Source: Desulfovibrio sp. JC010 (GTDB lineage Bacteria; Desulfobacterota; Desulfovibrionia; Desulfovibrionales; Desulfovibrionaceae). Taken from it: 64,000 bases of DNA. The stretch covers positions 62,001 to 126,000 of the forward strand of contig NZ_VOIQ01000005.1 in the NCBI RefSeq assembly GCF_010470675.1. The letters run 5' to 3'. The notes below the pieces were generated by a model, which saw only the letters and a program-made list of their open reading frames with translations, was not told the DNA's origin and made no database searches. A program made the position numbers and the translations under genes. Below, in pieces: positions 1 through 64,000 of the stretch; the first letter of the stretch is position 1, and the number at the start of each line of letters is the position of its first letter.

Positions 1-1287
1 GGGCCATTGCTGGGCTTTCTGGTTGCTTTTATGCTTTGGGTATGGTTGTTGCGCCACAAGGTAAGGCAGAAGACTGAGTTGCTGCGTGCGGAACTTCACG
101 AACGCCAAAAGGCGGAACAGAATCTGCAGAAAGTTCAACTATATCTTTCAAGTATAATTAATTCCATGCCTTCAGCCATAATCGGGGTGGATAATGAATG
201 CCGTATCAATCAATGGAATATTGAAACGGAAAAGGTGTACGGTTTGCGGCGTGACGAGGTGCTCGGCAAATTGTTGGAACAGGTCCTGCCGGAGTTGTCC
301 GGCGAAGTGAAGCGGGTTCATAATGCTTTGAAAACAGGACGGCAGGAGGTTGATCCGCTGGTTCGCCGTTACGTTGACAAGCGGGTAAAGTATGAGAGCG
401 TAACAATTTACCCACTGGCCGAGTCCGGAGTGGAAGGGGCGGTTATCAGGATTGATGATATTACTGACCGTATGAATTTCGAACAGATGGTTATGCAGAA
501 CGAAAAGATGCTCTCGGTTGGCGGACTTGCGGCCGGAATGGCCCACGAAATCAACAATCCACTGGCAATTATTGTCGGTAATGCCCAGAATATCGCCAGA
601 CATGCATCGCATGATTTGAAGCGTAATGAACTTTTGGCTCAGGAATGCGGGACGAATATGGATGTCATCCATGAATATATGGAAAAACGCGGCATTCTTT
701 ATAGGATTGACGGCATTCTTGAAGCCGGGGGCCGGGCAGCGAAGATCGTATCCAATATGCTTAGTTTCAGCCGGAAAAGTGATAAAGTAAAAGGGTGTCA
801 CAGCCTGCCGGAGCTGCTTGATACGACAGTTGATCTGGTTTCCAGCAGCTACAGTTTGAAAGAAAAATACGATTTCAAGCAGATTGAGATTATCCGTGAG
901 TTTGAAAAGGGAGTTCCTGATGTCTGGTGCGAGAATAATGAAATTCAGCAGGTCTTTTTGAACTTGATCCGTAATGGGGCGGAAGCTGCACAGACTAAAC
1001 AGTACGGGGATGTGCGTCCGCACATGATTTTACGCGTTAAGCAGGCGGGAGAGATGGTCCGGGTGGAAATTGAAGATAACGGTCCCGGTATGGAAGAGGA
1101 TGTAAGTAAACGTATTTTTGAGCCTTTTTATACCACAAAAGAAGTGGGTAAAGGTACCGGTCTGGGACTTTCTGTGTCGTATTTTATTGTTGCCGAGCAT
1201 CATGGCGGAACCATGGAAGTTGATTCCATGCCCGGCGAATGGACCCGTTTTATAATTCAATTGCCCATAGAAGAGACAAAATGCTGA
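1..1287 (+). CDS. PAS sensor histidine kinase, 5' end outside the window
   Basis: The reading frame is open from the first base, so the N-terminus lies upstream. The visible part starts with the end of a transmembrane helix (GFLVAFMLWVWLL), followed by a short charged coiled coil, a PAS domain (about residues 45-155, counted from base 7), a HisKA dimerisation domain with the phosphoacceptor His in GMAHEINNPL (about residue 180), and a HATPase_c domain with N box NLIRNGAEAA, DNGPGM and GKGTGLGLS. By family it autophosphorylates on His and passes phosphate to a response regulator. No regulator gene is visible next to it. The part upstream of the membrane helix, which would sense the signal, cannot be seen. 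The next gene starts 18 bases after the stop. Confidence 0.93.
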   Translation, partial: GPLLGFLVAFMLWVWLLRHKVRQKTELLRAELHERQKAEQNLQKVQLYLSSIINSMPSAIIGVDNECRINQWNIETEKVYGLRRDEVLGKLLEQVLPELSGEVKRVHNALKTGRQEVDPLVRRYVDKRVKYESVTIYPLAESGVEGAVIRIDDITDRMNFEQMVMQNEKMLSVGGLAAGMAHEINNPLAIIVGNAQNIARHASHDLKRNELLAQECGTNMDVIHEYMEKRGILYRIDGILEAGGRAAKIVSNMLSFSRKSDKVKGCHSLPELLDTTVDLVSSSYSLKEKYDFKQIEIIREFEKGVPDVWCENNEIQQVFLNLIRNGAEAAQTKQYGDVRPHMILRVKQAGEMVRVEIEDNGPGMEEDVSKRIFEPFYTTKEVGKGTGLGLSVSYFIVAEHHGGTMEVDSMPGEWTRFIIQLPIEETKC

Positions 1288-1305
1288 TTTCGGCAAGGGG
1301 GGACC

Positions 1306-2205
1306 ATGCGAGTTGTGATTACCGGAGGTACCGGATTTATAGGAAAAAGTTTGAGCCGGAAGCTGGCTTCAAAGGGATATCAGGTTGTCTGTCTGACCCG
1401 TTCCAGCCGTCCTTCTGATATTTCCGGGGTCCGTAATGTTGTCTGGGATGGAGAGAGTTCGGCTGGTTGGCTTGAACATGCAGATGGAGCAACAGCCATC
1501 GTCAATCTCGCCGGGGACAATATCGCTTCCGGACGCTGGACTGCTGCCAAAAAGAAAAGGATTCTTGACAGCCGGGTCAATGCCGGACGGGCGGTCAGTG
1601 AAGCCGTTGCCAAGGCAAAAGTTAAGCCGCAGGTGGTGATTCAAGGGTCGGCCATCGGCTACTACGGTGACTGCGGCCCTGAACCGGTTAATGAAAAATC
1701 AGCCAGAGGCGATCTGTTTCTTTCTGATGTGGTGGAAAAATGGGAAGCCAGCACAGATCCGGTGGAGGAGCACGGTGTGCGGCGGGCAATTGTCCGTACC
1801 GCAATGGTGCTGGGCAGCGGCGGCGCGCTGGCAAAGATGCTCGGTCCATTTAAGAGCGGGCTGGGCAGCTATCTGGGGCAGGGACACCATGGTGTTTCGT
1901 GGATTCATCTTGAAGATGAAGTCCGGGCTATAATTTTCCTGATTGAAAATGAGAAATGCAGCGGGATATTCAATCTCAGCTCAATCCATCCGGTAACATT
2001 TAATAAATTTGCCGACACACTCGGTAGCGTGCTTGATAAAAAAGTATGGCTGCGAACCCCGGCTTTTGTGCTCAAGCTGGCACTGGGGCAGATGGCCGAA
2101 GAGGTGCTTCTCAGTGGGCAGTTTGTTATGCCCGTGAATCTCATTGCTGCCGGGTTTAAATTTAATTTTACCGATATAGGTGATGCCTTGTGTGATATTG
2201 TGTAG
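1306..2205 (+). CDS. TIGR01777-family NAD(P)-dependent epimerase/oxidoreductase (YfcH/SDR39U1-like)
   Basis: This 299-aa SDR-type protein starts with a Rossmann nucleotide-binding motif GGTGFIG at residues 7-13. It carries the family signature SAIGYYG near residue 110 and ends in a DUF1731-like region (LRTPAFVLKLALGQ...EVLLSGQ), the usual architecture and length of the TIGR01777 family. Its substrate is not known. The ATG at 1306 follows a GGGGGGACC stretch that can serve as ribosome binding site. It sits 18 bases behind the histidine kinase on the same strand and could share its transcript. I see no clue to a metabolic pathway in the neighbours. Confidence 0.9.
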   Translation: MRVVITGGTGFIGKSLSRKLASKGYQVVCLTRSSRPSDISGVRNVVWDGESSAGWLEHADGATAIVNLAGDNIASGRWTAAKKKRILDSRVNAGRAVSEAVAKAKVKPQVVIQGSAIGYYGDCGPEPVNEKSARGDLFLSDVVEKWEASTDPVEEHGVRRAIVRTAMVLGSGGALAKMLGPFKSGLGSYLGQGHHGVSWIHLEDEVRAIIFLIENEKCSGIFNLSSIHPVTFNKFADTLGSVLDKKVWLRTPAFVLKLALGQMAEEVLLSGQFVMPVNLIAAGFKFNFTDIGDALCDIV

Positions 2206-2351
2206 TGGGAATTGGTAGAGTATTGTCATTTTGGGTATTTCATTAAAATGATTTCAAATCTTTGCACGAGTGACCTGATTGTAACTTGTGTGTGATCATC
2301 TTTGCGGGCAAAAAGTGTAGCTGCTGTGTGATAAAAAATATGGAGGCTACC

Positions 2352-3731
2352 ATGCTTAAAAAATTGATTATAGCTGGTGCGGCAGTTGCTCTGAGTGCCG
2401 GGCTTGCGTTTGCGTCTGAGTTTGAAATTGAAAAGTACGAGATAGCAACTCCCCTGAAATCCAATGTTCCTTACAGCGGAAAGTTTGCTGCTGAATTTCC
2501 TGCTGGTTTTCCCATCGGAATCGGTTCCGGCATGACTTATATCGGTCTGGGTAAGGACGGAACCCGCTTTTTTTACGCCATCGGTGACCGTGGTCCTAAC
2601 GCGGGCAGTCCCAAGGTAATGGTTGACGGTAAAAAAGTTCCTTCCAAAGTTTTTCCCGCTCCCGCATACACTCCTTCTTACGGTGCCATCGGCCTGAAAG
2701 ACGGCAAAGTGACCCTCATGAGCACCATTGAGATCAAGGATATCAAGGGCAGGAAAATTTCCGGCCGTCCCATCCCTCCCGGAACCGTCGGTTCTACCGG
2801 TGAAATTCCCCTGAGTGATTCATACAAGGTCCTTTCATATGACCGTGAAGGTCTTGATACCGAAGGCATTGCCATTGACCGCAAGGACGGCAACCTCTGG
2901 ATTTGTGACGAGTACGGCCCGTTCATCGCCAAGATGGAAGCCAACACCGGGCGTCTGATCAAGAAATACGGTCCCGGAGCAGGACTGCCTGAAATCGTAG
3001 GCAAGCGTCAGCCTAACCGGGGCATGGAAGGTATTGCGGTTACTCCCTCCAACAAAGTTCTCGGTGCTGTGCAGTCTATCTGCGACATCGACGGCAATGT
3101 AAAAGCCAGCAAGGCTCCTTTCACCCGTCTTGTGCTGCTTGATCCTGAAACCGGCGAGACCAAAATGTTCGCCTATCCGGTTGATGTAGAGGCTTACAAA
3201 CGCTGCAAGGACGTTAAAATCGGCGATCTGCACGCTGTGAGCGATACTGAGTTCCTGATTGTGGAGCAGGGTAAAGGCAAGGACGGGTTGCGCAACCTCA
3301 TTTATTTAATCGACATCAGCGATGCCACTGACCTGAGCGGAAAGAAGACCGCAGAAGGTAAAGAGCTGGAAGCTGTTTCCGGTGCTAAGGAGCTTGAGTC
3401 CCTCGGTATCAAAATGGCGAGTAAGAAAAAAATCATCAGCCTGCGTGAATACGGCTGGAAACCCAGCAAGGCCGAAGGGCTGGCACTGCTGCCCGATATG
3501 CGCACTCTCGCAGTCTGCTCTGATAACGATTTCGGTTTCGGTTCCAAAACTGTTGACCCCGCCACCGATAAGGACGGCAAGCCGGTTAAGAAAGCAACAA
3601 AATACGTGATTGACGGCACCAAGATGACCTACGACGGTCAGGAAGTTCCCACTTCCTTCAAGCTGGTACCTACTGGCGAAAAGGCCGGGTTCTGGATGAT
3701 CAAGCTGCCTAAGAAAATCAGCCAGTATTAA
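2352..3731 (+). CDS. exported esterase-like protein of the phytase-like family (PF13449 type)
   Basis: The protein has 459 aa from the ATG at 2352, chosen because GGAGG lies 5 bases upstream and because the protein then begins with a clean signal peptide (MLKKLIIAGAAVALSAGLAFA). An earlier in-frame GTG at 2286 would place 22 residues before the signal. The mature part has the repeated acidic and glycine motifs of the phytase-like esterase fold: YAIGDRGPNAGSP, DTEGIAIDRKDGNLWICDEYGP, RGMEGIAVTP and KAEGLALLPD. These are beta-propeller blades expected to bind metal. It is probably periplasmic. The natural substrate is unknown and phytase activity should not be assumed. A strong terminator follows directly. 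Confidence 0.85.
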   Translation: MLKKLIIAGAAVALSAGLAFASEFEIEKYEIATPLKSNVPYSGKFAAEFPAGFPIGIGSGMTYIGLGKDGTRFFYAIGDRGPNAGSPKVMVDGKKVPSKVFPAPAYTPSYGAIGLKDGKVTLMSTIEIKDIKGRKISGRPIPPGTVGSTGEIPLSDSYKVLSYDREGLDTEGIAIDRKDGNLWICDEYGPFIAKMEANTGRLIKKYGPGAGLPEIVGKRQPNRGMEGIAVTPSNKVLGAVQSICDIDGNVKASKAPFTRLVLLDPETGETKMFAYPVDVEAYKRCKDVKIGDLHAVSDTEFLIVEQGKGKDGLRNLIYLIDISDATDLSGKKTAEGKELEAVSGAKELESLGIKMASKKKIISLREYGWKPSKAEGLALLPDMRTLAVCSDNDFGFGSKTVDPATDKDGKPVKKATKYVIDGTKMTYDGQEVPTSFKLVPTGEKAGFWMIKLPKKISQY

Positions 3732-3754
3732 ATTAAATAAACAAACCAAATATA

Positions 3755-3795
3755 AAAACCGGGATGATCTCACAAGATCGTCCCGGTTTTTATAT
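3755..3795. terminator. strong intrinsic terminator, bidirectional
   Basis: A 16-bp stem (left arm 3755-3770, right arm 3775-3790, one G-T pair, loop CACA) is flanked by A-rich sequence on the left and T-rich sequence on the right. It can stop the phytase-like gene on the + strand and transcripts of the fumarate reductase cytochrome gene coming from the other side. Confidence 0.9.
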
Positions 3796-3800
3796 TTGTA

Positions 3801-3870
3801 ACGGCGAAGCCCTACTAAAAAAGTTTGGGATTCTTAAACCCTTTTCAAAGGGTTTAAGCCGCCGGAGGCA
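3801..3870 (+). repeat. dispersed hairpin element, copy A
   Basis: The element reads ACGGCGAAGCC...AAAAAAGTTTGGGATT, then a perfect 12-bp hairpin (CTTAAACCCTTT, loop TC, AAAGGGTTTAAG, 3833-3858), then GCCGCCGGAGGCA. The same layout recurs at about 7.7, 7.9, 30.3, 37.5, 37.7, 49.5 and 54.1 kb. In this copy no gene starts behind the GGAGG; it lies just downstream of the convergent frdC-like gene. Confidence 0.85.
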
Positions 3871-3910
3871 AAATCAAATAATCAAAAGCGCGAAGCGCAT
3901 CAACTCTCTC

Positions 3911-4561
3911 TTATGCACTCAAAGTCATGAATTTAGCCAGAGTAGCCAGCCCGATGCAGATGAAGAACACGGCCAGCCCGGTGGCGAATTTGTTCAGTCT
4001 ACCGCGCTGGTAATCCTTGATGAATCCCCATTTGACGGCGATCCGGTACAGCCCGGCCACAACATGCATAACCACCAGCGGAGCCAGAACCAGATAGAAG
4101 AAGATCCACGGTCCGGACTGGATGCGTTCGGCAGAACGGGCTGCAGTGATGGGCAGGTCACTGAGTACAGCCCACATGTGGATAGCACCCATAACCAGAA
4201 TCAGCATGGCGGACACCACCTGTACAACCCAGAGCCATGTGTCGCGGTGTTTGAGCATTTTTGCATGCTTCCAGATGGTTTTCTGGCCTTCCAGACGGAA
4301 GGGGATCTTGCGTGCAGCGAGATAGAAGTGAAAGAGGAAAAGCAGGAACAGGATCGGACCACCGATCTGGGCCATGTAATTTTCCTCGTAAGTGTGAGCG
4401 ATAGTGTCCATGATTGCCGGACTGAATATCACACTTGAAACAAGGCTCATATGCATAAATACAAAAATGATAAGAGCCACCCCTGAAAACATCTGGAGCC
4501 AGTCCAGAATTGCGTCACTCTTGCCCCGCTTGACAGGAGCGACAGTAGAATTGAAAGACAT
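3911..4561 (-). CDS. frdC: diheme cytochrome b subunit of fumarate reductase/succinate dehydrogenase (Wolinella FrdC type)
   Basis: This 216-aa membrane protein has five hydrophobic segments and the four histidines that ligate two hemes in Wolinella-type FrdC: H37 (FMHMS), H78 (LFHFYLAARK), H128 (GAIHMW) and H166 (VMHVVAGLYR). It anchors the flavoprotein and Fe-S subunits and exchanges electrons with menaquinone. The start at 4561 has GGAGG 5 bases upstream; a longer frame to 4651 has no support. Oddly, no frdA or frdB is next to it: it is followed by a repeat and a terminator. The Glu that precedes the last heme His by two residues in Wolinella (E180, from memory) is Val here. Confidence 0.92.
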   Translation of the reverse strand: MSFNSTVAPVKRGKSDAILDWLQMFSGVALIIFVFMHMSLVSSVIFSPAIMDTIAHTYEENYMAQIGGPILFLLFLFHFYLAARKIPFRLEGQKTIWKHAKMLKHRDTWLWVVQVVSAMLILVMGAIHMWAVLSDLPITAARSAERIQSGPWIFFYLVLAPLVVMHVVAGLYRIAVKWGFIKDYQRGRLNKFATGLAVFFICIGLATLAKFMTLSA

Positions 4562-4622
4562 CAGCACCTCCGTATAATAATTGAAATAAAATACCTCGCA
4601 ACCGGTATTTTCCGCGCCGCAG

Positions 4623-4651
4623 ATAATGTCCCCCGTAAGTTGTTTTGTCAA
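4623..4651 (-). promoter_or_regulatory. candidate sigma70 promoter of frdC
   Basis: On the minus strand TTGACA (4651-4646) is followed after 17 bases by CATTAT (4628-4623), about 60 bases before the frdC start. Confidence 0.5.
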
Positions 4652-4773
4652 TCAACATATACATTCTCTTTTGCAGATAAACTCCCGTAATAACGGGGTT
4701 GAAGGATAATTTAACGTTTTGGGAAATTGCTTGCGGTATAGTTTTGTTTTTTCCGACTTTTATTTCTCATCCG

Positions 4774-4802
4774 TTGACCTTAACGAAACCTGTGCTTAAC
4801 TT
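4774..4802 (+). promoter_or_regulatory. candidate promoter of the M16 protease gene
   Basis: TTGACC (4774-4779) and TAACTT (4797-4802) are separated by 17 bases, 94 bases before the chosen start. The -10 box is weak. Confidence 0.35.
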
Positions 4803-4896
4803 CTTTTTTCAGTGTTTATGGGATATTGTTATTCGCCCTCTATTTTTACGATAATTTGTACTTCAAACCTGATTGACATACCGGAGTTTAAAAGAC

Positions 4897-7722
4897 ATGG
4901 TCCCTCAACAAAATGTGAAGGCTGCTCAAGCCGTTAAAGGATTTGATTTTGAAAAATTATGTATTTTTATGCTGCTTTGCGGGGTGCTGCTGATGAGTAG
5001 CGGATGCAAAGTGGAAAAGATAGATGCCAGCAGAAAAGAGGATGTTGCCGCCGGATTGATTGAAAATGAATCCGCTGCCGCCCCTGCTGTCACGGCAGTT
5101 GAGCCTGTTGCAGAAAAGACCGCACAGGAAGAACTGAGCAATGAAATCAAGAAGGCCCTTGCTTCCGGCGAAGGCCCGCACGTGATCAAGCTCAAGAACG
5201 GTATGTCCGTGCTGATCAAGGAAGATGACCGTTTTCCGCTGGTCAATGTTCGTCTGTTCGTCCATGCCGGGTCCGCTTATGAAGAGCCGGAGCAGGCCGG
5301 GATCAGCCATCTGCTGGAACATATGGTTTTCAAAGGTACGGAAACCCGCGCCCCCGGTCAGACAGCCCGTGAAATTGAGTCCGTGGGCGGTGATATGAAT
5401 GCTGCCACCAGCTTTGACTACACTGTTTATTACGTGGAAGTCCCTGAGAACGAATGGAAGCTGGGCATGGATATTGTCACCGACATGACCTTTAACGCCA
5501 AGATTGATCCCGAAGAACTCAAGTCCGAGCGTGAGGTTGTGCTTTCCGAGCTGGAACGCGGTGAAGACAATCCCGGCAGCAGGATTTTCAAAACCCTGCA
5601 GTCCATTGTCTGGAAAGATACCAGTTACCAGTGGCCCATCATCGGTTACCGTGACACCGTAAAAGGTATTTCATCCGAAGATATCCACGCCTACATCGAC
5701 CGTCTTTATCAGCCGCAATCCATGCTGCTCAGCGTGGTCGGCAAGATTGATCCTGAAGCGGTTGCAAGGGAAGCGGAAAGGCTTTGCGGCAGCCGCAAGT
5801 CCGTGAATCCGGTTGTTCCGCCCACTGTTTTTCCTGTTCCCGCAACAGGCAAGACCACCGTTAAGATAGTTCCGGGTAAATGGAACAAGGCATACATCGG
5901 TGCGGCATTCCCCATTCCCGGTCTCAGTTCCGCCAAGATTGCCGGACTGGAAACCATGTGTGAGCTGCTCGGCGGCGGGGAAACTTCCCGTTTGTACCGT
6001 AAGTTCAAATATGAAAAGCGCATGGTGGACAGCATTTCCGTGTCTTCCCTGACTCTTGAGCGGGCCGGGATGCTTTATGTTTTCGCCACCCTTGATGCTG
6101 ATAAGGTCGACGAGTTCTGGAAAGAACTTATGGTTGAACTTTCTTCGGTTGACTTTAATGATTTCACTGACCGCGAGATGGACAGGGTGGTTATCAACCT
6201 TGAGGACTCCCTGTTCCTGACCAAGGAAACCCTTTCCGGGCTTGCCTCCAAGCTGGGCTATTTCCAGTTTTTTGAAGGCGGTCAGGAGGCTGAGGAAAAT
6301 TACCTCTACGATCTGCGTAACATCACCCGTGAGCAGCTGCAGCTGCTTTACGATGAATATTTTGATCCTGAAAAGCTGGCTGCCTGCATGCTCATGCCGG
6401 AAGGCGTAGAGGCGGACGCGCAGGTTTTTGAAAAGGCCGTAGCCGAAAACTGGCCTGCAAAGATCAAGGCCGCAGCGCAGGCTGAAGACGCAGGGCCGGG
6501 CGAAGCTGATACCATTGAACTGGCCAACGGCAGCAAGCTGGTTTTCATACCTGATGAAACCCTGCCGTACACAGCCATGTCCATGTACTGGGTGGGCGGT
6601 GATGCTGACCTTACTCCTGAAGAGCAGGGGCTTGCGGCTATGGTTTCCCAGAGTTTGACCCGTGGCACCGAAACCATGAATGCCACCGAGCTTGAAGATT
6701 TTGTTTCGGACCGCGCCGCATCTCTCGGTGCTACTGCCGGACGTGAGGTGTTTGCCATCAATGCCAAGTTTCCGTCCCGCTTCACTGATGATATGCTGCC
6801 GCTGATCAGCGAAATAATCAGCAGCCCTCGTTTTGCTGCGGAAGAACTGGACCGCGCACGGCAGGATCAGGTCTCAGCCATCAAGCGCAAAGAAGACCGC
6901 CCCTTAAGCCTCGCTTTCAGGAATATTTTCCCTTTCCTTTATAAGGACGGCAGCTACTCCTATTTCCATCTGGGCATGCCTGAGGTCGTGGAGAAATTTA
7001 CCCGTGAAGAGGTCGCCGGCTACTGGCAGAAGCAAAGTTCACGTCCTTTCGTGATTTCCATCTGCGGTGATTATGACCGTGAAGCTCTGACCGCATTTGC
7101 AAAAGGGCTGGATGGCAATCTGGTTGCAAAGGATACAGCTGTTGCCGTCCCCGCTCCCAATTGGGGAGGGGAAAAGGATCTGACCATGACCCTGCCGGAT
7201 CGCAATCAGGCTCACCTGATGGTGATTTTCTCGGTACCGGGTATGGAAGATGAAGAAGCAACAGCCGGACTTTCGTTGCTCCGTGCCTCCCTTGCAGGGC
7301 AGAGCGGTCTGCTTTTTCGCGATCTGCGCGACAAGCAGGGACTCGGTTATACTGTGACCGCTTTCCTTTGGCAGGCACCCAAGACCGGGTTCATGGCCTT
7401 TTACATCGGCACCAAGCCGGAACAGCTGGAACAAGCCATGGCCGGATTCGACAAGACCGTGAAGATGCTTAAGGAAAGTGATCTGCCTGAAGATGAAATC
7501 CTGCGCGCCCGCAACATCCTGCGCGGCGAATACTATCAGGATCATCAGAGTTTGCTTTCCCGCAGCCGGGAAGCGGCCAGCCTGATCGTCAAAGGATTTC
7601 AGCCCGACCTTGATCAAAAAATAATCGAGCGGGCTGCAAAGATTGACGCCGCTCAGGTCAGGGAGCTTATTAACAAGTATATTGACTGGAATAATAAATA
7701 TACGCTTACTGTAAAGCCTTAA
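4897..7722 (+). CDS. two-domain M16 (pitrilysin-type) zinc metalloprotease, exported, probable lipoprotein
   Basis: The protein has 941 aa from the ATG at 4897 (CCGGAG upstream; an in-frame TTG at 4873 only adds eight residues). The N-terminus has a hydrophobic segment ending in LLMSSGC, so a lipid-modified Cys37 is likely, although the -3 position is Ser. The catalytic HxxEH motif is complete: H138-LL-E141-H142, with the distal metal ligand at E218 (LSELERGE), exactly 76 residues on. The second half (from about residue 510) repeats the M16 fold without HxxEH, the usual inactive half of the clamshell. It should degrade peptides in the periplasm or at the outer membrane. It is monocistronic, followed by a repeat and a terminator. 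Confidence 0.93.
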   Translation: MVPQQNVKAAQAVKGFDFEKLCIFMLLCGVLLMSSGCKVEKIDASRKEDVAAGLIENESAAAPAVTAVEPVAEKTAQEELSNEIKKALASGEGPHVIKLKNGMSVLIKEDDRFPLVNVRLFVHAGSAYEEPEQAGISHLLEHMVFKGTETRAPGQTAREIESVGGDMNAATSFDYTVYYVEVPENEWKLGMDIVTDMTFNAKIDPEELKSEREVVLSELERGEDNPGSRIFKTLQSIVWKDTSYQWPIIGYRDTVKGISSEDIHAYIDRLYQPQSMLLSVVGKIDPEAVAREAERLCGSRKSVNPVVPPTVFPVPATGKTTVKIVPGKWNKAYIGAAFPIPGLSSAKIAGLETMCELLGGGETSRLYRKFKYEKRMVDSISVSSLTLERAGMLYVFATLDADKVDEFWKELMVELSSVDFNDFTDREMDRVVINLEDSLFLTKETLSGLASKLGYFQFFEGGQEAEENYLYDLRNITREQLQLLYDEYFDPEKLAACMLMPEGVEADAQVFEKAVAENWPAKIKAAAQAEDAGPGEADTIELANGSKLVFIPDETLPYTAMSMYWVGGDADLTPEEQGLAAMVSQSLTRGTETMNATELEDFVSDRAASLGATAGREVFAINAKFPSRFTDDMLPLISEIISSPRFAAEELDRARQDQVSAIKRKEDRPLSLAFRNIFPFLYKDGSYSYFHLGMPEVVEKFTREEVAGYWQKQSSRPFVISICGDYDREALTAFAKGLDGNLVAKDTAVAVPAPNWGGEKDLTMTLPDRNQAHLMVIFSVPGMEDEEATAGLSLLRASLAGQSGLLFRDLRDKQGLGYTVTAFLWQAPKTGFMAFYIGTKPEQLEQAMAGFDKTVKMLKESDLPEDEILRARNILRGEYYQDHQSLLSRSREAASLIVKGFQPDLDQKIIERAAKIDAAQVRELINKYIDWNNKYTLTVKP

Positions 7723-7727
7723 GAATC

Positions 7728-7806
7728 CCTCCGGGGGCCAAAGGGAAAACTTTTGCAAAAGTTTTCCCTTTGGATTCCCTTTCAAAACCTTTTATTAAGC
7801 TTCGCT
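7728..7806 (-). repeat. dispersed hairpin element, copy B (reverse orientation)
   Basis: Read on the minus strand this is GCGAAGCTTAATAAAA...GGTTTTG, then a perfect 17-bp stem (7738-7773, loop GC), then GGCCCCCGGAGG ending five bases after the protease stop. It forms an inverted pair with copy C. Its stem sequence differs from copies A, F and G but remains fully complementary. Confidence 0.85.
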
Positions 7807-7830
7807 ACGTTAGCGGAAGATAGTAACTAA

Positions 7831-7867
7831 AAAACTCGTCATAGCATCCACGCTATGACGAGTTTTC
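7831..7867. terminator. intrinsic terminator between repeat copies B and C
   Basis: A perfect 15-bp stem (7831-7845 with 7852-7866, loop ATCCAC) begins with AAAA and ends with TTTT, so it can work in both directions between the protease and the convergent yigZ gene. Confidence 0.85.
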
Positions 7868-7895
7868 TATTTGTAAGGCTATTTTTAAAGTTATA

Positions 7896-7984
7896 TGCGA
7901 AGCCTATTGAAAAGTTTTGAGGGGTTGGGGTCTGGGGAAGGGGAACTTTTCCCAAAAGTTCCCCTTCCCCAGCCGCCGGAGGCA
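7896..7984 (+). repeat. dispersed hairpin element, copy C
   Basis: The element starts TGCGAAGCCTATTGAAAAG, contains a perfect 19-bp stem with arms CTGGGGAAGGGGAACTTTT and its complement (loop CCC), and ends AGCCGCCGGAGGCA. It points toward the 3' end of the minus-strand yigZ gene, so its GGAGG has no start codon to serve here. Confidence 0.85.
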
Positions 7985-7986
7985 TC

Positions 7987-8616
7987 TTATCTCCAGATAT
8001 CTTCCTCTTCTACCAATAACTCAGCCGTGCCGTTGGTGTCTTCTATGATCCGTGCACAAAAGGCTTCCACCTGATCCGAAGGCATGATCAGCGTAAACAT
8101 GAGGCTGGCCCCGAAGGATTGCTCCTCGATTTCAGCCCGGTACTCATCGAGCATGCGCCGCAGCATGCCTTCCTGCGCGTAGGAAATTTCAAGGGTCAGC
8201 ATGCGCATGGGTACCTTCATGACCACTTCCAGTTCTTCCAATCCTTGCTGTACCGCTCCAGAGTAAGCCCGCACCAGCCCGCCTGTTCCTAGCTTTATCC
8301 CACCGAAATATCTGGTGACCACAGCGGCTATCTCTCCGATACCGCTTCCCTGCAATACCTGAAGCATGGGCTTGCCCGCCGTGCCCTGCGGTTCTCCGTC
8401 ATCGCTCATGCCCATATCTCCGGTCTGGGGCGGTCCGCCAATGAAAGCGGAGCAGTGGTGCCGCGCGTCCGGGAATTCGCTTTTGATGGCAGCAATGAAC
8501 TTTTTGGCCTGCTCACGGTCCTGAACTTGACATAGGTCACAGATGAAACGGCTTTTCTTGATTATTTCTTCAGTACGGACTGCTTTTCCAGGAACAGGGT
8601 AGGCTTTGTTTTTCAT
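7987..8616 (-). CDS. yigZ: YigZ/IMPACT family protein (UPF0029)
   Basis: This 209-aa protein has the N-terminal UPF0029 domain with its signature (SKFIA-like KSRFICDL, HHCSAFIGG, SDDGEPQGTAGKPML, VVTRYFGGIKLGTGGLVRAYSGA) and a C-terminal DUF1949 ferredoxin-like domain from about residue 135. Length and architecture match bacterial YigZ. Family members resemble eukaryotic IMPACT and are thought to bind nucleic acid or ribosomes; the precise role is not settled. No clear Shine-Dalgarno sequence precedes the ATG at 8616. It is transcribed alone toward repeat copy C. Confidence 0.93.
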   Translation of the reverse strand: MKNKAYPVPGKAVRTEEIIKKSRFICDLCQVQDREQAKKFIAAIKSEFPDARHHCSAFIGGPPQTGDMGMSDDGEPQGTAGKPMLQVLQGSGIGEIAAVVTRYFGGIKLGTGGLVRAYSGAVQQGLEELEVVMKVPMRMLTLEISYAQEGMLRRMLDEYRAEIEEQSFGASLMFTLIMPSDQVEAFCARIIEDTNGTAELLVEEEDIWR

Positions 8617-8713
8617 GATGTTTAGTCTTTGATATGATTGAATTTGTTTGTTGGCTGCGATGTGTTGTTCATTAATACAGCAGCAAAATTTAAATTAAAA
8701 GGTATTTTAAGTG

Positions 8714-8741
8714 TTGACTTAGTAATAGGAATTGTTATTAT
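8714..8741 (+). promoter_or_regulatory. candidate promoter of the 8802 gene
   Basis: TTGACT (8714-8719) and TATTAT (8736-8741) are 16 bases apart and lie 60 bases before a gene with a strong ribosome binding site. Confidence 0.5.
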
Positions 8742-8801
8742 TTAGTCAAGGTTGATGGGAAAACAACTAATTCGGATATTTTAGAAAGTAAGGAGATAAT
8801 T

Positions 8802-9146
8802 ATGGGAAGCCTCAGAGATTACAAGAATTGGGACATTGATTGGGAAATGACTCCTGAAGATGCAGTAACCCTGTACCTTGAGTGGGGTAACCATCCTTGG
8901 GATTCCAAGTTTGCACCGGTAACTTCCAAGAATGACTACACAAACTATTTTACCGTCTACCTGTGGGATGACAAGCCGAGGGTGCTTTTCGTGCGCAGGA
9001 ATTCGGAAGAGGCTCGTGAACTGATGAGCATTGAACTGCCCAGGGATATTGCTGAAAGGTTCAGGAAGTCTGTCGGTAACCTTAAGGGTAATTACCCGGT
9101 TAATACCGAAGTGAGAGAATGGATTGAATCGCAGATGAATAATTAG
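8802..9146 (+). CDS. small conserved hypothetical protein of a Desulfovibrio-type family
   Basis: This 114-aa soluble acidic protein starts MGSLRDYKNWDIDWEMTPED and has no signal peptide or membrane helix. It has a canonical ribosome binding site (AAGGAG, 7 bases before ATG), its own promoter-like sequence and its own terminator, so it is a well-isolated and probably well-expressed unit. I recall similar short proteins in other Desulfovibrio genomes (DVU0772-like); this is from memory and the function is unknown. There are no cysteines, so metal binding through Cys is excluded. Confidence 0.85.
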   Translation: MGSLRDYKNWDIDWEMTPEDAVTLYLEWGNHPWDSKFAPVTSKNDYTNYFTVYLWDDKPRVLFVRRNSEEARELMSIELPRDIAERFRKSVGNLKGNYPVNTEVREWIESQMNN

Positions 9147-9173
9147 TTCCCATCTCCTTATCATCTAGCCCGC

Positions 9174-9211
9174 AGGGGGACAGGCTCGCAGCCTGTTCCC
9201 CTCACTTTTTT
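9174..9211 (+). terminator. intrinsic terminator of the 8802 gene
   Basis: A 13-bp stem (9174-9186 with 9190-9202, one G-T pair, loop CGC) is followed by CACTTTTTTC. Confidence 0.9.
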
Positions 9212-9336
9212 CTGTGCTGCAGCAAAAAATGCATTCTGCCTCTTGTGTTCTAAATGAAAATCAGTATGCTTCCACTTATTCCAGCGTTCGCATTTCTTTA
9301 TTCCCTAAAAAATACGCAACGAACTGCCGAAATACT

Positions 9337-9365
9337 ACTGTCCTGATACAGTGGCGCAATACTGT
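9337..9365 (+). promoter_or_regulatory. candidate operator upstream of the aminotransferase
   Basis: ACTGT (9337-9341), ACAGT (9348-9352) and ACTGT (9361-9365) form an inverted plus a direct repeat about 40 bases before the start codon. A GntR/MocR-type regulator would be a natural partner for an aminotransferase gene, but no such gene is adjacent. Confidence 0.35.
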
Positions 9366-9403
9366 ACGCTTTTTCGGCCCCATATATTCTCAAGGAGGCT
9401 AGT

Positions 9404-10594
9404 ATGCCCGTTAAATTTGCCGACCGCATGTCCACCGTGCACAGGTCCTTTATCCGTGAAATTCTGAAAGTGACTCAGGATCCTTCAATTATTTCTTTTG
9501 CAGGCGGTCTGCCCAACCCGGAACTATTTCCCGTGTCCGACCTTGAACAGGCTGCGGTCAAAGTCATGCGTGAAAGTGGACCGCAATCAATGCAGTATTC
9601 CACCACTGAAGGGTTTGAGCCGCTGCGCCAGTACATTGCAGATCGTTACCTTGATAAAAAAGGTATCAAAGTCAGTGCTGATGAAATCCTGATCACTTCC
9701 GGTTCACAGCAGTGTCTTGATCTGCTGGGTAAAGTATTTCTCAATGCCGGGGATAACGTTGTTATCGAACGTCCCGGTTATCTTGGAGCTATCCAGTCCT
9801 TTTCAATTTTTCAGTCCAATTTCCTTACCGTAGGTCTTGAGTCTGACGGCCCTGATCTCGCAGAGTTGGAAAAGGTTCTTGATGAAAATGAAGCCCGCAT
9901 GTTTTACGCGGTAACCAACTTCCAGAATCCGTCCGGCCTGACCTACAGTGCTGATAAACGTCAAGGCGTAGCCGATATTCTCAAAGATCGTGATATCCTT
10001 TTTGTGGAAGACGATCCTTACGGTGAACTTCGTTTTATGGGCGATTTTGAAAAGCCCGTGGTGCGTGGGTATCTTGAGGAAAACGGTATCCTGCTCGGTT
10101 CTTTTTCCAAGGTTGCTGCTCCGGGATTCCGTCTCGGCTGGATGGTCTGTCCCACTGATGTGCGTGACAAGCTGATTATTGCCAAGCAGGCTTCAGACCT
10201 GCATACCAGCACCTTTGCCCAGCGGGTCATGCATCAGTATGTTACTGATAATCCGTTGGATGATCACATTGAGAAGATTCGTGAGTGCTACGGAAACCAG
10301 CGTGCGGCCATGGTCCGGGCTATTGATGAGTATTTCCCCGCCGAAGCGGAAGTTACCCGCCCTGAGGGTGGTATGTTCCTTTGGGTTACCCTGCCTGAAG
10401 GCATGTCTTCCATGGATCTTTTTGACGAGGCTATCAAGAACAAGGTGGCTTTTGTTCCGGGCCGTCCTTTTTATGTTGACGGCAGCGGCGAAAATACTTT
10501 CCGCCTCAACTTTTCCAACTCCAATGAAGAGCAGATTGCCGAAGGCATCAAGCGTCTTGGAGCGGGAATCAAGGAGTTCCTGAGCAAGGCGTAA
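9404..10594 (+). CDS. PLP-dependent aminotransferase class I/II (2-aminoadipate/LysN-like)
   Basis: This 396-aa fold-type I aminotransferase starts MPVKFADRMSTVHRSFIREILKV with FAGGLPNPELFP, typical of the LysN/KAT-II branch. The PLP lysine is K236 in GSFSKVAAPGFRLGWM; VTNFQNPSG and the C-terminal GMFLWVTLPEG and FRLNFSN motifs are also present. AGGAGG lies 7 bases before the ATG. Members transaminate 2-aminoadipate, aromatic or branched-chain amino acids with 2-oxoglutarate; sequence alone does not fix the substrate. It is a single-gene unit with a candidate operator upstream and a terminator downstream. Confidence 0.92.
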   Translation: MPVKFADRMSTVHRSFIREILKVTQDPSIISFAGGLPNPELFPVSDLEQAAVKVMRESGPQSMQYSTTEGFEPLRQYIADRYLDKKGIKVSADEILITSGSQQCLDLLGKVFLNAGDNVVIERPGYLGAIQSFSIFQSNFLTVGLESDGPDLAELEKVLDENEARMFYAVTNFQNPSGLTYSADKRQGVADILKDRDILFVEDDPYGELRFMGDFEKPVVRGYLEENGILLGSFSKVAAPGFRLGWMVCPTDVRDKLIIAKQASDLHTSTFAQRVMHQYVTDNPLDDHIEKIRECYGNQRAAMVRAIDEYFPAEAEVTRPEGGMFLWVTLPEGMSSMDLFDEAIKNKVAFVPGRPFYVDGSGENTFRLNFSNSNEEQIAEGIKRLGAGIKEFLSKA

Positions 10595-10617
10595 TCTTTG
10601 ATTCAATTAAAATATGA

Positions 10618-10654
10618 AAGGCCCGGAAGCTGCTGCTTCCGGGCCTTTTCTTAT
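10618..10654 (+). terminator. intrinsic terminator of the aminotransferase gene
   Basis: A perfect 13-bp stem AAGGCCCGGAAGC (10618-10630) with its complement (10635-10647) is followed by TTC TTAT. Confidence 0.9.
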
Positions 10655-10795
10655 GCGCCAAGCCCGACGTAATCATGACCTAACCGTTTTTGATTTCCTT
10701 GTGAAAAGGTTTGGCAAAGAAAGTCAAGTCGTGACCGCTTTGCAAAGCTATTGTTGAAAAGTAGCTGTAAATCTTAAAGCAAAGTGAGGCCTGAA

Positions 10796-11644
10796 ATGAC
10801 TTCTAAATCTATTTCCCTGAAAAATTTAATCCGCCGTTTCTGGCGTAAGACCCTGTTGACCTGGATATTTGTTCTGGTGGAGGGGGTGGCGATTGTTCTA
10901 ATGCCTATGGTTATCGGCTGGGCCGTAGACGGGTTGATGGTCGATGATTTGTCCGGGATTTATCAATTGGCCGGATTATGCCTGATCCTGTTGTTGGCCG
11001 GTGCAGGTCGAAGGTTCTATGACACGCGGGCTTACGCAAAGATTTTTAACACTGTTGCCAACGAGCTTGTGCAGAATGAACGCGGGAAGAAATCAGGAGT
11101 TTCGAAGATCACAGCACGGACCAATCTTTTTATAGAATTTATCCATTTTCTTGAGGAGTCTATACCGGAGATCATTCAGCAGATCATAACTCTGTTTGGA
11201 GTTTTGTTGATAATAGTTTTTATCGATTGGAAAGTATTTGCGGCCTGTCTCGCAAGCGTTGCGGTGACGGGCTTGATCTATGCTTTCAGCGAAAAAAAAA
11301 TATTTCAGTTGAACAAGGGCAGTAACGATGAATTTGAGCAGCAGGTCGATATTCTCACCCGGGCCAGCAGCCCTGAGATACGGGCTCATTTTAAAAAATT
11401 GACCATCTGGGATATCCGGATGTCAGATCTTGAAACGCTTAATTTTTCGGGTATATGGATTGCGCTTTCCGCTGTGATGCTATTTTCTGTTACCAGCTCT
11501 GTCTCAGCAGGATTATCCTTCGGTCAGGTTCTGGCTACGGTAATGTATGTTTTTGAATTCATAGAATGCATCATGTCTTTTCCGTTTTTTTATCAGGAGG
11601 TCGTGCGGCTCCGCGAGATCGGTGTGCGTTTGGCTGAGCCTTAA
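10796..11644 (+). CDS. stand-alone ABC transporter six-transmembrane domain protein (ABC_membrane_3 type)
   Basis: The protein has 282 aa from the ATG at 10796; GTGAGG lies 6 bases upstream, and an in-frame GTG at 10784 is part of that motif. It has an exporter-type transmembrane region with about six hydrophobic segments and the coupling stretch NERGKKSGVSKITARTN, but no nucleotide-binding domain: Walker A, signature and Walker B are all absent and no ATPase gene is adjacent. This matches a known Pfam family of stand-alone ABC membrane regions, so truncation is not implied. Transport cannot be driven by this protein alone; the function is unknown. Confidence 0.8.
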   Translation: MTSKSISLKNLIRRFWRKTLLTWIFVLVEGVAIVLMPMVIGWAVDGLMVDDLSGIYQLAGLCLILLLAGAGRRFYDTRAYAKIFNTVANELVQNERGKKSGVSKITARTNLFIEFIHFLEESIPEIIQQIITLFGVLLIIVFIDWKVFAACLASVAVTGLIYAFSEKKIFQLNKGSNDEFEQQVDILTRASSPEIRAHFKKLTIWDIRMSDLETLNFSGIWIALSAVMLFSVTSSVSAGLSFGQVLATVMYVFEFIECIMSFPFFYQEVVRLREIGVRLAEP

Positions 11645-11694
11645 TTTTTATTCTATAAACGTCGTGCCGGCATCAAGTTGCACAATGTTGTGAG

Positions 11695-11725
11695 AGGGGG
11701 AAACCGTGAGGAATCCCCCTTTATT
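11695..11725. terminator. weak hairpin between convergent genes
   Basis: AGGGGGA (11695-11701) pairs with TCCCCCT (11714-11720); CC and GG in the loop can pair further. It lies between the ABC membrane gene and the convergent receptor gene. Confidence 0.5.
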
Positions 11726-11744
11726 TGTTCTCTGGTATTTCGTC

Positions 11745-13442
11745 CTAGTGGTAACCGTGTTCATGCATGAAGTCGGTGTATTTAGCATCCACCACCATGA
11801 TATGCTTGATAAGCCAGTCTTTGAGGAAGCGGATAATATCGGTGGAGGCGGTAACCTTACCGGCATTAACATCGTCTTTGAAATCAGCGATTTTATCGAT
11901 GAAAGTCTTATGCAGCTTTTTGTGCGGTTCGGTTTCCGGGTAGCCGTGCTTGTCGAATATTTTTTCTTCGTAACCGAAGTGGTAGGTGGTGTATTCAAGC
12001 AGTCTTTCAGCCACTTCGCCGATAACAGTGTCAGCCTTGCGCTGGCGCATGGCTCCGTAAAGTTCGTTGATGAGGTCAAGCAGGGTCATGTGGTGTTCGT
12101 CAATGGTGCGGACATGCACTGAGAGGTCATCGGACCATTCAACGATTTTGCCGGAACTGGTATCAACAACTCTGCCGGATGAAATCCCCTGCACAATGGA
12201 ATCAAGTTCTTCCACCACACTGGCGATTTCAGTGAGGGCATGGGCGGATGAAGACATGCCTTCAGATGTTTCCGAGGCGACTCTTGCCACATCGCTGATG
12301 GCCATGTTGATTTCTTCGGATGCTGCGGACTGTTCTTCCGATGCCGCTGCGATGGATTCAACCTGAGTATTGGTCTCGTCAACAATACCCACAATTGCCT
12401 CCATGAGTTCGCCGGATCTGGCTGCGGACTCGGTGGAGTTGACAATGTCTTCGGCTGCGGATTCAACAGCGGCGATGTTTTCGCGGGCATTGTTCTGAAT
12501 TGTGGATACTGCCTCGCCTACGCCCTTGGTTGCATCCATTGTTTTTTCCGCCAGCTTGCGTACTTCGTCGGCAACAACCGCGAATCCGCGTCCTGCTTCA
12601 CCTGCCCGGGCTGCCTCGATGGCTGCGTTCAGGGCCAGCAGGTTGGTCTGGTCGGCGATGTCGGTAATCACGGTCATGATCTGGCCGATGTTGTCAGCCT
12701 GTTCGCCGAGGGTGCCCATGGTTTCCTTGAGGTTCAGGATGGTGTCCTTGATTTGTTCAAAAGATTGGATAGCTTCGGAAACGCCCTGAGCTCCGTGAAC
12801 AGCGTTATCTTTGGATTGGGCGGAACTGTTGGCCGCAAGCCCGGCATTCTGGGCAACTTCCAGAACTGTGCTGTTCATCTCTTCCATGGCGGTGGCTGTT
12901 TCAGTCACACGGTCTCTCTGCAGATCCATACCGGCACTGACCTGATTGACCTGAGCACTGAGCTCTTCAATCCCGGCAAAAAGTTTTCCGGAAATGCCGC
13001 CTGCGTTGGCTGCGGATTTGGTAATAGCTTCAAGGGCTTCTTTCTGCTCAGCGAGTTCTTTGCGCACGTTTTCTGTCTCTGCTTCGGCTGAATCTACCCG
13101 GTCGCGCAGAGAGTCTGATTCTTCCTGTGCCTTAATGCATTCTTCGGCAAGGGCATAAACTGCTTCGCCTGATTTTTTTGCTGCGGCGAGGATGTCATCG
13201 TCCATTCCAGCGGGGATGGACGCTTTTTTGCCTGCCTTGGTAAGCTCGACCAGATAATTGGACAATACTTCCAACTGTCCGCTGAATCCTGAATTGAGGG
13301 ATACAAAACCCAGAACTGTGGCCGCGAGGGCTATACACAGAAATGTTATCTGCAAGGTGGAAAAACCAGCCATGAAAACCGACGCTGCGGTCATCACAAA
13401 AATTACGGCAATGGATAACATGAGTCTCAATTTAACTGGCAT
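11745..13442 (-). CDS. methyl-accepting chemotaxis protein with C-terminal bacteriohemerythrin domain
   Basis: The protein has 565 aa from the ATG at 13442 (GGAGAG upstream). Two closely spaced membrane helices (about residues 8-24 and 28-48) leave almost no periplasmic domain. A coiled coil and the MCP signalling hairpin follow, with the tip [21 protein letters not shown]. The last 140 residues are a hemerythrin domain with the full di-iron ligand set: IDEHH, YHFGYEE, HKKLH and KHIMVVD. By analogy with DcrH of Desulfovibrio vulgaris it should sense oxygen or redox state in the cytoplasm and signal to CheA/CheW for aerotaxis. Unlike DcrH it has no large periplasmic sensor. Confidence 0.95.
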
Positions 13443-13600
13443 GGTCTCTCCTTTTGGGGACAACTTTAAAATTTGGTTATAACCTTCTACTCTTTTAGGT
13501 AAAAAAAGGTCACAGCGCAAGCATGTGGTTGCAAAATAAGACTTTACCTTAAAGAATATAACAGATTTTCAGCAGAGATGTTAGTTTTCAGTGTTTTTTA

Positions 13601-14530
13601 TTAAGCATCCAATGACGGCAATGTGGCTGCTGCTTCGCTGATGATTCTGCGCAACCATTTTTGCGCCGGGTCATTATCATTGAGTGTGTGCCAGTGTTGA
13701 AATACTTCAAAAACAGTATTTTCCAGCGGCATCCTTACAATTCGCAATCTTCCCTCTCTGGCGTACATCTCAGCAAGACGCTGGGCCACGCTGCCTACAA
13801 GGTCGGAATTCTCCACAATTGCAGGGATGACTGTTTCCTGTTGCAGCACAACTTTGATCCGCCTTTGCACGCCTTTCCTGTAGAGATAATCTTCCAGAAA
13901 TCCCAGTCCGGTCTCGGAAAGGGACAGGGCGGCAAATTCATTATCGGCCATTTCTTTTTCGTCCATTACCCTACCCTGAATGGAATGACCGTCGCGGACT
14001 ACGCACACTTCCCTGTCTTCAAACAGTTTTTCTTTAAGAACCCCGGCCCCGTAGTCTCGAGTACAGCCCAGAAAAACATCAAGCTTGCCGTTTTGCAGCA
14101 TCTCCGCCCGTTGTTCATAGGTTGTCTGTATGATCCGCAAAGATATGCCCGGCGCAGTGTCATCAATTTTTTGCAGTATGTTCGGCAGCAGGAGTTTGCA
14201 TAGGTAATCACTCAGCCCAAGGCAGAAAGTCCGTTTTGAAGAGGCCGGTTCAAATTCACCCCGGTCGGCTAGGGATTGGATGATCGTCTTAAGGCTGGGG
14301 GAGATGTTTTTTTGAACTGTCTTGCATAGCGGGGTGGGTTCCATGATGTTGCCCCGGCGGATAAAGAGGCGGTCATCAAAATGCTGCCGCAGCTTGGAAA
14401 GGGCATGACTGACCGCAGACTGGGTCATGAACAGCTTCTTCCCGGCCATGGTCAGGCTGCGTTCAGAAAAGATGGTGTCCAGTATGACCAGCAGGTTCAG
14501 GTCCAGTTTGGTAACATTATTTTTGCTCAT
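13601..14530 (-). CDS. LysR-family transcriptional regulator
   Basis: This 309-aa regulator has an N-terminal winged HTH of LysR type (residues about 10-68: LNLLVILDTIFSERSLTMAGKKLFMTQSAVSHALSKLR, shown here only as the region of the helix-turn-helix) and a C-terminal periplasmic-binding-like effector domain (about 95-300). It is transcribed divergently from an EamA-type transporter gene starting 115 bases away, the classic layout for a LysR regulator and its target. The effector is unknown. Confidence 0.92.
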   Translation of the reverse strand: MSKNNVTKLDLNLLVILDTIFSERSLTMAGKKLFMTQSAVSHALSKLRQHFDDRLFIRRGNIMEPTPLCKTVQKNISPSLKTIIQSLADRGEFEPASSKRTFCLGLSDYLCKLLLPNILQKIDDTAPGISLRIIQTTYEQRAEMLQNGKLDVFLGCTRDYGAGVLKEKLFEDREVCVVRDGHSIQGRVMDEKEMADNEFAALSLSETGLGFLEDYLYRKGVQRRIKVVLQQETVIPAIVENSDLVGSVAQRLAEMYAREGRLRIVRMPLENTVFEVFQHWHTLNDNDPAQKWLRRIISEAAATLPSLDA

Positions 14531-14644
14531 ACAGTAAATGAATAAGTTTCAGTGGTAAAAGTTAATAAGCGGGGCTAGTTATCTCAACAAACAATCAATT
14601 TGCATGATTTTAGAAAAGATTACTTTATTTAAGGGGAAAATGAA

Positions 14645-15082
14645 ATGTTTGCTCTCTACAGTTCAATCGCGGTCGTTGTGGCTTCTTCCGTGATTTATCA
14701 CCTTGCCCAGAAAAGTATTGCCGGTACCGGATCGATCTTCGGATCACTGGCTTTTGCCTATGCCATTGCCATGATTTTCAGTCTTGCGGGAATGTTTTTC
14801 CAGACCGGGCGTATTGATGTCCTGGAGGTGGTCAGCGTTAAAAACTGGCCTGTTCTGCTGCTGGGGTTGGCGGTTTTCGGAATTGAAATAGGTGTGCTGC
14901 TTACATACAAGGCCGGAGCCAATGTAAACACTTTGCCTATACTGGTGAACGGAGTGGTTATGGCCTGCCTGATTCCTCTGGGGGCGGTAATTTACCGGGA
15001 GCATATTACAATGAGTTCCGTATTCGGCATTGCTCTGATCGGTTCTGGGGTCTGGGTTCTCTGCTCATCAGCCCATGCCTGA
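14645..15082 (+). CDS. single-domain EamA/DMT-superfamily transporter
   Basis: This 145-aa protein has about four to five membrane helices and one EamA repeat, half the size of the usual ten-helix DMT transporter, so it probably acts as a dimer like SMR-type proteins. It ends with FGIALIGSGVWVL, the usual last helix of an EamA repeat. The start at 14645 follows AAGGGGAAAATGAA. Its divergent LysR neighbour likely controls it. It ends 11 bases from the convergent binding-protein gene. The substrate is unknown. Confidence 0.85.
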   Translation: MFALYSSIAVVVASSVIYHLAQKSIAGTGSIFGSLAFAYAIAMIFSLAGMFFQTGRIDVLEVVSVKNWPVLLLGLAVFGIEIGVLLTYKAGANVNTLPILVNGVVMACLIPLGAVIYREHITMSSVFGIALIGSGVWVLCSSAHA

Positions 15083-15093
15083 TTTATACGTTT

Positions 15094-15852
15094 TTATTGG
15101 CATGGCGAAATCAATTCCTGCGGAATATCGAGTCTTTGCATGAGTTCTTTGCATTCATCCGACTTTTTAAATTCATTGAGAATCCGGGAAAATTCCCGAC
15201 TGATTTTCCCATTTCCCGGTTCTTTTGAGAATCCGATATAAAGCGGACTGACATGGATTTTGCCGGGGCAGGGTATAATCTGGCCCTGCAGTCCCATCTG
15301 GTTCAAGACATGGATTCCCACGGCCCGGTAAGCCGCTACCATATCAATCCGTCCGGCCAGCATTTTCAGGAAATTATGACGCAGGTCAGCGACCTCTTCT
15401 TTTTTGAAGAGAGTGCTCTCGTCGAATTCTTTACCGTAGGTATATCCTTTAATTATACCGATTTTCTTTCCTTTCAGTGCTGAAATACCTGTGTATTCAA
15501 ATGGACTGTCCACCCGTTTGAAAATTACCGTATTTACTTCCATGAGCGGTTCATCAGGATAAATCATCCAGCGCAGCCTTTCCTTTGTCTTGCGCAGGCC
15601 GAAAACCCCATCAACTTTTCCGGATTCAGCCATCAGCAAGGCCCGTTTCCAAGGGACAAATACAATTTTGAAACGGGTTTGCATTTTGCTGAATACTATC
15701 TTGGCCAGTTCGTATTGTATGCCTTTCGGGGTTCCGTCCTCTTCATAGTAAAATGGCGGAAAAGGGTCGGTGGCGAAGGTGAGTGTTCTGGCAAAGGCGC
15801 AAGCCGGGATCAGCAGCAGGGCGATCATAAATCCGGTGATAAGTCTTTTCAT
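15094..15852 (-). CDS. periplasmic solute-binding protein, family 3
   Basis: This 252-aa protein has a signal peptide (MKRLITGFMIALLLIPACAFA) and a bilobal SBP_bac_3 fold starting RTLTFATDPFPPFYYEEDGTP. Such proteins usually bind amino acids for an ABC importer, but no permease or ATPase gene lies next to it. Free-standing members of this kind in Desulfovibrio may serve as sensors or orphan binding proteins. The gene is separated from the upstream phosphate butyryltransferase gene by a perfect palindrome. Confidence 0.9.
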   Translation of the reverse strand: MKRLITGFMIALLLIPACAFARTLTFATDPFPPFYYEEDGTPKGIQYELAKIVFSKMQTRFKIVFVPWKRALLMAESGKVDGVFGLRKTKERLRWMIYPDEPLMEVNTVIFKRVDSPFEYTGISALKGKKIGIIKGYTYGKEFDESTLFKKEEVADLRHNFLKMLAGRIDMVAAYRAVGIHVLNQMGLQGQIIPCPGKIHVSPLYIGFSKEPGNGKISREFSRILNEFKKSDECKELMQRLDIPQELISPCQ

Positions 15853-15878
15853 CTTCTTACGCCTTGTTTTTGGGCAGT

Positions 15879-15906
15879 CGGCTCCTGTGTTTTGTTACAG
15901 GAGCCG
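15879..15906. terminator. perfect palindrome behind the phosphate butyryltransferase gene
   Basis: CGGCTCCTGT (15879-15888) and ACAGGAGCCG (15897-15906) with loop GTTTTGTT. The T-run is poor in both directions, so it may be a processing hairpin or a weak terminator rather than a full stop. Confidence 0.6.
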
Positions 15907-15931
15907 GTTGTTAAGCAAAAAGTACTCAAGT

Positions 15932-16843
15932 TCACATTCCGGAAAGGTAGCAGGCCAGTGCAATGGAATGGAACTTGGAACTGTCTGAGTCGCCTCGTGA
16001 GGAGACCACAATGGGGACATCGCTGCCCACTACCACGCTGGCCATTGTTTTGTCCGCAATGGTGGTCAGGGCCTTGTAGAGGATGTTGCCGCTTTCGATT
16101 TCCGGGGTCAGCAGGATGTCTGCGCAGCCTGCCACCGGATTGTCGATGCCCTTACAGGTGGCTGCTGTCCGGGAAATAGCGAGATCAAGGGCCAGCGGGC
16201 CGGCAACTTCCGCGTCACCGAAGGCATCTTCAGCCGCCATCTTGGCAAGAATGTCCGCGTCCAGAGTGGCAGGCATGGCCGGGTAGTTTACCTTTTCCGT
16301 TGCAGCGAGGGCAGCAGCCTTGGGCTTTTTTATTCCCAGTTTGCGGGCGACATCCAGTGCATTGCGCAGGATATCCGCCTTGCGTTGCAGGTTCGGTTTG
16401 ATGTTCACTCCGGCATCGGTAAGCAGAATCAGTCTTTGTGTTGACGAAGCTTCAAACACACTTACATGGCTGATGATGCCTTTGGTCGGCACGCCGGTCT
16501 GTTTGTTGAGGATGGCCTTGAGCACTGTGCTGGTGCTGACCAGTCCTTTCATGATCAGATCGGCTTTACCTTCTTTGAACAATGCAACAGCCTTGGTTAC
16601 AGCTTCCGCATCGTCGTTCTCTTCGTGGAATTCAAAACCGTCGATGTTTAAGCTGTGTTCTTTTGCCACCGCCAGTGATTTTTCGCGGTTGCCGATGAAA
16701 ATGGGTTCGGCAATGCCTTCTTTGTGTGCGGTAAGGGCGGAGCGGATAACAAACTCTTCAGCACACGGGGCTATTGCCACCCGTGCCGGCTGATTATGGT
16801 TTCGGACTGCTGCAACAATTTCATCTAGTGATGTGATGGTCAT
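15932..16843 (-). CDS. ptb: phosphate butyryltransferase/phosphate acetyltransferase family protein
   Basis: This 303-aa PTA/PTB-family enzyme has family motifs LIMKGLVSTSTVLKAILN, LTDAGVNIKPNL and DILLTPEIESGNILYKAL. It converts acyl-CoA and phosphate to acyl phosphate and CoA. Full length matches Ptb (about 300 aa) and is shorter than a Pta. No butyrate kinase gene is adjacent, so the acyl phosphate would be used elsewhere. It lies 56 bases behind the acetolactate synthase small subunit gene on the same strand, which suggests cotranscription and perhaps a role with branched-chain acyl-CoAs (inference). Confidence 0.88.
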   Translation of the reverse strand: MTITSLDEIVAAVRNHNQPARVAIAPCAEEFVIRSALTAHKEGIAEPIFIGNREKSLAVAKEHSLNIDGFEFHEENDDAEAVTKAVALFKEGKADLIMKGLVSTSTVLKAILNKQTGVPTKGIISHVSVFEASSTQRLILLTDAGVNIKPNLQRKADILRNALDVARKLGIKKPKAAALAATEKVNYPAMPATLDADILAKMAAEDAFGDAEVAGPLALDLAISRTAATCKGIDNPVAGCADILLTPEIESGNILYKALTTIADKTMASVVVGSDVPIVVSSRGDSDSSKFHSIALACYLSGM

Positions 16844-16899
16844 ATGCGCACCTTTTTCGGATGTTCAGTTTTAGTTCGATTCAACTCTGTAACTGGGTG

Positions 16900-17379
16900 C
16901 TATTCATCCCCGCGCTTAAGCGCGATCATGCCGGTGCGGCATAAACTTTTAATTCCGAACGGCTGCAGGATTTTTACCAGTCCTTCAACCCGTTCCTGAT
17001 CCCCGCTCAGTTCGACGGTGATGGTCTTCTGGCCCATGCCGACAACATCAGCCCGGAAAACTTCGAAAATCTGCATGATCTGGGACATGGTGTCTTTGTT
17101 TACTTCCACCTTGATCAGTACCAGTTCGCGGTCCACAAATTCTTTGCGGGCAAGGTCGTCAAGTTGAATGACGAAATCCATGGCTTTGAGTTCTTCGGTG
17201 ACTTTGGTGATTTCTTCTTTGCTGCCTTCGGCGCAAATGACCATGCGCGAAACATCCATATTTTCGGTTTCGCCGCAGGAAATGGAAGTGATGTTGATTC
17301 CGTTGTCTTGAAAAGCAGCTGAGGACTCAGCCAGAACCCCGGTTTTGTTTCTTACCAGTGCGGATATTGTGTGTTTCAT
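16900..17379 (-). CDS. ilvN: acetolactate synthase small (regulatory) subunit
   Basis: The protein has 159 aa from the ATG at 17379, which is preceded by AGGAG at 7 bases; an upstream in-frame start at 17421 is not supported. It has an N-terminal ACT domain (residues 4-75, VRNKTGVLAESSAAFQDNGINITSI) and a C-terminal ALS_ss_C domain (about 85-155). The length matches IlvN/IlvH. It gives valine feedback control to the catalytic subunit, but no ilvB is adjacent. The pairing with a phosphate butyryltransferase gene downstream is unusual. Confidence 0.9.
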   Translation of the reverse strand: MKHTISALVRNKTGVLAESSAAFQDNGINITSISCGETENMDVSRMVICAEGSKEEITKVTEELKAMDFVIQLDDLARKEFVDRELVLIKVEVNKDTMSQIMQIFEVFRADVVGMGQKTITVELSGDQERVEGLVKILQPFGIKSLCRTGMIALKRGDE

Positions 17380-17477
17380 ATTTACTCCTGAAAATGACAG
17401 TTCTTTTTTCAGGATATACACGCAAAATGACCAGCTAACAAGCAGGGATAGTGAAATATCGCAGTAGAGTAGGGTGA

Positions 17478-20400
17478 TTATATTGAAGTCAATCCGGGAG
17501 GGCAGAACCCTTCGGAACGCATTTTGACCAGTTTTTCGGCATCGTCCATGGTCTGCGGTTTGTCGAAGTAAAATCCCTGTACATAATCGCAGCCGATATC
17601 ATTGAGCAGTATAAGCTGCTGACGGGTCTCCACTCCCTCGGCAATGACATCCATGCTAAGGCTGTGGCCAAGCGCGTTGACCGCGCGCACGATCTCGAGT
17701 GATTCGTGGTCTCCGGCCATGTGGCTGACAAAGGAACGGTCGATTTTTACGGTGGAGGCCGGGAAACGTTGCAGCTGGGCCAGCGAAGAGTAGCCCGTGC
17801 CGAAATCATCCACCGCCAGCCTGATGCCCATTTCCCCGATTTTCCTCAGGTTAAGGGAGGAAGCTGCATTGCGTTCCATGATAGCTGATTCAGTTATCTC
17901 CAATTTCAGGCAGTCCGTGGGAATGGCGGTTTCATTGATGATCGTCTGGATCGCTTCAGCCAGGTCCGGTTTGGAGAGCTGGCTGGGGGAGAGATTTACA
18001 GTCAGGAAAAGGTCTTCGGTATTGGGGAAATTTTTAATCCATGCGGCCATGGCCCGGCAGGCATCGAAAAGGATGACCCGGTCCAGTTCGACTATCAGTC
18101 CGGTTTCTTCTGCCACGGGGATGATCTGGTCCGGGGTCAGGAAGCCGCGTTCCGGATGGTTCCAGCGAACCAGTGCTTCAAATCCGGCCAGATTGCGGTT
18201 CTGCATACTGTAGACCGGCTGGAAGTATGGGAAAAATTCCCGCTCCGGGATGCCCTGCCGGATTTCGGTTTCAATGAGCAGGCTTTGCAGGGCTTTCTCG
18301 TGCATGGTTTTATTGAAGACCTTGAATTTGTTTACGCCCTGTTCTTTGGCTTTGTACATGCTGATGTCGGCATCGCGCACAATGTGTTCAGGGTGTTCGT
18401 AGGTCGAGGTCTTGAAAACAATGCCGATACTGGAGCTGATTACAACTTCGCGGGCTGAAATATTTACCGGCTTACGGATTTCATTGCGGATGTTGCGGAT
18501 AATCTGGATTACCTGCTGCGGGGTGGTAAAATCATCAATCAGCACCGCGAATTCATCGCCGCCCATTCTGGCGACAGTGTCAGCCGGACGCAGGCAGTCT
18601 TTGATCCTCTTGCCCACTTTGATGAGCAGTTCATCCCCGGCCTGATGTCCGAGACTGTCGTTGATGCGCTTGAACATGTCGATATCCAGCATGAGCACGG
18701 CAAATGTCCGTTCCGGTATATTGCGGGATATGTCCAATGCTTCTTCCAGCCGTTCAAGGAAAAATGTGCGGTTCGGCAGTCCGGTGAGGGAATCATGCAG
18801 GGACTGGTAGGAAAGTCTGCGTTCATATTCTTTGCGCTGTGAAATATCGTCATAAATTATGAATGTTCCCGAAATTTCATCATTATACATGAACGGATAG
18901 CCGAGGATTGAAACCGGAATCAGTCTGCCGTTTTTGTGTCTGCGCATGTCCTCGGTTCGGTAGGTTTCGCCGTCGAGGATTTTTTTTACGTTGGCTTTTA
19001 TTTTTCCGCTGTTGCTTGGGGAAAGGTTTTCACAGCAGGGCCCCACTTCGTCTGTGGAATAACCGAATAGGTTGGTGAATGCCCGGTTGGTATCCACCAC
19101 ATTGCCTTTGGAGTCGGTCAGGGCGATGGCTTGCGGGGAGCTTTCAAAGAGTTGCATGAACCGGGATTTGTGTCTGAAAATTTTGCGTTCAGCCACGATT
19201 TCAAGAGTGGAATCGAATGCTGTGCCGGTATAGAGGATGGGTTTTCCGTGTTTATCGTAAGATGTTCGGGCGTTGATGGTAACCCATTTTTCTTCACCGT
19301 TACGGTGGTTAACGCGTAGCAGCATGCCGTTTACCGAACCGTCCAGAAGTAACCGCTTCAGAAATTTCTGACGCCCTCCCCGGTCATAGATAAATCTTGA
19401 GGCCCGGTCATTCTCGGTCAGCATCTCATCTACATTGTCATAGCCCATGATTCTGGCCAGTGCCGGATTGGCTACGGTCAGTTTGCCTGATGCAGAACTC
19501 TGGAAAATTGCAACTGTCGCGTTTTCGAAAATTGAACGGAATTTTTTCTCGCTTTCCAGCAGGGCTGTTTCCGCCTGTCTGCGCAGCAGTGCCGCGGCAA
19601 GCTGTTCGGAGATTGCAACCATCAGGTCTATGTCTTGAGATGTATATACCCCGGCCTGTTCGTATGACTGAATAGCCATGACGCCCATGATTTTATCACC
19701 GAATTTCAGGGGGACACCCAGCCATGATTTTGCCGGAGAACCGATGTGGTTGATTTTATTTGTTCTTTGGTCTTCAAAGTCGTGTTCGTCCAGAAGGAGA
19801 GGATGTCCTGCCTTGATGACTTCCACGCTCAGGCTTTTTCCCTCAACCACCGGCATGGTTTCGGTGGGGGATATAAAATCTTTTTCATCTGCATAATAGG
19901 GAAAATTAAGGACCATTTCTTCTTCATCAAAAAGGGCAAGGAAAAAGTTTTCCGCATCAATGAAAGGTTTAAGGCTTTCGTGAACTTCTTTGATGAAAAT
20001 GGGGGTGTCTGCAGCTGAATTCAGGGCAGATGAAATTTTATACAGGATTTCGTTGATATTTTCTGTCTGTTTTCTTGCCGAAATATCGCGAAGAGATTCA
20101 ATAGCTCCGATGGAATTACCCTGTTCATCAAGGATCGGGGCGGACTGGACCCACAGGTTGGTGCTTTTGCGTTTGCCTAGATTCTGGATGCATATTTCTG
20201 CTGCAAGGGCCCGGCCCCGGCGGCTGATGGCTTCGTATTCGATTTCCCCGATTTCCTCACACCCGTTGACAAGATCAATAAGGCCGGGGGTTCTTTTGCC
20301 GTGGATTATTTTGATGTGTTCGAAGTCCCCTTTGCCGATCACTTCTTCTGCCGGGACTCCGGTCAGGGTTTCAAGTGCCGGGTTCCACGCAACAACGACC

Positions 20401-20600
20401 CCGTCTTTATTGATTATAAAAGCCGGGTCCGGAATAAATTGCAAGATAGATACTGCGGGGGAATCTGGTACAAGGGTAGATGCATCAAGGCCGGAGTACG
20501 TTTTCTCAACCAGCTCGATGAAATCGTTTAATTCATCGGCCAGTTCAGCCGACTGGTTTCCGATGGTGTCTTTTAGTTGTTTTTCCAGCAGTTCGTGCAT
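17478..20600 (-). CDS. PAS-GAF-PAS-PAS-GGDEF-EAL cyclic-di-GMP signalling protein
   Basis: This 1040-aa soluble protein has, in order, a PAS domain (about 65-185), GAF (190-340), PAS (345-470), PAS (480-600), GGDEF (605-765; RMGGDEF with G680) and EAL (775-1025; FEALVRW with E808, later NLSPSQL and VDDFGTGYSSL). Both enzymatic signatures are intact, so it may both make and degrade c-di-GMP, with the PAS/GAF domains deciding the balance. There is no signal peptide or membrane helix, so it senses cytoplasmic cues. The start at 20600 lacks a good Shine-Dalgarno sequence. The transglutaminase lipoprotein gene ends 88 bases upstream on the same strand. Confidence 0.93.
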   Translation of the reverse strand: MHELLEKQLKDTIGNQSAELADELNDFIELVEKTYSGLDASTLVPDSPAVSILQFIPDPAFIINKDGVVVAWNPALETLTGVPAEEVIGKGDFEHIKIIHGKRTPGLIDLVNGCEEIGEIEYEAISRRGRALAAEICIQNLGKRKSTNLWVQSAPILDEQGNSIGAIESLRDISARKQTENINEILYKISSALNSAADTPIFIKEVHESLKPFIDAENFFLALFDEEEMVLNFPYYADEKDFISPTETMPVVEGKSLSVEVIKAGHPLLLDEHDFEDQRTNKINHIGSPAKSWLGVPLKFGDKIMGVMAIQSYEQAGVYTSQDIDLMVAISEQLAAALLRRQAETALLESEKKFRSIFENATVAIFQSSASGKLTVANPALARIMGYDNVDEMLTENDRASRFIYDRGGRQKFLKRLLLDGSVNGMLLRVNHRNGEEKWVTINARTSYDKHGKPILYTGTAFDSTLEIVAERKIFRHKSRFMQLFESSPQAIALTDSKGNVVDTNRAFTNLFGYSTDEVGPCCENLSPSNSGKIKANVKKILDGETYRTEDMRRHKNGRLIPVSILGYPFMYNDEISGTFIIYDDISQRKEYERRLSYQSLHDSLTGLPNRTFFLERLEEALDISRNIPERTFAVLMLDIDMFKRINDSLGHQAGDELLIKVGKRIKDCLRPADTVARMGGDEFAVLIDDFTTPQQVIQIIRNIRNEIRKPVNISAREVVISSSIGIVFKTSTYEHPEHIVRDADISMYKAKEQGVNKFKVFNKTMHEKALQSLLIETEIRQGIPEREFFPYFQPVYSMQNRNLAGFEALVRWNHPERGFLTPDQIIPVAEETGLIVELDRVILFDACRAMAAWIKNFPNTEDLFLTVNLSPSQLSKPDLAEAIQTIINETAIPTDCLKLEITESAIMERNAASSLNLRKIGEMGIRLAVDDFGTGYSSLAQLQRFPASTVKIDRSFVSHMAGDHESLEIVRAVNALGHSLSMDVIAEGVETRQQLILLNDIGCDYVQGFYFDKPQTMDDAEKLVKMRSEGFCPPGLTSI

Positions 20601-20688
20601 CTTAGAAAGTGGATACTTTATTAATCGGTTACTTGCAAGTTGGACTTTTGTATTTATGAAATATCATGAATTTGTTCATATGATAGCC

Positions 20689-22890
20689 TTATTTCTTTAT
20701 TTTGTGGATATAAATGTTCGGCTCGTTCTTTTCGTTTCTATCTACGCTGATCAAAAAGTAGTTCCCCTGCGGGACAGATATTTCCCATGTTTTGTTTTGG
20801 GGGTTCATTTTACCGTTTACACTCTTTTCAATTAGTTGAAAGCGGCTTTTATTTATAAGTCTGGAGATTGAGAAATCTTTAAAGTACTGCGGTGCCTTTG
20901 GCTTGTTGTCGAAGGATGGAATTTTGAATTTTACTGTTGTCCATGGGGAGTAGAAGTGCCTGCTTTCTGTTGTCGCATTTTTGTTTCCGGTCTGTTTAGG
21001 GTTTTGCGGATAAAACGGCTGCCATTCTTTTCCGTCGTAAAATTCAATCCACTGTTGTTCGTCAAGATACCTTGCAGGTACACCTGCACTGCGTAGTACT
21101 GCAGTATTGAAAATACATATTTCTGAAGCCGTCGAGGTCTTGAGGGTATCCAGTACTTCTTCAGGGTTTAATGAATTGCCTAAGGGGCCACGCTGTATTG
21201 ACGAAATTTCAGCAGTAAAACGTCCAAGTTTGCGGAGCAGTTTTTTTAGATTTCCGGTTTTGGACAGGGAGAATCTTCCATGCAGTTCTTTACGCCAGTT
21301 GCTTCTTTGTTCATACATTATGCGCGGATTCAGCACGTACTGATTGAAAATTGCGTCGTCATACTTAAGTCCGCTGTCTGCTGCCTCTGTTCTGGCTGTG
21401 TCTGCTATCCGGGCATTGAGGATAAGTTCATCGGCTGTGATTGTAAGCAGGTCTGCCGGGGCCATGCTGGAAAGGGATTGTAAAAGGGAGGGCAGATGTT
21501 TTGAAGGACAGGTGGAGATAGCCTTTTGCAGCTGCGGCGTATTCAAGCCTGCTTTTGCAATGGACGGGGCGTGTTTTGCTGAGAATGACCCGGCAGCTTT
21601 GCGCATGCCGTTAAGCTTTTGCAGACGTTTGTTTTTTATGGAATCAAATTCCGCTTTTCTGGACCCTTCGGAGTTTTTAGGAGGAGTCGGGATGTTCAGT
21701 TCATCCTTATAATCAAAGCGGAAGGATGCTTCTCCGATGGGAAGGTTGCCGGGTATAAGTTTCAGCAGGATATTATCCCGCGCAGCTTGTTCACCGGGAA
21801 TCCAGATTGAGCCTACGTAGGCGGAACTGTTTCCGTTTGCTGCTGATATGAGCATTGAACCGGGGCCGAGGGTTATTTCAGCCTTGCCGTCGCGGTCTGA
21901 GATTTTTGCGGCAACCGGGCGAAAAGATGCGTAGTTTAAAACCGAGATAAATATTTTTGTTTCGGGGAGAGCTTTTCCGGTTGCATCCAGCACTTGAATT
22001 GTTGCTTTGCTGGCTGGAGCGTAGCGTCCGGTACTGTTGATCAGGGTGCAGCCGAAAGAGCGGCCAAGGATCGGATAATCTGCTGAAACAATATTTCCGT
22101 ATGCATAGGATACCACCAGCGGGGCTTTGCGTACCGATCCGCTGAACCATGCATGGTCCAGCCCGTAATCCGGGTTTGCAGATTCAATGTAATGCCATTT
22201 TCCGTCCACCTGTACTTCGGTCCAGGTGTGGTTGTCGTTGGAATGCTGCCATGCCGGGACCATGGCCTGCCGTGCGGGAATTCCGACGCTTCGCAAAGCG
22301 CAAACGGTGAGGATTACGGCTTCTTCGCAGCGGCCCCAGCCGCGGTTGATGGTCATCAGCGGGTTCTGGTCCCAGCGTTGGGTGGATTTGAATCCGGTTT
22401 TGGAAAAGCACCAGCGGTTTACTGCCAGAACCGCTTCTTCCATGCTTTGGCACTGGGAAACCAGCGGCAGTAGGTCAGTGTAAAATTTTTTGCGCCAATT
22501 AACCGCTTTTTCCTGACTGACCCGGTGGGGTAGCACATAATGCAGGAAGTCTGTCCATGAAACTTCTTTACCCCATGGTGTGGATTCGCGGGCGAGGAAG
22601 GCAAAGTCGAGGTTTTCTGCCAGATCATCAGCAGAGAGTCCGGCCCGGTCCGCAGGCGGCAGGTTGGACACAATAAACTCAGCGGCCTGCCGTTTTTCCG
22701 GTTGTCCGTCATAGCGGGAAAGGAAGTTTTCCAACTCAACACGGTTGCTGCCGGAAGTCTCAAGTATGGTTCTTATGGAGTCTGAATAGGGAGATAATTT
22801 TTGCGGATGGTTGTGGGCTGAACATCCGTACAGCAAAAAAGAGAGCAGAACAGCGGTCAGTATATGCGAGATGTTTTTATTAAGCAGCAT
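20689..22890 (-). CDS. lipoprotein with tandem transglutaminase-like domains, the second degenerate
   Basis: This 733-aa protein begins with a lipoprotein signal (LLSFLLYGC). The first transglutaminase-like domain has a full catalytic triad: C188 (GWGRCEEAVI), H221 (NHTWTEV) and D241 (ESANPDYG). A beta-rich linker (about 270-370) with Ala/Gly-rich repeats of carboxypeptidase-regulatory type follows. A second domain (about 560-680) has the same LRSAGVPAR landmark but Ala at the Cys position and Gln at the His position, so it is inactive. It probably acts on peptides in the periplasm, as protease or transamidase. The gene is flanked by terminators upstream and may be cotranscribed with the c-di-GMP gene behind it. 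Confidence 0.88.
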   Translation of the reverse strand: MLLNKNISHILTAVLLSFLLYGCSAHNHPQKLSPYSDSIRTILETSGSNRVELENFLSRYDGQPEKRQAAEFIVSNLPPADRAGLSADDLAENLDFAFLARESTPWGKEVSWTDFLHYVLPHRVSQEKAVNWRKKFYTDLLPLVSQCQSMEEAVLAVNRWCFSKTGFKSTQRWDQNPLMTINRGWGRCEEAVILTVCALRSVGIPARQAMVPAWQHSNDNHTWTEVQVDGKWHYIESANPDYGLDHAWFSGSVRKAPLVVSYAYGNIVSADYPILGRSFGCTLINSTGRYAPASKATIQVLDATGKALPETKIFISVLNYASFRPVAAKISDRDGKAEITLGPGSMLISAANGNSSAYVGSIWIPGEQAARDNILLKLIPGNLPIGEASFRFDYKDELNIPTPPKNSEGSRKAEFDSIKNKRLQKLNGMRKAAGSFSAKHAPSIAKAGLNTPQLQKAISTCPSKHLPSLLQSLSSMAPADLLTITADELILNARIADTARTEAADSGLKYDDAIFNQYVLNPRIMYEQRSNWRKELHGRFSLSKTGNLKKLLRKLGRFTAEISSIQRGPLGNSLNPEEVLDTLKTSTASEICIFNTAVLRSAGVPARYLDEQQWIEFYDGKEWQPFYPQNPKQTGNKNATTESRHFYSPWTTVKFKIPSFDNKPKAPQYFKDFSISRLINKSRFQLIEKSVNGKMNPQNKTWEISVPQGNYFLISVDRNEKNEPNIYIHKIKK

Positions 22891-22921
22891 TGCGCTGATC
22901 TATCATATGGCAGTTGATAAG

Positions 22922-22960
22922 TAAAAAAAGACCGGAACCATACGGTCCCGGTTTTTTTTA
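22922..22960. terminator. bidirectional intrinsic terminator
   Basis: AGACCGGAACC pairs with GGTCCCGGTTT with one mismatch and one G-T pair; it is preceded by a run of A and followed by a run of T. It separates the transglutaminase gene from the HesB-like gene. Confidence 0.8.
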
Positions 22961-22965
22961 CTTGA

Positions 22966-23086
22966 TAGCGGTCTAGAAAGTGCCAGATGCGCGGAGCAAG
23001 AAAAAGGCAGGAACGAAGCGTATACACATACGTGAGTTTCTGGCTTTTTCGCAGCGACAAAGCAGATGGTGCTTTATAGATCGCTA
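22966..23086. repeat. 121-bp imperfect palindrome ending at the stop codon of the HesB-like gene
   Basis: The left end TAGCGGTCTAGAAAGTGCC matches the reverse complement of the right end, TAGCGATCTATAAAGCACC, at 15 of 19 positions. The match continues inward (AGATGC against ATCTGC), and inner pairs include GAAAAAG with CTTTTTC and CGTAT with ATACG around an ACAC loop. The last three bases are the TAG stop codon of the minus-strand gene at 23084. No other copy is seen in this window. It looks like a palindromic mobile element or a long structured 3' UTR. Confidence 0.7.
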
Positions 23087-23395
23087 GGAGCAACCGCCGC
23101 AGCAGCTGCCGCATGATCCCTGGGCTTCTTCGAATACGAGGGAAGAGGAGATCTCGATTCCCATGGGGGTCAGGTCAATAACCATAGGCTTGGCCTGTTC
23201 GAAGAGTTCTTTGTCTACGACAAAGTCGTATCCTTCAAGATTGATGGTTTCATCACCGTCTTTGGCGGAATCGATTCCAAGGGCAAGACGGGTTCCGCTG
23301 CATGCGGAAGCTACATATATGCGTACAGGTTCTTTTTCTTTTTCTTCAAAGTGCTGATCAAGAACTTCTTTTGCTTTTTCGGTTATTTTAAGCAT
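23084..23395 (-). CDS. HesB/IscA-like protein with Cys-rich C-terminus (related to HesB-like selenoproteins)
   Basis: This 103-aa protein has the HesB fold landmarks ITEKAKEVLDQHF and ASACSGTRLALGID, one conserved Cys in the SACSG loop, and a C-terminal CGSCCGGC cluster. From memory it belongs with the HesB-like selenoprotein family (TIGR01911), in which some members carry selenocysteine at the loop Cys; here the codon is a normal Cys codon. A role in Fe-S or metal handling is likely but not proven. GGAGCG lies upstream of the ATG. Its stop codon lies in the end of the large palindrome. Confidence 0.82.
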   Translation of the reverse strand: MLKITEKAKEVLDQHFEEKEKEPVRIYVASACSGTRLALGIDSAKDGDETINLEGYDFVVDKELFEQAKPMVIDLTPMGIEISSSLVFEEAQGSCGSCCGGCS

Positions 23396-23548
23396 TAATT
23401 CGCTCCTTTTGAGGTTTTATTTCTAAAAAGAATAGCTCTCATGCAATGTAAGTCAACCGACTTTGCAGAAAAAATATTCACTATTTATTCTGCTTTGCGC
23501 TGTGCTTTCTTTGTATCGGGGAATTCTATCAATACCGCTTCGGGGATG

Positions 23549-24385
23549 CTACCCGTTCTCTTTTAAAAATTGCCCCGGTGAAATTCCTATTACCTTTTTG
23601 AAGTGGCGGGAAAAATGACTTTGGTCAGAAAAACCGGATTTAAGTGCAGCTTCAATTAGCGGTGTGTTGTTTTCGATTAGGGCGCGCGCTTCCAGTACCC
23701 GTTTGAAGATGATGTATTCCTGCGGTGAGCGGCCGTATTTATTTACAAAAAGTTTTTGCAGATGAAACGGGCTGAGACAGGCTGTCTGTGCAAGTTCTTG
23801 CAGGGTGAGTTTTTGCTGGAAATTTTGATCTATGAAATTTTTAACCCTGTGCAGGGCACCATGTTGCGGGCCTGTTTTTTGAGCAATGATTTTGCCGCAG
23901 CTGTGTGTCTCGATAATCTGATAAAGGAATGAATCCAGCGCGGCCTGTTTTTCTGGCTCTGTTCCCGGAGTATTGATCAGGGCAAACAGTTCATCAAACG
24001 ATGTATGGTCATAATCAGTATAAACCCGGATGGGATCAAAATCCGGTTCTCCGCAGAAGCGGTCACATATTTCAGCACTGAGTTTTGCCATATACTGCGC
24101 TTTAACGCACAGGGCCCGATAGGAATGTTGTTTTGAGGTCCGGCTGATGACTGTTTCGCAGCTGTGGGCAGTGCCGGGGGGCAGTATGCACAGCTCCCCG
24201 GCTTTAAACGTAATTGTGTCGGAATTGAAATTGATCCTGCATTTACCCTGATCGATCAAGGTGAAGATGTAGCTGAAGTGGACATGGCGCGGAAAGCGGT
24301 TGCTGATGCCGGAAGCTTCAACAAGAGCCACGTGGGGCAGTCCCTCCGGTTCATGGAAGATCAGTTTGGGGTTTTTGTTTTTCAT
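23549..24385 (-). CDS. AraC-family transcriptional regulator with N-terminal cupin domain
   Basis: This 278-aa regulator has an AraC-type cupin ligand domain (residues about 10-90; FPRHVHFSYIFTLIDQGK, ITFKAGELCILPPGTAHSC) and two HTH motifs at the C-terminus (about 178-275; LTLQELAQTACLSPFHLQKLF and GFSDQSHFSRHFKK, quoted by their key residues). It starts 10 bases after the cupin protein gene, so the two form an operon. The inducer is unknown; regulators of this type often control small export or stress genes. Confidence 0.9.
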   Translation of the reverse strand: MKNKNPKLIFHEPEGLPHVALVEASGISNRFPRHVHFSYIFTLIDQGKCRINFNSDTITFKAGELCILPPGTAHSCETVISRTSKQHSYRALCVKAQYMAKLSAEICDRFCGEPDFDPIRVYTDYDHTSFDELFALINTPGTEPEKQAALDSFLYQIIETHSCGKIIAQKTGPQHGALHRVKNFIDQNFQQKLTLQELAQTACLSPFHLQKLFVNKYGRSPQEYIIFKRVLEARALIENNTPLIEAALKSGFSDQSHFSRHFKKVIGISPGQFLKENG

Positions 24386-24395
24386 GTGTATCCGC

Positions 24396-24788
24396 TTATA
24401 TCAAAGCCGGGAAAAACTTGGCAAGCAGGGTCAGCCCCTCTGTTCCGGCCTTTACGCTGTGCTCTTCCCCTTTCGGAATTATGGCTGATTTGCCGGGATG
24501 GTAGGTGGTTTTTGCTTCTGCAAGCGCGGCCTCGCCGTTTCCGGCAATGATTTCGTGCATTTCCCACTGGTTTTCGTGGATGTGGCGTTCAAGGGTGCAG
24601 CCGGGGTCAATGCGTACTATGTGGCAACTCAGCTGTCCTTCTGTTGTTTCTCCGGTAACAAGGTGCTTCAGATGCACACCTTTAAAGGCCGGGTGCGGGT
24701 TCCAGTCAAGGTCGGTACAATTGATGGTTCCGTCAATGGTTTCAATTGCGCCGTTTGCAGCGAGAGTAGAAAATTCAGTAGGTGTCAT
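24396..24788 (-). CDS. single-domain cupin protein
   Basis: This 130-aa protein has one cupin barrel with metal-ligand pattern ERHIHENQWEMHE in motif 1 and PKGEEHSV in motif 2, so it probably binds Fe, Mn or Zn through His and Glu. It precedes and nearly touches the AraC-type regulator gene, which suggests one transcript and a linked function. ACGGAGGAACTA precedes the ATG. The substrate is unknown. Confidence 0.87.
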   Translation of the reverse strand: MTPTEFSTLAANGAIETIDGTINCTDLDWNPHPAFKGVHLKHLVTGETTEGQLSCHIVRIDPGCTLERHIHENQWEMHEIIAGNGEAALAEAKTTYHPGKSAIIPKGEEHSVKAGTEGLTLLAKFFPALI

Positions 24789-24884
24789 TAGTTCCTCCGT
24801 ATGGTTTAAGGTGATTTAATTGCCCTGTTTATAGCCGGGCAGCGGAGGAACGGTATTGTACGATCTTGGGAATGTTTTCAAAAT

Positions 24885-24916
24885 AAAAGCGGACAAGTTT
24901 TCACTTATCCGCTTTT
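24885..24916. terminator. intrinsic terminator of the OsmC gene
   Basis: AAAAGCGGACAAG (24885-24897) pairs with CTTATCCGCTTTT (24904-24916) with one mismatch. It lies 30 bases beyond the OsmC stop and can act on both strands. Confidence 0.8.
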
Positions 24917-24946
24917 AGCTGAATTATGAAATTCAGCAGAAATCAT

Positions 24947-25342
24947 TTAAACTATTTCCAGTTGGAAAGAAGGCGGGCTTAAGAGCAGCTTTTTAATGGG
25001 ACAGAGGTCCAGCGCACGGAGCAGGGCGGCTTTGTATTTTTCAGGAAAGCCTTCCGGGATGGTCAGTTCGTATGTGAATTTGCTGATCCTGTTTCCTTCC
25101 TCATTATATTTGTAGCGTACTTTTAGTCCCAGTCCATCCATGGGCAGGGATTTTGATTCACAGAATTTACGGGCATAGTGTGCCGCGCAGGTTCCCAGTG
25201 AAGCCACAAAAAGATGCATGGGCTCCGGGGCGGATCCTTCTCCGCCTTCAGATACCGGCATATCAATATCTATGCAGTAGTTATCGCTTACAGCTGAAAG
25301 CTTTTTCCCGTCACCGAATTCTATATTTATTTCATTGTTCAT
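24947..25342 (-). CDS. OsmC family protein (thiol peroxidase-like)
   Basis: The protein has 131 aa from the ATG at 25342, with GGAG upstream; a longer frame to 25402 lacks a ribosome binding site. It contains the two redox cysteines of the OsmC/Ohr fold in LGTCAAHYARKFC and LDLCPIKK. Members reduce organic hydroperoxides or handle sulfur. The protein is on the short side and lacks the Ohr N-terminal signature, so it is placed only in the general OsmC group. It is a single-gene unit with its own terminator. Confidence 0.88.
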   Translation of the reverse strand: MNNEINIEFGDGKKLSAVSDNYCIDIDMPVSEGGEGSAPEPMHLFVASLGTCAAHYARKFCESKSLPMDGLGLKVRYKYNEEGNRISKFTYELTIPEGFPEKYKAALLRALDLCPIKKLLLSPPSFQLEIV

Positions 25343-25489
25343 GATGACTCCAATCCACCATAAATGTTGATAAAGATCACACTGCATCAGCAGCGGATTC
25401 AAAATAGCGTTTAAATGCAGGAAAAATCAATGGTCCGGGGCAAGAAAAACTCGGAAATAATGGAAATAATGCCGGTTTGCCCGGCGTAA

Positions 25490-25945
25490 TCAATCCGGAA
25501 TGTGTCCGGCACTGATATGTTCTTTGTTGTTGATGGCGTCATCCAGTACTTTTTCGAAATCAATTTCCGTGGACATGCGGAACCCGCATCCTTTGGGGAG
25601 CTGTCCGAATTCCATAAAGATGGACGGGGAAGGAAAGCTGCGGCAAAGTTTGGGGCGGTTCTCGTAATCGCTGCAGGTGCCGTTATCGTTCAGGCGGGTG
25701 CAGGTGAATTTCAGGTAGCCTTCTTCTGTTTTACCGCTGATTTCAAAGCAGGCCAGAGAAGTGTCTTTTTTGATTTCCTTGTAAAACTTCCTTTTGCTTT
25801 TCAGCCACCTGCCTCCAACTGACAAGCATACGGACCGGCAACAGCTTCCGCATAAATTGCAGGACCCGCGAACAACAACGGCTTGCCTATTTTTTTTCAG
25901 CTTCCATTTACGGTATTGCACGCGCAGGTAATCAAAAAAATTCAT
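25490..25945 (-). CDS. YkgJ family cysteine cluster protein
   Basis: This 151-aa protein has the CxxCxxCC cluster (SCNLCGSCCRSVC) near residue 29, followed by TCTRLNDNGTCSDYENRPKLCRSFP, the standard YkgJ signature. The eight or so cysteines are expected to bind zinc or an Fe-S cluster. The basic N-terminus YLRVQYRKWKLKKNRQ is not hydrophobic, so the protein is cytoplasmic. The role is unknown. It is 39 bases downstream of the GtrA-type gene on the same strand. Confidence 0.9.
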   Translation of the reverse strand: MNFFDYLRVQYRKWKLKKNRQAVVVRGSCNLCGSCCRSVCLSVGGRWLKSKRKFYKEIKKDTSLACFEISGKTEEGYLKFTCTRLNDNGTCSDYENRPKLCRSFPSPSIFMEFGQLPKGCGFRMSTEIDFEKVLDDAINNKEHISAGHIPD

Positions 25946-25984
25946 CAGCGAGAAATAATCCGCTATGAAAAGGAAAGCAAGGGG

Positions 25985-26422
25985 CTACAGGAGCGGTTTT
26001 CCGGCGACTTTGAAATTAACATAAAGATTGAGCAGGTAATTCCACATCCCGGTTACGAAAGATACGAGAATTCTTGAGATGATGTACTGCCACTTGAAGA
26101 TATCAACCATGATGTACATGCCCCCGGTAACGATGGCCAGTCCGGTTCCGGCAATGAGCAGAAAGCCTAGATAACCCTGCTTGAATTCACGGGTTGTGCC
26201 TTTGAAAACAAGCCTGCGGCTGATGTAATAGTTGAGTGAGACCGCAATGAAGAAGGCCAGCCCCGCGGCGAAAACCGGGGACCACCCGAATCCATCTGTG
26301 AAAAGGTAAAGCATGGCCAGATCGAAAAGGAAGGTTCCGCCGCCTACGCAGGTGTAGCGCAGGAAACGCAGCATGGCTTTGCGGTCCCATGAGGTGTGTT
26401 TTTTGTCAGCAGGTGCGGTCAT
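25985..26422 (-). CDS. GtrA family membrane protein
   Basis: This protein of 145 aa has four membrane helices and the GtrA signature (FLRYTCVGGGTFLFDLAML, SLNYYISRRLVFKG, YLLNLYVNFKV). GtrA-type proteins are thought to flip or pass polyprenyl-linked sugars across the inner membrane for cell-surface polysaccharide modification. No GtrB-type glycosyltransferase is adjacent. The start is uncertain: ATG at 26422 gives the more natural N-terminus MTAPADKKHTS, while ATG at 26440 adds six residues; neither has a good ribosome binding site. Confidence 0.85.
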   Translation of the reverse strand: MTAPADKKHTSWDRKAMLRFLRYTCVGGGTFLFDLAMLYLFTDGFGWSPVFAAGLAFFIAVSLNYYISRRLVFKGTTREFKQGYLGFLLIAGTGLAIVTGGMYIMVDIFKWQYIISRILVSFVTGMWNYLLNLYVNFKVAGKPLL

Positions 26423-26501
26423 TTGAAGCAGAAAGCCCATCTATGTGGGAAAAGTCAACCCTGATTCGCAATGGTTGCTTAATTGTAATCTTATGACCAC
26501 C

Positions 26502-26549
26502 AAAAGAAAGACCCCGCTGGATGAGGGGGTGAAATCCTCGTCAGCGGGG
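26502..26549 (-). terminator. intrinsic terminator or attenuator upstream of the gtrA-like gene
   Basis: On the minus strand CCCCGCTGACGAGG (26549-26536) pairs with CCTCATCCAGCGGGG (26526-26512, one bulged base and one G-T pair) and is followed by TCTTTCTTTT. No minus-strand gene lies upstream of it, so it may end a leader RNA or small RNA that begins near 26640. Confidence 0.65.
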
Positions 26550-26710
26550 CTTGCGGCGTTCGGGTCAGGTTGCGCCAAACCTCCCTTTTGCCGTCTGGAA
26601 GAAAGGATGTTTGTTCTGGTGATGAACAAAGGTTGAAAATGAAATATTTATCTTGGTAAGGAGGTCTTTTGCTGTTTGCGACTTCCTTTTTGTGTTCCGT
26701 TGATCTGTTT

Positions 26711-26731
26711 ATATGGAACGCTGTTCTATAT
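26711..26731. promoter_or_regulatory. candidate operator, near-perfect inverted repeat
   Basis: ATATGGAAC (26711-26719) and GTTCTATAT (26723-26731) are complementary at 8 of 9 positions around GCT. It resembles a GAAC-GTTC operator with a 3-base spacer. A TATAAT at 26740-26745 follows. Confidence 0.35.
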
Positions 26732-26945
26732 GTCTAATATATAATTTGTGCCTATTTGATATGTTAAAAGTATTGATGGTAGTGTTGTCTTCGATGGAGA
26801 TGATCGTTTTGCGAAGGAGGGTCTTTTGAGAACAGTGTTTGTTATTTTGTGGGGTTTAATATGTGAAAATTCTTCGGCGTTTTAGTTTTGTGATTATGTT
26901 TTTATGGGTTTTATAAAATTTGATTTTATATTAACTGAGAAAAAC

Positions 26946-28265
26946 ATGGAAAATAGCCTGAAAATATTGCTGGTGGACGATAATGCCGTCAACCTGACCC
27001 TTCTGGAGAGATTACTGAGAGACGAAGGGGCGGAGTTGTACAAGGCTGTGGATGGGGAGGAGGCAATAGGGCTTTGCCGGAAAAATGATTTTGCCCTTAT
27101 TCTGCTGGATGTGCAGATGCCCGGGATGGATGGTTATGAAACTGCACGTTTTATTAAAGGCATGGATTCATGCCGTCTGGTTCCGATCATTTTTCTGACC
27201 GCTATTTATAAAGATCCGGTTTATGCCCGTATGGGATACGAAGCCGGGGCTGTGGATTTTCTTACTCAGCCTATTGATCCTGCTACCTTGCGGGGAAAGG
27301 TCGGGGTTTTTCTGGAATTGAAAAGACAGAAAGACCGTTTGGAGCAGGAGATTGCCCAGCGCATCAAAACCGAAAAAGCCTTGCGTGCTGCCGAGGAGAA
27401 GTACCGCAACATCTTTGAGAGGGCTGTGGAGGGGATCTTCCGGTCAACCCTTGACGGCGGCTTTGAAGAGATCAATCCGGCATTGGCCCGGATTTTAGGG
27501 TATGAAACCCCTGAAGAAGCTGTAGAGATGGTCCATACTGACACGCTCTACAAAAATCCCGGTGACCGCAAAGCCTTCCTCAAAAAACTGATGAAGGAAA
27601 AGTCGCTCACGGATTATGAACTGCGTTTCAGACGCAAAGACGGTTCACTGATCTGGATATCTGAAAGCTGCCGCATTTTTGAAGAAGGCGGAGAGTTTTA
27701 TATTGAGGGCGTGGTGGAAGACATTACCCACCGCAAACTCTGTGAACTTGATTTGCAGGAGAAGGCTACCCTTGATGCCCTGACCGGAGTTCCCAATCGT
27801 TATCTCTTTTTTGACCGCCTTGGTAAATCCATTTCCAATGCCGGACGTTACGGGGAAACGCTGGCCCTGCTTTTTATTGATCTCAATGATTTCAAGCAGG
27901 TCAACGACCAGTATGGGCACCATACCGGAGACATGCTGCTTGGCAAGGTGGCCGAACGGTTCAAAGCCCGTTTGCGGTCTTCTGATACTTTTGCCCGTTT
28001 GGGCGGTGATGAGTTCTGTGTGCTGCTGGAGCGGCCTGCCAACAAGGAGAGTATTGCCCGGGTCGCAGAAGAGTTTATTGACTGCCTGAACGATCCATTT
28101 ATATTTGACGATATCTGTTGTTCCGTAGGGGCTTCTATCGGTATCAGTCTTTATCCTGAAAATGGATGCTGCGCTGAAGAGCTGGTGAAAAAAGCCGACA
28201 CTGCAATGTATCTGGTCAAGGAGGAACCGGACCGGAAGTTCTGTTTTTATTCCGGAAAGGATTGA
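26946..28265 (+). CDS. response regulator with PAS and GGDEF domains (probable diguanylate cyclase)
   Basis: The protein has 439 aa from the ATG at 26946. The earlier in-frame ATG at 26904 would add 14 hydrophobic residues of unlikely sequence and neither start has a strong ribosome binding site. A receiver domain (residues 5-120) carries the acidic pair D11-D12 and phospho-acceptor D55 (ILLDVQMPGMDGYE). A PAS domain (about 150-270) and a GGDEF domain (about 275-435; RLGGDEF with G353) follow. It should make c-di-GMP in response to phosphorylation; its partner kinase is not next to it. Confidence 0.92.
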   Translation: MENSLKILLVDDNAVNLTLLERLLRDEGAELYKAVDGEEAIGLCRKNDFALILLDVQMPGMDGYETARFIKGMDSCRLVPIIFLTAIYKDPVYARMGYEAGAVDFLTQPIDPATLRGKVGVFLELKRQKDRLEQEIAQRIKTEKALRAAEEKYRNIFERAVEGIFRSTLDGGFEEINPALARILGYETPEEAVEMVHTDTLYKNPGDRKAFLKKLMKEKSLTDYELRFRRKDGSLIWISESCRIFEEGGEFYIEGVVEDITHRKLCELDLQEKATLDALTGVPNRYLFFDRLGKSISNAGRYGETLALLFIDLNDFKQVNDQYGHHTGDMLLGKVAERFKARLRSSDTFARLGGDEFCVLLERPANKESIARVAEEFIDCLNDPFIFDDICCSVGASIGISLYPENGCCAEELVKKADTAMYLVKEEPDRKFCFYSGKD

Positions 28266-28315
28266 TTTAGCACTTTTTCTTACTGTATCTTTTTTTGCTC
28301 AGGTTGAGATTGTTC

Positions 28316-28357
28316 AAAGGGTGTTTCTGCTGCTTGTCGGTGGAAACACCCTTTTTT
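28316..28357 (+). terminator. intrinsic terminator of the response regulator-GGDEF gene
   Basis: AAAGGGTGTTTC (28316-28327) and GAAACACCCTTT (28343-28354) form a perfect 12-bp stem with a 15-base loop, followed by TTT. Confidence 0.85.
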
Positions 28358-28835
28358 ATCAGCTGATTACCATTATTTTGTCGGGGCTGGGTATTGTTGT
28401 GTCAATTTGATACTATATTCGTTTTGTTTGGATTTTGTGAAATATATTTCTTTCTCCCAGCCCTTATTTTATGTGCTTTCACGTGGCTAAATCCTTGGTG
28501 TGTCGAAATAATTTGTATATGAACTATTGTGAATGCTGTGAATTGTGCTATTAGTAAGCGGAAAATTTATTTTACTTGCCTGCTGTGAGTTCAACTTGCT
28601 GTATTTATAGTTGATTGAATTGTGATTTATTTAACTATCGGTGCTTTAACAGTTCGATTACCGTGTAAATATTTTAAGTCTCCTTGACACAGCAAAGGGG
28701 CGGTGAGATATATTTACTAAAAACTTTTTCAGATTTTTTTTAGACTTTTTCTTACGGCAAGTTTGCAATTTTATAAAAAACCAATTAGTGCTCTTTTTGT
28801 GTTACTAATTCTAAAAACGTAAGAGAGGTGGAAGG
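28358..28835. other. long AT-rich leader region of the complex I operon
   Basis: About 480 bases with no plausible reading frame. It has a candidate promoter at its end and is otherwise T-rich without recognisable structure. Its length suggests additional regulation of the nuo operon. Confidence 0.5.
28684..28714 (+). promoter_or_regulatory. candidate promoter of the nuo operon
   Basis: TTGACA (28684-28689) is followed by TATATT (28709-28714) after 19 bases, or by GATATA after 17. The site lies 122 bases before nuoA. Confidence 0.45.
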
Positions 28836-29213
28836 ATGGTTTTTTCCTGGCTTCAGTTCGCCATCTTCATGTTCTTGATAGGTGGGCTTCTTTTTGCGGG
28901 CGGACCTCTCATCCTGTCTGCCCTCGTTCATCCCCGTGCAAAAGGCGGGGACATGGGCATGTCCTATGAGTGCGGAATGAAACCGCACGGCAGGGCATGG
29001 AATCAGTTCGGTATCAGTTATTATGTCTACGCCCTGCTGTTCCTCGCCTTTGATGTGGACGTTCTCTATCTTTTCCCGGTTTCAGTCTGGTATCCCCATA
29101 CAGAAGGGATGTTCTATTTCATTGAGGTTGCCGGATTCCTGTCTGTTCTTGCAATCGCGATTATTTATTTCTGGAAAAAAGGAGTTTTCACATGGCCGAG
29201 AAAGATCTCCTGA
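28836..29213 (+). CDS. nuoA: complex I subunit A (NuoA)
   Basis: This 125-aa protein has three membrane helices and the conserved NuoA features YECGM (quinone-gate loop) after the first helix and [15 protein letters not shown] in the second. It starts the operon behind AGAGGTGG at 6 bases. In complex I it helps form the junction between the hydrophilic arm and the membrane arm next to NuoH and NuoJ. Its 3' end overlaps nuoB by 22 bases. Confidence 0.95.
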
Positions 29214-29731
29214 CCCCCGGCGGGCATGTGGTGGAGGACGGCTTGGTCCGTCTCGAACTTGCCGAAGACGCCATGAATATCTGCCGTTCCATGTCGCTTT
29301 GGCCCATGACTTTCGGTCTGGCCTGCTGCGCCATTGAGATGATGGCGGTGGGTATGGCCCGCTATGACATGGCTCGTTTCGGTGCTGAGGTCTTCAGGCC
29401 GTCCGCCCGTCAGGCCGACTTGATGATCGTGGCCGGGACGGTGACCAAAAAGATGGCCCCGGCAGTTGTTCGCCTCTATGAACAGATGCCTGCTCCCAAA
29501 TGGGTTCTTGCTCTCGGCAACTGCGCCATTTCCGGAGGTCCGTTCAAGTTCAAGGGCCAGTACGGCATTGTTGAAGGGGTGGATAATCTCATCCCGGTAG
29601 ACGTGTATGTGCCGGGATGCCCGCCAAGGCCCGAAGCCCTGCTCGAAGGGTTGTTCCAGATTCAGGAAAAGGTGACCGGTAAACGCTGGTGGCCTGTGCC
29701 TGAAGATTTACAGAAGGAGCGTGCCTTATGA
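29192..29731 (+). CDS. nuoB: complex I subunit B (NuoB, N2 cluster)
   Basis: This 179-aa subunit binds the terminal cluster N2 that reduces quinone. The Cys ligands are visible in [11 protein letters not shown] (adjacent CC), [10 protein letters not shown] and [18 protein letters not shown] inside nuoA lies 7 bases before the ATG, so translation starts within the upstream gene. Its stop overlaps the nuoC start (ATGA). Confidence 0.97.
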
Positions 29732-30273
29732 TGGATGCTAAAGCCATGGGAGGGCAATTAAGCCTTCCCGTAACCCCGCTCATGGTCGGCAAGGGAAGTG
29801 TCGAGACTTCCGGCATCACCATGAATGTTTTCCTCATGTCCGATGACATTATGCAGGCGGCAGAGGCCATGCTCAAACAAGCCTACCACCTTGAAAACAT
29901 CGATGCTCTCGATGTGGCTGAAGGTTTCCTGATCACCTATCATTACGCACATTTCACCAAGCCGGGCCGCATTGCCCACCGGGTGCTGGTCTGCCGGGAT
30001 GAAGCGGAACTGCCGTCCATCTCCTCCATCTTTCAGGGAGCGGACTGGCATGAGCGGGAGTGTCATGATTTTCACGGCGTTAAATTTGCCGGACATCCCA
30101 ATCTCCTGCCATTGCTCCTTGATCCGGAAACTCCCAACGGGGTTCTGCTTAAAGATGACAAAGGCCGCAAGCCGCTGCGTGAGATTCTCAATCCCGGAAA
30201 GATCGTTTTTAAAGGAGAAGGCTTTACGCTTTTTGATGAAGAGCAACCGGATGAGGCAGCACCAGAAGAGTAA
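29728..30273 (+). CDS. nuoC: complex I subunit C (NuoC)
   Basis: This 181-aa protein has the NuoC/30-kDa signature in [21 protein letters not shown] region (key residues ERECHDFHG) and the C-terminal PLR motif. It is a separate protein, not fused to NuoD as in E. coli. It overlaps nuoB by four bases and ends acidic ([12 protein letters not shown]). It is followed by repeat copy D that bridges to nuoD. Confidence 0.95.
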
Positions 30274-30296
30274 ATGCCAAATTTAATTTAAACGCT

Positions 30297-30350
30297 GGCG
30301 AAGCCAAACTAAAAGTTTCTTTGGTCTCCCCGAAGGGGCCGCCGGAGGCA
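30297..30350 (+). repeat. dispersed hairpin element, copy D, carrying the nuoD ribosome binding site
   Basis: A short copy: GGCGAAGCCAAACTAAAAG, a 4-bp hairpin CCCC-GAA-GGGG, then GCCGCCGGAGGCA. Its GGAGG (30344-30348) lies 6 bases before the nuoD ATG, so the repeat itself supplies the translation start signal. Confidence 0.85.
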
Positions 30351-30354
30351 TCTT

Positions 30355-31506
30355 ATGAATACATTTCCTGAAGGTGATTACTACACCAACCACTTTGAAA
30401 AGGGTGCGGACGAGCATACCATGATTTTGAACATGGGACCGCAGCACCCGTCCACCCACGGTGTTCTGCGGGTCATCCTTGAGTTGGACGGTGAATACAT
30501 CGTCCGCGCCGAACCTGTGCTGGGTTACCTGCATCGTATGCATGAAAAAATGGCCGAGGTGAAAAGCTGGGTCCAGTTTATCCCCAATATGGGCCGTGTG
30601 GACTACCTGCATCCGCTGGCGTGGAACCATGCCTACGTGGGCGCAGTGGAAAAGCTGGCCGGGATCGAGGTTCCTGAACGGGCTGAATATATCCGGGTCA
30701 TCCTTACCGAGTTGAATCGTATTTCATCGCACCTGCTCTGGTGGGGCGCGTACCTGCTGGACCTCGGTGCATTTACCCCGATTATGTACGGTTTTGATGA
30801 CCGTGAGATTATGATGGACATGATGCAGAAGGTGACCGGGGCACGGCTGACCTACAGCAATTTCCGTTTCGGCGGGGTGGTTCATGATTTGAATGACGGT
30901 TTTGCCGAAGAATGTACCGCATTCATCAAACGGCTGCGCGAGCGCATGCCCATGTACAAGGATCTGGTCACCGACAACATCATCCTGCGTAAACGTATCG
31001 AAGAGATCGGTTATATGGATATCGATATGTGCAACCGCTACGGCGCAACCGGGCCGCTTATCCGTGGAGCGGGGGTGGAACACGACACCCGCAAAGCCGA
31101 GCCGTACTCCATTTATGACCGTTTTGATTGGAAAGTTCCGGTCTATTATGAAGCTGATGCCATGGCCCGCTACATGGTGCGCATGGAAGAAATCGAGCAG
31201 AGCCTGAACATTGTGGAGCAGGCCCTTGAGCAGCTTCCGGAAGGCGAACACATCATCAAGAAGGCTCCCAAGCCTACATGGAAGGCTCCGGCAGGCGAAG
31301 CGTATTTCAGTACTGAAGGCGCACGCGGCAAGGTCGGAATCCATATCGTAAGTGACGGCAGCAAGGTTCCTTACCGGATTAAGCTGCGCGCGCCGGGATT
31401 CTCCAACCTGTCGCTTTTCGCCGAATGTGCGCAGGGGACGATGCTGGCAGATGCGGTAGCGATTCTGGGTAGTCTGGACATGGTCATCCCTGAGATTGAT
31501 CGGTAG
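30355..31506 (+). CDS. nuoD: complex I subunit D (NuoD, quinone site)
   Basis: This 383-aa subunit is the 49-kDa-type protein related to [NiFe] hydrogenase large subunits. It shows MGPQHPSTHGVLR, LGYLHRMHEKMAE and the RGAGVEHDTRKAEPYSIYDRF stretch. With NuoB it forms the quinone pocket. The hydrogenase Cys motifs are absent, so it is a true complex I subunit. It starts behind the GGAGG of repeat copy D and is followed 14 bases later by nuoH. Confidence 0.97.
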   Translation: MNTFPEGDYYTNHFEKGADEHTMILNMGPQHPSTHGVLRVILELDGEYIVRAEPVLGYLHRMHEKMAEVKSWVQFIPNMGRVDYLHPLAWNHAYVGAVEKLAGIEVPERAEYIRVILTELNRISSHLLWWGAYLLDLGAFTPIMYGFDDREIMMDMMQKVTGARLTYSNFRFGGVVHDLNDGFAEECTAFIKRLRERMPMYKDLVTDNIILRKRIEEIGYMDIDMCNRYGATGPLIRGAGVEHDTRKAEPYSIYDRFDWKVPVYYEADAMARYMVRMEEIEQSLNIVEQALEQLPEGEHIIKKAPKPTWKAPAGEAYFSTEGARGKVGIHIVSDGSKVPYRIKLRAPGFSNLSLFAECAQGTMLADAVAILGSLDMVIPEIDR

Positions 31507-31520
31507 TCAGGAGAAAATTT

Positions 31521-32480
31521 ATGCCAGTAGAACTTATCAAATTACTCATAGCCTTAGTGGCGATTGCTGCCTTTGTGGGGCTTAACGGGCTGGTGCTGGT
31601 CTACCTTGAGCGTAAGGTTGCCGGATTTGTGCAGCGCAGACCCGGACCTTATGAAGTGGGGCCGCAGGGGCTGCTGCAACCGCTGGCTGATGCGGTTAAG
31701 TTGATCGGGAAACAATTGTTCACTCCCAAGGGCGCGGATAAGCTGCTTTTCTGGATGGCCCCGGTATTATCTTTCTTCCCGGTGCTGTTGCTTTTTCTGC
31801 CTATTCCTTTCGGTCCTGTAGCTACCGGAATGGAGATGAATTTAGGGCTGCTGCTTATTCTGGCATTCGCCGGATTGAATGTGCTGGCAATTTGTCTGGC
31901 CGGCTGGGGATCAAACAACAAATGGGGCATCCTCGGTGCGGCGCGAGGCGTGGCACAGTCCGTAGCTTATGAAATTCCGTTGCTGCTCTCCGTGCTGGCT
32001 ATTGCCTTCATGACCGGAAGCCTGAATCTGACCACTATTGTGGAAGGGCAGGGCGGCTGGCCGTGGCAGTGGAATGTGTTTGTGCAGCCGCTGGCCTTCA
32101 TTATCTATTTTGTGAGCGCGCTGGGCGAAACCAACCGCGCTCCCTTTGACCTGCCGGAAGCGGAAAGTGAGCTTACCGCCGGATTCCATACCGAATATTC
32201 AGGTATGGGTTTCGGTATGTTTTTCCTTGCAGAATACGCCAATATGATCGTGGTCTGCTCCGTTGCTGCGGCCCTATTCCTCGGCGGCTGGCATGGCCCG
32301 TTCTTTGACGGCGCATGGTGGTTCCTCGCCAAGGTCTACACCCTGCTGCTGATCATGATCTGGCTGCGCTGGACTTATCCCCGCGTACGCTTCGATCAGC
32401 TTTTGAATATCAACTGGAAATGGCTCATGCCCTTAGCTCTGTTGAACCTGTTTATCACCGCTTTTGTGATGAAGCTGTAG
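31521..32480 (+). CDS. nuoH: complex I subunit H (NuoH)
   Basis: This 319-aa membrane protein has eight predicted helices with the NuoH motifs ERKVAGFVQRRPGPYEVGPQGLLQPLADA (around residues 30-58) and ETNRAPFDLPEAESELTAGFHTEYSG (around 200-225), given here by position because of their length. The acidic loop contributes to quinone access and coupling. AGGAGA precedes the ATG. It is followed by nuoI after 12 bases. Confidence 0.96.
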   Translation: MPVELIKLLIALVAIAAFVGLNGLVLVYLERKVAGFVQRRPGPYEVGPQGLLQPLADAVKLIGKQLFTPKGADKLLFWMAPVLSFFPVLLLFLPIPFGPVATGMEMNLGLLLILAFAGLNVLAICLAGWGSNNKWGILGAARGVAQSVAYEIPLLLSVLAIAFMTGSLNLTTIVEGQGGWPWQWNVFVQPLAFIIYFVSALGETNRAPFDLPEAESELTAGFHTEYSGMGFGMFFLAEYANMIVVCSVAAALFLGGWHGPFFDGAWWFLAKVYTLLLIMIWLRWTYPRVRFDQLLNINWKWLMPLALLNLFITAFVMKL

Positions 32481-32492
32481 GAGGGCGTCTTA

Positions 32493-33098
32493 ATGAGTGT
32501 ATTTAAAAAATTCTGGGACGATGTCTCTTCGCTCTGGTCCCTTATCGTGGGGCTTAAAGTCACGGGCAAAAACTTTGCCGATAAAAACGTGACCCTGCAT
32601 TACCCGCGTGAGACTGTTACCTCCGGGCAGCTTGAGGGGTTCCGGGGACCGCTGGAACTGATAGGGAAGCCGAAAGATCCGGCAAAACCAAAGTGCATCG
32701 CCTGCATGATGTGCGTTACCGCCTGCCCGAGCAAATGTATCACCGTGGTCAAGGCCAAGGCTCCCAAGCCTACTGAGGCTGAGCTTCAGGCCATGAAAGA
32801 AGCGGAAGAACGCGGCGAAAAGGTCAAGAAGCCCAAAGCTCCCAAAGAACCTGCGAAATTCCTGTATGACTTTTCGCTCTGTTCGCTTTGCGGCTCATGC
32901 GTGGAAAACTGCCCGGCCAAGGCATTGCGTTACTCCTCCAATGTCTACCTGACCGTCACTGACCGCAAGGAACTTAAGATGGACCTGCTGGCCCGGCTCG
33001 GCGCACAGGCTGAAGCTGCAGCCGTAGAGACAGTTGTGGAAAATCCCAAGAATGTTGAAGCTGAACCTGTTGAAAAAGAAGCGGGGACTGAATCATGA
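32493..33098 (+). CDS. nuoI: complex I subunit I (NuoI, two [4Fe-4S] clusters) with charged linker insertion
   Basis: This 201-aa protein has two ferredoxin motifs, CIACMMCVTACPSKC (about residues 70-85) and CSLCGSCVENCP (about 130-142), for clusters N6a and N6b. Between them lies an unusual Lys/Glu/Pro-rich stretch of about 35 residues (KAPKPTEAELQAMKEAEERG), longer than in canonical NuoI. A low-complexity acidic tail follows the second cluster. AGGAGG precedes the start; the stop overlaps nuoJ by four bases. With NuoE/F/G missing, this subunit is a candidate entry point for electrons from ferredoxin (inference). Confidence 0.94.
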   Translation: MSVFKKFWDDVSSLWSLIVGLKVTGKNFADKNVTLHYPRETVTSGQLEGFRGPLELIGKPKDPAKPKCIACMMCVTACPSKCITVVKAKAPKPTEAELQAMKEAEERGEKVKKPKAPKEPAKFLYDFSLCSLCGSCVENCPAKALRYSSNVYLTVTDRKELKMDLLARLGAQAEAAAVETVVENPKNVEAEPVEKEAGTES

Positions 33099-33622
33099 TG
33101 GAAACACTCGCTAAAGTCGCTTTTGCTGTCTACACGCTGCTGATTTTGGGCGGCGGGTGCATAGCCGTGGGCGCACACAGTCTGGTCCGGGCCATGGTAG
33201 GGTTGATCGCGTCCCTGCTGGGTGTGGCCGGAATGTACATGCTCATGGCTGCTCCGTTCATGGCTTTTATGCAGATCCTTATCTACGTGGGGGCGGTCTG
33301 TGTGCTTATCTTTTTCGCCATCATGCTCACTCAGGCTGATGACCACGGCGTGGAAGCCGGAAGCCGCAGGCCGGGTAAGTCCGCACTGGCGGCCCTGACT
33401 TTTATCACTCCGGTATTCCTGATCGGATTCATCCTGATCAAGTTTCAGCCTGCTTCCATCAATATTCCGGTTGAGGTCCCGCTGACCCAGATCGGTAAGG
33501 GGCTGCTGGAAGATTATCCGGTGGCCTTTGAGCTTATTTCGGTGGTCCTGCTGGCTGCCATGGCCGGGGCGGTGCTGCTGGCCTTTGAGCAGAAAGGAAA
33601 GAAAAGGGGGAATGTATCATGA
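33095..33622 (+). CDS. nuoJ: complex I subunit J (NuoJ)
   Basis: This 175-aa protein has five membrane helices with the NuoJ motif LIYVGAVCVLIFFAIMLT containing the pi-bulge helix TM3. It overlaps nuoI and nuoK by four bases each, indicating tight translational coupling. The role is in the membrane arm near the junction. Confidence 0.94.
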   Translation: MMETLAKVAFAVYTLLILGGGCIAVGAHSLVRAMVGLIASLLGVAGMYMLMAAPFMAFMQILIYVGAVCVLIFFAIMLTQADDHGVEAGSRRPGKSALAALTFITPVFLIGFILIKFQPASINIPVEVPLTQIGKGLLEDYPVAFELISVVLLAAMAGAVLLAFEQKGKKRGNVS

Positions 33623-33927
33623 GTCCTCTTTTAATGTATCAACTGGTGGCACTCCTGCTGCTGGCTATCGGGCTGTACGGCATTGTCTGGCGCAAGTCGC
33701 TGGTGGGCATGCTTATTTCAGTGGAGCTGATGCTCAACGGGGCGGGGCTGTCCATTGTTTCCGCTTCCCAGCTTACCGAAGCCGGAAGCGCGGTGGGGCA
33801 GATCGCCGCACTCTTTGTCATGGGGTTGGCCGCTGCTGAAGCGACCCTTGTGCTGGCAATAATCATTGTGGTGGCAAAACGGTTCAAGTCCGTTGAAACC
33901 GACGCAATAACAAGGCTGAAAGGGTAA
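33619..33927 (+). CDS. nuoK: complex I subunit K (NuoK)
   Basis: This 102-aa protein has three helices homologous to MrpC. The conserved Glu pair needed for proton translocation is seen in SVELMLNG (helix 2) and AAEATLVLAI (helix 3). Start overlaps nuoJ by four bases; the next gene starts four bases after the stop. Confidence 0.95.
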   Translation: MSPLLMYQLVALLLLAIGLYGIVWRKSLVGMLISVELMLNGAGLSIVSASQLTEAGSAVGQIAALFVMGLAAAEATLVLAIIIVVAKRFKSVETDAITRLKG

Positions 33928-33931
33928 ACGT

Positions 33932-35425
33932 ATGACAGTTAGCACTGAATTCATCACCAGCGCGCGAATCCTGATCCCCCTCGGCATCACTCTCGTGGCT
34001 CCGTTCTTCATCTGGTTCTTCCGGGAGAACATCAATCGCCGTGAGGCCGTATCCATCTGGGCCGGAATCCTGACCTTTCTTTCGGTTGCCTCAATGGTCC
34101 CCGATGTGCTGGAAGGCAGGATTGTAGAATACACCCTGTTCACACTCTTTCCGGGAGTGAATGTTTCATTTGCTGCGGACGGGCTGGCTTTTATCTTCGC
34201 CCTCATCGCATCGTTTCTCTGGGTATTCGCCACCAGCTACAATATCGGCTACATGCGCACACTTAATGAGCATGCCCAGACCAGATATTACTTCTGTTTT
34301 GCGGTGGCCATTTTCGGTGCGGTGGGTGTGGCCTTTTCAGCGAATATTTTCACCCTTTATCTTTTTTATGAAATCATTTCCGTGTTCACCTACCCGCTGG
34401 TTGCCCACCATCAGGATGATGTGTCTTTCAACGGAGCGCGGAAATACATGGTTTACCTGATGGGTACCTCCAAGCTGTTCCTGCTCCCGGCCATGGTCAT
34501 GACCTATGTGCTTTGCGGAACCCTGGATTTCCATCTCGGCGATGTGGCGCAGGGAATCTTCCCGGCAGACGCCGACCCGGTTCTGGTAACCATCACCTAT
34601 ATTCTTTATATCGCAGGTCTGGCAAAAGCCGCACTCATGCCCTTTCACAATTGGCTGCCTTCGGCAATGGTCGCGCCTACTCCGGTATCCGCATTGCTGC
34701 ATGCGGTGGCGGTTGTTAAGGCCGGGGTTTTCTCGGTATCCCGCGTGATCCTCTCCGGTTTCGGGGTGGATCTCATGGACAAATTGGGGCTGGGGCTGCC
34801 CACGGCTTACCTTGCAGCATTTACCATCGTTACCGCCTCGCTTATCGCCCTGACCAAGGACGATATCAAGGCCCGTCTTGCTTATTCCACGGTCAGCCAG
34901 CTTTCCTACATCATCATCGGTGTGGCCATGCTGACCCCGGAAGCAGTGCAGGGCGGCTTGATGCACATCGCCCACCACGCTTTCTCCAAGATCACTTTGT
35001 TCTTCGGTGCCGGTGCCATTTATGTGGCAACCCACCTTAAGAAGATCAGCCTCATGGATGGGCTGGGCAGGCGCATGCCCTGGACCTTCGGGGCCTTTGC
35101 CATTGCTTCGCTGTCCATGATCGGGGTGCCTCCGGTCTGCGGATTCGCCACCAAGTGGTATCTGGTCAAAGGCGCGGTTACCATCGGGCAGTGGGGATTG
35201 CTGGTGGCTCTGCTGGCAAGTACTTTGCTCAATGCCGGATACTTCGGTCCCATTGTCTACCGGGCATTCTTTAAAGCCCCGGCAGAGGGTGCCAATATCG
35301 AGCAATACAACGAGGCTCCGCTGTGCATGGTCATTCCACTGTTTACCACGGCTCTCATTTCGGTCTGGCTGGGACTTTATCCCCAGACCTTCCTGAACTT
35401 CATTAACGTGTTCGGTAAATTCTAA
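33932..35425 (+). CDS. additional MrpD/NuoL-M-like antiporter subunit in the nuo operon
   Basis: This 497-aa membrane protein with about 14 helices belongs to the Mrp antiporter/NuoL-M-N family. Key residues are present: Glu in helix 5 (LFYEIISVF), Lys in helix 7 (GLAKAALMPFHNWLP), Lys in helix 8 (AVAVVKAGVF). It resembles MrpD more than NuoL and lacks a C-terminal lateral helix. Canonical complex I has three such subunits (L, M, N); this operon encodes four, so this one is additional. It should add a proton or sodium channel to the membrane arm (inference). A 94-aa membrane protein gene follows. Confidence 0.88.
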   Translation: MTVSTEFITSARILIPLGITLVAPFFIWFFRENINRREAVSIWAGILTFLSVASMVPDVLEGRIVEYTLFTLFPGVNVSFAADGLAFIFALIASFLWVFATSYNIGYMRTLNEHAQTRYYFCFAVAIFGAVGVAFSANIFTLYLFYEIISVFTYPLVAHHQDDVSFNGARKYMVYLMGTSKLFLLPAMVMTYVLCGTLDFHLGDVAQGIFPADADPVLVTITYILYIAGLAKAALMPFHNWLPSAMVAPTPVSALLHAVAVVKAGVFSVSRVILSGFGVDLMDKLGLGLPTAYLAAFTIVTASLIALTKDDIKARLAYSTVSQLSYIIIGVAMLTPEAVQGGLMHIAHHAFSKITLFFGAGAIYVATHLKKISLMDGLGRRMPWTFGAFAIASLSMIGVPPVCGFATKWYLVKGAVTIGQWGLLVALLASTLLNAGYFGPIVYRAFFKAPAEGANIEQYNEAPLCMVIPLFTTALISVWLGLYPQTFLNFINVFGKF

Positions 35426-35436
35426 GGAGAACCACC

Positions 35437-35721
35437 ATGATAGATAAACTTGGAAACTGGTTCGAAACCCAGCGCACGCAGAATATGAAGTTCTGGAAGA
35501 TTCTGTTCGCAGGCTTCCTTGTGCTGCTGGTGGTCTTGAATTTCTTCATCCATCCGCACCATGTGGAATATCACTATGATGGTTACCCCGGATTCTGGGA
35601 AATCTTTGCCCTTGTTGCTTCAGTGGGCATGGTTTTCCTGATGAAGGTGCTCATCCAGCCTTTTCTGGTAGGACCTGAAGAAGGAGAGGATTACACAGAA
35701 GGAGGAAACAATGACCATTAA
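35437..35721 (+). CDS. small two-helix membrane protein in the nuo operon, unknown family
   Basis: This 94-aa protein has two predicted membrane helices (about 18-38 and 54-76), a His-rich loop between them (HPHHVEYHYDGYPG) and an acidic tail (GPEEGEDYTEGGNND). AAGGAGA precedes the ATG and the last 11 bases overlap the next gene, so it is translated as part of the operon. It is not a recognisable NuoA, J or K. Its position between two antiporter-like subunits suggests an accessory or linking subunit of the membrane arm; this is inference. Confidence 0.8.
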   Translation: MIDKLGNWFETQRTQNMKFWKILFAGFLVLLVVLNFFIHPHHVEYHYDGYPGFWEIFALVASVGMVFLMKVLIQPFLVGPEEGEDYTEGGNNDH

Positions 35722-37483
35722 TGGTTTTCTCCATCCGGCACTGGCTTTTATCGCTCTGGCAATGGCTTTGCCGTTCTTCCGGGGCAGGAATTGGAAATGG
35801 CTGCTGCTTATACCGCCCGTGATCGCCATCGCGGTGGTCTTTACCGCCACATTGGGTAATTTCGGGGTTATTCCTTATCTCGGCAATGTGCTGGTACTGG
35901 GCAGGGTGGACAAGCTTTCGCTGGTTTTTGCCAACGTCTTTGCCATTCAATCGCTGATCGGCATGATCTATGCTCTGCATATGGATGATAAAGCCCACCA
36001 TGCCTCGGCAGCCCTGTACGTTGCCGGATCATTCGGTTGTGTCTTTGCAGGTGATTATCTTTCCCTGTTCATTTTCTGGGAACTCATGGCTGTGGCTTCC
36101 ACCTTTCTGGTCTGGCTGCACCGCACCAAGACTTCCAGCGCGGCTGGCTTCAGGTACTTCCTGTTCCATGTGCTGGGCGGGCTGTTCCTGCTCGGCGGAT
36201 TGCTGCTCCGTTATTCTGAAATAGGTACCTTCGCCTTTCTGCCTGTGGACCCGCAGGGCATGGAATATTACGATTGGCTGATCCTGATCGGCTTCTGCGT
36301 CAACGCCGCTGTTGTGCCCCTGCACGCATGGCTGCCTGATGCCTATCCCGAAGCAACCATCCCCGGCGCGGTTTTTATGTGTGCCTTCACCACCAAGACT
36401 GCGGTTTACGTGTTGGCCCGCGGATTCTCCGGAGTCTATGCGCTGGCGGTAGCCGGAACATTCATGGCGGTCTACGGCGTGCTGTACGCGTCCATGGAGA
36501 ACAACGCGCGCAGGATTCTTTCCTACCACATTGTTTCACAGGTAGGTTATATGGTCGCGGGCATCGGAATCGGCACGGCCATGTGCATCAACGGTGCGGT
36601 GGCCCATGCCTATGCCCACATCCTTTATAAAGGTTTGCTCTTCATGAGTGTGGGCACAATCCTTTTCGCGGTGGGCACTGCCGATCTGGACCGCCTCGGC
36701 GGATTGGTCGGGAAGATGCCTGTGGTCATGCTGCTTTATATGGTCGGGGCGGTTTCCATTTCCGGTATGCCGCTTTTCAACGGATTTGTATCCAAGACCA
36801 TGACCATTACCGGGGCAGCGGAATCACACCATACCCTCTTGGCGGTGGGGCTTGAAATTGCCGCAGTGGGTACGTTCCTCTCGGTTGGCATCAAGCTTCC
36901 GTACTTTGCCTTTTGGAATAAACCCGCAAAGACGGATATCAAGCTTAATCCAATTCCCACTAACATGTACGTGGCCATGGGCATCGCGGCCTTCCTCTGC
37001 TTTGCGCAGGGTGTTTATCCGCAGATGCTTTACAAGCTGCTGCCCTTCCCGGTGGAATATCATCCCTACACCCCGTGGCACCTCTTGCAGGCTTCCATGC
37101 TGCTGGCCTTCACTGGGGCGGGATTCTGGATCATGCGCAAGGTTATCGTTCCGCATCACGGACGCAACCTCGATTTTGACAAGCTCTACCGCTTCATCGG
37201 CAACATGGGGCTGCTGCTGGTCTGCCGTCCCATTGCTTACGTGGATTCAGTCTGGACCACGGTTTACCGGATAATCGGCCTGAAGTGGCTCATGGATTCC
37301 GCTGCCGGGTCATCATGGTTTGACCGCAAAGGCATTGATACCGTGGTCGACGGCACTGCCTACACCGTGCGTAATGTCGGTAAGACGGGCGCGAAAATGC
37401 AGACCGGACGTTTGCAGGATTATTTAGGCTTGGCAGTGTTTATCGCTTTATGTGTCTACGGCCTTGTCTGGTATTTTGGATAG
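35711..37483 (+). CDS. nuoL: NuoL-like antiporter subunit with C-terminal extension
   Basis: This 590-aa protein has the Mrp/NuoL fold plus a 140-residue C-terminal extension (VDSVWTTVYR..., then a final helix LAVFIALCVYGLVWYF) that resembles the lateral helix of NuoL. Helix 5 keeps Glu (FWELMAVAS) and helix 8 Lys (TTKTAVYVLAR). In helix 7 the channel Lys, seven residues before the conserved His of PLHAWLPDA, is replaced by Asn198. GGAGG lies 5 bases before the ATG inside the preceding gene. The name nuoL rests on the extension and position; the core sequence is also MrpD-like. Confidence 0.82.
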   Translation: MTINGFLHPALAFIALAMALPFFRGRNWKWLLLIPPVIAIAVVFTATLGNFGVIPYLGNVLVLGRVDKLSLVFANVFAIQSLIGMIYALHMDDKAHHASAALYVAGSFGCVFAGDYLSLFIFWELMAVASTFLVWLHRTKTSSAAGFRYFLFHVLGGLFLLGGLLLRYSEIGTFAFLPVDPQGMEYYDWLILIGFCVNAAVVPLHAWLPDAYPEATIPGAVFMCAFTTKTAVYVLARGFSGVYALAVAGTFMAVYGVLYASMENNARRILSYHIVSQVGYMVAGIGIGTAMCINGAVAHAYAHILYKGLLFMSVGTILFAVGTADLDRLGGLVGKMPVVMLLYMVGAVSISGMPLFNGFVSKTMTITGAAESHHTLLAVGLEIAAVGTFLSVGIKLPYFAFWNKPAKTDIKLNPIPTNMYVAMGIAAFLCFAQGVYPQMLYKLLPFPVEYHPYTPWHLLQASMLLAFTGAGFWIMRKVIVPHHGRNLDFDKLYRFIGNMGLLLVCRPIAYVDSVWTTVYRIIGLKWLMDSAAGSSWFDRKGIDTVVDGTAYTVRNVGKTGAKMQTGRLQDYLGLAVFIALCVYGLVWYFG

Positions 37484-37489
37484 AAGAGT

Positions 37490-37641
37490 GCCTCCGGCGG
37501 CCAAAGAACCCTTTTGGAAAAGGGTTCTCTGGACTCTCCACAAATCCGCAGGAAAGCGGATTTGGACGTTGCCCAAAAGGCAACGCCTCGCAGGGGGGAG
37601 CCTCAGGACGAGGCGAATCCAAAACTTTCAATAAGCTTCGC
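37490..37641 (-). repeat. dispersed hairpin element, copy E (reverse, with extra hairpins)
   Basis: Read on the minus strand it starts GCGAAGCTTATTGAAAG and ends GGCCGCCGGAGGC, seven bases after the nuoL-like stop. Between these lie four perfect hairpins: AGAACCCTTTT/AAAAGGGTTCT, AAATCCGC/GCGGATTT, GTTGCC/GGCAAC and GCCTCG/CGAGGC. It is the longest copy and forms an inverted pair with copy F. Confidence 0.8.
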
Positions 37642-37688
37642 AGTTAGCTTGTGAAGACGACATAGTGAATTGACAAATTGCCTTAACA

Positions 37689-37773
37689 CGAGGCGCAGCC
37701 CTACTAAAACGTTTTGGGATTCTTAAACCCTTTTGGAAAAGGGTTTAAGGCCCCCGGCAGGGTCGCCGAAGGC
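37689..37773 (+). repeat. dispersed hairpin element, copy F, directly upstream of nuoM
   Basis: AGGCGCAGCCCTACTAAAACG, then a perfect 13-bp hairpin CTTAAACCCTTTT/AAAAGGGTTTAAG, then GGCCCCCGGCAGGG and GCCGAAGGCA. The usual GGAGG is changed to GAAGG here; nuoM instead uses TGGAGA just behind the repeat. Confidence 0.85.
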
Positions 37774-37790
37774 ATACTGGAGATCGTAAG

Positions 37791-39326
37791 ATGCAAGAAG
37801 TAGCTTATCCGGTTTTAACGGTCCTTGTTTTCTTTCCGCTTGTGGCGGCTGTCGGGCTTTTCTTCCTGAAAGGCGATGACAAAATCCGGGCTTATACGTT
37901 GGGCGTGTCCATTGTTGAACTGGCACTGTCGTATCCGCTCTTTACCGGATTCAAGCTTGAATCCGCAGCTTTCCAGTTTGTGGAGCGCATGGACTGGGTC
38001 AAACAGTGGGGCGTGGAATATTATCTCGGCACTGACGGCATCAGCTTTCTCATGGTGGTGCTGACTATTGCCGTGCTGCCGCTCTGTGTACTCTGTTCGT
38101 GGACTTACATTCAAACAAGGGTCAAGGAATTCCACTTCTGTCTGCTGTTCATGACCGCAGCCTGTGTGGGAGTCTTCACCGCCCTTGATCTGGTTCTCTT
38201 TTATGTGTTCTGGGAAGCCATGCTGGTGCCCATGTACCTGCTTATCGCAGTCTGGGGCGGGCCGGAAAAGCGTTATGCCTCGCTGAAGTTCTTCCTTTAT
38301 ACCTTGGCCGGATCGGCACTGCTGCTGGTGGCAATTGTCGCCTTCAGGATTGCGGGCGGAACCTTTGCCATCCCGGAACTTATGGAACAGAATTTTGCCT
38401 TCAGCTTCCAGTTCTGGGCATTTCTCGCGCTGGCTTTGGCCTTTGCCATCAAGGTGCCTATGTTTCCATTCCACACCTGGCTTCCAGCCGCTCATGTGCA
38501 GGCTCCCACAGCCGGGTCGGTCATTCTGGCCTCTGTGCTTTTGAAGATGGGAACTTATGGCTTCCTGCGCTTTAACCTGCCGCTGACCCCTGCGGCCAGT
38601 GAATACTTTGCCCCGTTCATGATTGCCATTTCCATAGCCGGAATTCTTTACGGCGGCATTGTGGCCCTCGGGCAGAATGATATTAAAAAAGTTATCGCCT
38701 ACTCATCCGTAGGGCATATGGGATTTGTCACGCTGGGCATATTCCTTTTCAATCAGCGCGGGCTGGAAGGCGCGCTCTTTCAGATGCTTAACCACGGCAT
38801 CACCACCGGCGGCCTGTTTATGATGATCGGTGCCGTCTACGAGCGCAGCCACAGCCGCGAGCTTGATGACAACCTCGGACTCGGCAAATACATGCCCGCT
38901 TACATGTTCTTCTGGGGACTTTTCGCGCTGTCTTCTTTCGGCTTCCCCGGGACGAACAGTTTTGTGGGCGAGATTCTCGTTTTTGTGGGTGCCTTTGAAC
39001 AGAATCCGTGGATCGGCGCACTCATGGTGCCCGGAGCCATGGTCGCAGCGGCTTACATGCTCCGTATTTCCCTCAAGCTGGCCTGGGGCCGCCCGACTTC
39101 TTGGAAGGAATGGCCTGACCTCAATCTGCGTGAATGGTCCTATCTGGTTGTTCCGGCGGTTTTCGTACTTTACATCGGCCTTGCGCCGGGACTTTGTTTC
39201 AAGGTCATGGACGCTTCGCTGCTCAAGCTGGAAAAGGACGTGAAGGAAGGGGCGAAGATTGTGGCTATGGAAAAGGATAATCCCGCGGAAGTGGCATTTA
39301 ATTCCCTCAAGGGAATCATCAAGTAA
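37791..39326 (+). CDS. nuoM: complex I subunit M (NuoM)
   Basis: This 511-aa protein has about 14 helices and standard NuoM signatures: Glu of helix 5 in FYVFWEAMLVPMYLL, Lys of helix 7 in AIKVPMFPFHTWLPAAH, QAPTAGSVILASVLLKMG with the helix-8 Lys. It forms one proton channel of the membrane arm. GGAG lies 8 bases before the ATG. The 307-base gap before it holds two inverted hairpin elements, so its expression may be set separately from the front of the operon. Confidence 0.96.
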   Translation: MQEVAYPVLTVLVFFPLVAAVGLFFLKGDDKIRAYTLGVSIVELALSYPLFTGFKLESAAFQFVERMDWVKQWGVEYYLGTDGISFLMVVLTIAVLPLCVLCSWTYIQTRVKEFHFCLLFMTAACVGVFTALDLVLFYVFWEAMLVPMYLLIAVWGGPEKRYASLKFFLYTLAGSALLLVAIVAFRIAGGTFAIPELMEQNFAFSFQFWAFLALALAFAIKVPMFPFHTWLPAAHVQAPTAGSVILASVLLKMGTYGFLRFNLPLTPAASEYFAPFMIAISIAGILYGGIVALGQNDIKKVIAYSSVGHMGFVTLGIFLFNQRGLEGALFQMLNHGITTGGLFMMIGAVYERSHSRELDDNLGLGKYMPAYMFFWGLFALSSFGFPGTNSFVGEILVFVGAFEQNPWIGALMVPGAMVAAAYMLRISLKLAWGRPTSWKEWPDLNLREWSYLVVPAVFVLYIGLAPGLCFKVMDASLLKLEKDVKEGAKIVAMEKDNPAEVAFNSLKGIIK

Positions 39327-39344
39327 GCAACAGGAGATATTGAA

Positions 39345-40766
39345 ATGAATGTGAATCCATATCCTTTCATGCCGGAACTTTCCATGTTCCTGATCATTGC
39401 CCTGTTGTTCGTGCAGGCTGTGGGCAGCGAGAAGATGCGTCATAAGGTCGGAGTCTGGCTGCCCGTTGCGTCCCTGCTGCCTATTGCGGTTTCGCTGTTT
39501 TCGCTGGGGCAGGAAGGGCTGTTCTTTCACGGGGCCTATCAGGTCGATCCGCTTTCGCAGTTTTTCAAGGTCGCCATTGCTATCGGTTTCAGCGTGACCG
39601 TGTTCAACGCCACCCGCCAGCCTACGCTGGTGAACGAGAAGAGGTCGGATTATTTCCTCTTCCTTGCCATCAGCGGCTGGGGACTCATGATGCTCGCTTC
39701 ATCTGTTGAACTGATCACCATGTACCTCGCGCTGGAGCTTTCCTCCTACGCACTTTACGCCATTATTGCCCTGCGGGCCAAGGATCGCGGAGCGGCGGAA
39801 GCGGCTATCAAGTATATCATGTTCGGCGCGGTTTCCACGGCTGTGGCCCTGTACGGCTTTTCCTACATCCTCGCCGGAATGCACACCACCTACCTCGCGG
39901 ACCTGGTCCAGAAAACATGGACTTTCAGTGCCGCGCCCATGGCGGTAACCGGAATGGCCTTGTTCCTGCTGGGGATGTTCTACAAGCTGGCCCTGTTTCC
40001 GTTCCACTTCTGGTGCCCGGATGTTTACGAGGGCGCGAGCAATGAAACCGCCGCATTCGTGGCGACCCTGCCCAAGCTCGGCGCGGTGGTCATTCTGATC
40101 CGTCTGGCTGCCATGTTCAAGCCCGGCTACGACATCACCACCGTGATTGCCGTGCTTGGTGCTTTGTCCATGACTTTCGGTAACCTTGCCGCTCTGGTTC
40201 AGCGGGACGTGAAGCGTATTCTCGGCTATTCCTCCGTTGCCCATGCCGGGTACATCATGATCGGTCTGATCTCGGGAACAGTGCAGGGCTTGGCGGCCGC
40301 TGCATTTTACGCACTGGCCTACGTGGCCATGAACCTGACCTGTTTCTGGGTGGTCAGCCGCGTCTCTGTGGATGGTCGTAATCTGCAGCTGGATGACCTT
40401 AACGGTCTGCACAAGCGCGCCCCGGCCCTTGCTTTCGCGTTGGCTGTGGGATCATTCGCGCTGGTGGGCTTGCCGCCCATGGCCGGGTTTATGGGTAAGC
40501 TCTTCCTTTTTTCATCCGGCTGGAACCACGGCTACAACTGGCTGATCATCATCGCCGGGATCAATACCGCTATTTCCATCTACTACTATCTGGGAATGGT
40601 CCGCCATGCCTACACCAAGGACGCAGTTGAAGGGGTTCCGCTGCCGGATACTTCCGCATTCAGCTTTACCGGAGCCGTGCTGCTCTCCATGCTGGTTCTG
40701 GGCCTGGGCATGATGCCTGCGGGCGTGTTTGATTTCGCTTTGAAGGTGGGGAGTGTTGTGCCGTAG
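39345..40766 (+). CDS. nuoN: complex I subunit N (NuoN)
   Basis: This 473-aa membrane protein has the NuoN features FYKLALFPFHFWCPDVYEGAS (helix 7 Lys), helix-5 Glu in MYLALELSSYALY, and the SSVAHAGYIMIGL stretch. AGGAGA precedes the ATG 18 bases after nuoM. It is the last gene of the operon; a terminator follows within 65 bases. No NuoE, NuoF or NuoG frame occurs anywhere between nuoA and nuoN. Confidence 0.95.
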   Translation: MNVNPYPFMPELSMFLIIALLFVQAVGSEKMRHKVGVWLPVASLLPIAVSLFSLGQEGLFFHGAYQVDPLSQFFKVAIAIGFSVTVFNATRQPTLVNEKRSDYFLFLAISGWGLMMLASSVELITMYLALELSSYALYAIIALRAKDRGAAEAAIKYIMFGAVSTAVALYGFSYILAGMHTTYLADLVQKTWTFSAAPMAVTGMALFLLGMFYKLALFPFHFWCPDVYEGASNETAAFVATLPKLGAVVILIRLAAMFKPGYDITTVIAVLGALSMTFGNLAALVQRDVKRILGYSSVAHAGYIMIGLISGTVQGLAAAAFYALAYVAMNLTCFWVVSRVSVDGRNLQLDDLNGLHKRAPALAFALAVGSFALVGLPPMAGFMGKLFLFSSGWNHGYNWLIIIAGINTAISIYYYLGMVRHAYTKDAVEGVPLPDTSAFSFTGAVLLSMLVLGLGMMPAGVFDFALKVGSVVP

Positions 40767-40794
40767 GGGAGAATTGGAATAAACTGAGTTTTAG

Positions 40795-40829
40795 GCTCTC
40801 TCTATCGGAAGATAGGGGGAGCTTTTTTT
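40795..40829 (+). terminator. intrinsic terminator of the nuo operon
   Basis: GCTCTCTCTATC (40795-40806) pairs with GATAGGGGGAGC (40811-40822) with two G-T pairs, loop GGAA, followed by seven T. Confidence 0.9.
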
Positions 40830-40924
40830 GGGTGTGATATTGTATTTGATTTTATTTTATTTTTAGTTGAATGTGTTTTCTTATTAATTTTGCATATACA
40901 ATATTTTAGTAATGGGTTTGGAAT

Positions 40925-41935
40925 ATGTTTTCATGGATTAATGATAATAAAAAATGGTTGTTTTCAGGGATTGGTGCATCTTTAATTTGGTTTGTCGTTT
41001 CGTTTTTTTCGAAGGGATGTAGCCATGAGGTCGTTGTAGAGAATGCTGGGGCTAAGCCTGTAATGCCCATTGTGAAAGTAGTGCATAAGAATGCTACTGA
41101 AGATAAAAAAAAAGCGATTTATGTAAAAAAACTTGAGGAAGAATATGTTAAATTATTTGATGCGTATACCAAGTTTTTTCTAGGAAGTTTAAAACCAAGT
41201 GCTCCTGAGGAAGTTATTAGCGATAAGCTAGTTGAGGAAGTTGCGTGGGATATCTTTTGGCCCAGTATAGATCATGTCTATCTAGCTATTATGCCATATA
41301 ATTATGCTTCGTTATTTCGAGAACAGTTAGGGTTTTATTACTACCGTGAGGTACTTAAATCTCCTAAGGACAATTTTTATGTCGGCTGGGAGTCTTATAG
41401 AGACGAGAGAAATCCGATTGATAATATATATTATCAAATTGGAGATGAAATAGAACAAAGTCTTAGAGAATATTTTTCTGATCCAAAATTGCTTGAATCT
41501 TTTTATCATAGGAAAAAAGTATTTATTATTAAGGCAATTGAGGAAAGAGTATCTGTTCGTAATAAATCTGCAATGCATGTATTGCTGGGAGATATTGTGA
41601 ACGCGTTAGATGCTTTTCTAAAAAAAGAAAATCTAGATCAATTTAAAGAGTTTTTGAAGAAGGAAGCTGAATGGAGGGTCTTGTATGATAGCATCCAAGA
41701 GAAGAAGGACCGGAGTGGTGGCTCGCAAATTGAAAAGGACGAAATTCTTGAGGCTGAAAATAGACTAGAAAAGGTGCGAGAAGAAATGAACCAAATGCAA
41801 GTGTTTTTAGACAAGCAATCTAAAAATTATAAAGCCTATGCCTTCGCATACCGCAGGCACATGGAAGGTGGTGACGGATTAGTAAAAAAATACATCGAAC
41901 TAGTTACCGATGTGCGTAATTCTTTATTTAATTAA
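40925..41935 (+). CDS. AT-rich orphan protein with one N-terminal membrane helix and coiled coils
   Basis: This 336-aa protein is of unknown family. One membrane helix (about residues 12-29, WLFSGIGASLIWFVVSFF) follows a short N-terminus; the rest is Lys/Glu-rich and mostly helical, with a likely coiled coil at about 245-300 (ENRLEKVREEMNQMQVFL). Codon use is strikingly AT-rich (AAA, AAT, TTA, TAT) compared with the GC-rich nuo genes before it, which suggests acquisition by transfer. The N-terminal NKKWLFSGIG motif resembles membrane helices I recall from accessory and defence-type hypothetical proteins. No ribosome binding site is obvious. Its stop overlaps that of the convergent gene. Confidence 0.75.
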   Translation: MFSWINDNKKWLFSGIGASLIWFVVSFFSKGCSHEVVVENAGAKPVMPIVKVVHKNATEDKKKAIYVKKLEEEYVKLFDAYTKFFLGSLKPSAPEEVISDKLVEEVAWDIFWPSIDHVYLAIMPYNYASLFREQLGFYYYREVLKSPKDNFYVGWESYRDERNPIDNIYYQIGDEIEQSLREYFSDPKLLESFYHRKKVFIIKAIEERVSVRNKSAMHVLLGDIVNALDAFLKKENLDQFKEFLKKEAEWRVLYDSIQEKKDRSGGSQIEKDEILEAENRLEKVREEMNQMQVFLDKQSKNYKAYAFAYRRHMEGGDGLVKKYIELVTDVRNSLFN

Positions 41936-42621
41936 TCCTCCCGCAGTTCCAGCAGCATGTCGATTGGAAATCCCATAAAACGATATTCGCCCCGGATCAT
42001 GCCCAGTTCAGATGCGAAGGTGAAAACCTTTGTTGTTGGGGAATAGCTGCCTTCCATCACTTCGACACGCAGAGTTCGTCTTTTTTTGCCTAGGATGACC
42101 TCTTCGCTTTCGTCTATTATTCTGCTTGTGTATTTCTTTTTTTTCGGTTTGTGTTCTTTTTTATAATCCGGGTCATTCATTGCAAGGTCTATGGTCACTC
42201 CTTCTTCTGTATTTGGGGAAATTTCTTTGTAGATTATCTTTGTCTCTACCGCCTGCTGGGTATAGCGGGTGATCAGTTCATTGTTTTTGATAGGAAGAGA
42301 AGTGAATCCTTCCGGTAATTCAGTGGGAGCTTTCTTTGCCTTGGGATCTACCGGAAATGGCGGGGGAGGAAAAATAAGTCTTTCTTCCATGGTATATACG
42401 CCGTCTGCAGAAATTCCGAGACAGGTGCGTTTTGTGACCGCGCCTCCGGGATTGTCCAGAGTAATCGTTTCGCCCGGTGCCGGCCCGATGAACATTTCCG
42501 GCGTAAGGTCATCACTGATGCGTACATAATTGTATTTGCTCAATATGAATATTAATATCAGTAACGCACAGGATATGGCTGTTTGTTTCTTGGTAAGTTT
42601 TTGAGGAAGTAGTTGTTTCAT
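41932..42621 (-). CDS. hypothetical membrane-anchored protein, partner of a histidine kinase gene
   Basis: This 229-aa protein has one N-terminal membrane helix (about 13-29, AISCALLILIFILSKYN), then a non-cytoplasmic region with a Pro-rich stretch (FPPPPFPVDPKAKKAP) and a Lys-rich segment (KKEHKPKKKKY). I do not recognise a family. It lies 38 bases behind the histidine kinase gene on the same strand, so the two are probably cotranscribed and it may act in the same signal path (inference). Its 3' end overlaps the end of the AT-rich orphan gene by four bases. Confidence 0.7.
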   Translation of the reverse strand: MKQLLPQKLTKKQTAISCALLILIFILSKYNYVRISDDLTPEMFIGPAPGETITLDNPGGAVTKRTCLGISADGVYTMEERLIFPPPPFPVDPKAKKAPTELPEGFTSLPIKNNELITRYTQQAVETKIIYKEISPNTEEGVTIDLAMNDPDYKKEHKPKKKKYTSRIIDESEEVILGKKRRTLRVEVMEGSYSPTTKVFTFASELGMIRGEYRFMGFPIDMLLELRED

Positions 42622-42659
42622 AATTGTGTATTTTGTTCAGCAATGGAAGAGGACAGATA

Positions 42660-44192
42660 TTATGCCCCTTCTTGCCCAGCCGCCGGAATCCTGACTTCAA
42701 TAACCGACCCGTCCCGCGAGCTTTCTTTAACAACGATAGTGCCGCCATGCTGCTGGATAATGCCGTAAGCAACGGAAAGCCCCAGCCCGGAATGGGTTTC
42801 TTTACTTTTGGTGCTGAAAAAAGGGTCGAAGACAAACGGCAGGTCTTCATGGCTGATTCCGGAGCCGTTATCCCGGAAACAGATTTCGATGTTGTTTGCT
42901 GCATGGTTGAAGTCGGTGCTGACTTCAATGATCCCTTCCGAAAGGTCGTATCTTGCGCAGATCGCATCACGGGCGTTGCTTATGATGTTTAAAAATACCT
43001 GCTCAAGCTCATTCTCATTGCCTTTTATTGCGGGCAACTGCTCGTGATAGTCGGTTTGCAGTTTTATTTTATGGGAATCCAGCTGTTGTTTTAGCAGCGT
43101 AAAGGATGACCCGACCACTTGATTCACCTTCAGCTGGCGTTTGGCTGAATCCGTTTGCAGGGAAAATTGTTTGAGGTGGTTTACAACATGGGTGATCTGT
43201 TGTGCTTTATTTTCTATTACTTCTGTAGATTCTTTCAGTCCGTAACTTTCGTCCAGAATGGAAATTTCCCTGCGCATGGTTTGAACATATGTGTTGATTT
43301 CTGAGAGAGGGCGGTTGATTTCGTGAGCAAGCCCGGCGGACAGCTGCCCTATGGATGCCAGCTTGGATGATTGAATCAGTTGCGATTGAGTGTCTGTCAG
43401 ATCTCGGGTCATTCTTTTCAGGCTTCGTGTCAGCTGTCCTATTTCCCCGTCGCCTTCTTCAAATTTTACTGAGTAATCTCCACGACCGATATTATCCATC
43501 GCGTTCAGCAGGCCGGTTATGGGCCGGTAGATGGAGCGGTATGCAAGACCGGTAGCAAATAGGATGTTTGCCAGTAACAGGCCCAGTGTTGTTATGCCCT
43601 GTATCTGGAACATGGTGAAAGTTTCGGTTAATGATGCGTATACATCGTCGATCTCTTCCTGTTCATCATCAATCTGTTTGTCGATTGATTCACGTAATTG
43701 GTCATCGTAAATAGGTTCTACTTTTTCTTCGATCAGCCTGATTGATTCTTTTACGTCACCGTTGTGGGCATGGGAAAGAGCCAGTTCTGCTATTTGTATA
43801 AGTTCAGTGAGCTGGTTCTTGATTTTATTGAAAACCCGATTCTCTTGTGCTTCTTCTTCGTATTCGTCACTGCCTATCCTTTCTATGTAACTGATCTCTT
43901 CATTAATTGTCTTTTGAAGTGTGTGTAATGATTTTTCAAGTGATTTACGGGCTTCATGGAATTCGTTAAATTCACTTATGTGTTGCAACAAAATGTAATC
44001 GGATACTTCTTTAAGCATCCGGTTGGTGGTTGCTTTGACCCTTTTTAACAAGCGCAGTTGTTGTTGGGCATAGATTACGCGTTTGTTCTCCATTTGCAGT
44101 GAAGTCGCGGTGTAGATGGTTATTCCGCCCATAAAAATGCTGACTGCGAGAATGGATCCAAAAGCAATAATTAAATATTTTTTTATACTCAT
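42660..44192 (-). CDS. membrane sensor histidine kinase with helical periplasmic domain and HAMP
   Basis: This 510-aa kinase has a first membrane helix (about 7-29), a 165-residue periplasmic region that is mostly helical and likely forms a four-helix bundle, a second helix (about 200-222), a HAMP domain (225-275), a HisKA domain with H290 in GLAHEINRPLSE, and a HATPase_c domain (N box EQVFLNIISNARDA, DNGSGIS, SGLGLSVAYGII). The signal is unknown. No response regulator gene is adjacent. The small membrane-anchored protein gene downstream is a likely partner. Confidence 0.93.
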   Translation of the reverse strand: MSIKKYLIIAFGSILAVSIFMGGITIYTATSLQMENKRVIYAQQQLRLLKRVKATTNRMLKEVSDYILLQHISEFNEFHEARKSLEKSLHTLQKTINEEISYIERIGSDEYEEEAQENRVFNKIKNQLTELIQIAELALSHAHNGDVKESIRLIEEKVEPIYDDQLRESIDKQIDDEQEEIDDVYASLTETFTMFQIQGITTLGLLLANILFATGLAYRSIYRPITGLLNAMDNIGRGDYSVKFEEGDGEIGQLTRSLKRMTRDLTDTQSQLIQSSKLASIGQLSAGLAHEINRPLSEINTYVQTMRREISILDESYGLKESTEVIENKAQQITHVVNHLKQFSLQTDSAKRQLKVNQVVGSSFTLLKQQLDSHKIKLQTDYHEQLPAIKGNENELEQVFLNIISNARDAICARYDLSEGIIEVSTDFNHAANNIEICFRDNGSGISHEDLPFVFDPFFSTKSKETHSGLGLSVAYGIIQQHGGTIVVKESSRDGSVIEVRIPAAGQEGA

Positions 44193-44350
44193 CGCTATCT
44201 GGTAGTTTGCTGAGTTGTGGTAAAAATACGGTTTATAAGTTTAAGTGCGTTAATTGAAGTATCATATAATTAAAAAGTGAGCACTTCTTTCGGGTGTAAA
44301 TGAATTTTGTCGAAATGGATAATTATATCAGTATGTTGATTAGAATGCAA

Positions 44351-44384
44351 AAAAGCGGAGACCTTTTTGGGAGGCCTCCGCTTT
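44351..44384 (-). terminator. intrinsic terminator of feoB
   Basis: AAAGCGGAGGCCT and AGGTCTCCGCTTT form the stem on the minus strand (one mismatch), followed by TTTTTT. It lies about 50 bases past the feoB stop. Confidence 0.85.
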
Positions 44385-44435
44385 AAAGAATGCTACGGAA
44401 ATGTCTGGCGGGTACTTTCCGTTAGCTTCCGGCAG

Positions 44436-46562
44436 TTACAAATTTAAAGGTTTTAATTGCGGCTCGTGCTCTACTTCACGTGTTCCCAGATATTTGAGGG
44501 TCGCATAGATGCCACCGAGAATAGCGAGTGCAACTCCCATGTAAACAACGTTTCTACCTTCAGCAATCTGGTAGAACAGGGTAGCCACTGACCAGCCCAA
44601 TGCGGTGCAGTACATAGCCATCACTGCAGAGTAGAATCCGCCCATTTCCTGTCTGGTGGCCCCGATTACAGCGAGGCAGGGGAAGTACATAAGTACGAAG
44701 AGCAGGTAGGCGAAAGCGGAGTAGACAGTGAAGTTGGCTGCAAGGTGTTTGTAGACAGATACGTCGGCACCGATTTCTTCGGACACAGTGGCACTGTCTT
44801 CGCTGATCAGTCCGATTCCGAGCAGGTCCACGGAAGTGATCGCGCCCACAAGGCCGTCAATCACGGTCCCGAATGCCTCATTCACAGTTCCGCTTATGTC
44901 GAGTCCTGCTTCTTCTGCGGTTGCTGCTTCGGCTTCAGGGGCAGAAGCGGTTGCGTCCATGGAGGAGTAGAGGGAGTTTACTGTGCCCACAATTGCTTCC
45001 TTGGCGAAAAGTCCGGTGAACAGGGCAACGGATGCTGGCCAGTTCTCTTCCTTGATGCCCATGGGTTCGAAAATCGGGGAGATGGATTTTCCGGCAATAG
45101 AGAGTACGGAGTTCTGGGAATCTTCATTGCCAAAGGTCAGTCTGCCGTTATCAATACCCACGGAGTTGAGCATGGAGAGCACGAATACAGCTGTTACAAC
45201 AATCACCCCGGCGCGTTTAACAAAACCCTTCATGCGCAGCCATGCACTTTTGAATACCGCACCGGCTCTGGGAATGTGATAAAGGGGCAGGTCCATCACA
45301 AAGTGTGAAGCGGAGCCTTTGAAGAGGGTGTTTTTAAGCAGGAATCCGGTGAAAATAGCCATGGCAAGGCCGGACAGGTAGATAAGGAATACCGCCAGAC
45401 CGGAATATGCTCCGAACAGGGCCACGCAGAACAGGGCGTACACAGGCAGACGTGCACCGCAGGACATGAACGGGGCCATGAAAATGGTCATGAAACGGTC
45501 GCGTTTGGAGGTCAGGGTTCTGGCAGCCATTACTGCGGGTACTGTGCAGCCGAAGCCCACAACCATGGGGATGAATGCAGAGCCGGGCAAGCCTATTTTG
45601 CGCATGAAGCGGTCGGCAACAACAGCAACGCGGGCCATGTAACCGAAGTCTTCAAGGATAGCCAGCGCAAGGAACATGAAGAATACCACCGGGATGAAGG
45701 TGGCTACGGTCTGGATACCGGCACCGATGCCGCCGAGGGGTACGCTGATCCATTCCGGAGCACCGATTCCTGCCAGCAGTTCTGCAGGGATATCAATGAA
45801 AAAAAGTCCGGCCATGATATCGAAAAAGTCGATGAATACAGAACCGAGTCCAATGGCGAACCAGAAGGTCAGGAACATGGAAACAAGGAATACGGGGATT
45901 GCCGCAAACTTGTTCATGACAATGTTATCCACCCGGTTGGTGAAGTTCTGGCTGCGGTCTTTCTTCTCTTTGAGTACTTTGCTGTAAATGGTGTCGATAT
46001 AGTTGTATTTTTCAACTGTATCCATCACTTCCTGACGGGTGGGGTGGGAGTCGTGGTCCGGAAGATTCTGCGTAGCGTCAGAGAGAGCCTGCGCAGCTTT
46101 TGTGACAGAATTCTTATCAACCGCAATGACCGGTATTACCGGAATGTCCAGTTCCTTACTTAGTTTATCCACGTCGATATCCAGACCTTCGTTTTCCGCA
46201 ACATCAAGCATGTTGAGCAGGATAACGATCTGGTCTGTGCGTTCTTTGAGGTCCATGGTCAGGAAGAGGTTGCGGGAAAGGTTGGTGGCGTCGACCACAT
46301 TGACGATCAGGTCGTATTCGCCGCTGCGGATAACGCGTTCTGCAACCTTCTGATCCTCTGTGTCCGGGCTGAGATTGTAGGTGCCGGGCAAGTCTACAAG
46401 TTCGACTTTGGTGCCGGACATGGAGAATGTTCCTTCGATCTTTTCTACTGTAACACCGGGCCAGTTGCCGACTTTCTGTCGTGCCCCGGTGAGTGCATTG
46501 AAGAGGGTGGTTTTACCGCAGTTGGGTACGCCTGCGATGGCGATTCTATCTATTTTATGCAT
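44436..46562 (-). CDS. feoB: ferrous iron transporter FeoB
   Basis: This 708-aa protein has an N-terminal G domain (G1 GVPNCGKTTLFNALTG, G3 VDLPGTYNL, G4-like LLNMLD), a helical GDI-like spacer, and a membrane domain with the two Gate regions around GFGCTVPAVMAARTL and APFMSCGARLPVYAL. It imports Fe(II) across the inner membrane. It is a little shorter than E. coli FeoB but complete. It starts two bases after feoA and ends before a terminator, forming a two-gene operon likely under Fur control. Confidence 0.97.
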   Translation of the reverse strand: MHKIDRIAIAGVPNCGKTTLFNALTGARQKVGNWPGVTVEKIEGTFSMSGTKVELVDLPGTYNLSPDTEDQKVAERVIRSGEYDLIVNVVDATNLSRNLFLTMDLKERTDQIVILLNMLDVAENEGLDIDVDKLSKELDIPVIPVIAVDKNSVTKAAQALSDATQNLPDHDSHPTRQEVMDTVEKYNYIDTIYSKVLKEKKDRSQNFTNRVDNIVMNKFAAIPVFLVSMFLTFWFAIGLGSVFIDFFDIMAGLFFIDIPAELLAGIGAPEWISVPLGGIGAGIQTVATFIPVVFFMFLALAILEDFGYMARVAVVADRFMRKIGLPGSAFIPMVVGFGCTVPAVMAARTLTSKRDRFMTIFMAPFMSCGARLPVYALFCVALFGAYSGLAVFLIYLSGLAMAIFTGFLLKNTLFKGSASHFVMDLPLYHIPRAGAVFKSAWLRMKGFVKRAGVIVVTAVFVLSMLNSVGIDNGRLTFGNEDSQNSVLSIAGKSISPIFEPMGIKEENWPASVALFTGLFAKEAIVGTVNSLYSSMDATASAPEAEAATAEEAGLDISGTVNEAFGTVIDGLVGAITSVDLLGIGLISEDSATVSEEIGADVSVYKHLAANFTVYSAFAYLLFVLMYFPCLAVIGATRQEMGGFYSAVMAMYCTALGWSVATLFYQIAEGRNVVYMGVALAILGGIYATLKYLGTREVEHEPQLKPLNL

Positions 46563-46564
46563 GG

Positions 46565-46801
46565 TTAAACTTCCTCTACTTTGATCTGGTCAGCTTCATT
46601 TTTGCGCAGGGCCACACGGCTGCCGCGGATTTCAAAGATCATGGGGTCAGAAATTTTGATGGGAGCGAGTGCGATGCGGGTGCCTTCGATGAATCCCATT
46701 TTGCGAAGTTTATGTGCATAGTCTGAAGTTTCGCTTTCAAACCCGAGCACAGCGTAGGTGCGTCCTTCAAGTATCTTGGAAAGATTTATATTTTTAGTCA
46801 T
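46565..46801 (-). CDS. feoA: ferrous iron transport protein FeoA
   Basis: This 78-aa cytosolic SH3-like protein has the FeoA pattern GRTYAVLGFESETSDYAHKLRKMGFIEGTRI (given by key residues MGF and EGT) and IFEIRGSRVALRKNEA. It supports FeoB activity. GGAG lies 6 bases before the ATG. A Fur-box-like sequence lies about 50 bases upstream. Confidence 0.95.
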   Translation of the reverse strand: MTKNINLSKILEGRTYAVLGFESETSDYAHKLRKMGFIEGTRIALAPIKISDPMIFEIRGSRVALRKNEADQIKVEEV

Positions 46802-46852
46802 TTGTGTCTCCGTATTGTAATGACTGTTTAGTTTTTGCGATTGAGTTAGAAG

Positions 46853-46873
46853 TTGATAATCAACGTCAATTGA
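46853..46873. promoter_or_regulatory. Fur-box-like site upstream of feoAB
   Basis: The + strand reads TTGATAATCAA, then CG, TCAATTGA. TTGATAATCAA is itself a palindrome. A very similar 21-base sequence lies at 47493-47513, before the His-rich protein gene. Confidence 0.65.
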
Positions 46874-46878
46874 ATTTC

Positions 46879-46907
46879 TGACTAAACAAGTGTGAAATAT
46901 GAGTCAA
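46879..46907 (-). promoter_or_regulatory. candidate promoter of feoAB
   Basis: Minus-strand TTGACT (46907-46902) followed after 17 bases by TAGTCA (46884-46879). The Fur-like box sits just downstream, where a repressor would block initiation. The surroundings resemble the promoter region at 47514-47543. Confidence 0.4.
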
Positions 46908-46931
46908 GAAGAAAATGAAATTAATTTTCAA

Positions 46932-47474
46932 TTAAAAAATTGAGGGCGGGGAAAGGTCAGAAGAGCTTAAGATGATCCATTTTATATGGTATGATGATGA
47001 AAGGTCGGAGTTTTTAAGGTATTGGACAGCTGACTCAAAACCGGGGCCATGGGCAGGATTGCAGGCGATAGCATTTGTAATAGAATCAGCGCAGGTCTCC
47101 ATATGTTCCCGGATTTCGTCCGCAGGGATAAGGTTATCCAGAAAATGAAAGTGTAAATTGCCTGTGTCGCAATGCCATTCGTAGTGTTCCACAACGGTAT
47201 TGCAGGATTCAATCGGCCCCTCATGATGGTGGTGATGTTGAAGCGGGTGCTGTTCGTCGCTGTGCGCAGAATTATCAGAGTCATGTCCCCGCTGCTCGCA
47301 ATGGCTTGTGCAGTGAAAGGAGATCGGAACCCCGAGATGACTGTGGGTGAAATATTCTTCTACTGATCCTACTGAACCATGGCAATGGGCGTGGCTGTCC
47401 GCATAGGGTGTCAGCAGGATAGCCGTTATGAGTGCCAGAATTGCACTGCGTATGAAGATATTCATTTTTGCCAT
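46932..47474 (-). CDS. exported His-rich, probably metal-binding protein
   Basis: This 180-aa protein has a signal peptide (FIRSAILALITAILLTPYADS) and a His-rich N-terminal half (HAHCHGS, HSDEQHPLQHHHHHEG, HYEWHCDTGNLHFHF) with several Cys. I do not recognise a family. It is likely periplasmic and could bind or buffer iron, zinc or nickel. It lies upstream of feoAB on the same strand with a very similar Fur-box-like promoter region, so both are probably induced together under iron limitation (inference). No clear ribosome binding site; the start may be M1 or M4. Confidence 0.75.
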   Translation of the reverse strand: MAKMNIFIRSAILALITAILLTPYADSHAHCHGSVGSVEEYFTHSHLGVPISFHCTSHCEQRGHDSDNSAHSDEQHPLQHHHHHEGPIESCNTVVEHYEWHCDTGNLHFHFLDNLIPADEIREHMETCADSITNAIACNPAHGPGFESAVQYLKNSDLSSSYHIKWIILSSSDLSPPSIF

Positions 47475-47492
47475 GACTAGTTGAAAAAAAGA

Positions 47493-47513
47493 TTGATAAT
47501 CAAAATCGATTGA
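47493..47513. promoter_or_regulatory. Fur-box-like site upstream of the His-rich protein gene
   Basis: The + strand reads TTGATAATCAA, then AA, TCGATTGA, matching the feoAB site at 18 of 21 positions. Confidence 0.65.
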
Positions 47514-47543
47514 TGTTTAGCTTTTCAAATATAAGTGAGTCAA
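47514..47543 (-). promoter_or_regulatory. candidate promoter of the His-rich protein gene
   Basis: Minus-strand TTGACT (47543-47538) and TAAACA (47519-47514) are 18 bases apart, with the Fur-like box immediately downstream. Confidence 0.4.
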
Positions 47544-47810
47544 GGAGAAAATGAAAATTGTTCTCAGTTAAGAGGGCACGCCTTGCGAAAGAATTTTAAA
47601 ACAACTATTATGTATAGCGAATGCATGACTCATAGGGAGTTGTGCTTCAAGGATAGAGAAGGGTGGGCGACCTGATTGGCAGGTCGTCCTCCCTTCTTTT
47701 TTTATACTGTTTATTTCGTCACTTTCCCGCCATGCAGCGACATAATTCATTATGTAATCCTTAGCGTTAAGGACAAACAAGCGTTCATTATGTTATTGGA
47801 AGGCGAACAT
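47544..47810 (+). other. leader region of the MFS transporter gene
   Basis: With the promoter sites at 47475-47543 this gap is 336 bases without a gene. On the + strand it contains a terminator hairpin at 47661-47704 although no + strand gene lies upstream, so a leader or small RNA may end there. No known riboswitch is recognised. Confidence 0.5.
47661..47704 (+). terminator. intrinsic terminator in the MFS transporter leader
   Basis: GGGTGGGCGACCT (47661-47673) pairs with AGGTCGTCCTCCC (47681-47693) with one mismatch and one G-T pair, followed by TTCTTTTTTTAT. Confidence 0.75.
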
Positions 47811-49322
47811 ATGAATTTTTATCGGGGAGAAGGCCGTATGGCTGTTGTTGATGAATCCGGCGAAGTTGCTGCCAGATCTGTGCAGGATTACATAGATGAG
47901 ACTCCTTATTGGGCAGACGGCACTGTTGCGCCCTCTTCGCCCATGACTGTTATGCAGTGGAGAATCTGGTTTCTTGCTTCAGCTGGTAAATTTTTTGAGG
48001 GCATGGTTGTGTTCATGACCGGGGTGGCCCTGCCGCTCATCGTGAGTGAATTCAATCTCGGAGCCATGGAAAAGGGTACGGTCAGTGCCGCAACCCTGTT
48101 CGGAATTCTTATTGGTGCTACAGTGCTCGGCGGTCTGGCCGACCATTACGGTCGTAAGAAGATGTTTATTGTGGAGATGGTTCTTTTTGTGGCCTGTCTG
48201 GTGGCATTGGTATTCAGCCCCAACTATATTTTTCTGGTAATTTTTCTTTTCGGCATGGGACTGGCTCTGGGGTGTGACTACCCTACAGCGCATATGGTTA
48301 TTTCCGAGTCCATCCCCAGTACGGATCGCGGGCGGTTGGTGCTGAGTGCTTTTGCATTTCAGGCAGTCGGTGCCCTTGTGGGGACTGCCATCGGGTATCT
48401 TATCCTGTATAAAGCCCCGGAACTGAGTGCATGGAGATACATGTACGGGGCGGCCATTATTCCGGCTATTCTTGTGGTCGTGGGCAGGTTTTATATTCCT
48501 GACAGCAGTCACTGGCTGGTTGCCAAGGGCCGGATCAAGGAAGCGGAAGAGGCCCTCCATTCGCTGCTGTACCGTGAACCTCATTATCCCAAGGTCATCA
48601 AGATCGCCCCACCTGTTGAAAACGGAAACGGTGGAGACAAAGAGGAAAGCAAAGGCACTTATGCCGATCTTTTCAAAGGTAAGAGCTTCCGGGCTACCGT
48701 CCTCGCGTCTGTTCCGTGGTTCCTGCAGGATCTGGGAACATACGGGATCGGGATTTTTACCCCCACTATTCTGGCTTCTGTTCTCGGTGCCAAGGCTGTG
48801 CATGCCCGAAATGTGGCGGACCTGATTCATAATGATATGCTGGCAGCCAAGGGTGCGGCTTTCATTGATGTTCTCCTGCTTGTGGGAATCCTCGCCGCAG
48901 TATTGATGGCTGATAAAGTAGGGCGTATCAAGTTGCAGGTTGTGGGATTCATCGGTTGTGCCATCGGGCTGCTTCTGGCTTCTATGTCCATGACAATGGA
49001 CCCCGATTCCTCCATGTCCATAACCCTGCTTTTCAGTGGATTCATGCTCTTCAGTTTTATGACCAACATGGGTCCCAATGCCATCACCTATCTGCTGGCC
49101 GGGGAAGTCTTTCCCACTAAAATCAGGGGGAAGGGTGCAGGATTCGCGGCTTCGTTTGCCAAGGTCGGTGCGGTTGCAACGGCATTTTTCTTCCCGGTTC
49201 TGCTCAAGGATTTCGGAACCGGACCGATTCTGGGGTTTCTGGTGGTTTGTTCAATCATCGGGGCAATTGTGACCTGGATGTTTCGTATTGAAACCAGCGG
49301 GGTCAATCTGGAAGATTTGTAA
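47811..49322 (+). CDS. MFS transporter (sugar-porter-like fold)
   Basis: The protein has 503 aa from the ATG at 47811, chosen because GGAAGG lies 7 bases upstream; further in-frame starts at 47790 and 47838 are possible. It has twelve membrane helices with MFS signatures GGLADHYGRKKMF after helix 2, PSTDRGRLVLSAF and EVFPTKIRGKGAGFAAS. A 45-residue hydrophilic N-terminus precedes helix 1. It imports or exports a small organic substrate by proton symport; the substrate is unknown. It is transcribed alone with a leader that contains a terminator and ends in a terminator. Confidence 0.9.
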   Translation: MNFYRGEGRMAVVDESGEVAARSVQDYIDETPYWADGTVAPSSPMTVMQWRIWFLASAGKFFEGMVVFMTGVALPLIVSEFNLGAMEKGTVSAATLFGILIGATVLGGLADHYGRKKMFIVEMVLFVACLVALVFSPNYIFLVIFLFGMGLALGCDYPTAHMVISESIPSTDRGRLVLSAFAFQAVGALVGTAIGYLILYKAPELSAWRYMYGAAIIPAILVVVGRFYIPDSSHWLVAKGRIKEAEEALHSLLYREPHYPKVIKIAPPVENGNGGDKEESKGTYADLFKGKSFRATVLASVPWFLQDLGTYGIGIFTPTILASVLGAKAVHARNVADLIHNDMLAAKGAAFIDVLLLVGILAAVLMADKVGRIKLQVVGFIGCAIGLLLASMSMTMDPDSSMSITLLFSGFMLFSFMTNMGPNAITYLLAGEVFPTKIRGKGAGFAASFAKVGAVATAFFFPVLLKDFGTGPILGFLVVCSIIGAIVTWMFRIETSGVNLEDL

Positions 49323-49345
49323 ATTTTCCCTCACCTCCTTCCACT

Positions 49346-49388
49346 AAAGCCTTGTTCCTGATTACAGGAGCAGGGCTTTTTCTTTTTT
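49346..49388 (+). terminator. intrinsic terminator of the MFS gene
   Basis: AGCCTTGTTCCTG and CAGGAGCAGGGCT form a stem with two G-T pairs and loop ATTA, followed by TTTTCTTTTTT. Confidence 0.88.
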
Positions 49389-49451
49389 AATAACCCCTTG
49401 CACAACAGTCTTGTATGCTTATATAATTAGCAAATATATTAACAAAACCAC

Positions 49452-49546
49452 GACGGTTCCCTTGTCAAAACGTTTTGGGATTCTTAAACCCTTTTGGAAA
49501 AGGGTTTAAGCCCCCGGAGGGACCGCCGGTAGGCCCGCCGGAGGCA
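49452..49546 (+). repeat. dispersed hairpin element, copy G, carrying a ribosome binding site
   Basis: A perfect 13-bp hairpin CTTAAACCCTTTT/AAAAGGGTTTAAG is followed by GCCCCCGGAGGGACC and GCCCGCCGGAGGCA. The final GGAGG (49540-49544) lies 5 bases before the ATG at 49550. Confidence 0.85.
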
Positions 49547-49549
49547 CAT

Positions 49550-50113
49550 ATGCATGAAACAAGTATGGGTGGAACATTGCGTGATTATTTAAGTGGCGAA
49601 GAAATTGAAGAGACCACTTACGAGGAATTCCGTCAGGCACTGGCAAAGCTGCTGGTGGAAGAATTGGGCTACCCCAAAGAGTCGCTCAAAGCCAAGATCG
49701 ACCTCTGTTTTGAAATAGACGGCGAGGAAATGTGCCGCACTATAGACCTTGTTGTTTATGATAAAAACGACCAGCCGATCCTTATGGTCATGTTCTGCGC
49801 CGGGGATGTGGGCAGCTATGAACGTGAAGCTGTCTGTGCTGGGAAGCTTTTTCAGGGCGGTCCGGTTCCTTACGTGGTCATTTCAGACTCCATGGACGCT
49901 TTCCTGCTTGATGCCGTTTCCGGCAAGACTCTGGCCCACGGCATGAAGTCTGTACCGAACTGGGACGAGCTGCTCAAGATGACCGCCGATTACAAGCGCG
50001 AACCGCTCCCGGCAGAAAAGCGGACCAAGATTGAACGCATTTTTTATACCTACACCGGATTCCTGCAGGGCACCTGCTGCAGTGATTCCTGTTCCCTGCC
50101 GCCTAAGAAGTAG
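49550..50113 (+). CDS. HsdR-N-like (HSDR_N_2 type) protein with degenerate nuclease site
   Basis: The protein has 187 aa from the ATG at 49550, behind the GGAGG of repeat copy G; reading the frame further upstream only translates the repeat. It resembles the type I restriction enzyme R N-terminal domain: EEFRQALAKLLVEELGYPKE and RTIDLVVYDKNDQPILMV. The PD-(D/E)xK nuclease core should continue with E-x-K but reads VMFCAG here, so Glu and Lys are lost and cleavage is unlikely. The C-terminus is Cys-rich (GTCCSDSCSLPPKK). No HsdM or HsdS is adjacent, so this is not a restriction system. Function unknown. Confidence 0.82.
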   Translation: MHETSMGGTLRDYLSGEEIEETTYEEFRQALAKLLVEELGYPKESLKAKIDLCFEIDGEEMCRTIDLVVYDKNDQPILMVMFCAGDVGSYEREAVCAGKLFQGGPVPYVVISDSMDAFLLDAVSGKTLAHGMKSVPNWDELLKMTADYKREPLPAEKRTKIERIFYTYTGFLQGTCCSDSCSLPPKK

Positions 50114-50156
50114 GGGGATAATCTGAAGAGCTAAAAACATAGCCTAACAGCATCAT

Positions 50157-50197
50157 AAAACCCGTTCCAGTTCATATAAAACTGGAGCGGGTTTTTT
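50157..50197 (+). terminator. intrinsic terminator of the HsdR-N-like gene
   Basis: AAAACCCGTTCCAGTT (50157-50172) pairs with AACTGGAGCGGGTTTT (50180-50195) with one G-T pair, then TT. Confidence 0.9.
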
Positions 50198-50317
50198 GTT
50201 TGAAAAAAGATATCTGTCTTAATTTAATCTGTGTAGCAATTTACAGATAAATCTTGTACCAGAAATAAAGATGTAACTACCTTTAAAAATAATCACGCTA
50301 ATTAAGGAGTACGCAGT

Positions 50318-52618
50318 ATGAAGATAACCAAACATATGTGGCCTGTTTTGATTGTTTCTGCTCAATTTGAATCCAATACGGGCGAAGGCCGCAGACTGCG
50401 GAATCTGGAGAATGAGTTGCTTACGGAACAGGAGTGCTCGGTATGCCCTTCCCACAGTTATGAGGATGCCATGGAAATTTTCATCTCCCGTGCAGATATC
50501 GGTGCAGTGGTAATTGACTGGGATATCCGTTTTGAAAAGGATGATGAAAAAGAAGCTCCTGAACATCTGGTCAATGCCATCCGTAAAAGAAATAAGAATA
50601 TTCCCATTTTTCTGCTCACCGAGCGGATACCCATGGAGGATATTTCCACCAAGATTCTAGGGCAGATTAATGAATGCCTCTGGAAAAGTGCTGAAACAGC
50701 TGAATTTCTGGCCGGACGTATTGAAACTCATCTGGTTGAATATGTCCGTTCTGTCTTTCCGGTCTTTTTCGGGGAGATGGTCAAATACTCAGAAGCCTAC
50801 AAATACGCATGGCACACCCCCGGACACATGGGCGGGGAAGGATTCCTCAAAAGCCCGGCCGGGGTGGCAATGCATAAATTCTACGGCGAGAACGTGTTCC
50901 GTTCCGACCTTTCCATCTCCGTTCCCGAACTTGGCTCGCTGCTGGATCATAGCGGGGTAGTCGGTGATGCTGAAAACAATTCCGCCCGTGCTTTCGGAGC
51001 AGACCATACCTTCTACGTCCTTAACGGAACCTCAAATGTCAACCAGATTATCTGGCGCAGCCAGCTGGTGCGGGACGACATCGCCTTTGTGGACCGCAAC
51101 TGCCATAAATCCCTCAATTACGCTATGGTCATCACCGATGCCTATCCCATCTATATGGTGCCCAGACGAAATAAGCGCGGCATAATCGGTCCCTGCCGTC
51201 TGTCAGAATTTTCCGAGGAAACAATCCAGTCCAAGGTCCGTGAAAACAAGCTCATTCCCGAAGAATTGAAAAAGCAGAGCATACGCATGTCCGCTCTCAC
51301 CAACTCCACCTATGACGGAGTCTGCTACAACGTCATCAACATCAAAAAGCAGCTCCAGAAGAGCGTGGACAACCTTCATTTTGATGAAGCGTGGTATGCT
51401 TATGCCCGTTTTCATCCCATGTATAAGGATCATTTCGGTATGGCTGATGATGACCGCAATGAACATCATCCGCCTATTTTCTGCTCCCATTCCACTCATA
51501 AGCTGCTGACCGCTTTTTCACAGGCTTCCATGCTTCATGTGCGTGATGGCAGCGATGTGAAGATTGACCGCGATGAGCTTAATGAATCTTACATGATGCA
51601 CGGGTCCACTTCCCCGCAATACAGCATGATCGCCTCTCTCGATGTGGCCACCAAAATGATGCAGGACAGCGGTGAAGTGCTCATGCACGATACCATGATC
51701 GAGGCAGTGAATCTGCGAAAGAAAGTTTCCATGATCGCCAGTGAAATGAATGAACAGGACAGCTGGTTCTTTGAAATGTGGCAGCCGGAAAAAGTACTCG
51801 TGGGCAAGGGGTATAAGAAGTTTGAGGATGTTCCCACTGAATACCTTTGCACCCACCAGCATCCGTGGGTCTTTTCCGCCGAAGACAACTGGCACGGCTT
51901 CGAAGACATGGAAGATGAATACGCCATGCTCGATCCCATTAAACTGACTTTTACCACCCCCGGTCTCAACCATGACGGAACCATGGAAGATGAAGGTATT
52001 CCGGCTTCCATTGTTACCGACTACCTGATCAACCATGGTATCGTCTGCGAAAAAACCGATTACTATTCCTTCCTGATGCTCAATTCCGTGGGTACCAACA
52101 AGGCCAAGCAGGGCTCGCTGCTGGCCGGGCTGCTCAAGTTCAAGGAAGTTTACGACGCCAACCAGCCCCTTGATATGGTACTGCCCGATCTGGTCAAAGC
52201 ATACCCGGAAACTTATTCAGGAGTAGGCGTAAAGGATCACTGCAACGCCATTCACAATTACTACAAAGAGCACAAGCTGCTTGATAAAATGCAGGCCGCT
52301 TTTCAGGTTATCCCGGATCAGGCCATCAAGCCTTCCGAAGCCTACCATGCCGTGGTCCGCAAGAATGTGGAATACGTGGAACTCTCCGAAATGCAGGACC
52401 GCATCCCGGCTGTAATGGTTGTTCCCTATCCTCCGGGCATCCCGGTAATTATGGGCGGGGAAATCCTTAACGACAAAGCACGGCCCATCTTTGATTACCT
52501 CACAGCCCGTCAGGATTTCGAAAATGTATTCCCCGGATATGAAAGCGATATCCATGGCGTGGAACGTGTTGAACGGGACGGTAAGAAGTTCTTTAAAACC
52601 ATGTGCCTGAAGAAATAA
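50318..52618 (+). CDS. adiA: PLP-dependent Orn/Lys/Arg decarboxylase, most like biodegradative arginine decarboxylase
   Basis: This 766-aa protein has an N-terminal wing domain (about 10-140), a PLP domain with the Schiff-base lysine K395 in HSTHKLLTAFSQAS, and a C-terminal domain with VPYPPGIPVIMGGE. Its length and C-terminal sequence match AdiA (about 755 aa) better than CadA or SpeC. It decarboxylates arginine to agmatine, consuming a cytoplasmic proton. An AdiC-like exchanger gene and a GadC-like antiporter gene follow on the same strand, so the three form an acid-resistance unit. AAGGAG precedes the ATG. Confidence 0.88.
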   Translation: MKITKHMWPVLIVSAQFESNTGEGRRLRNLENELLTEQECSVCPSHSYEDAMEIFISRADIGAVVIDWDIRFEKDDEKEAPEHLVNAIRKRNKNIPIFLLTERIPMEDISTKILGQINECLWKSAETAEFLAGRIETHLVEYVRSVFPVFFGEMVKYSEAYKYAWHTPGHMGGEGFLKSPAGVAMHKFYGENVFRSDLSISVPELGSLLDHSGVVGDAENNSARAFGADHTFYVLNGTSNVNQIIWRSQLVRDDIAFVDRNCHKSLNYAMVITDAYPIYMVPRRNKRGIIGPCRLSEFSEETIQSKVRENKLIPEELKKQSIRMSALTNSTYDGVCYNVINIKKQLQKSVDNLHFDEAWYAYARFHPMYKDHFGMADDDRNEHHPPIFCSHSTHKLLTAFSQASMLHVRDGSDVKIDRDELNESYMMHGSTSPQYSMIASLDVATKMMQDSGEVLMHDTMIEAVNLRKKVSMIASEMNEQDSWFFEMWQPEKVLVGKGYKKFEDVPTEYLCTHQHPWVFSAEDNWHGFEDMEDEYAMLDPIKLTFTTPGLNHDGTMEDEGIPASIVTDYLINHGIVCEKTDYYSFLMLNSVGTNKAKQGSLLAGLLKFKEVYDANQPLDMVLPDLVKAYPETYSGVGVKDHCNAIHNYYKEHKLLDKMQAAFQVIPDQAIKPSEAYHAVVRKNVEYVELSEMQDRIPAVMVVPYPPGIPVIMGGEILNDKARPIFDYLTARQDFENVFPGYESDIHGVERVERDGKKFFKTMCLKK

Positions 52619-52654
52619 TTTGATTGGGACAGTATCAATAAACCGGAGGGCCGT

Positions 52655-54067
52655 ATGACAGATTCAGGCTCCAAGCAGAAATTATCAGTTTTTACGCTGA
52701 TGATGATCAACGTGGCGGCGATTCTGTCGTTACGCGCCCTGCCGGGACTGGCGGAATACGGCTGGGGATTGATATTCTATCTGGCACTGGGATCGCTGAG
52801 TTTCTTTATTCCGTCGGCACTTGTTTCTGCGGAACTTGCCTCCGGCTGGGATGATGAGGGCGGCGTGTATCTCTGGGTCAAAGAGGCTTTCGGTCCCAAA
52901 TGGGGCTTTGTGGCTATTTTCATGCAGTGGGTTGAAAACCTGCCGTGGTTTCCGGCGGTGCTTGCTTTTGCGGCATCGGCCATTGCTTACATTTTCGACC
53001 CCCAGCTTGCGGAAAACAAATGGTTCATTGTGGGGGTTATTCAGGTGAGCCTGTGGCTGGCGACCTTTTTGAATTTCCGGGACATGAAACTCTCGGCATT
53101 CTTCAGTTCGTCAGGAGCCATCATCGGAACAATTGTTCCCGGCATGCTGATCATTGTGCTCGGAATAGACCATGTCCTTTCCGGCGGTACGGTTCAGATT
53201 CCCTTTAGCCCCGCAGCGCTCATGCCTGATATCGAGAGCCTGCAGGACCTCATGCTGCTGGCAGCCATGCTGATCTCATTTACGGGCATGGAAATGTCAG
53301 CGGTGCATGTGAATGAGGTCCGCAACCCGTCGGTTAACTATCCCAAGGCTATTTTTGCGGCCAGCGTTCTGATTATCTCCCTTTCCGCGCTGGGATCACT
53401 GGCCATTGCCATGGTCGTCCCGGCGGACGGGGTCAGCCTCAGTGCCGGGGTTTGCCAGGCTTTCGACAAGCTGTTCCAGATTCATAAGATGGAATTCATG
53501 ACCCCGGTCATCTGCCTTTTAATGGCTTACGGCGCTTTGACCATGGTCATCACCTGGATGGTCGGTCCTTCCAAGGGTATCCGTGAGGTCGCCCGCGAGG
53601 GTTATTTGCCGAAACGTTGGCAGAAAACCAATAAATTCGGCATCCCCACCAATATCCTGATTATCCAGAGCGGTCTTTCGGCACTGGTCTCCTGCGCTAT
53701 CCTGTTTATGCCCACCGTATCCAGCGCGTTTATGCTTATGAGTGCGCTGGCGGTGCAGCTCTATCTGATCATGTACCTGCTCATGTTTGCTGCGGCCATC
53801 AGGCTGCGCTACACAAGGCCGGATGTGAAAAGGGGCTACACCATCCCCGGCGGCAAGGTCGGAATCTGGCTGGTCTCGGGGCTGGCCATTGTAACCTGTC
53901 TTTTTGTGTTTGCATTCGGTTTCATTCCGCCCAGAGCGGTCCTCGATGAAGGGCTCACCGCTTCGGTCGGCTACATAGGATTTTTAATCGCAGGTGTCAG
54001 CGTGTTCACCAGTGTTCCGCTCTTTTTTTACAACCGGGCAGTAAAAATGCACGCAGAATTAAAATGA
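52655..54067 (+). CDS. APC-family amino acid antiporter, GadC-like
   Basis: This 470-aa protein has twelve membrane helices and resembles the glutamate:GABA antiporter group of the APC superfamily (LPGLAEYGWGLIFYLALG, GGVYLWVKEAFGPKWGF, TGMEMSAVHVNEVRNP, WMVGPSKGIREVAREGYLP). It sits 36 bases after the decarboxylase gene, so cotranscription is likely. It probably exchanges an amino acid for its decarboxylation product. No glutamate decarboxylase is nearby, so glutamate/GABA specificity is not implied. CGGAGG lies 6 bases before the ATG. Confidence 0.87.
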   Translation: MTDSGSKQKLSVFTLMMINVAAILSLRALPGLAEYGWGLIFYLALGSLSFFIPSALVSAELASGWDDEGGVYLWVKEAFGPKWGFVAIFMQWVENLPWFPAVLAFAASAIAYIFDPQLAENKWFIVGVIQVSLWLATFLNFRDMKLSAFFSSSGAIIGTIVPGMLIIVLGIDHVLSGGTVQIPFSPAALMPDIESLQDLMLLAAMLISFTGMEMSAVHVNEVRNPSVNYPKAIFAASVLIISLSALGSLAIAMVVPADGVSLSAGVCQAFDKLFQIHKMEFMTPVICLLMAYGALTMVITWMVGPSKGIREVAREGYLPKRWQKTNKFGIPTNILIIQSGLSALVSCAILFMPTVSSAFMLMSALAVQLYLIMYLLMFAAAIRLRYTRPDVKRGYTIPGGKVGIWLVSGLAIVTCLFVFAFGFIPPRAVLDEGLTASVGYIGFLIAGVSVFTSVPLFFYNRAVKMHAELK

Positions 54068-54083
54068 CAATTTAACAAACCCA

Positions 54084-54179
54084 ACGGCGAAGCCCTATTA
54101 AAAAAGTTTGGGATTCTTAAACCCTTTTCAAAGGGTTTGAGGCCCCCGGCAGGGCGCCCCGCGAGGCCGCCGGAGGCAT
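54084..54179 (+). repeat. dispersed hairpin element, copy H, adjacent to the AdiC-like start
   Basis: ACGGCGAAGCCCTATTAAAAAAG, a 12-bp hairpin CTTAAACCCTTT/AAAGGGTTTGAG with one G-T pair, then GGCCCCCGGCAGGGC, and finally GCCGCCGGAGGCAT. The GGAGG lies 12 bases before the ATG at 54189; a second GGAG at 54180-54183 overlaps the end of the repeat and has better spacing. Confidence 0.85.
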
Positions 54180-54188
54180 GGAGAAAAT

Positions 54189-55532
54189 ATGTCAGCAGAT
54201 CATAAGAAAATGGGTGTCTTTGCCTGCACGGCTGTTGTGGCGGGCAACATGATGGGATCGGGAATTGCGCTGCTTCCGGCCAACCTTGCTTCCATCGGCA
54301 GTATCACCATTGTCGGCTGGGCGGTGGCGTTGGTCGGCGCTCTTGCCCTTGCCTATGTCTATTCCCGGCTGGGCATGGAAGACCCGCAGGAGGGCGGTCC
54401 CATTGCCTATTCCGGCGAGGTCTCGCCTATTCTCGGTTATCAGTCCGGGCTGCTTTATTACCACGCCAACTGGATCGGTAATCTTGCCATCGCCATTACC
54501 GGGGTTGATTACCTGTCCGTGTTTTTCCCGGCCCTGCAGGACCCGGTCGCATCGGGAGTTACTTCCATTGCGATCATCTGGATTTTTACCGGGATCAATA
54601 TTCTCGGTGCGGACTGGATCGGACGGCTGGTCTCTGTTGGTGTTGTGCTGCTGCTTATTCCGGTTGTGATAACCGGGACTGCGGGCTGGATGTATTTTGA
54701 TACTGCCCAGTTCAATGCTAACTGGCTGGTCAAGGGACATACACCGGATTCGGCGGTTCTGGCTGCGATCATCCTCTGCATCTGGAGCTTTATCGGCGTG
54801 GAGAGTGCGGCTGTGAATACGGCGGTGGTCAAAGACCCTAAACGGACCATTCCGCTTTCGACCATGATCGGTACCGCGCTGGCAGGGCTGGTTTATATTC
54901 TTTCCTGCACTGCTATTTCAGGCATGTTCCCGGCAGATAAAATGGCCGCTTCCGGTGCGCCTTTTTCACTGGCTATGGGCCATATCTGCGCTGCGTTGCC
55001 TTTTGCCGGATATGTTCCCAAAGTGGTTTCCGCTGTAACTGCTTTTGCCTGCCTTGCTTCTCTGGGGTCATGGATGATGTTGGTCTCACAGGCTGGTGCA
55101 AGGGCTTCCAGTGACGGAACCCTGCCTGAAGTATTCGGGCGTAAAAACAGCCACGGCACCCCGGTCATGGGGCTGGTGCTTTCGTCGGTTATGATGAGTA
55201 TTTTGCTGGTGGTGCTTATGCTTCTATCCAAAGGCGGTAACACCCAGTCCCTGTTCGGAAATATCGCATCCATTGCCGTGTTGCTGACTCTGCCGCCGTA
55301 CTTCTATTCGGCCCTGAACCTGCTGCGCCGTTACGGATTCCATGCGAAGAAGGCATGGCTGCAGATCAGCTCAGCTCTGCTGGCCTGTGGCTTTTGCCTC
55401 ATTGCCTTGTCCGGGGCAGCCAAGGATGCATTGATCGGCTGCATGGTGGTCATGCTCTGCACATTTATCTTCTATGTGGGTAAGGATAGGACAGATTTTG
55501 AGAAGAAAATCAGGGAGGAAACAGGCCGTTAA
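54189..55532 (+). CDS. adiC: arginine:agmatine-type exchanger (AdiC-like APC transporter)
   Basis: This 447-aa transporter has twelve helices and the AdiC hallmark AGNMMGSGIALLPANLA in helix 1. Two tryptophans that contact substrate in AdiC are kept: W199 in CIWSFIGVESA (AdiC W202) and W295 in LGSWMMLVSQ (AdiC W293, from memory). With the decarboxylase upstream it would import arginine and export agmatine, carrying out protons in effect. Repeat copy H separates it from the GadC-like gene, so it may be translated at a different rate. Confidence 0.88.
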   Translation: MSADHKKMGVFACTAVVAGNMMGSGIALLPANLASIGSITIVGWAVALVGALALAYVYSRLGMEDPQEGGPIAYSGEVSPILGYQSGLLYYHANWIGNLAIAITGVDYLSVFFPALQDPVASGVTSIAIIWIFTGINILGADWIGRLVSVGVVLLLIPVVITGTAGWMYFDTAQFNANWLVKGHTPDSAVLAAIILCIWSFIGVESAAVNTAVVKDPKRTIPLSTMIGTALAGLVYILSCTAISGMFPADKMAASGAPFSLAMGHICAALPFAGYVPKVVSAVTAFACLASLGSWMMLVSQAGARASSDGTLPEVFGRKNSHGTPVMGLVLSSVMMSILLVVLMLLSKGGNTQSLFGNIASIAVLLTLPPYFYSALNLLRRYGFHAKKAWLQISSALLACGFCLIALSGAAKDALIGCMVVMLCTFIFYVGKDRTDFEKKIREETGR

Positions 55533-55540
55533 ACTAAGAG

Positions 55541-55575
55541 CGGGTGCAGTGTTAAACACTGCACCCGTTTTTTTT
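55541..55575 (+). terminator. intrinsic terminator of the adi cluster
   Basis: CGGGTGCAGTG (55541-55551) and CACTGCACCCG (55557-55567) form a perfect stem, followed by eight T. Confidence 0.92.
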
Positions 55576-55618
55576 ATATATTAACCCAACACTTCACCAA
55601 GTGCTTCTCAGTCATCTT
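55574..55618 (-). pseudogene. remnant of the 3' end of a second sodium:solute symporter gene
   Basis: Read on the minus strand this short stretch encodes KMTEKHLVKCWVNI followed by TAA. The intact symporter at 58734 ends KMTEKHVEKCWVNM and a stop. At DNA level 55578-55618 and 58738-58778 match at about 35 of 41 positions without gaps. The reading frame and stop are kept, but nothing upstream belongs to a symporter: the acyl-CoA ligase stop codon (55619-55621) directly abuts it. Confidence 0.7.
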
Positions 55619-57376
55619 TTATCGCTTCTGGTTCTCTTCAATATCAATATAGAGATAGCGTTTAATTTTTTTGGTAGGCGTTTTTTCAAACGGCTCGACC
55701 TGTTCGATTACCTTGGAGAGCTTTGCAAAGCTGGAGACCTTGCCGTTGACGGTCTTTTTGATGGAGTCAAGATGCATCTCCACGGCTTCGCGGGCTTTCG
55801 ATTCAATCATTTTTCCGGTGCCGAGTTTTTCATCAAGATTTTCATAGTCGAGATGAACGCGGGCAACCAGTCTGCCATCAGCGCGATAGACGAGCGATTC
55901 CAAAATGTAATCACATTCGCTGATAAGGGATTCGATTTCTTCGGGATAAATATTTTCGCCACTGGGGCCGATGATCACGTTTTTCAGGCGACCACGCAGG
56001 AAAATGTAACCGTCTTCGTCAATGTAACCGAGATCTCCGGTGCGCAGAAAACCGTCTTCCATGAGAACTTCTTCCGTGACTTTCGGTGCCTTGTAGTAGC
56101 CCTGCATGACGTTGGGGCCTTTGACCAGAATTTCACCTTCGCCGGTCTCGGGATCGGGATTGTCGATCTTTATTTCCATGCCCTTGAGAAGACGCCCGGC
56201 AGAACGGAAGCGGGCGGACCTGGGAGGTTCTCCGGAGACGAGCGGGCTGGTCTCGGTCATGCCGTAGCCGACAGTATAGGGCAGACCTGCATGCATGAGG
56301 AAGTCTTCGACTTCAGGAGCCAGAAAGGCACCGCCGATGGGCATGCAGCGAAGCTGTCCTCCAAAGGCTTCCATGAGTTTTTTACCGGCGACAGCATAGA
56401 GCTTTTTACGGGCGGCACCGAGCTTCATGACGTTACGCATGATGCCGGACCCCTTGAGCTTGGGCTGGACGCGGTTCTTGAAGATTTTTTCAATGATCAG
56501 CGGCACGATGAGCAGCATGGTCGGTTGGACTTTGCCCATGGCCGGAAGCAGGGTTTTAGGCGTTGGCGGTTTGCGGAGATAATGAATGGAAGCACCGTGA
56601 ATAAGCGGCAGGACCATGCCCAGCGTACATTCGAAGGTGTGTGCCAGCGGCAGGACTGAAACAAGACGGTCCTCGGTGGTCACATCAACGATATCGGCAC
56701 TTGCTATGGCGTTGAATACTATATTGCGGTGCGTGAGTATGACGCCTTTGGAGCTTCCCGTGGTGCCGGATGTGTACAGTATGGCGGCAACGTCATCAAC
56801 ATCGATTTCTGTTGACGGGCGAACGTATTCCTTGCCCATGTCCGTGTATTTTTCAAGTTCTTTGCTGATTCTTTCCTTGACCTGCTCTTTGACTTGTTCA
56901 AAGGATTTGCGCGCTTGAGCCATACCTTCTTTAAAGCTCTGGCGCAGTCCGTCATCAGTGGAAAGTGAAAAGTCATTGAGCGTGATGACGGTATGCAGGT
57001 TGTCGGATTCGTACTCTTCCACCTTGTGTTTCAAGCGTTCGGAAACGAAGATGGCTTTGGCTTCGGAATGGCGCAGAATGTGATGCACTGCACCTTCGTG
57101 AAATTCAGTAAGTATCGGAATGGCAACTGCACCCATGCAGGTGATGGCAAGATAGGCAGCACCCCAGTTAGGCATATTCTCGCCCAGTATGGCAATTTTA
57201 TCACCCTTGGTGATGCTGCGGCTGTGCAGGAGCAGGGAAACATCGTCCACCAGCTCTTTGAAATTTCTGTAGGTCATGGGGGCTTCACCCACAAAGCAGA
57301 CAGCGGGGCGATCGGCATATTTCTCGGCACTCAGTGCCAGCGCATTTTTCAGGGTCGGGGTGTCTTGCAAGGTCAA
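55619..57376 (-). CDS. long-chain acyl-CoA ligase (AMP-binding)
   Basis: This 585-aa adenylate-forming enzyme has the AMP-binding signature ILYTSGTTGSSKGVILTHRN, GYGMTETSPLVSG and TGDLGYIDEDGYIFLRGRLKNVI with the catalytic C-terminal lysine region late in the protein. It activates fatty acids to acyl-CoA. The start is a TTG at 57376, supported by AAGGAGA 7 bases upstream. It stands between terminators and is expressed alone. Its stop touches a symporter gene remnant, which suggests a past rearrangement at this point. Confidence 0.92.
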   Translation of the reverse strand: MTLQDTPTLKNALALSAEKYADRPAVCFVGEAPMTYRNFKELVDDVSLLLHSRSITKGDKIAILGENMPNWGAAYLAITCMGAVAIPILTEFHEGAVHHILRHSEAKAIFVSERLKHKVEEYESDNLHTVITLNDFSLSTDDGLRQSFKEGMAQARKSFEQVKEQVKERISKELEKYTDMGKEYVRPSTEIDVDDVAAILYTSGTTGSSKGVILTHRNIVFNAIASADIVDVTTEDRLVSVLPLAHTFECTLGMVLPLIHGASIHYLRKPPTPKTLLPAMGKVQPTMLLIVPLIIEKIFKNRVQPKLKGSGIMRNVMKLGAARKKLYAVAGKKLMEAFGGQLRCMPIGGAFLAPEVEDFLMHAGLPYTVGYGMTETSPLVSGEPPRSARFRSAGRLLKGMEIKIDNPDPETGEGEILVKGPNVMQGYYKAPKVTEEVLMEDGFLRTGDLGYIDEDGYIFLRGRLKNVIIGPSGENIYPEEIESLISECDYILESLVYRADGRLVARVHLDYENLDEKLGTGKMIESKAREAVEMHLDSIKKTVNGKVSSFAKLSKVIEQVEPFEKTPTKKIKRYLYIDIEENQKR

Positions 57377-57520
57377 GGTCCAGTCTCCTTATATATAAAT
57401 TGGGTCGCCAGTGTGACCGCTAAATTGCATCGGGTCAAGCGGAACGCGCTTTGTATGCTCTGTTAAAACCATAAATCATGATGGTTTAAAGCCGTCCAAT
57501 ATAGTGCGCCTCAAACAGAA

Positions 57521-57570
57521 AAAGGGTGTAATCTATTAAGATTACATCCTTTATTTTTAGTAGTGGCAGC
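57521..57570 (-). terminator. terminator of the 57576 gene; one of a pair of near-identical 50-bp repeats
   Basis: Stem AAAGGGTGTAATCT with AGATTACATCCTTT, flanked by A and T runs. The 50 bases match 58681-58730 at 46 positions. Confidence 0.88.
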
Positions 57571-57575
57571 GAGGT

Positions 57576-58532
57576 CTATTTTTCCATATGGGGAACCGTG
57601 TGGTGCTCTATCTGGTCAGCATTAAGCATTTCCCAAGAGTCTATGCGGGGGGTAAAAAAGCCTGTAGCATATAATGCATCACGCAGAAAATAATTTTCAC
57701 GAAGAATTTTTAAGCCTTTTTGTAGTGCTGCATACACTTCTTTACCCATGGGGTGTTTTCTGGAGATGAAAAAATGTCTGGTTTCCGGTAACGCAAACTT
57801 TAGTCCCTGAACAGGAATCAGTTTGACACCTTCTGTTACTGTTGAAAAGTCATCTGTGTTGTGTACTACGATAGGTACCCAGTCGGCCCGTCCAGCTTTT
57901 AACATTTTAATGACGCTAAGTGTTGTCTGTCCTGTTATATAGTTTGTAATGCCGATTGCATTGAATACAGTAATATCAGAGTACCAATCAATTCCAATAG
58001 CTCCTTTTGTTTTGTTTTTTAATTTTTCAAATGTAATGTTTTTCATTTTATGGTTTTCAGGTAAATAATAAAAAAGTTTTTGGAACTCTCCATAATTGGT
58101 TATGGGAGCACTCATAAAGACTTTATCAAAACAATTGTTCATTTCAACAAAACTAATAGGTAATTGCTGGCCGCATATAACTGATTTACCATCCGCTGTG
58201 TCTTTGATTTGGCGGTTGCTGTTGGGAATGACCTTGAACTTTATTTCATCGGTTAGTCCGCCAAGACGTAAGGCTTTGATGATAATGGCTATTTCAATTG
58301 GGCCGCGTTTATATTTTTGAAAGGGAATATGTTTTATTTTGAGGGGATCGTTATCAAATTCAGAGATTAACTTAAAATATGAATTAAGACTTTCTTCTCT
58401 TAAATTAATTATTATGTCGTCTGCACATGCAGGGGGAGTGGGGGATAGGCCGAGAATAGCAAAACAGAAAGCAATGCTGCAAATTGTTAAGAGGGAAGTA
58501 CGGGCTTTTTTCTTTAGTGAATTTTTAAGCAT
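57576..58532 (-). CDS. exported solute-binding-like protein, AT-rich
   Basis: This 318-aa protein has a signal peptide (LLTICSIAFCFAILG, cleavage near PACADD) and a mature part that looks like a bilobal binding protein of family 3 type (EIAIIIKALRLGG, GAIGIDWYSDITVFNAIG, VIKMLKAGRADWVPIVVHN). Similarity is weak and no transporter genes are adjacent. Codon use is more AT-rich than in flanking genes. Near-identical 50-bp terminator repeats stand on both sides, which suggests that this gene was inserted or that the flank was duplicated. Confidence 0.7.
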   Translation of the reverse strand: MLKNSLKKKARTSLLTICSIAFCFAILGLSPTPPACADDIIINLREESLNSYFKLISEFDNDPLKIKHIPFQKYKRGPIEIAIIIKALRLGGLTDEIKFKVIPNSNRQIKDTADGKSVICGQQLPISFVEMNNCFDKVFMSAPITNYGEFQKLFYYLPENHKMKNITFEKLKNKTKGAIGIDWYSDITVFNAIGITNYITGQTTLSVIKMLKAGRADWVPIVVHNTDDFSTVTEGVKLIPVQGLKFALPETRHFFISRKHPMGKEVYAALQKGLKILRENYFLRDALYATGFFTPRIDSWEMLNADQIEHHTVPHMEK

Positions 58533-58680
58533 ATTAATAAATAACTCAGCATAATTACCTTGTAAAGGTTTGCTGATTGTCGGAAGTCGTAACAGGCGTT
58601 TATTTCCCCTCCCTCTGCTCCCTGCTTATGCATTATGATTTTTAATTATCAAAGAGTCCTGTTTAGTGCTTCTCAAAAAT

Positions 58681-58730
58681 AAAGGGTGTAATCTATTGAG
58701 ATTACACCCTTTATTTTTAGTGGTAGCAGC
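58681..58730 (-). terminator. terminator of the symporter gene; second copy of the 50-bp repeat
   Basis: Stem AAAGGGTGTAATCT with AGATTACACCCTTT, loop about ATTG, with flanking A and T runs. It starts three bases beyond the symporter stop. Confidence 0.88.
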
Positions 58731-58733
58731 TGT

Positions 58734-60332
58734 TTACATATTAACCCAGCATTTCTCCACATGCTTTTCAGTCATCTTGGGCGTGATCATAGCCACCCCG
58801 ACAGCCAGTGCCATGGATACGGGCAGGGCGACCACGTTGGGGTCGACCCATTGCAGCAGCCAGATCCATGAGCCTTTGGCGGCGGAGGATACGAGGGTGT
58901 CCAGTCCGGTCAGGGCTTTGCAAAGCCCGATAGCTTTGGCTTCCTTGGCATGCACGAAGAGCAGCCAGAACATGGATGCGCTGAACCCGCCGACCATGGA
59001 TATTTTTGCGGCCTTTTTGGTCATTCCTTTCCAGTAGAGACCCAGCAGATAGATGGGCAGGAAGGAAGCAGCGCAGAGACCGAAGAAGAAGGCTGTTGCG
59101 CGGGCGATGATGGACGGAGGCAGGACCCAGGCCCAGAGGATAGCAGCCAGCAGGGTTATGGCTACACCGATCTTGGTGATTTTAACGGATTTTTCAGCCG
59201 GAACGTTGATGAACCTTTCGAAGAAGTCACGGCCCAGCGCGGTTCCGCCCACGTGATACTGGGAGGAAAGGGTGGACATCCCGGCGGCGAGCATTGCCAG
59301 CAGGAAGAGAGCGGAGAACCATGAAGGCATCATCTGCTCGATGTACATGGGGATGATTTTATCCATGTTTCCGCCTGCAACAGCGATGGAGATTTTACCG
59401 ACCTCCTTGTAGAAGACTGCGTTGGAAAGAGCTCCGGTAAGGAAGGCCACCCCGGTCATGAGCGGGATGAAGATTCCGCCGTAAAGCACTGCGCGGTTGA
59501 GCTCGCGGTCAGAGGGTACGGTCATGAAACGTACAGCCAGCTGCGGCTGGGCCAGTACGCCGATACCAACGCCGTAAACAATGGTGGTGTAGATGACCAG
59601 CCAGAGGGGAGTTCCGAATTTCGCCCCCTGCGTCCAGCCGATCATGCCCCCTTTCTGGAGCTTGGCAGGCATGAGATTGACCATGTCAGTCAGGGCCTGA
59701 TGCGCTTCAGTCACACCGCCGAGCATGGCATAGGTGGAGACAATAAGGATGATCATCATAATAGCCATGATCAGCCCCTGAAAAGCATCAGTGTACATGA
59801 CCGCCTTCATGCCCCCGGTGATAACGTAACCCGCAAGAATGAAACTGATTACGATCAGTGCGGTGTCGTAGGGGATGCCGAATGAAATTTCCATCATACG
59901 TGAAATACCGATCAGAACCGCTGCAGCGTAAACCGGGATGAAGAGAAAGATAACTCCGCCTGCGAAGCCCTGAATGAACTTGGAATCATAACGGCGGCCC
60001 AGCAGTTCCGGGAAAGTGTGGCTTTCAAGGGCAAGACCCATGCGTCTGGTCCGTTTGCCGAAAAAGACCATGGCGATGAGTACGCCGACCACGATGGTGG
60101 CAAGGGTCAGCCAGAGCAGCGGGAAGCCGAACAGCCCGGCAGCACCGCCGAAGCCGATAATGGCGGAAGTGGAAACAAAGGTCGCGCCGTAGGACATAGC
60201 CATAATGAATGGGTTCATCTGGCGTCCCGCAAGCATGTAGTCAGTGGATTTCTTCGTGGACTGCCAGCCCTTGAAGCCGAGGTAGAAGATTACCCCGAGA
60301 TAAATGCAGGTGATGACGATCTTGGTAACCAT
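58734..60332 (-). CDS. sodium:solute symporter (SSS family)
   Basis: This 532-aa protein has about 13 membrane helices and SSS-family features: YMLAGRQMNPFIMAMSYGATFVSTSAIIGFGGAAG region in helices 1-2 (about residues 32-66), GGMKAVMYTDAFQG, and LLAMLAAGMSTLSSQ with the Na+ site residues. It imports an organic acid, amino acid or similar solute with Na+. The start ATG overlaps the stop of a 53-aa gene by one base, so the two are translationally coupled. The leader upstream carries an attenuator-like structure. The substrate is unknown. Confidence 0.92.
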   Translation of the reverse strand: MVTKIVITCIYLGVIFYLGFKGWQSTKKSTDYMLAGRQMNPFIMAMSYGATFVSTSAIIGFGGAAGLFGFPLLWLTLATIVVGVLIAMVFFGKRTRRMGLALESHTFPELLGRRYDSKFIQGFAGGVIFLFIPVYAAAVLIGISRMMEISFGIPYDTALIVISFILAGYVITGGMKAVMYTDAFQGLIMAIMMIILIVSTYAMLGGVTEAHQALTDMVNLMPAKLQKGGMIGWTQGAKFGTPLWLVIYTTIVYGVGIGVLAQPQLAVRFMTVPSDRELNRAVLYGGIFIPLMTGVAFLTGALSNAVFYKEVGKISIAVAGGNMDKIIPMYIEQMMPSWFSALFLLAMLAAGMSTLSSQYHVGGTALGRDFFERFINVPAEKSVKITKIGVAITLLAAILWAWVLPPSIIARATAFFFGLCAASFLPIYLLGLYWKGMTKKAAKISMVGGFSASMFWLLFVHAKEAKAIGLCKALTGLDTLVSSAAKGSWIWLLQWVDPNVVALPVSMALAVGVAMITPKMTEKHVEKCWVNM

Positions 60333-60493
60333 TATTTATCACCTTTTCCTTTTACATCCACATTCAGTGCTGTGGCGTCGGGTTTGCCCCTGTTATTCCA
60401 GTTCAGGATTCCATAAACCACGCAACCGAGCGAAGAGATGATGCAGAGCCAGAAGACGGCTGCAATCTCTACGGAGCCAAGTCCTAACATCAT
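60332..60493 (-). CDS. symporter small accessory protein
   Basis: This 53-aa protein (MMLGLGSVEIAAVFWLCIIS at the start) has one membrane helix and a short cytoplasmic tail (NNRGKPDATALNVDVKGKGDK). It lies directly before the sodium:solute symporter gene with its TAA overlapping the symporter ATG (TAATG). GGAGG (60500-60504) lies 6 bases before the first ATG; the second ATG is also possible. I recall NCBI naming such proteins symporter small accessory protein. It probably binds or stabilises the symporter. Confidence 0.85.
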   Translation of the reverse strand: MMLGLGSVEIAAVFWLCIISSLGCVVYGILNWNNRGKPDATALNVDVKGKGDK

Positions 60494-60603
60494 ATGAAGC
60501 CTCCAGATGTCGTAAGTTGATTAAAATTGTAAAATAGCTGTGTTCAGCTGAAATAACGGAGTTTTTTGCAGGGGCAGGGTGTGTATGGCAACCCAGGCAG
60601 GCA

Positions 60604-60687
60604 AAAGAAAAGGCCGCGGGCTGTTTGCCTGCGGCCTGGGAGAAAACTCTTTCATCTTTCGCTTACGCGAGTGAACATCTCCAGACC
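60604..60687 (-). promoter_or_regulatory. attenuator or riboswitch-like leader of the symporter operon
   Basis: Minus strand: GGUCUGGAGA (60687-60678) can pair with UCUCCCAGGCC (60643-60633, one bulge, one G-U pair), enclosing UUCA/UGAA and UCGC-GUAA-GCGA hairpins. The GGCC at the end of this arm is also the start of a terminator stem, GGCCGCAGGC/GCCCGCGGCC (60636-60612), followed by TTTTCTTTT (60611-60603). The two structures exclude each other, as in a riboswitch or attenuator. No known class is recognised. Confidence 0.65.
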
Positions 60688-60753
60688 ACAGGGCTGGTAA
60701 AGCTAAAAAAGTTAAAAAAGAAAAATAGAGCTTTGTTGATGTTCATGATTCTG

Positions 60754-60783
60754 TGTCTACAGTAAGCGTTTACTTACTGTCAA
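60754..60783 (-). promoter_or_regulatory. promoter of the symporter operon with a central palindrome
   Basis: Minus-strand TTGACA (60783-60778) and TAGACA (60759-60754) are 18 bases apart. Between them lies CAGTAAG, six bases, CTTACTG (60760-60779), a perfect 7+7 inverted repeat typical of a TetR- or FadR-type operator. Confidence 0.6.
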
Positions 60784-60985
60784 CCTTTTTATGTTACAAT
60801 CAGGTAGTAATGGGTTTGATCGAGAGATCAAAAAGTACAATTTTGATAAAAAATTAATTTAATTTTTTTGCTTATTTTTTGAAAAGATGTGTGGACTTAG
60901 TCGGTTAGTGGTGGAATAAAGGAAGTGAAAATTTTTTGTAAGTCAATTTCATATCAACTGCTTAAGGCCGTTTAGGAGGCTGTGA

Positions 60986-62332
<1,347 letters not shown>

Positions 62333-62373
62333 AACAGTTTCATATTATATTGTAATATAAAGAATCTGACCAG

Positions 62374-62411
62374 AAAGGCGGACTGCGATGACTTCGCTGT
62401 CCGCCTTTTTT
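62374..62411 (+). terminator. intrinsic terminator of gdhA
   Basis: AAAGGCGGAC (62374-62383) pairs with GTCCGCCTTT (62399-62408), with an inner GCGA/TCGC stem, followed by TTTTT. Confidence 0.92.
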
Positions 62412-62427
62412 TGATTATGGGGTGCGC

Positions 62428-64000
62428 ATGAGTAATAAAATGACATTTTTGGGCGGGCAGAGCCGCCAGTTCAACCTTTACCATGACCTGATGCAGGTCA
62501 AGGTCCGGGATATCCTGCTTATTTCCAGCCCCTATGATGCATGGGTCATGGAAGAGGACAGCCGGATATCGGAGCGGATTGTCAGTGAATACCGTGGTTT
62601 GAATCTGAGCCGCCCTCCGCGTTTGACATGGGTTTCCAATATTGATGAAGCCCTTGAACTGCTTGATGTGCGTTTTTTCGATCTGGTTATCCTGATGCCC
62701 CATTTGACCAATATGGACTGTAACGACATGGGCCGTCGTATCAAGGAAAAGATACCGGGTATTCCAGTGGCGATGTTGGCCCATAAACAGCTGGCTGTAT
62801 CGGAAAAAGAGTTATTCGAGAATACGGACCGCCAGTTTGTCTGGTCCGGTGATGCGGAACTGCTGGTGGCCATGGTCAAGAACCTCGAAGACCTGCTCAA
62901 TGTGGAGCATGATACTTCCGAGGTCGGGATCAGGGCGATTATTGTGGTGGAGGATTCACCGCGCTATCTGGCTTCGTTTTTGCCGATACTCTACAAGGAG
63001 CTGGTCCGCCAGACTCAGGCTGTGCTTGAGGAAGGGCTGAACTCCGAACACCGGCTGCTGACCATGCGTGCGCGGCCCAAGATACTTGTGGCTCGTACTT
63101 ATGAAGAGGCCATGGTTCTTTTTGAGAAATACGAAACCTATATTCTGGGTGTTATTTCCGATGTGCGTTTTCCGCGCAAGGGGATTCTGGATGGAAATTC
63201 CGGCATAGAACTGCTTAAAAGCATCAAAGAAAGCCGCGATGACATTCCCCTGCTGCTGACCAGTAATGAACCGGAAAATGAGGAACGTGCAAAGGATATC
63301 CCGGCTTGTTTTGTGGATAAGAATTCCCCGGACCTGATGTCTGAAATACGCAAGTTTGTGATGGAGCAGCTGGGGTTCGGTGATTTTATTTTTCGTGATC
63401 TTGAGGGCAATGAAGTTGCGCGGGCAAGCAGCTTGTATTCGCTGGAAAAATCCCTGCGTACTATTGATCAGGATATCTTTATGCGCCATTGCCAGCTGAA
63501 TGATTTTTCGCGCTGGTTTTATGCCCGCACTGAGATCGCACTTGCAAATACTATCCGTCCGTTGCGCGAAAAAGATTTCCCGGATGTGGAAACCCATCGC
63601 GAACATATGCTGGATTTAATCCGTGAAAGACGCATGCAGCGTCAGCAGGGGGTTATTGTTTCCTTTAACCCCAAGGATTTTGACCCGGATACGGACTTTT
63701 TAAAGATCGGAGCCGGATCGCTGGGCGGTAAGGCTCGCGGGATGGCTTTCATCTGCTCCATGCTGGCCCGTAATCCGTGGCTGCATGATAAGTATTCGGA
63801 TATGGTAATCACCGCACCGCGCACCCTGACCATCGGTACTTCCGGGTTTGATGATTTCATGGAGATGAATGACCTTTCCTATCTGGCGACCACCGATCTC
63901 GATGATGATAAGGTGTCTGAAATTTTCAGCGAGGCTTTTTTTCCGGGCTGGATTGAGGCTCAGCTGTGGGCCTATCTTCAGGAGGTGAAGTATCCGCTCT
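62428..64000 (+). CDS. receiver-like plus PEP/pyruvate-binding (PEP synthase type) protein, 3' end outside the window
   Basis: A frame from the ATG at 62428 stays open for 524 codons to the end of the window. The N-terminal 350 residues contain two response-regulator-like folds (ILLISSPYDAWVMEED... FDLVILMPHLTNMD; AIIVVEDSPRYLASF ... GVISDVRFPRKG). From about residue 430 the sequence DFLKIGAGSLGGKARGMAFI matches the Gly-rich loop that opens the ATP-grasp domain of PEP synthase and pyruvate phosphate dikinase. Such fusions occur in Desulfovibrio and relatives (memory). It may be a PEP-synthase-like phosphotransferase under signal control. The catalytic His domain would lie outside the window. 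Confidence 0.82.
   Translation, partial: MSNKMTFLGGQSRQFNLYHDLMQVKVRDILLISSPYDAWVMEEDSRISERIVSEYRGLNLSRPPRLTWVSNIDEALELLDVRFFDLVILMPHLTNMDCNDMGRRIKEKIPGIPVAMLAHKQLAVSEKELFENTDRQFVWSGDAELLVAMVKNLEDLLNVEHDTSEVGIRAIIVVEDSPRYLASFLPILYKELVRQTQAVLEEGLNSEHRLLTMRARPKILVARTYEEAMVLFEKYETYILGVISDVRFPRKGILDGNSGIELLKSIKESRDDIPLLLTSNEPENEERAKDIPACFVDKNSPDLMSEIRKFVMEQLGFGDFIFRDLEGNEVARASSLYSLEKSLRTIDQDIFMRHCQLNDFSRWFYARTEIALANTIRPLREKDFPDVETHREHMLDLIRERRMQRQQGVIVSFNPKDFDPDTDFLKIGAGSLGGKARGMAFICSMLARNPWLHDKYSDMVITAPRTLTIGTSGFDDFMEMNDLSYLATTDLDDDKVSEIFSEAFFPGWIEAQLWAYLQEVKYPL

Follow-up and report, generated by a model that had tools for sequence, protein, structure and literature searches.

The dispersed hairpin repeats of Desulfovibrio sp. 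JC010 are copies of a non-coding, intergenic, genome-wide family, in which the two arms of a hairpin vary together and a segment 5' of the hairpin, a partner absent from the earlier note on this DNA, varies with them as a mirror of the left arm. The best reading of these sequence comparisons is that a three-stranded structure folded from a single DNA strand is probably kept, and that the repeat is a spreading single-stranded-DNA element.

Copies in the window and extent of the family

The window, a stretch of 64,000 nucleotides, had been said to hold eight copies with a common box order and a hairpin in each. Related sequence is present at all eight loci, far above chance, but no copy carries every box letter for letter, copy D is without the long hairpin, and copy E has inserted hairpins. 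The features are as follows.

Copy A, 3801-3870, + strand: GGCGAAGCC mini-hairpin, A-run, third strand T3+GGGATT (3824-3832), main hairpin (3833-3858), module GCCGCCGGAGGC (3858-3869), then the AAAGCGCGAAGCGCATCAA extension
Copy B, 7728-7806, - strand: third strand GAAAGGGAAT (7774-7783), left arm (7757-7773), right arm (7738-7754), 3' mini-hairpin CCC-GGA-GGG
Copy C, 7896-7984, + strand: GCGAAGC mini-hairpin, third strand GAGGGGTTGGGG (7919-7930), hinge TC, left arm (7933-7950), loop CCC, right arm (7954-7971), module (7972-7983)
Copy D, 30297-30350, + strand: mini-hairpin CCCC-GAA-GGGG and module GCCGCCGGAGGC retained, long hairpin gone
Copy E, 37490-37641, - strand: AGAACCC-type hairpin (37501-37532), module (37490-37501)
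E/F centre, 37642-37688, no strand: spacer of the head-to-head copies E and F
Copy F, 37689-37773, + strand: third strand T4+GGGATT, hairpin from 37722, tail mini-hairpins CCC-GGCA-GGG and GCC-GAA-GGC
Copy G, 49452-49546, + strand: third strand T4+GGGATT, hairpin from 49483, tail mini-hairpins CCC-GGA-GGG, GCC-GGTA-GGC and GCC-GGA-GGC
Copy H, 54084-54179, + strand: third strand T3+GGGATT, hairpin (54116-54141), tail mini-hairpins including CCC-GGCA-GGG and GCC-GGA-GGC

Copies A and H have the whole box order, one T short (GTTTGGGATTC), and copies F and G have exact GTTTTGGGATTC. GCGCAGCC is present in copy F, whose terminal box is GCCGAAGGC; copy G is without the GCGAAGCC box; copy B carries GGTTTTGAAAGGGAATCC and ends in CCCCCGGAGGG; and copy C carries GTTTTGAGGGGTTGGGGTC. 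Copy D is apparently an internal-deletion derivative. In copy E, 74 nt (37541-37614) hold three further hairpins, read by eye, which lie between the 5' T-run and the main hairpin. Called genes end beside copies A-C and E (stop codon) and begin beside copies D and F-H (start codon); GGAGG lies at copy G, 5 nt upstream of the ATG at 49550.

Exact GCCGCCGGAGGCA has 206 matches in the 4.39-Mb genome and GCCGCCGGAGGC has 317, the backward-read control patterns giving none. Module matches per genome range from 1 to 317 within a single genus, making the family a marker that differs this widely between species; genome G021 has 135 and G024 has 153. The host groups are Desulfovibrionaceae and Clostridia, the repeat core being found in the latter as well; among 148 sampled phylum genomes it was present in one. 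There was no match in viral contigs with two exact patterns as queries, or in phages and plasmids with copy G alone. Rfam covariance models gave no match at gathering score within the window, and in a relaxed search of 7700-8000 all matches were below threshold (best 27.1 bits versus a cut-off of 92). Literature searches found no relevant paper with the element's sequence strings, and none with Desulfovibrio plus repeat or hairpin terms.

Covariation of hairpin arms and third strand

Sites for the stem test were picked by the 3' module alone, stems not being used for the choice (n = 84 in 864 kb), and a stem was counted if it had at least 10 pairs and at most one mismatch inside the 75 nt upstream of the module. 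Such stems occur at 66 of the 84 sites, in 46 distinct hairpin sequences, compared with 0/84 shuffled windows and 46/303 other intergenic windows, which bears out the claim that the arms differ yet stay complementary. Segmental duplication does not account for the copies, because they occur throughout the genome and their presence varies from species to species. In DNA folding of copies A, B, C, F, G and H, with energy models that cannot represent triplexes, A, B and C folded better than every one of 200 shuffles (z between about -4 and -5; C, -4.05), the weaker copies being F (z -2.1), G (z -2.5) and H (z -1.8).

The third strand covaries with the left arm as its mirror. In a permutation test of base codes (25 arm types out of 65 distinct third/arm records), the z values, which like the other permutation figures here overstate because copies are related by descent, were as follows: triplex code, 6.6; plain mirror identity, 5.9; direct repeat, 2.3; Watson-Crick pairing in the two directions, -2.3 and -2.5. 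The top 12 of 256 possible base codes all set A against A and G against G. Records were dropped if the third segment contained GCC or CGG or the apex was not found, and some of the parsed records are misread terminators. In 76 elements the T-run of the left arm and the A-run of the right arm are of unequal length. The 5' T-run has the length of the latter in 59 of them and of the former in 4 (44/59 and 4/59 with one count per element sequence); in copy A, for instance, the 5' T-run is 3, as is the right-arm A-run, versus a left T-run of 4. Both the run-length and the base-code tests followed a weak result for plain mirror identity against letter shuffles (mean z 0.75 in this genome, 0.59 in the genus, 0.16 in clostridial records and -1.45 in two others).

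New clostridial records (n = 29, from two metagenome-assembled genomes, 363 kb, all outside loci earlier drawn from those assemblies) show the third-strand G-run tracking the arm C-run (r 0.61; 9/5000 permutations); the corresponding values are r 0.51 (57/5000) for the A-run and r 0.89 (0/5000) for the second G-run. Over all 71 records the correlation of G-run and C-run is weak (r 0.22; 148/5000), it is not significant without the Clostridia (574/5000), and 17 of the third strands lack a leading G. Where orthologous sites have different arms, the element's own combination of third strand and arm scores above the swapped one in 13 of 17 pairs, below it in 1 and equal in 3, or 11, 0 and 3 of 14 after removal of three misread-terminator or other-sequence rows, several pairs coming from the same site. 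The longest perfect run of triplets is 17 consecutive A.A-T/G.G-C/T.A-T; copies B and C have 9 and 11 consecutive perfect triplets (purine-motif in B), the GAAG type has up to 6, and types whose purines switch arms have fewer. Runs of at least 8 number 18, versus 5.2 with exchanged flanks, and 15 of the 18 are family members by eye; shorter runs are in modest excess (at least 6, 58 versus 37.2; at least 7, 27 versus 14.0). The commonest type, GGGATTC/TTAAACCC, is the weaker case for a third strand because its purines change arms, and its plain mirror score is below the shuffled mean.

The stems, the base code, the orthologous pairs and the clostridial records agree with the proposal of the earlier note that what is conserved is the fold and not the sequence, except that the fold seems to be three-stranded, more than a hairpin. 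The 5' block (TAAAAG, GTTTTGGGATTC), listed in that note as shared sequence, varies with the stem like a third strand. A pseudoknot between loop TTTTG and tail CAAAA of the complementary strand was dropped because copies with GG loops misfit and the triplex explains the lock between T-run and A-run.

We infer that a triplex forms. On the + strand the element runs from a cGNAg mini-hairpin (GCGAAGC) through an A-run, the third strand, the left arm (purine-rich in many types), the apex and the right arm to one or more closing cGNAg/cGNNAg mini-hairpins. The third strand, a T-run followed by a G-run and purines and ending in T or TC, would turn back at a hinge at the stem base to lie antiparallel to the left arm, forming A.A-T and G.G-C triplets, with its T-run over the right-arm A-run (T.A-T). 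Since arm types predict fitting third strands, the triplex should be testable by third-strand swaps; the three covarying strands could thus make the in vivo role of DNA triple helices testable, and a family in which third strand and arm change together, both between orthologous sites and between distant hosts, may serve as a natural mutational scan.

Folding strand, gene context and spread

The loops of the mini-hairpins are cGNAg or cGNNAg on one strand: among 387 small hairpins beyond the anchor module these loops occur in 166, versus 3 with the complementary cTNCg/cTNNCg, and they stay while the stems change. Of 38 tetraloops, 34 have a pyrimidine at the third place and hence are not GNRA. 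Among mismatches in + strand stems, G.T (34 cases) outnumbers A.C (13), although some of these are shared through descent. Loop and mismatch type suggest, not decisively, that the molecule that folds is DNA and not RNA.

An unlikely alternative draws on gene context: the complementary strand, with a hairpin downstream of the stop codon and a pyrimidine-rich tail, would be transcribed and fold within the 3' UTR, possibly into a pyrimidine-motif RNA triplex guarding the mRNA end. Gene context was read at 79 intergenic sites with rough gene calls (5/84 inside called frames left out). In 55/79 the gene on the module side ends at the site, so the complementary strand would be transcribed there, the median distance from module to gene end is 9 bp, and convergent spaces are enriched (31/79 sites versus 81/404 background spaces) and divergent ones depleted (6/79 versus 100/404); moreover, the complementary strand has the order purine arm, pyrimidine arm, third strand, a pyrimidine-motif layout that is possible in RNA according to the main text of PMC4666352. 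Yet the gene on that side starts at the site in 24/79, the loops sit on the opposite strand and are mostly not of the GNRA kind, the mismatches favour the + strand, and the window lacks an Rfam match at gathering score. The hairpin is flanked by GCC modules on one side and GAATCCCAAAA or GACTCTCC on the other, with no U-tract directly 3' of it in the copies read by eye, which speaks against an RNA element as well as an intrinsic terminator.

Copies come and go between species. The E-centre-F array is absent in all seven relatives with two flanks, where 13-17 bp lie between the genes, and B-C in all five; the genes beside the E-F pair are of complex I type. At the site of copy D, six relatives have two flanks, of which four are without a copy and one has another array; at that of copy H, in four relatives, G003 has a degenerate copy, G007 has GCCGAAGGC alone, and G001 and G010 have neither. 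At copies A and G a single flank was found in relatives. Further sites elsewhere show empty positions too, and a given orthologous site can carry different element types in different species. Insertion with empty orthologous sites is MITE-like; the intergenic flanks are too diverged for reading target-site duplications. Close pairs are head to head in 19/19.

Templated quasi-palindrome correction and gene conversion between copies might keep arms complementary without selection, and differing element types at orthologous sites are what conversion or replacement would give. We regard this as improbable: the third strand follows the arm mirror-wise, whereas copying by a polymerase yields no reversed, uncomplemented product, and the GNA/GNNA loops are constant while stems vary. 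A RAYT (TnpA-REP) transposase mobilising ordinary REP/BIME palindromes would account for hundreds of intergenic palindromic copies, head-to-head pairs and uneven copy number, and G021 has two matches to PF01797 (Y1 transposase), a profile present in 21/59 family genomes. This origin is nevertheless highly improbable, the profile having no match in G024 or in this genome, for which a RAYT/Y1 mobiliser is rejected (the same search was positive in 5/14 named controls); with PF01797 as the sole profile sought, no mobilising gene was found. GTAG and CGTC tags within 60 nt were seen upstream of 4 and 11 of 86 anchors, respectively, downstream of 12 and 9, and inside no hairpin, and so are not in excess of the about 20 expected, informally, at even base use. 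To our knowledge, REP definitions do not include a third-strand mirror. An IS200/IS605-like replichore bias was left unused as support: it appears in G016 (38:21 versus 11:30, p 0.00026 with a boundary chosen post hoc; p 0.0013 at the exact half; 100 of 112 matches listed), and was not confirmed in the two contigs of this genome, both of negative skew (44 + versus 35 -, opposite sense), or in G003 (none clear among the 50 of 124 matches listed).

The three-stranded DNA fold would form on single-stranded DNA, such as the lagging-strand template, and the folded strand may be the unit acted on in spread. Its role would be that of a REP/MITE-type spreading element, mostly at gene ends, rather than a regulator of neighbouring genes, with the fold kept as recognition and replication-blocking unit of a putative single-strand-acting machinery. 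More tentatively, with the odds somewhat against it, the family could be mobile with a DNA triple helix as its heritable unit, the folded single strand being that putative machinery's substrate; covariation of three strands in about 25 arm types and two phyla would then be evolutionary evidence of an intrastrand DNA triplex that forms and is selected in living bacteria. The family points to hairpin spread without RAYT.

Comparison with known repeat systems

REP/BIME/REPIN elements with RAYT are similarly short intergenic palindromes in hundreds of copies and inverted pairs, likely acted on as single-stranded hairpins; the present family differs in the absence of a Y1 transposase from this genome and of a tag excess, and in its modular multi-hairpin build with a third strand. 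IS200/IS605-type signals are subterminal hairpins with a short guide segment at the hairpin foot. The resemblance is in the segment beside the foot, which in IS200/IS605 pairs with the cleavage site, whereas here it mirrors the arm, in a genome where the Y1 transposase gene was not found. Pneumococcal BOX and mitochondrial double-hairpin elements are modular hairpin repeats, and the present family is likewise a mosaic of exchangeable intergenic hairpin modules; we know of no third-strand covariation in either.

The earlier note knew no named family, but the kind is not wholly unnamed: the main text of Holder et al. 2015 (PMC4666352) describes a class of intrastrand-triplex repeats in bacteria, catalogues such repeats, cites the PIT elements, BoxC and TMECO (Hoyne et al. 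2000, 2002), and reports for a comparable E. coli repeat no triplex in vivo by DMS footprinting and no function. That main text does not mention Desulfovibrio or Clostridi-. As described there, PIT/BoxC/TMECO share with the present family intergenic location, many copies, a third strand, purine arm and pyrimidine arm on one strand, a purine motif, very uneven copy number among close relatives, inverted close pairs and sites of raised variability. TMECO belongs to class II (pyrimidine arm, purine arm, third strand) and has a conserved G/C-rich sequence; the present family is of class I order (third strand of A/G/T, purine arm, pyrimidine arm, in antiparallel mirror) and, unlike TMECO, combines some 25 arm types, whose third strands covary with them, with cGNAg mini-hairpins and a T-run block that would lie on the opposite arm. 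The TMECO/BoxC pattern CCCTCNCCCN3-6GGGNGAGGGN3GGGNGAGGG had no match in 864 kb.

The family may thus work like a class I intrastrand triplex. It departs from the ITxF geometry given in that source (stems 6-15 triplets long, loops 1-6 nt long, and a purine stem next to the apical loop), and is not filed as an ITxF member because in the main types a T/A-run stem stands between the purine stem and the loop. A stricter ITxF-style scan (stems of 8-15) found three sites in 864 kb, each of which carries the 3' module of the family.

The repeat family and its stems

The eight intergenic copies (A to H) are read on the + strand as a mini-hairpin, an A-run, a proposed third strand (a T-run, then a G-run and purines), the left arm, apex and right arm of a main hairpin, and a 3' mini-hairpin module. 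When both strands are read, the common build that the earlier note ascribed to these copies is present in all eight stretches with exceptions, and no copy matches every box letter for letter: copy D has lost the long hairpin, copy E carries 74 nt with additional hairpins inside, the 5' blocks of copies B and C differ from the shared build, and copies F and G are without an exact GCGAAGCC. The extra hairpins of copy E (window 37541-37614, three by eye) separate its main hairpin from its 5' block, an arrangement that looks like the insertion of a further hairpin array. In the draft genome of JC010 (4.39 Mb), the 13-mer GCCGCCGGAGGCA occurs 206 times (110 forward, 96 reverse) and the reversed pattern 0 times. 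A 12-mer of the element has 317 matches there, with counts from 1 to 317 in the 17 genus genomes searched, and 153 and 135 matches in two genomes from other genera of the same family (reversed control, 8 and 7).

Stem-based choice of sites was avoided by using the 3' module to pick 84 sites across 864 kb of the genome and scanning the 75 nt upstream. A stem with 10 or more pairs and no more than one mismatch was present at 66 of these sites, in 46 distinct sequences, versus 0/84 shuffled windows and 46/303 other intergenic windows. Thus the sequences differ and the pairing stays, which bears out the earlier claim that stem sequence varies while pairing is kept. The core of that observation was right, but it was understated, since the fold kept in this family is, judging from the sequences, most likely three-stranded.

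Covariation of a proposed third strand with the left arm

The block that joins the 5' T-run to the hairpin resembles the left arm written in mirror order, and is proposed to lie over that arm as the third strand of a purine-motif triplex, as in this example:

third strand: G-AAA-GAGA-GGGG-AT-GGGG-TC
left arm, from the apex: C-AAAA-GAGA-GGGG-AA-GGGG-T

Clustering of 65 distinct records of third strand and arm (26 from JC010, 18 from the genus, 19 clostridial and 2 from other Desulfovibrionaceae) gave 25 arm types, a few of which are misread terminators or other sequence. When one record per type is scored under a triplex code (A over A, G over G, G over C, T over T), the fit of third strands to their own arms exceeds that to other arms by 6.6 permutation standard deviations; the same permutation gave 5.9 for plain mirror identity, 2.3 for direct repeat, and -2.3 and -2.5 for Watson-Crick codes. 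Of 256 base codes, the best 12 all place A over A and G over G; the triplex code itself comes 6th by z and 2nd when ordered by mean score.

When the left T-run of a hairpin and its right A-run are unequal, the 5' T-run has the length of the right A-run in 59/76 elements and that of the left T-run in 4 (44/59 and 4/59 with each sequence counted once), as would arise from T.A-T triplets. Run lengths in 71 distinct records gave r 0.68 for the A-run (0/5000 permutations as high, n 66), 0.84 for the second G-run (0/5000, n 44) and 0.22 for the G-run versus the C-run (148/5000, n 71; with Clostridia removed, r 0.17, 574/5000). After the idea had formed, 363 kb of two clostridial metagenome-assembled genomes (MAGs) was fetched; both had earlier yielded loci, and 0/29 distinct new records lay inside those loci. 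These 29 records, a few of them misread, gave r 0.61 for the G-run versus the C-run (9/5000, n 25), 0.51 for the A-run (57/5000, n 23) and 0.89 for the second G-run (0/5000, n 16). At orthologous sites of JC010 and the relatives G016 and G007, 17 pairs have unlike arms, and the element's own combination of third strand and arm scored above the swapped one in 13, below it in 1 and equal to it in 3 (11, 0 and 3 of 14 pairs, several of which share a site, after removal of three rows that are misread terminators or other sequence). At position 82870 of the JC010 contig C1, three species have three arms, with a fitting third strand for each.

Hairpins of 11 or more pairs number 624 on the two strands of the 864 kb, and 18 of them have a run of at least 8 triplets, versus 5.2 with exchanged flanks; at lower cut-offs the counts were 27 versus 14.0 (at least 7) and 58 versus 37.2 (at least 6). 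The longest runs (17, 17, 15 and 12) are all in family members, as are, by eye, 15 of the 18. In the window, copy C has a run of 11 and copy B of 9; the GAAG type reaches 6, and arm-switching types are shorter.

The probable folding strand and known intrastrand-triplex repeats

Small hairpins (stem at least 3, loop 3-4) in 109 element regions have cGNAg (212) or cGNNAg (38) loops in 250 of 478 cases, versus about 5 in Markov sequences, and complementary cTNCg/cTNNCg loops in 3; a 21.6 kb genome sample has 14 and 11, respectively. The anchor module itself supplies 84 of the 250; outside it such loops account for 166/387 small hairpins, in 31 stem/loop combinations versus 3 for the complementary kind, with at least one in 93/109 regions. 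The d(cGNAg) and d(cGNNAg) loops, d(GCGAAGC) included, are exceptionally stable in DNA. The third place is a pyrimidine in 34/38 tetraloops, which are therefore not RNA GNRA loops. Stem mismatches on the + strand are G.T in 34 cases versus A.C in 13. These DNA-type loops, the excess of G.T mismatches, and the statement by Holder et al. 2015 (PMC4666352) that purine-motif triplexes exclude RNA favour the + strand, as single-stranded DNA, as the folding molecule.

That paper defines four intrastrand-triplex classes and studies the E. coli repeat TMECO/BoxC (class II), for which it cites earlier work finding no promoter or terminator role, reports that DMS in vivo showed no triplex, and describes raised variability at its sites and inversion of close pairs (PMC4666352). 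The JC010 family follows the class I order (PMC4666352), whereas the TMECO sequence is not shared and the main types depart from the loop geometry published there; a scan with the published loop limits (stems 8-15) found only 3 sites. No paper on three-way covariation of intrastrand-triplex repeats was found in the literature searched, whose coverage excludes most subscription journals.

In many copies (C1 and C2 loci L031-L070; window 3870-3905) the module is followed by an extension, GAAATC-N-AAAAGCGCG(A/T/C)AGCGCATCAAA, resembling one more module that includes a cGNAg hairpin of its own. In G024, a genome of another genus, the module occurs with short hairpins (L219, 5219 and 5344, - strand), such as GAAGGATT-CC-AAAGGAAC-GAA-GTTCCTTT, which by eye also fit the class I triplex order.

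Placement and distribution

Simple gene calls placed 79 of the 84 sites in intergenic spaces and 5 within called frames. The median distance to a gene is 9 bp at the module end and 101 bp at the other; the gene at the module end has its stop there in 55/79 and its start in 24/79, and GGAGG of the module precedes ATG by 6 nt in copy D and 5 nt in copy G. Convergent spaces hold 31/79 sites versus 81/404 background spaces (>60 bp), and divergent spaces 6/79 versus 100/404. Among 110 oriented sites, all 19 adjacent pairs within 320 bp are head to head with 5' ends inside when same-strand anchors <110 nt apart are merged (2 same-strand pairs are added if the merging distance is 75 nt); main-hairpin anchors alone gave 14/14. 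By eye, the centres of several such pairs in JC010 have a common motif like GAAGACCGTCTTAACA, and therefore pair and centre may together form a single larger insertion.

Empty-site comparison gave readings for B, C, D, E-F and H. The E-centre-F segment (307 bp), flanked by two genes that encode Pfam Proton_antipo_M domains, is absent in 7/7 relatives that have both flanks; in these, 13-17 bp separate the two genes. Copies B and C are absent in 5/5 relatives; copy D is absent in 4/6, with another array in 1 and no clear reading in 1; copy H is absent in two relatives, while a third has a degenerate copy and a fourth just a mini-hairpin. Over 440 kb compared with two relatives, 40/51 repeat clusters (a few being coding motifs) could be aligned side by side, some sites being occupied in all genomes, some in one, and some holding another type. 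In 47 comparisons the relative is without an exact module, though a diverged copy is present in at least 2 of them and some sites are counted more than once. Host sequence often restarts directly after ...GGAGGC, and the base next to the module is A in 54/84. At C1 356149-356301 (cluster 38), the neighbouring frame in G007 seems by eye to extend into the element, which would lengthen the C-terminus by codons of the repeat.

A search with a 29-base pattern from the commonest type found 44 stretches of named genomes, 18 from Salidesulfovibrio brasiliensis or Desulfovibrio sp. UBA2564 and 26 from Clostridia or Oscillospiraceae MAGs, many titled deer or sheep gut. The 5' block, outside the search pattern, is exactly AAAGTTTTT in 16/26 clostridial loci and similar in most of the rest; GCCGCCGGAGGC is also in L165 and L194, two loci of one MAG in which contamination is possible. 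Eight source genomes of such loci (six of them clostridial) have 3 to 25 near matches each to a 20-mer. In 148 genomes of the phylum, drawn with 4 from other genera of the family and no congeners, a 19-mer (at most one mismatch) was found only in JC010, with 201 matches. Viral contigs (two patterns) and phages and plasmids (one query) gave no element match.

A separate 63-nt repeat pair (window 57508-57570 and 58668-58730, 84% alike), with a AAAGGGTGTAATC inverted repeat, lies either side of a called gene, and a similar hairpin occurs in L074, a stretch from a relative.
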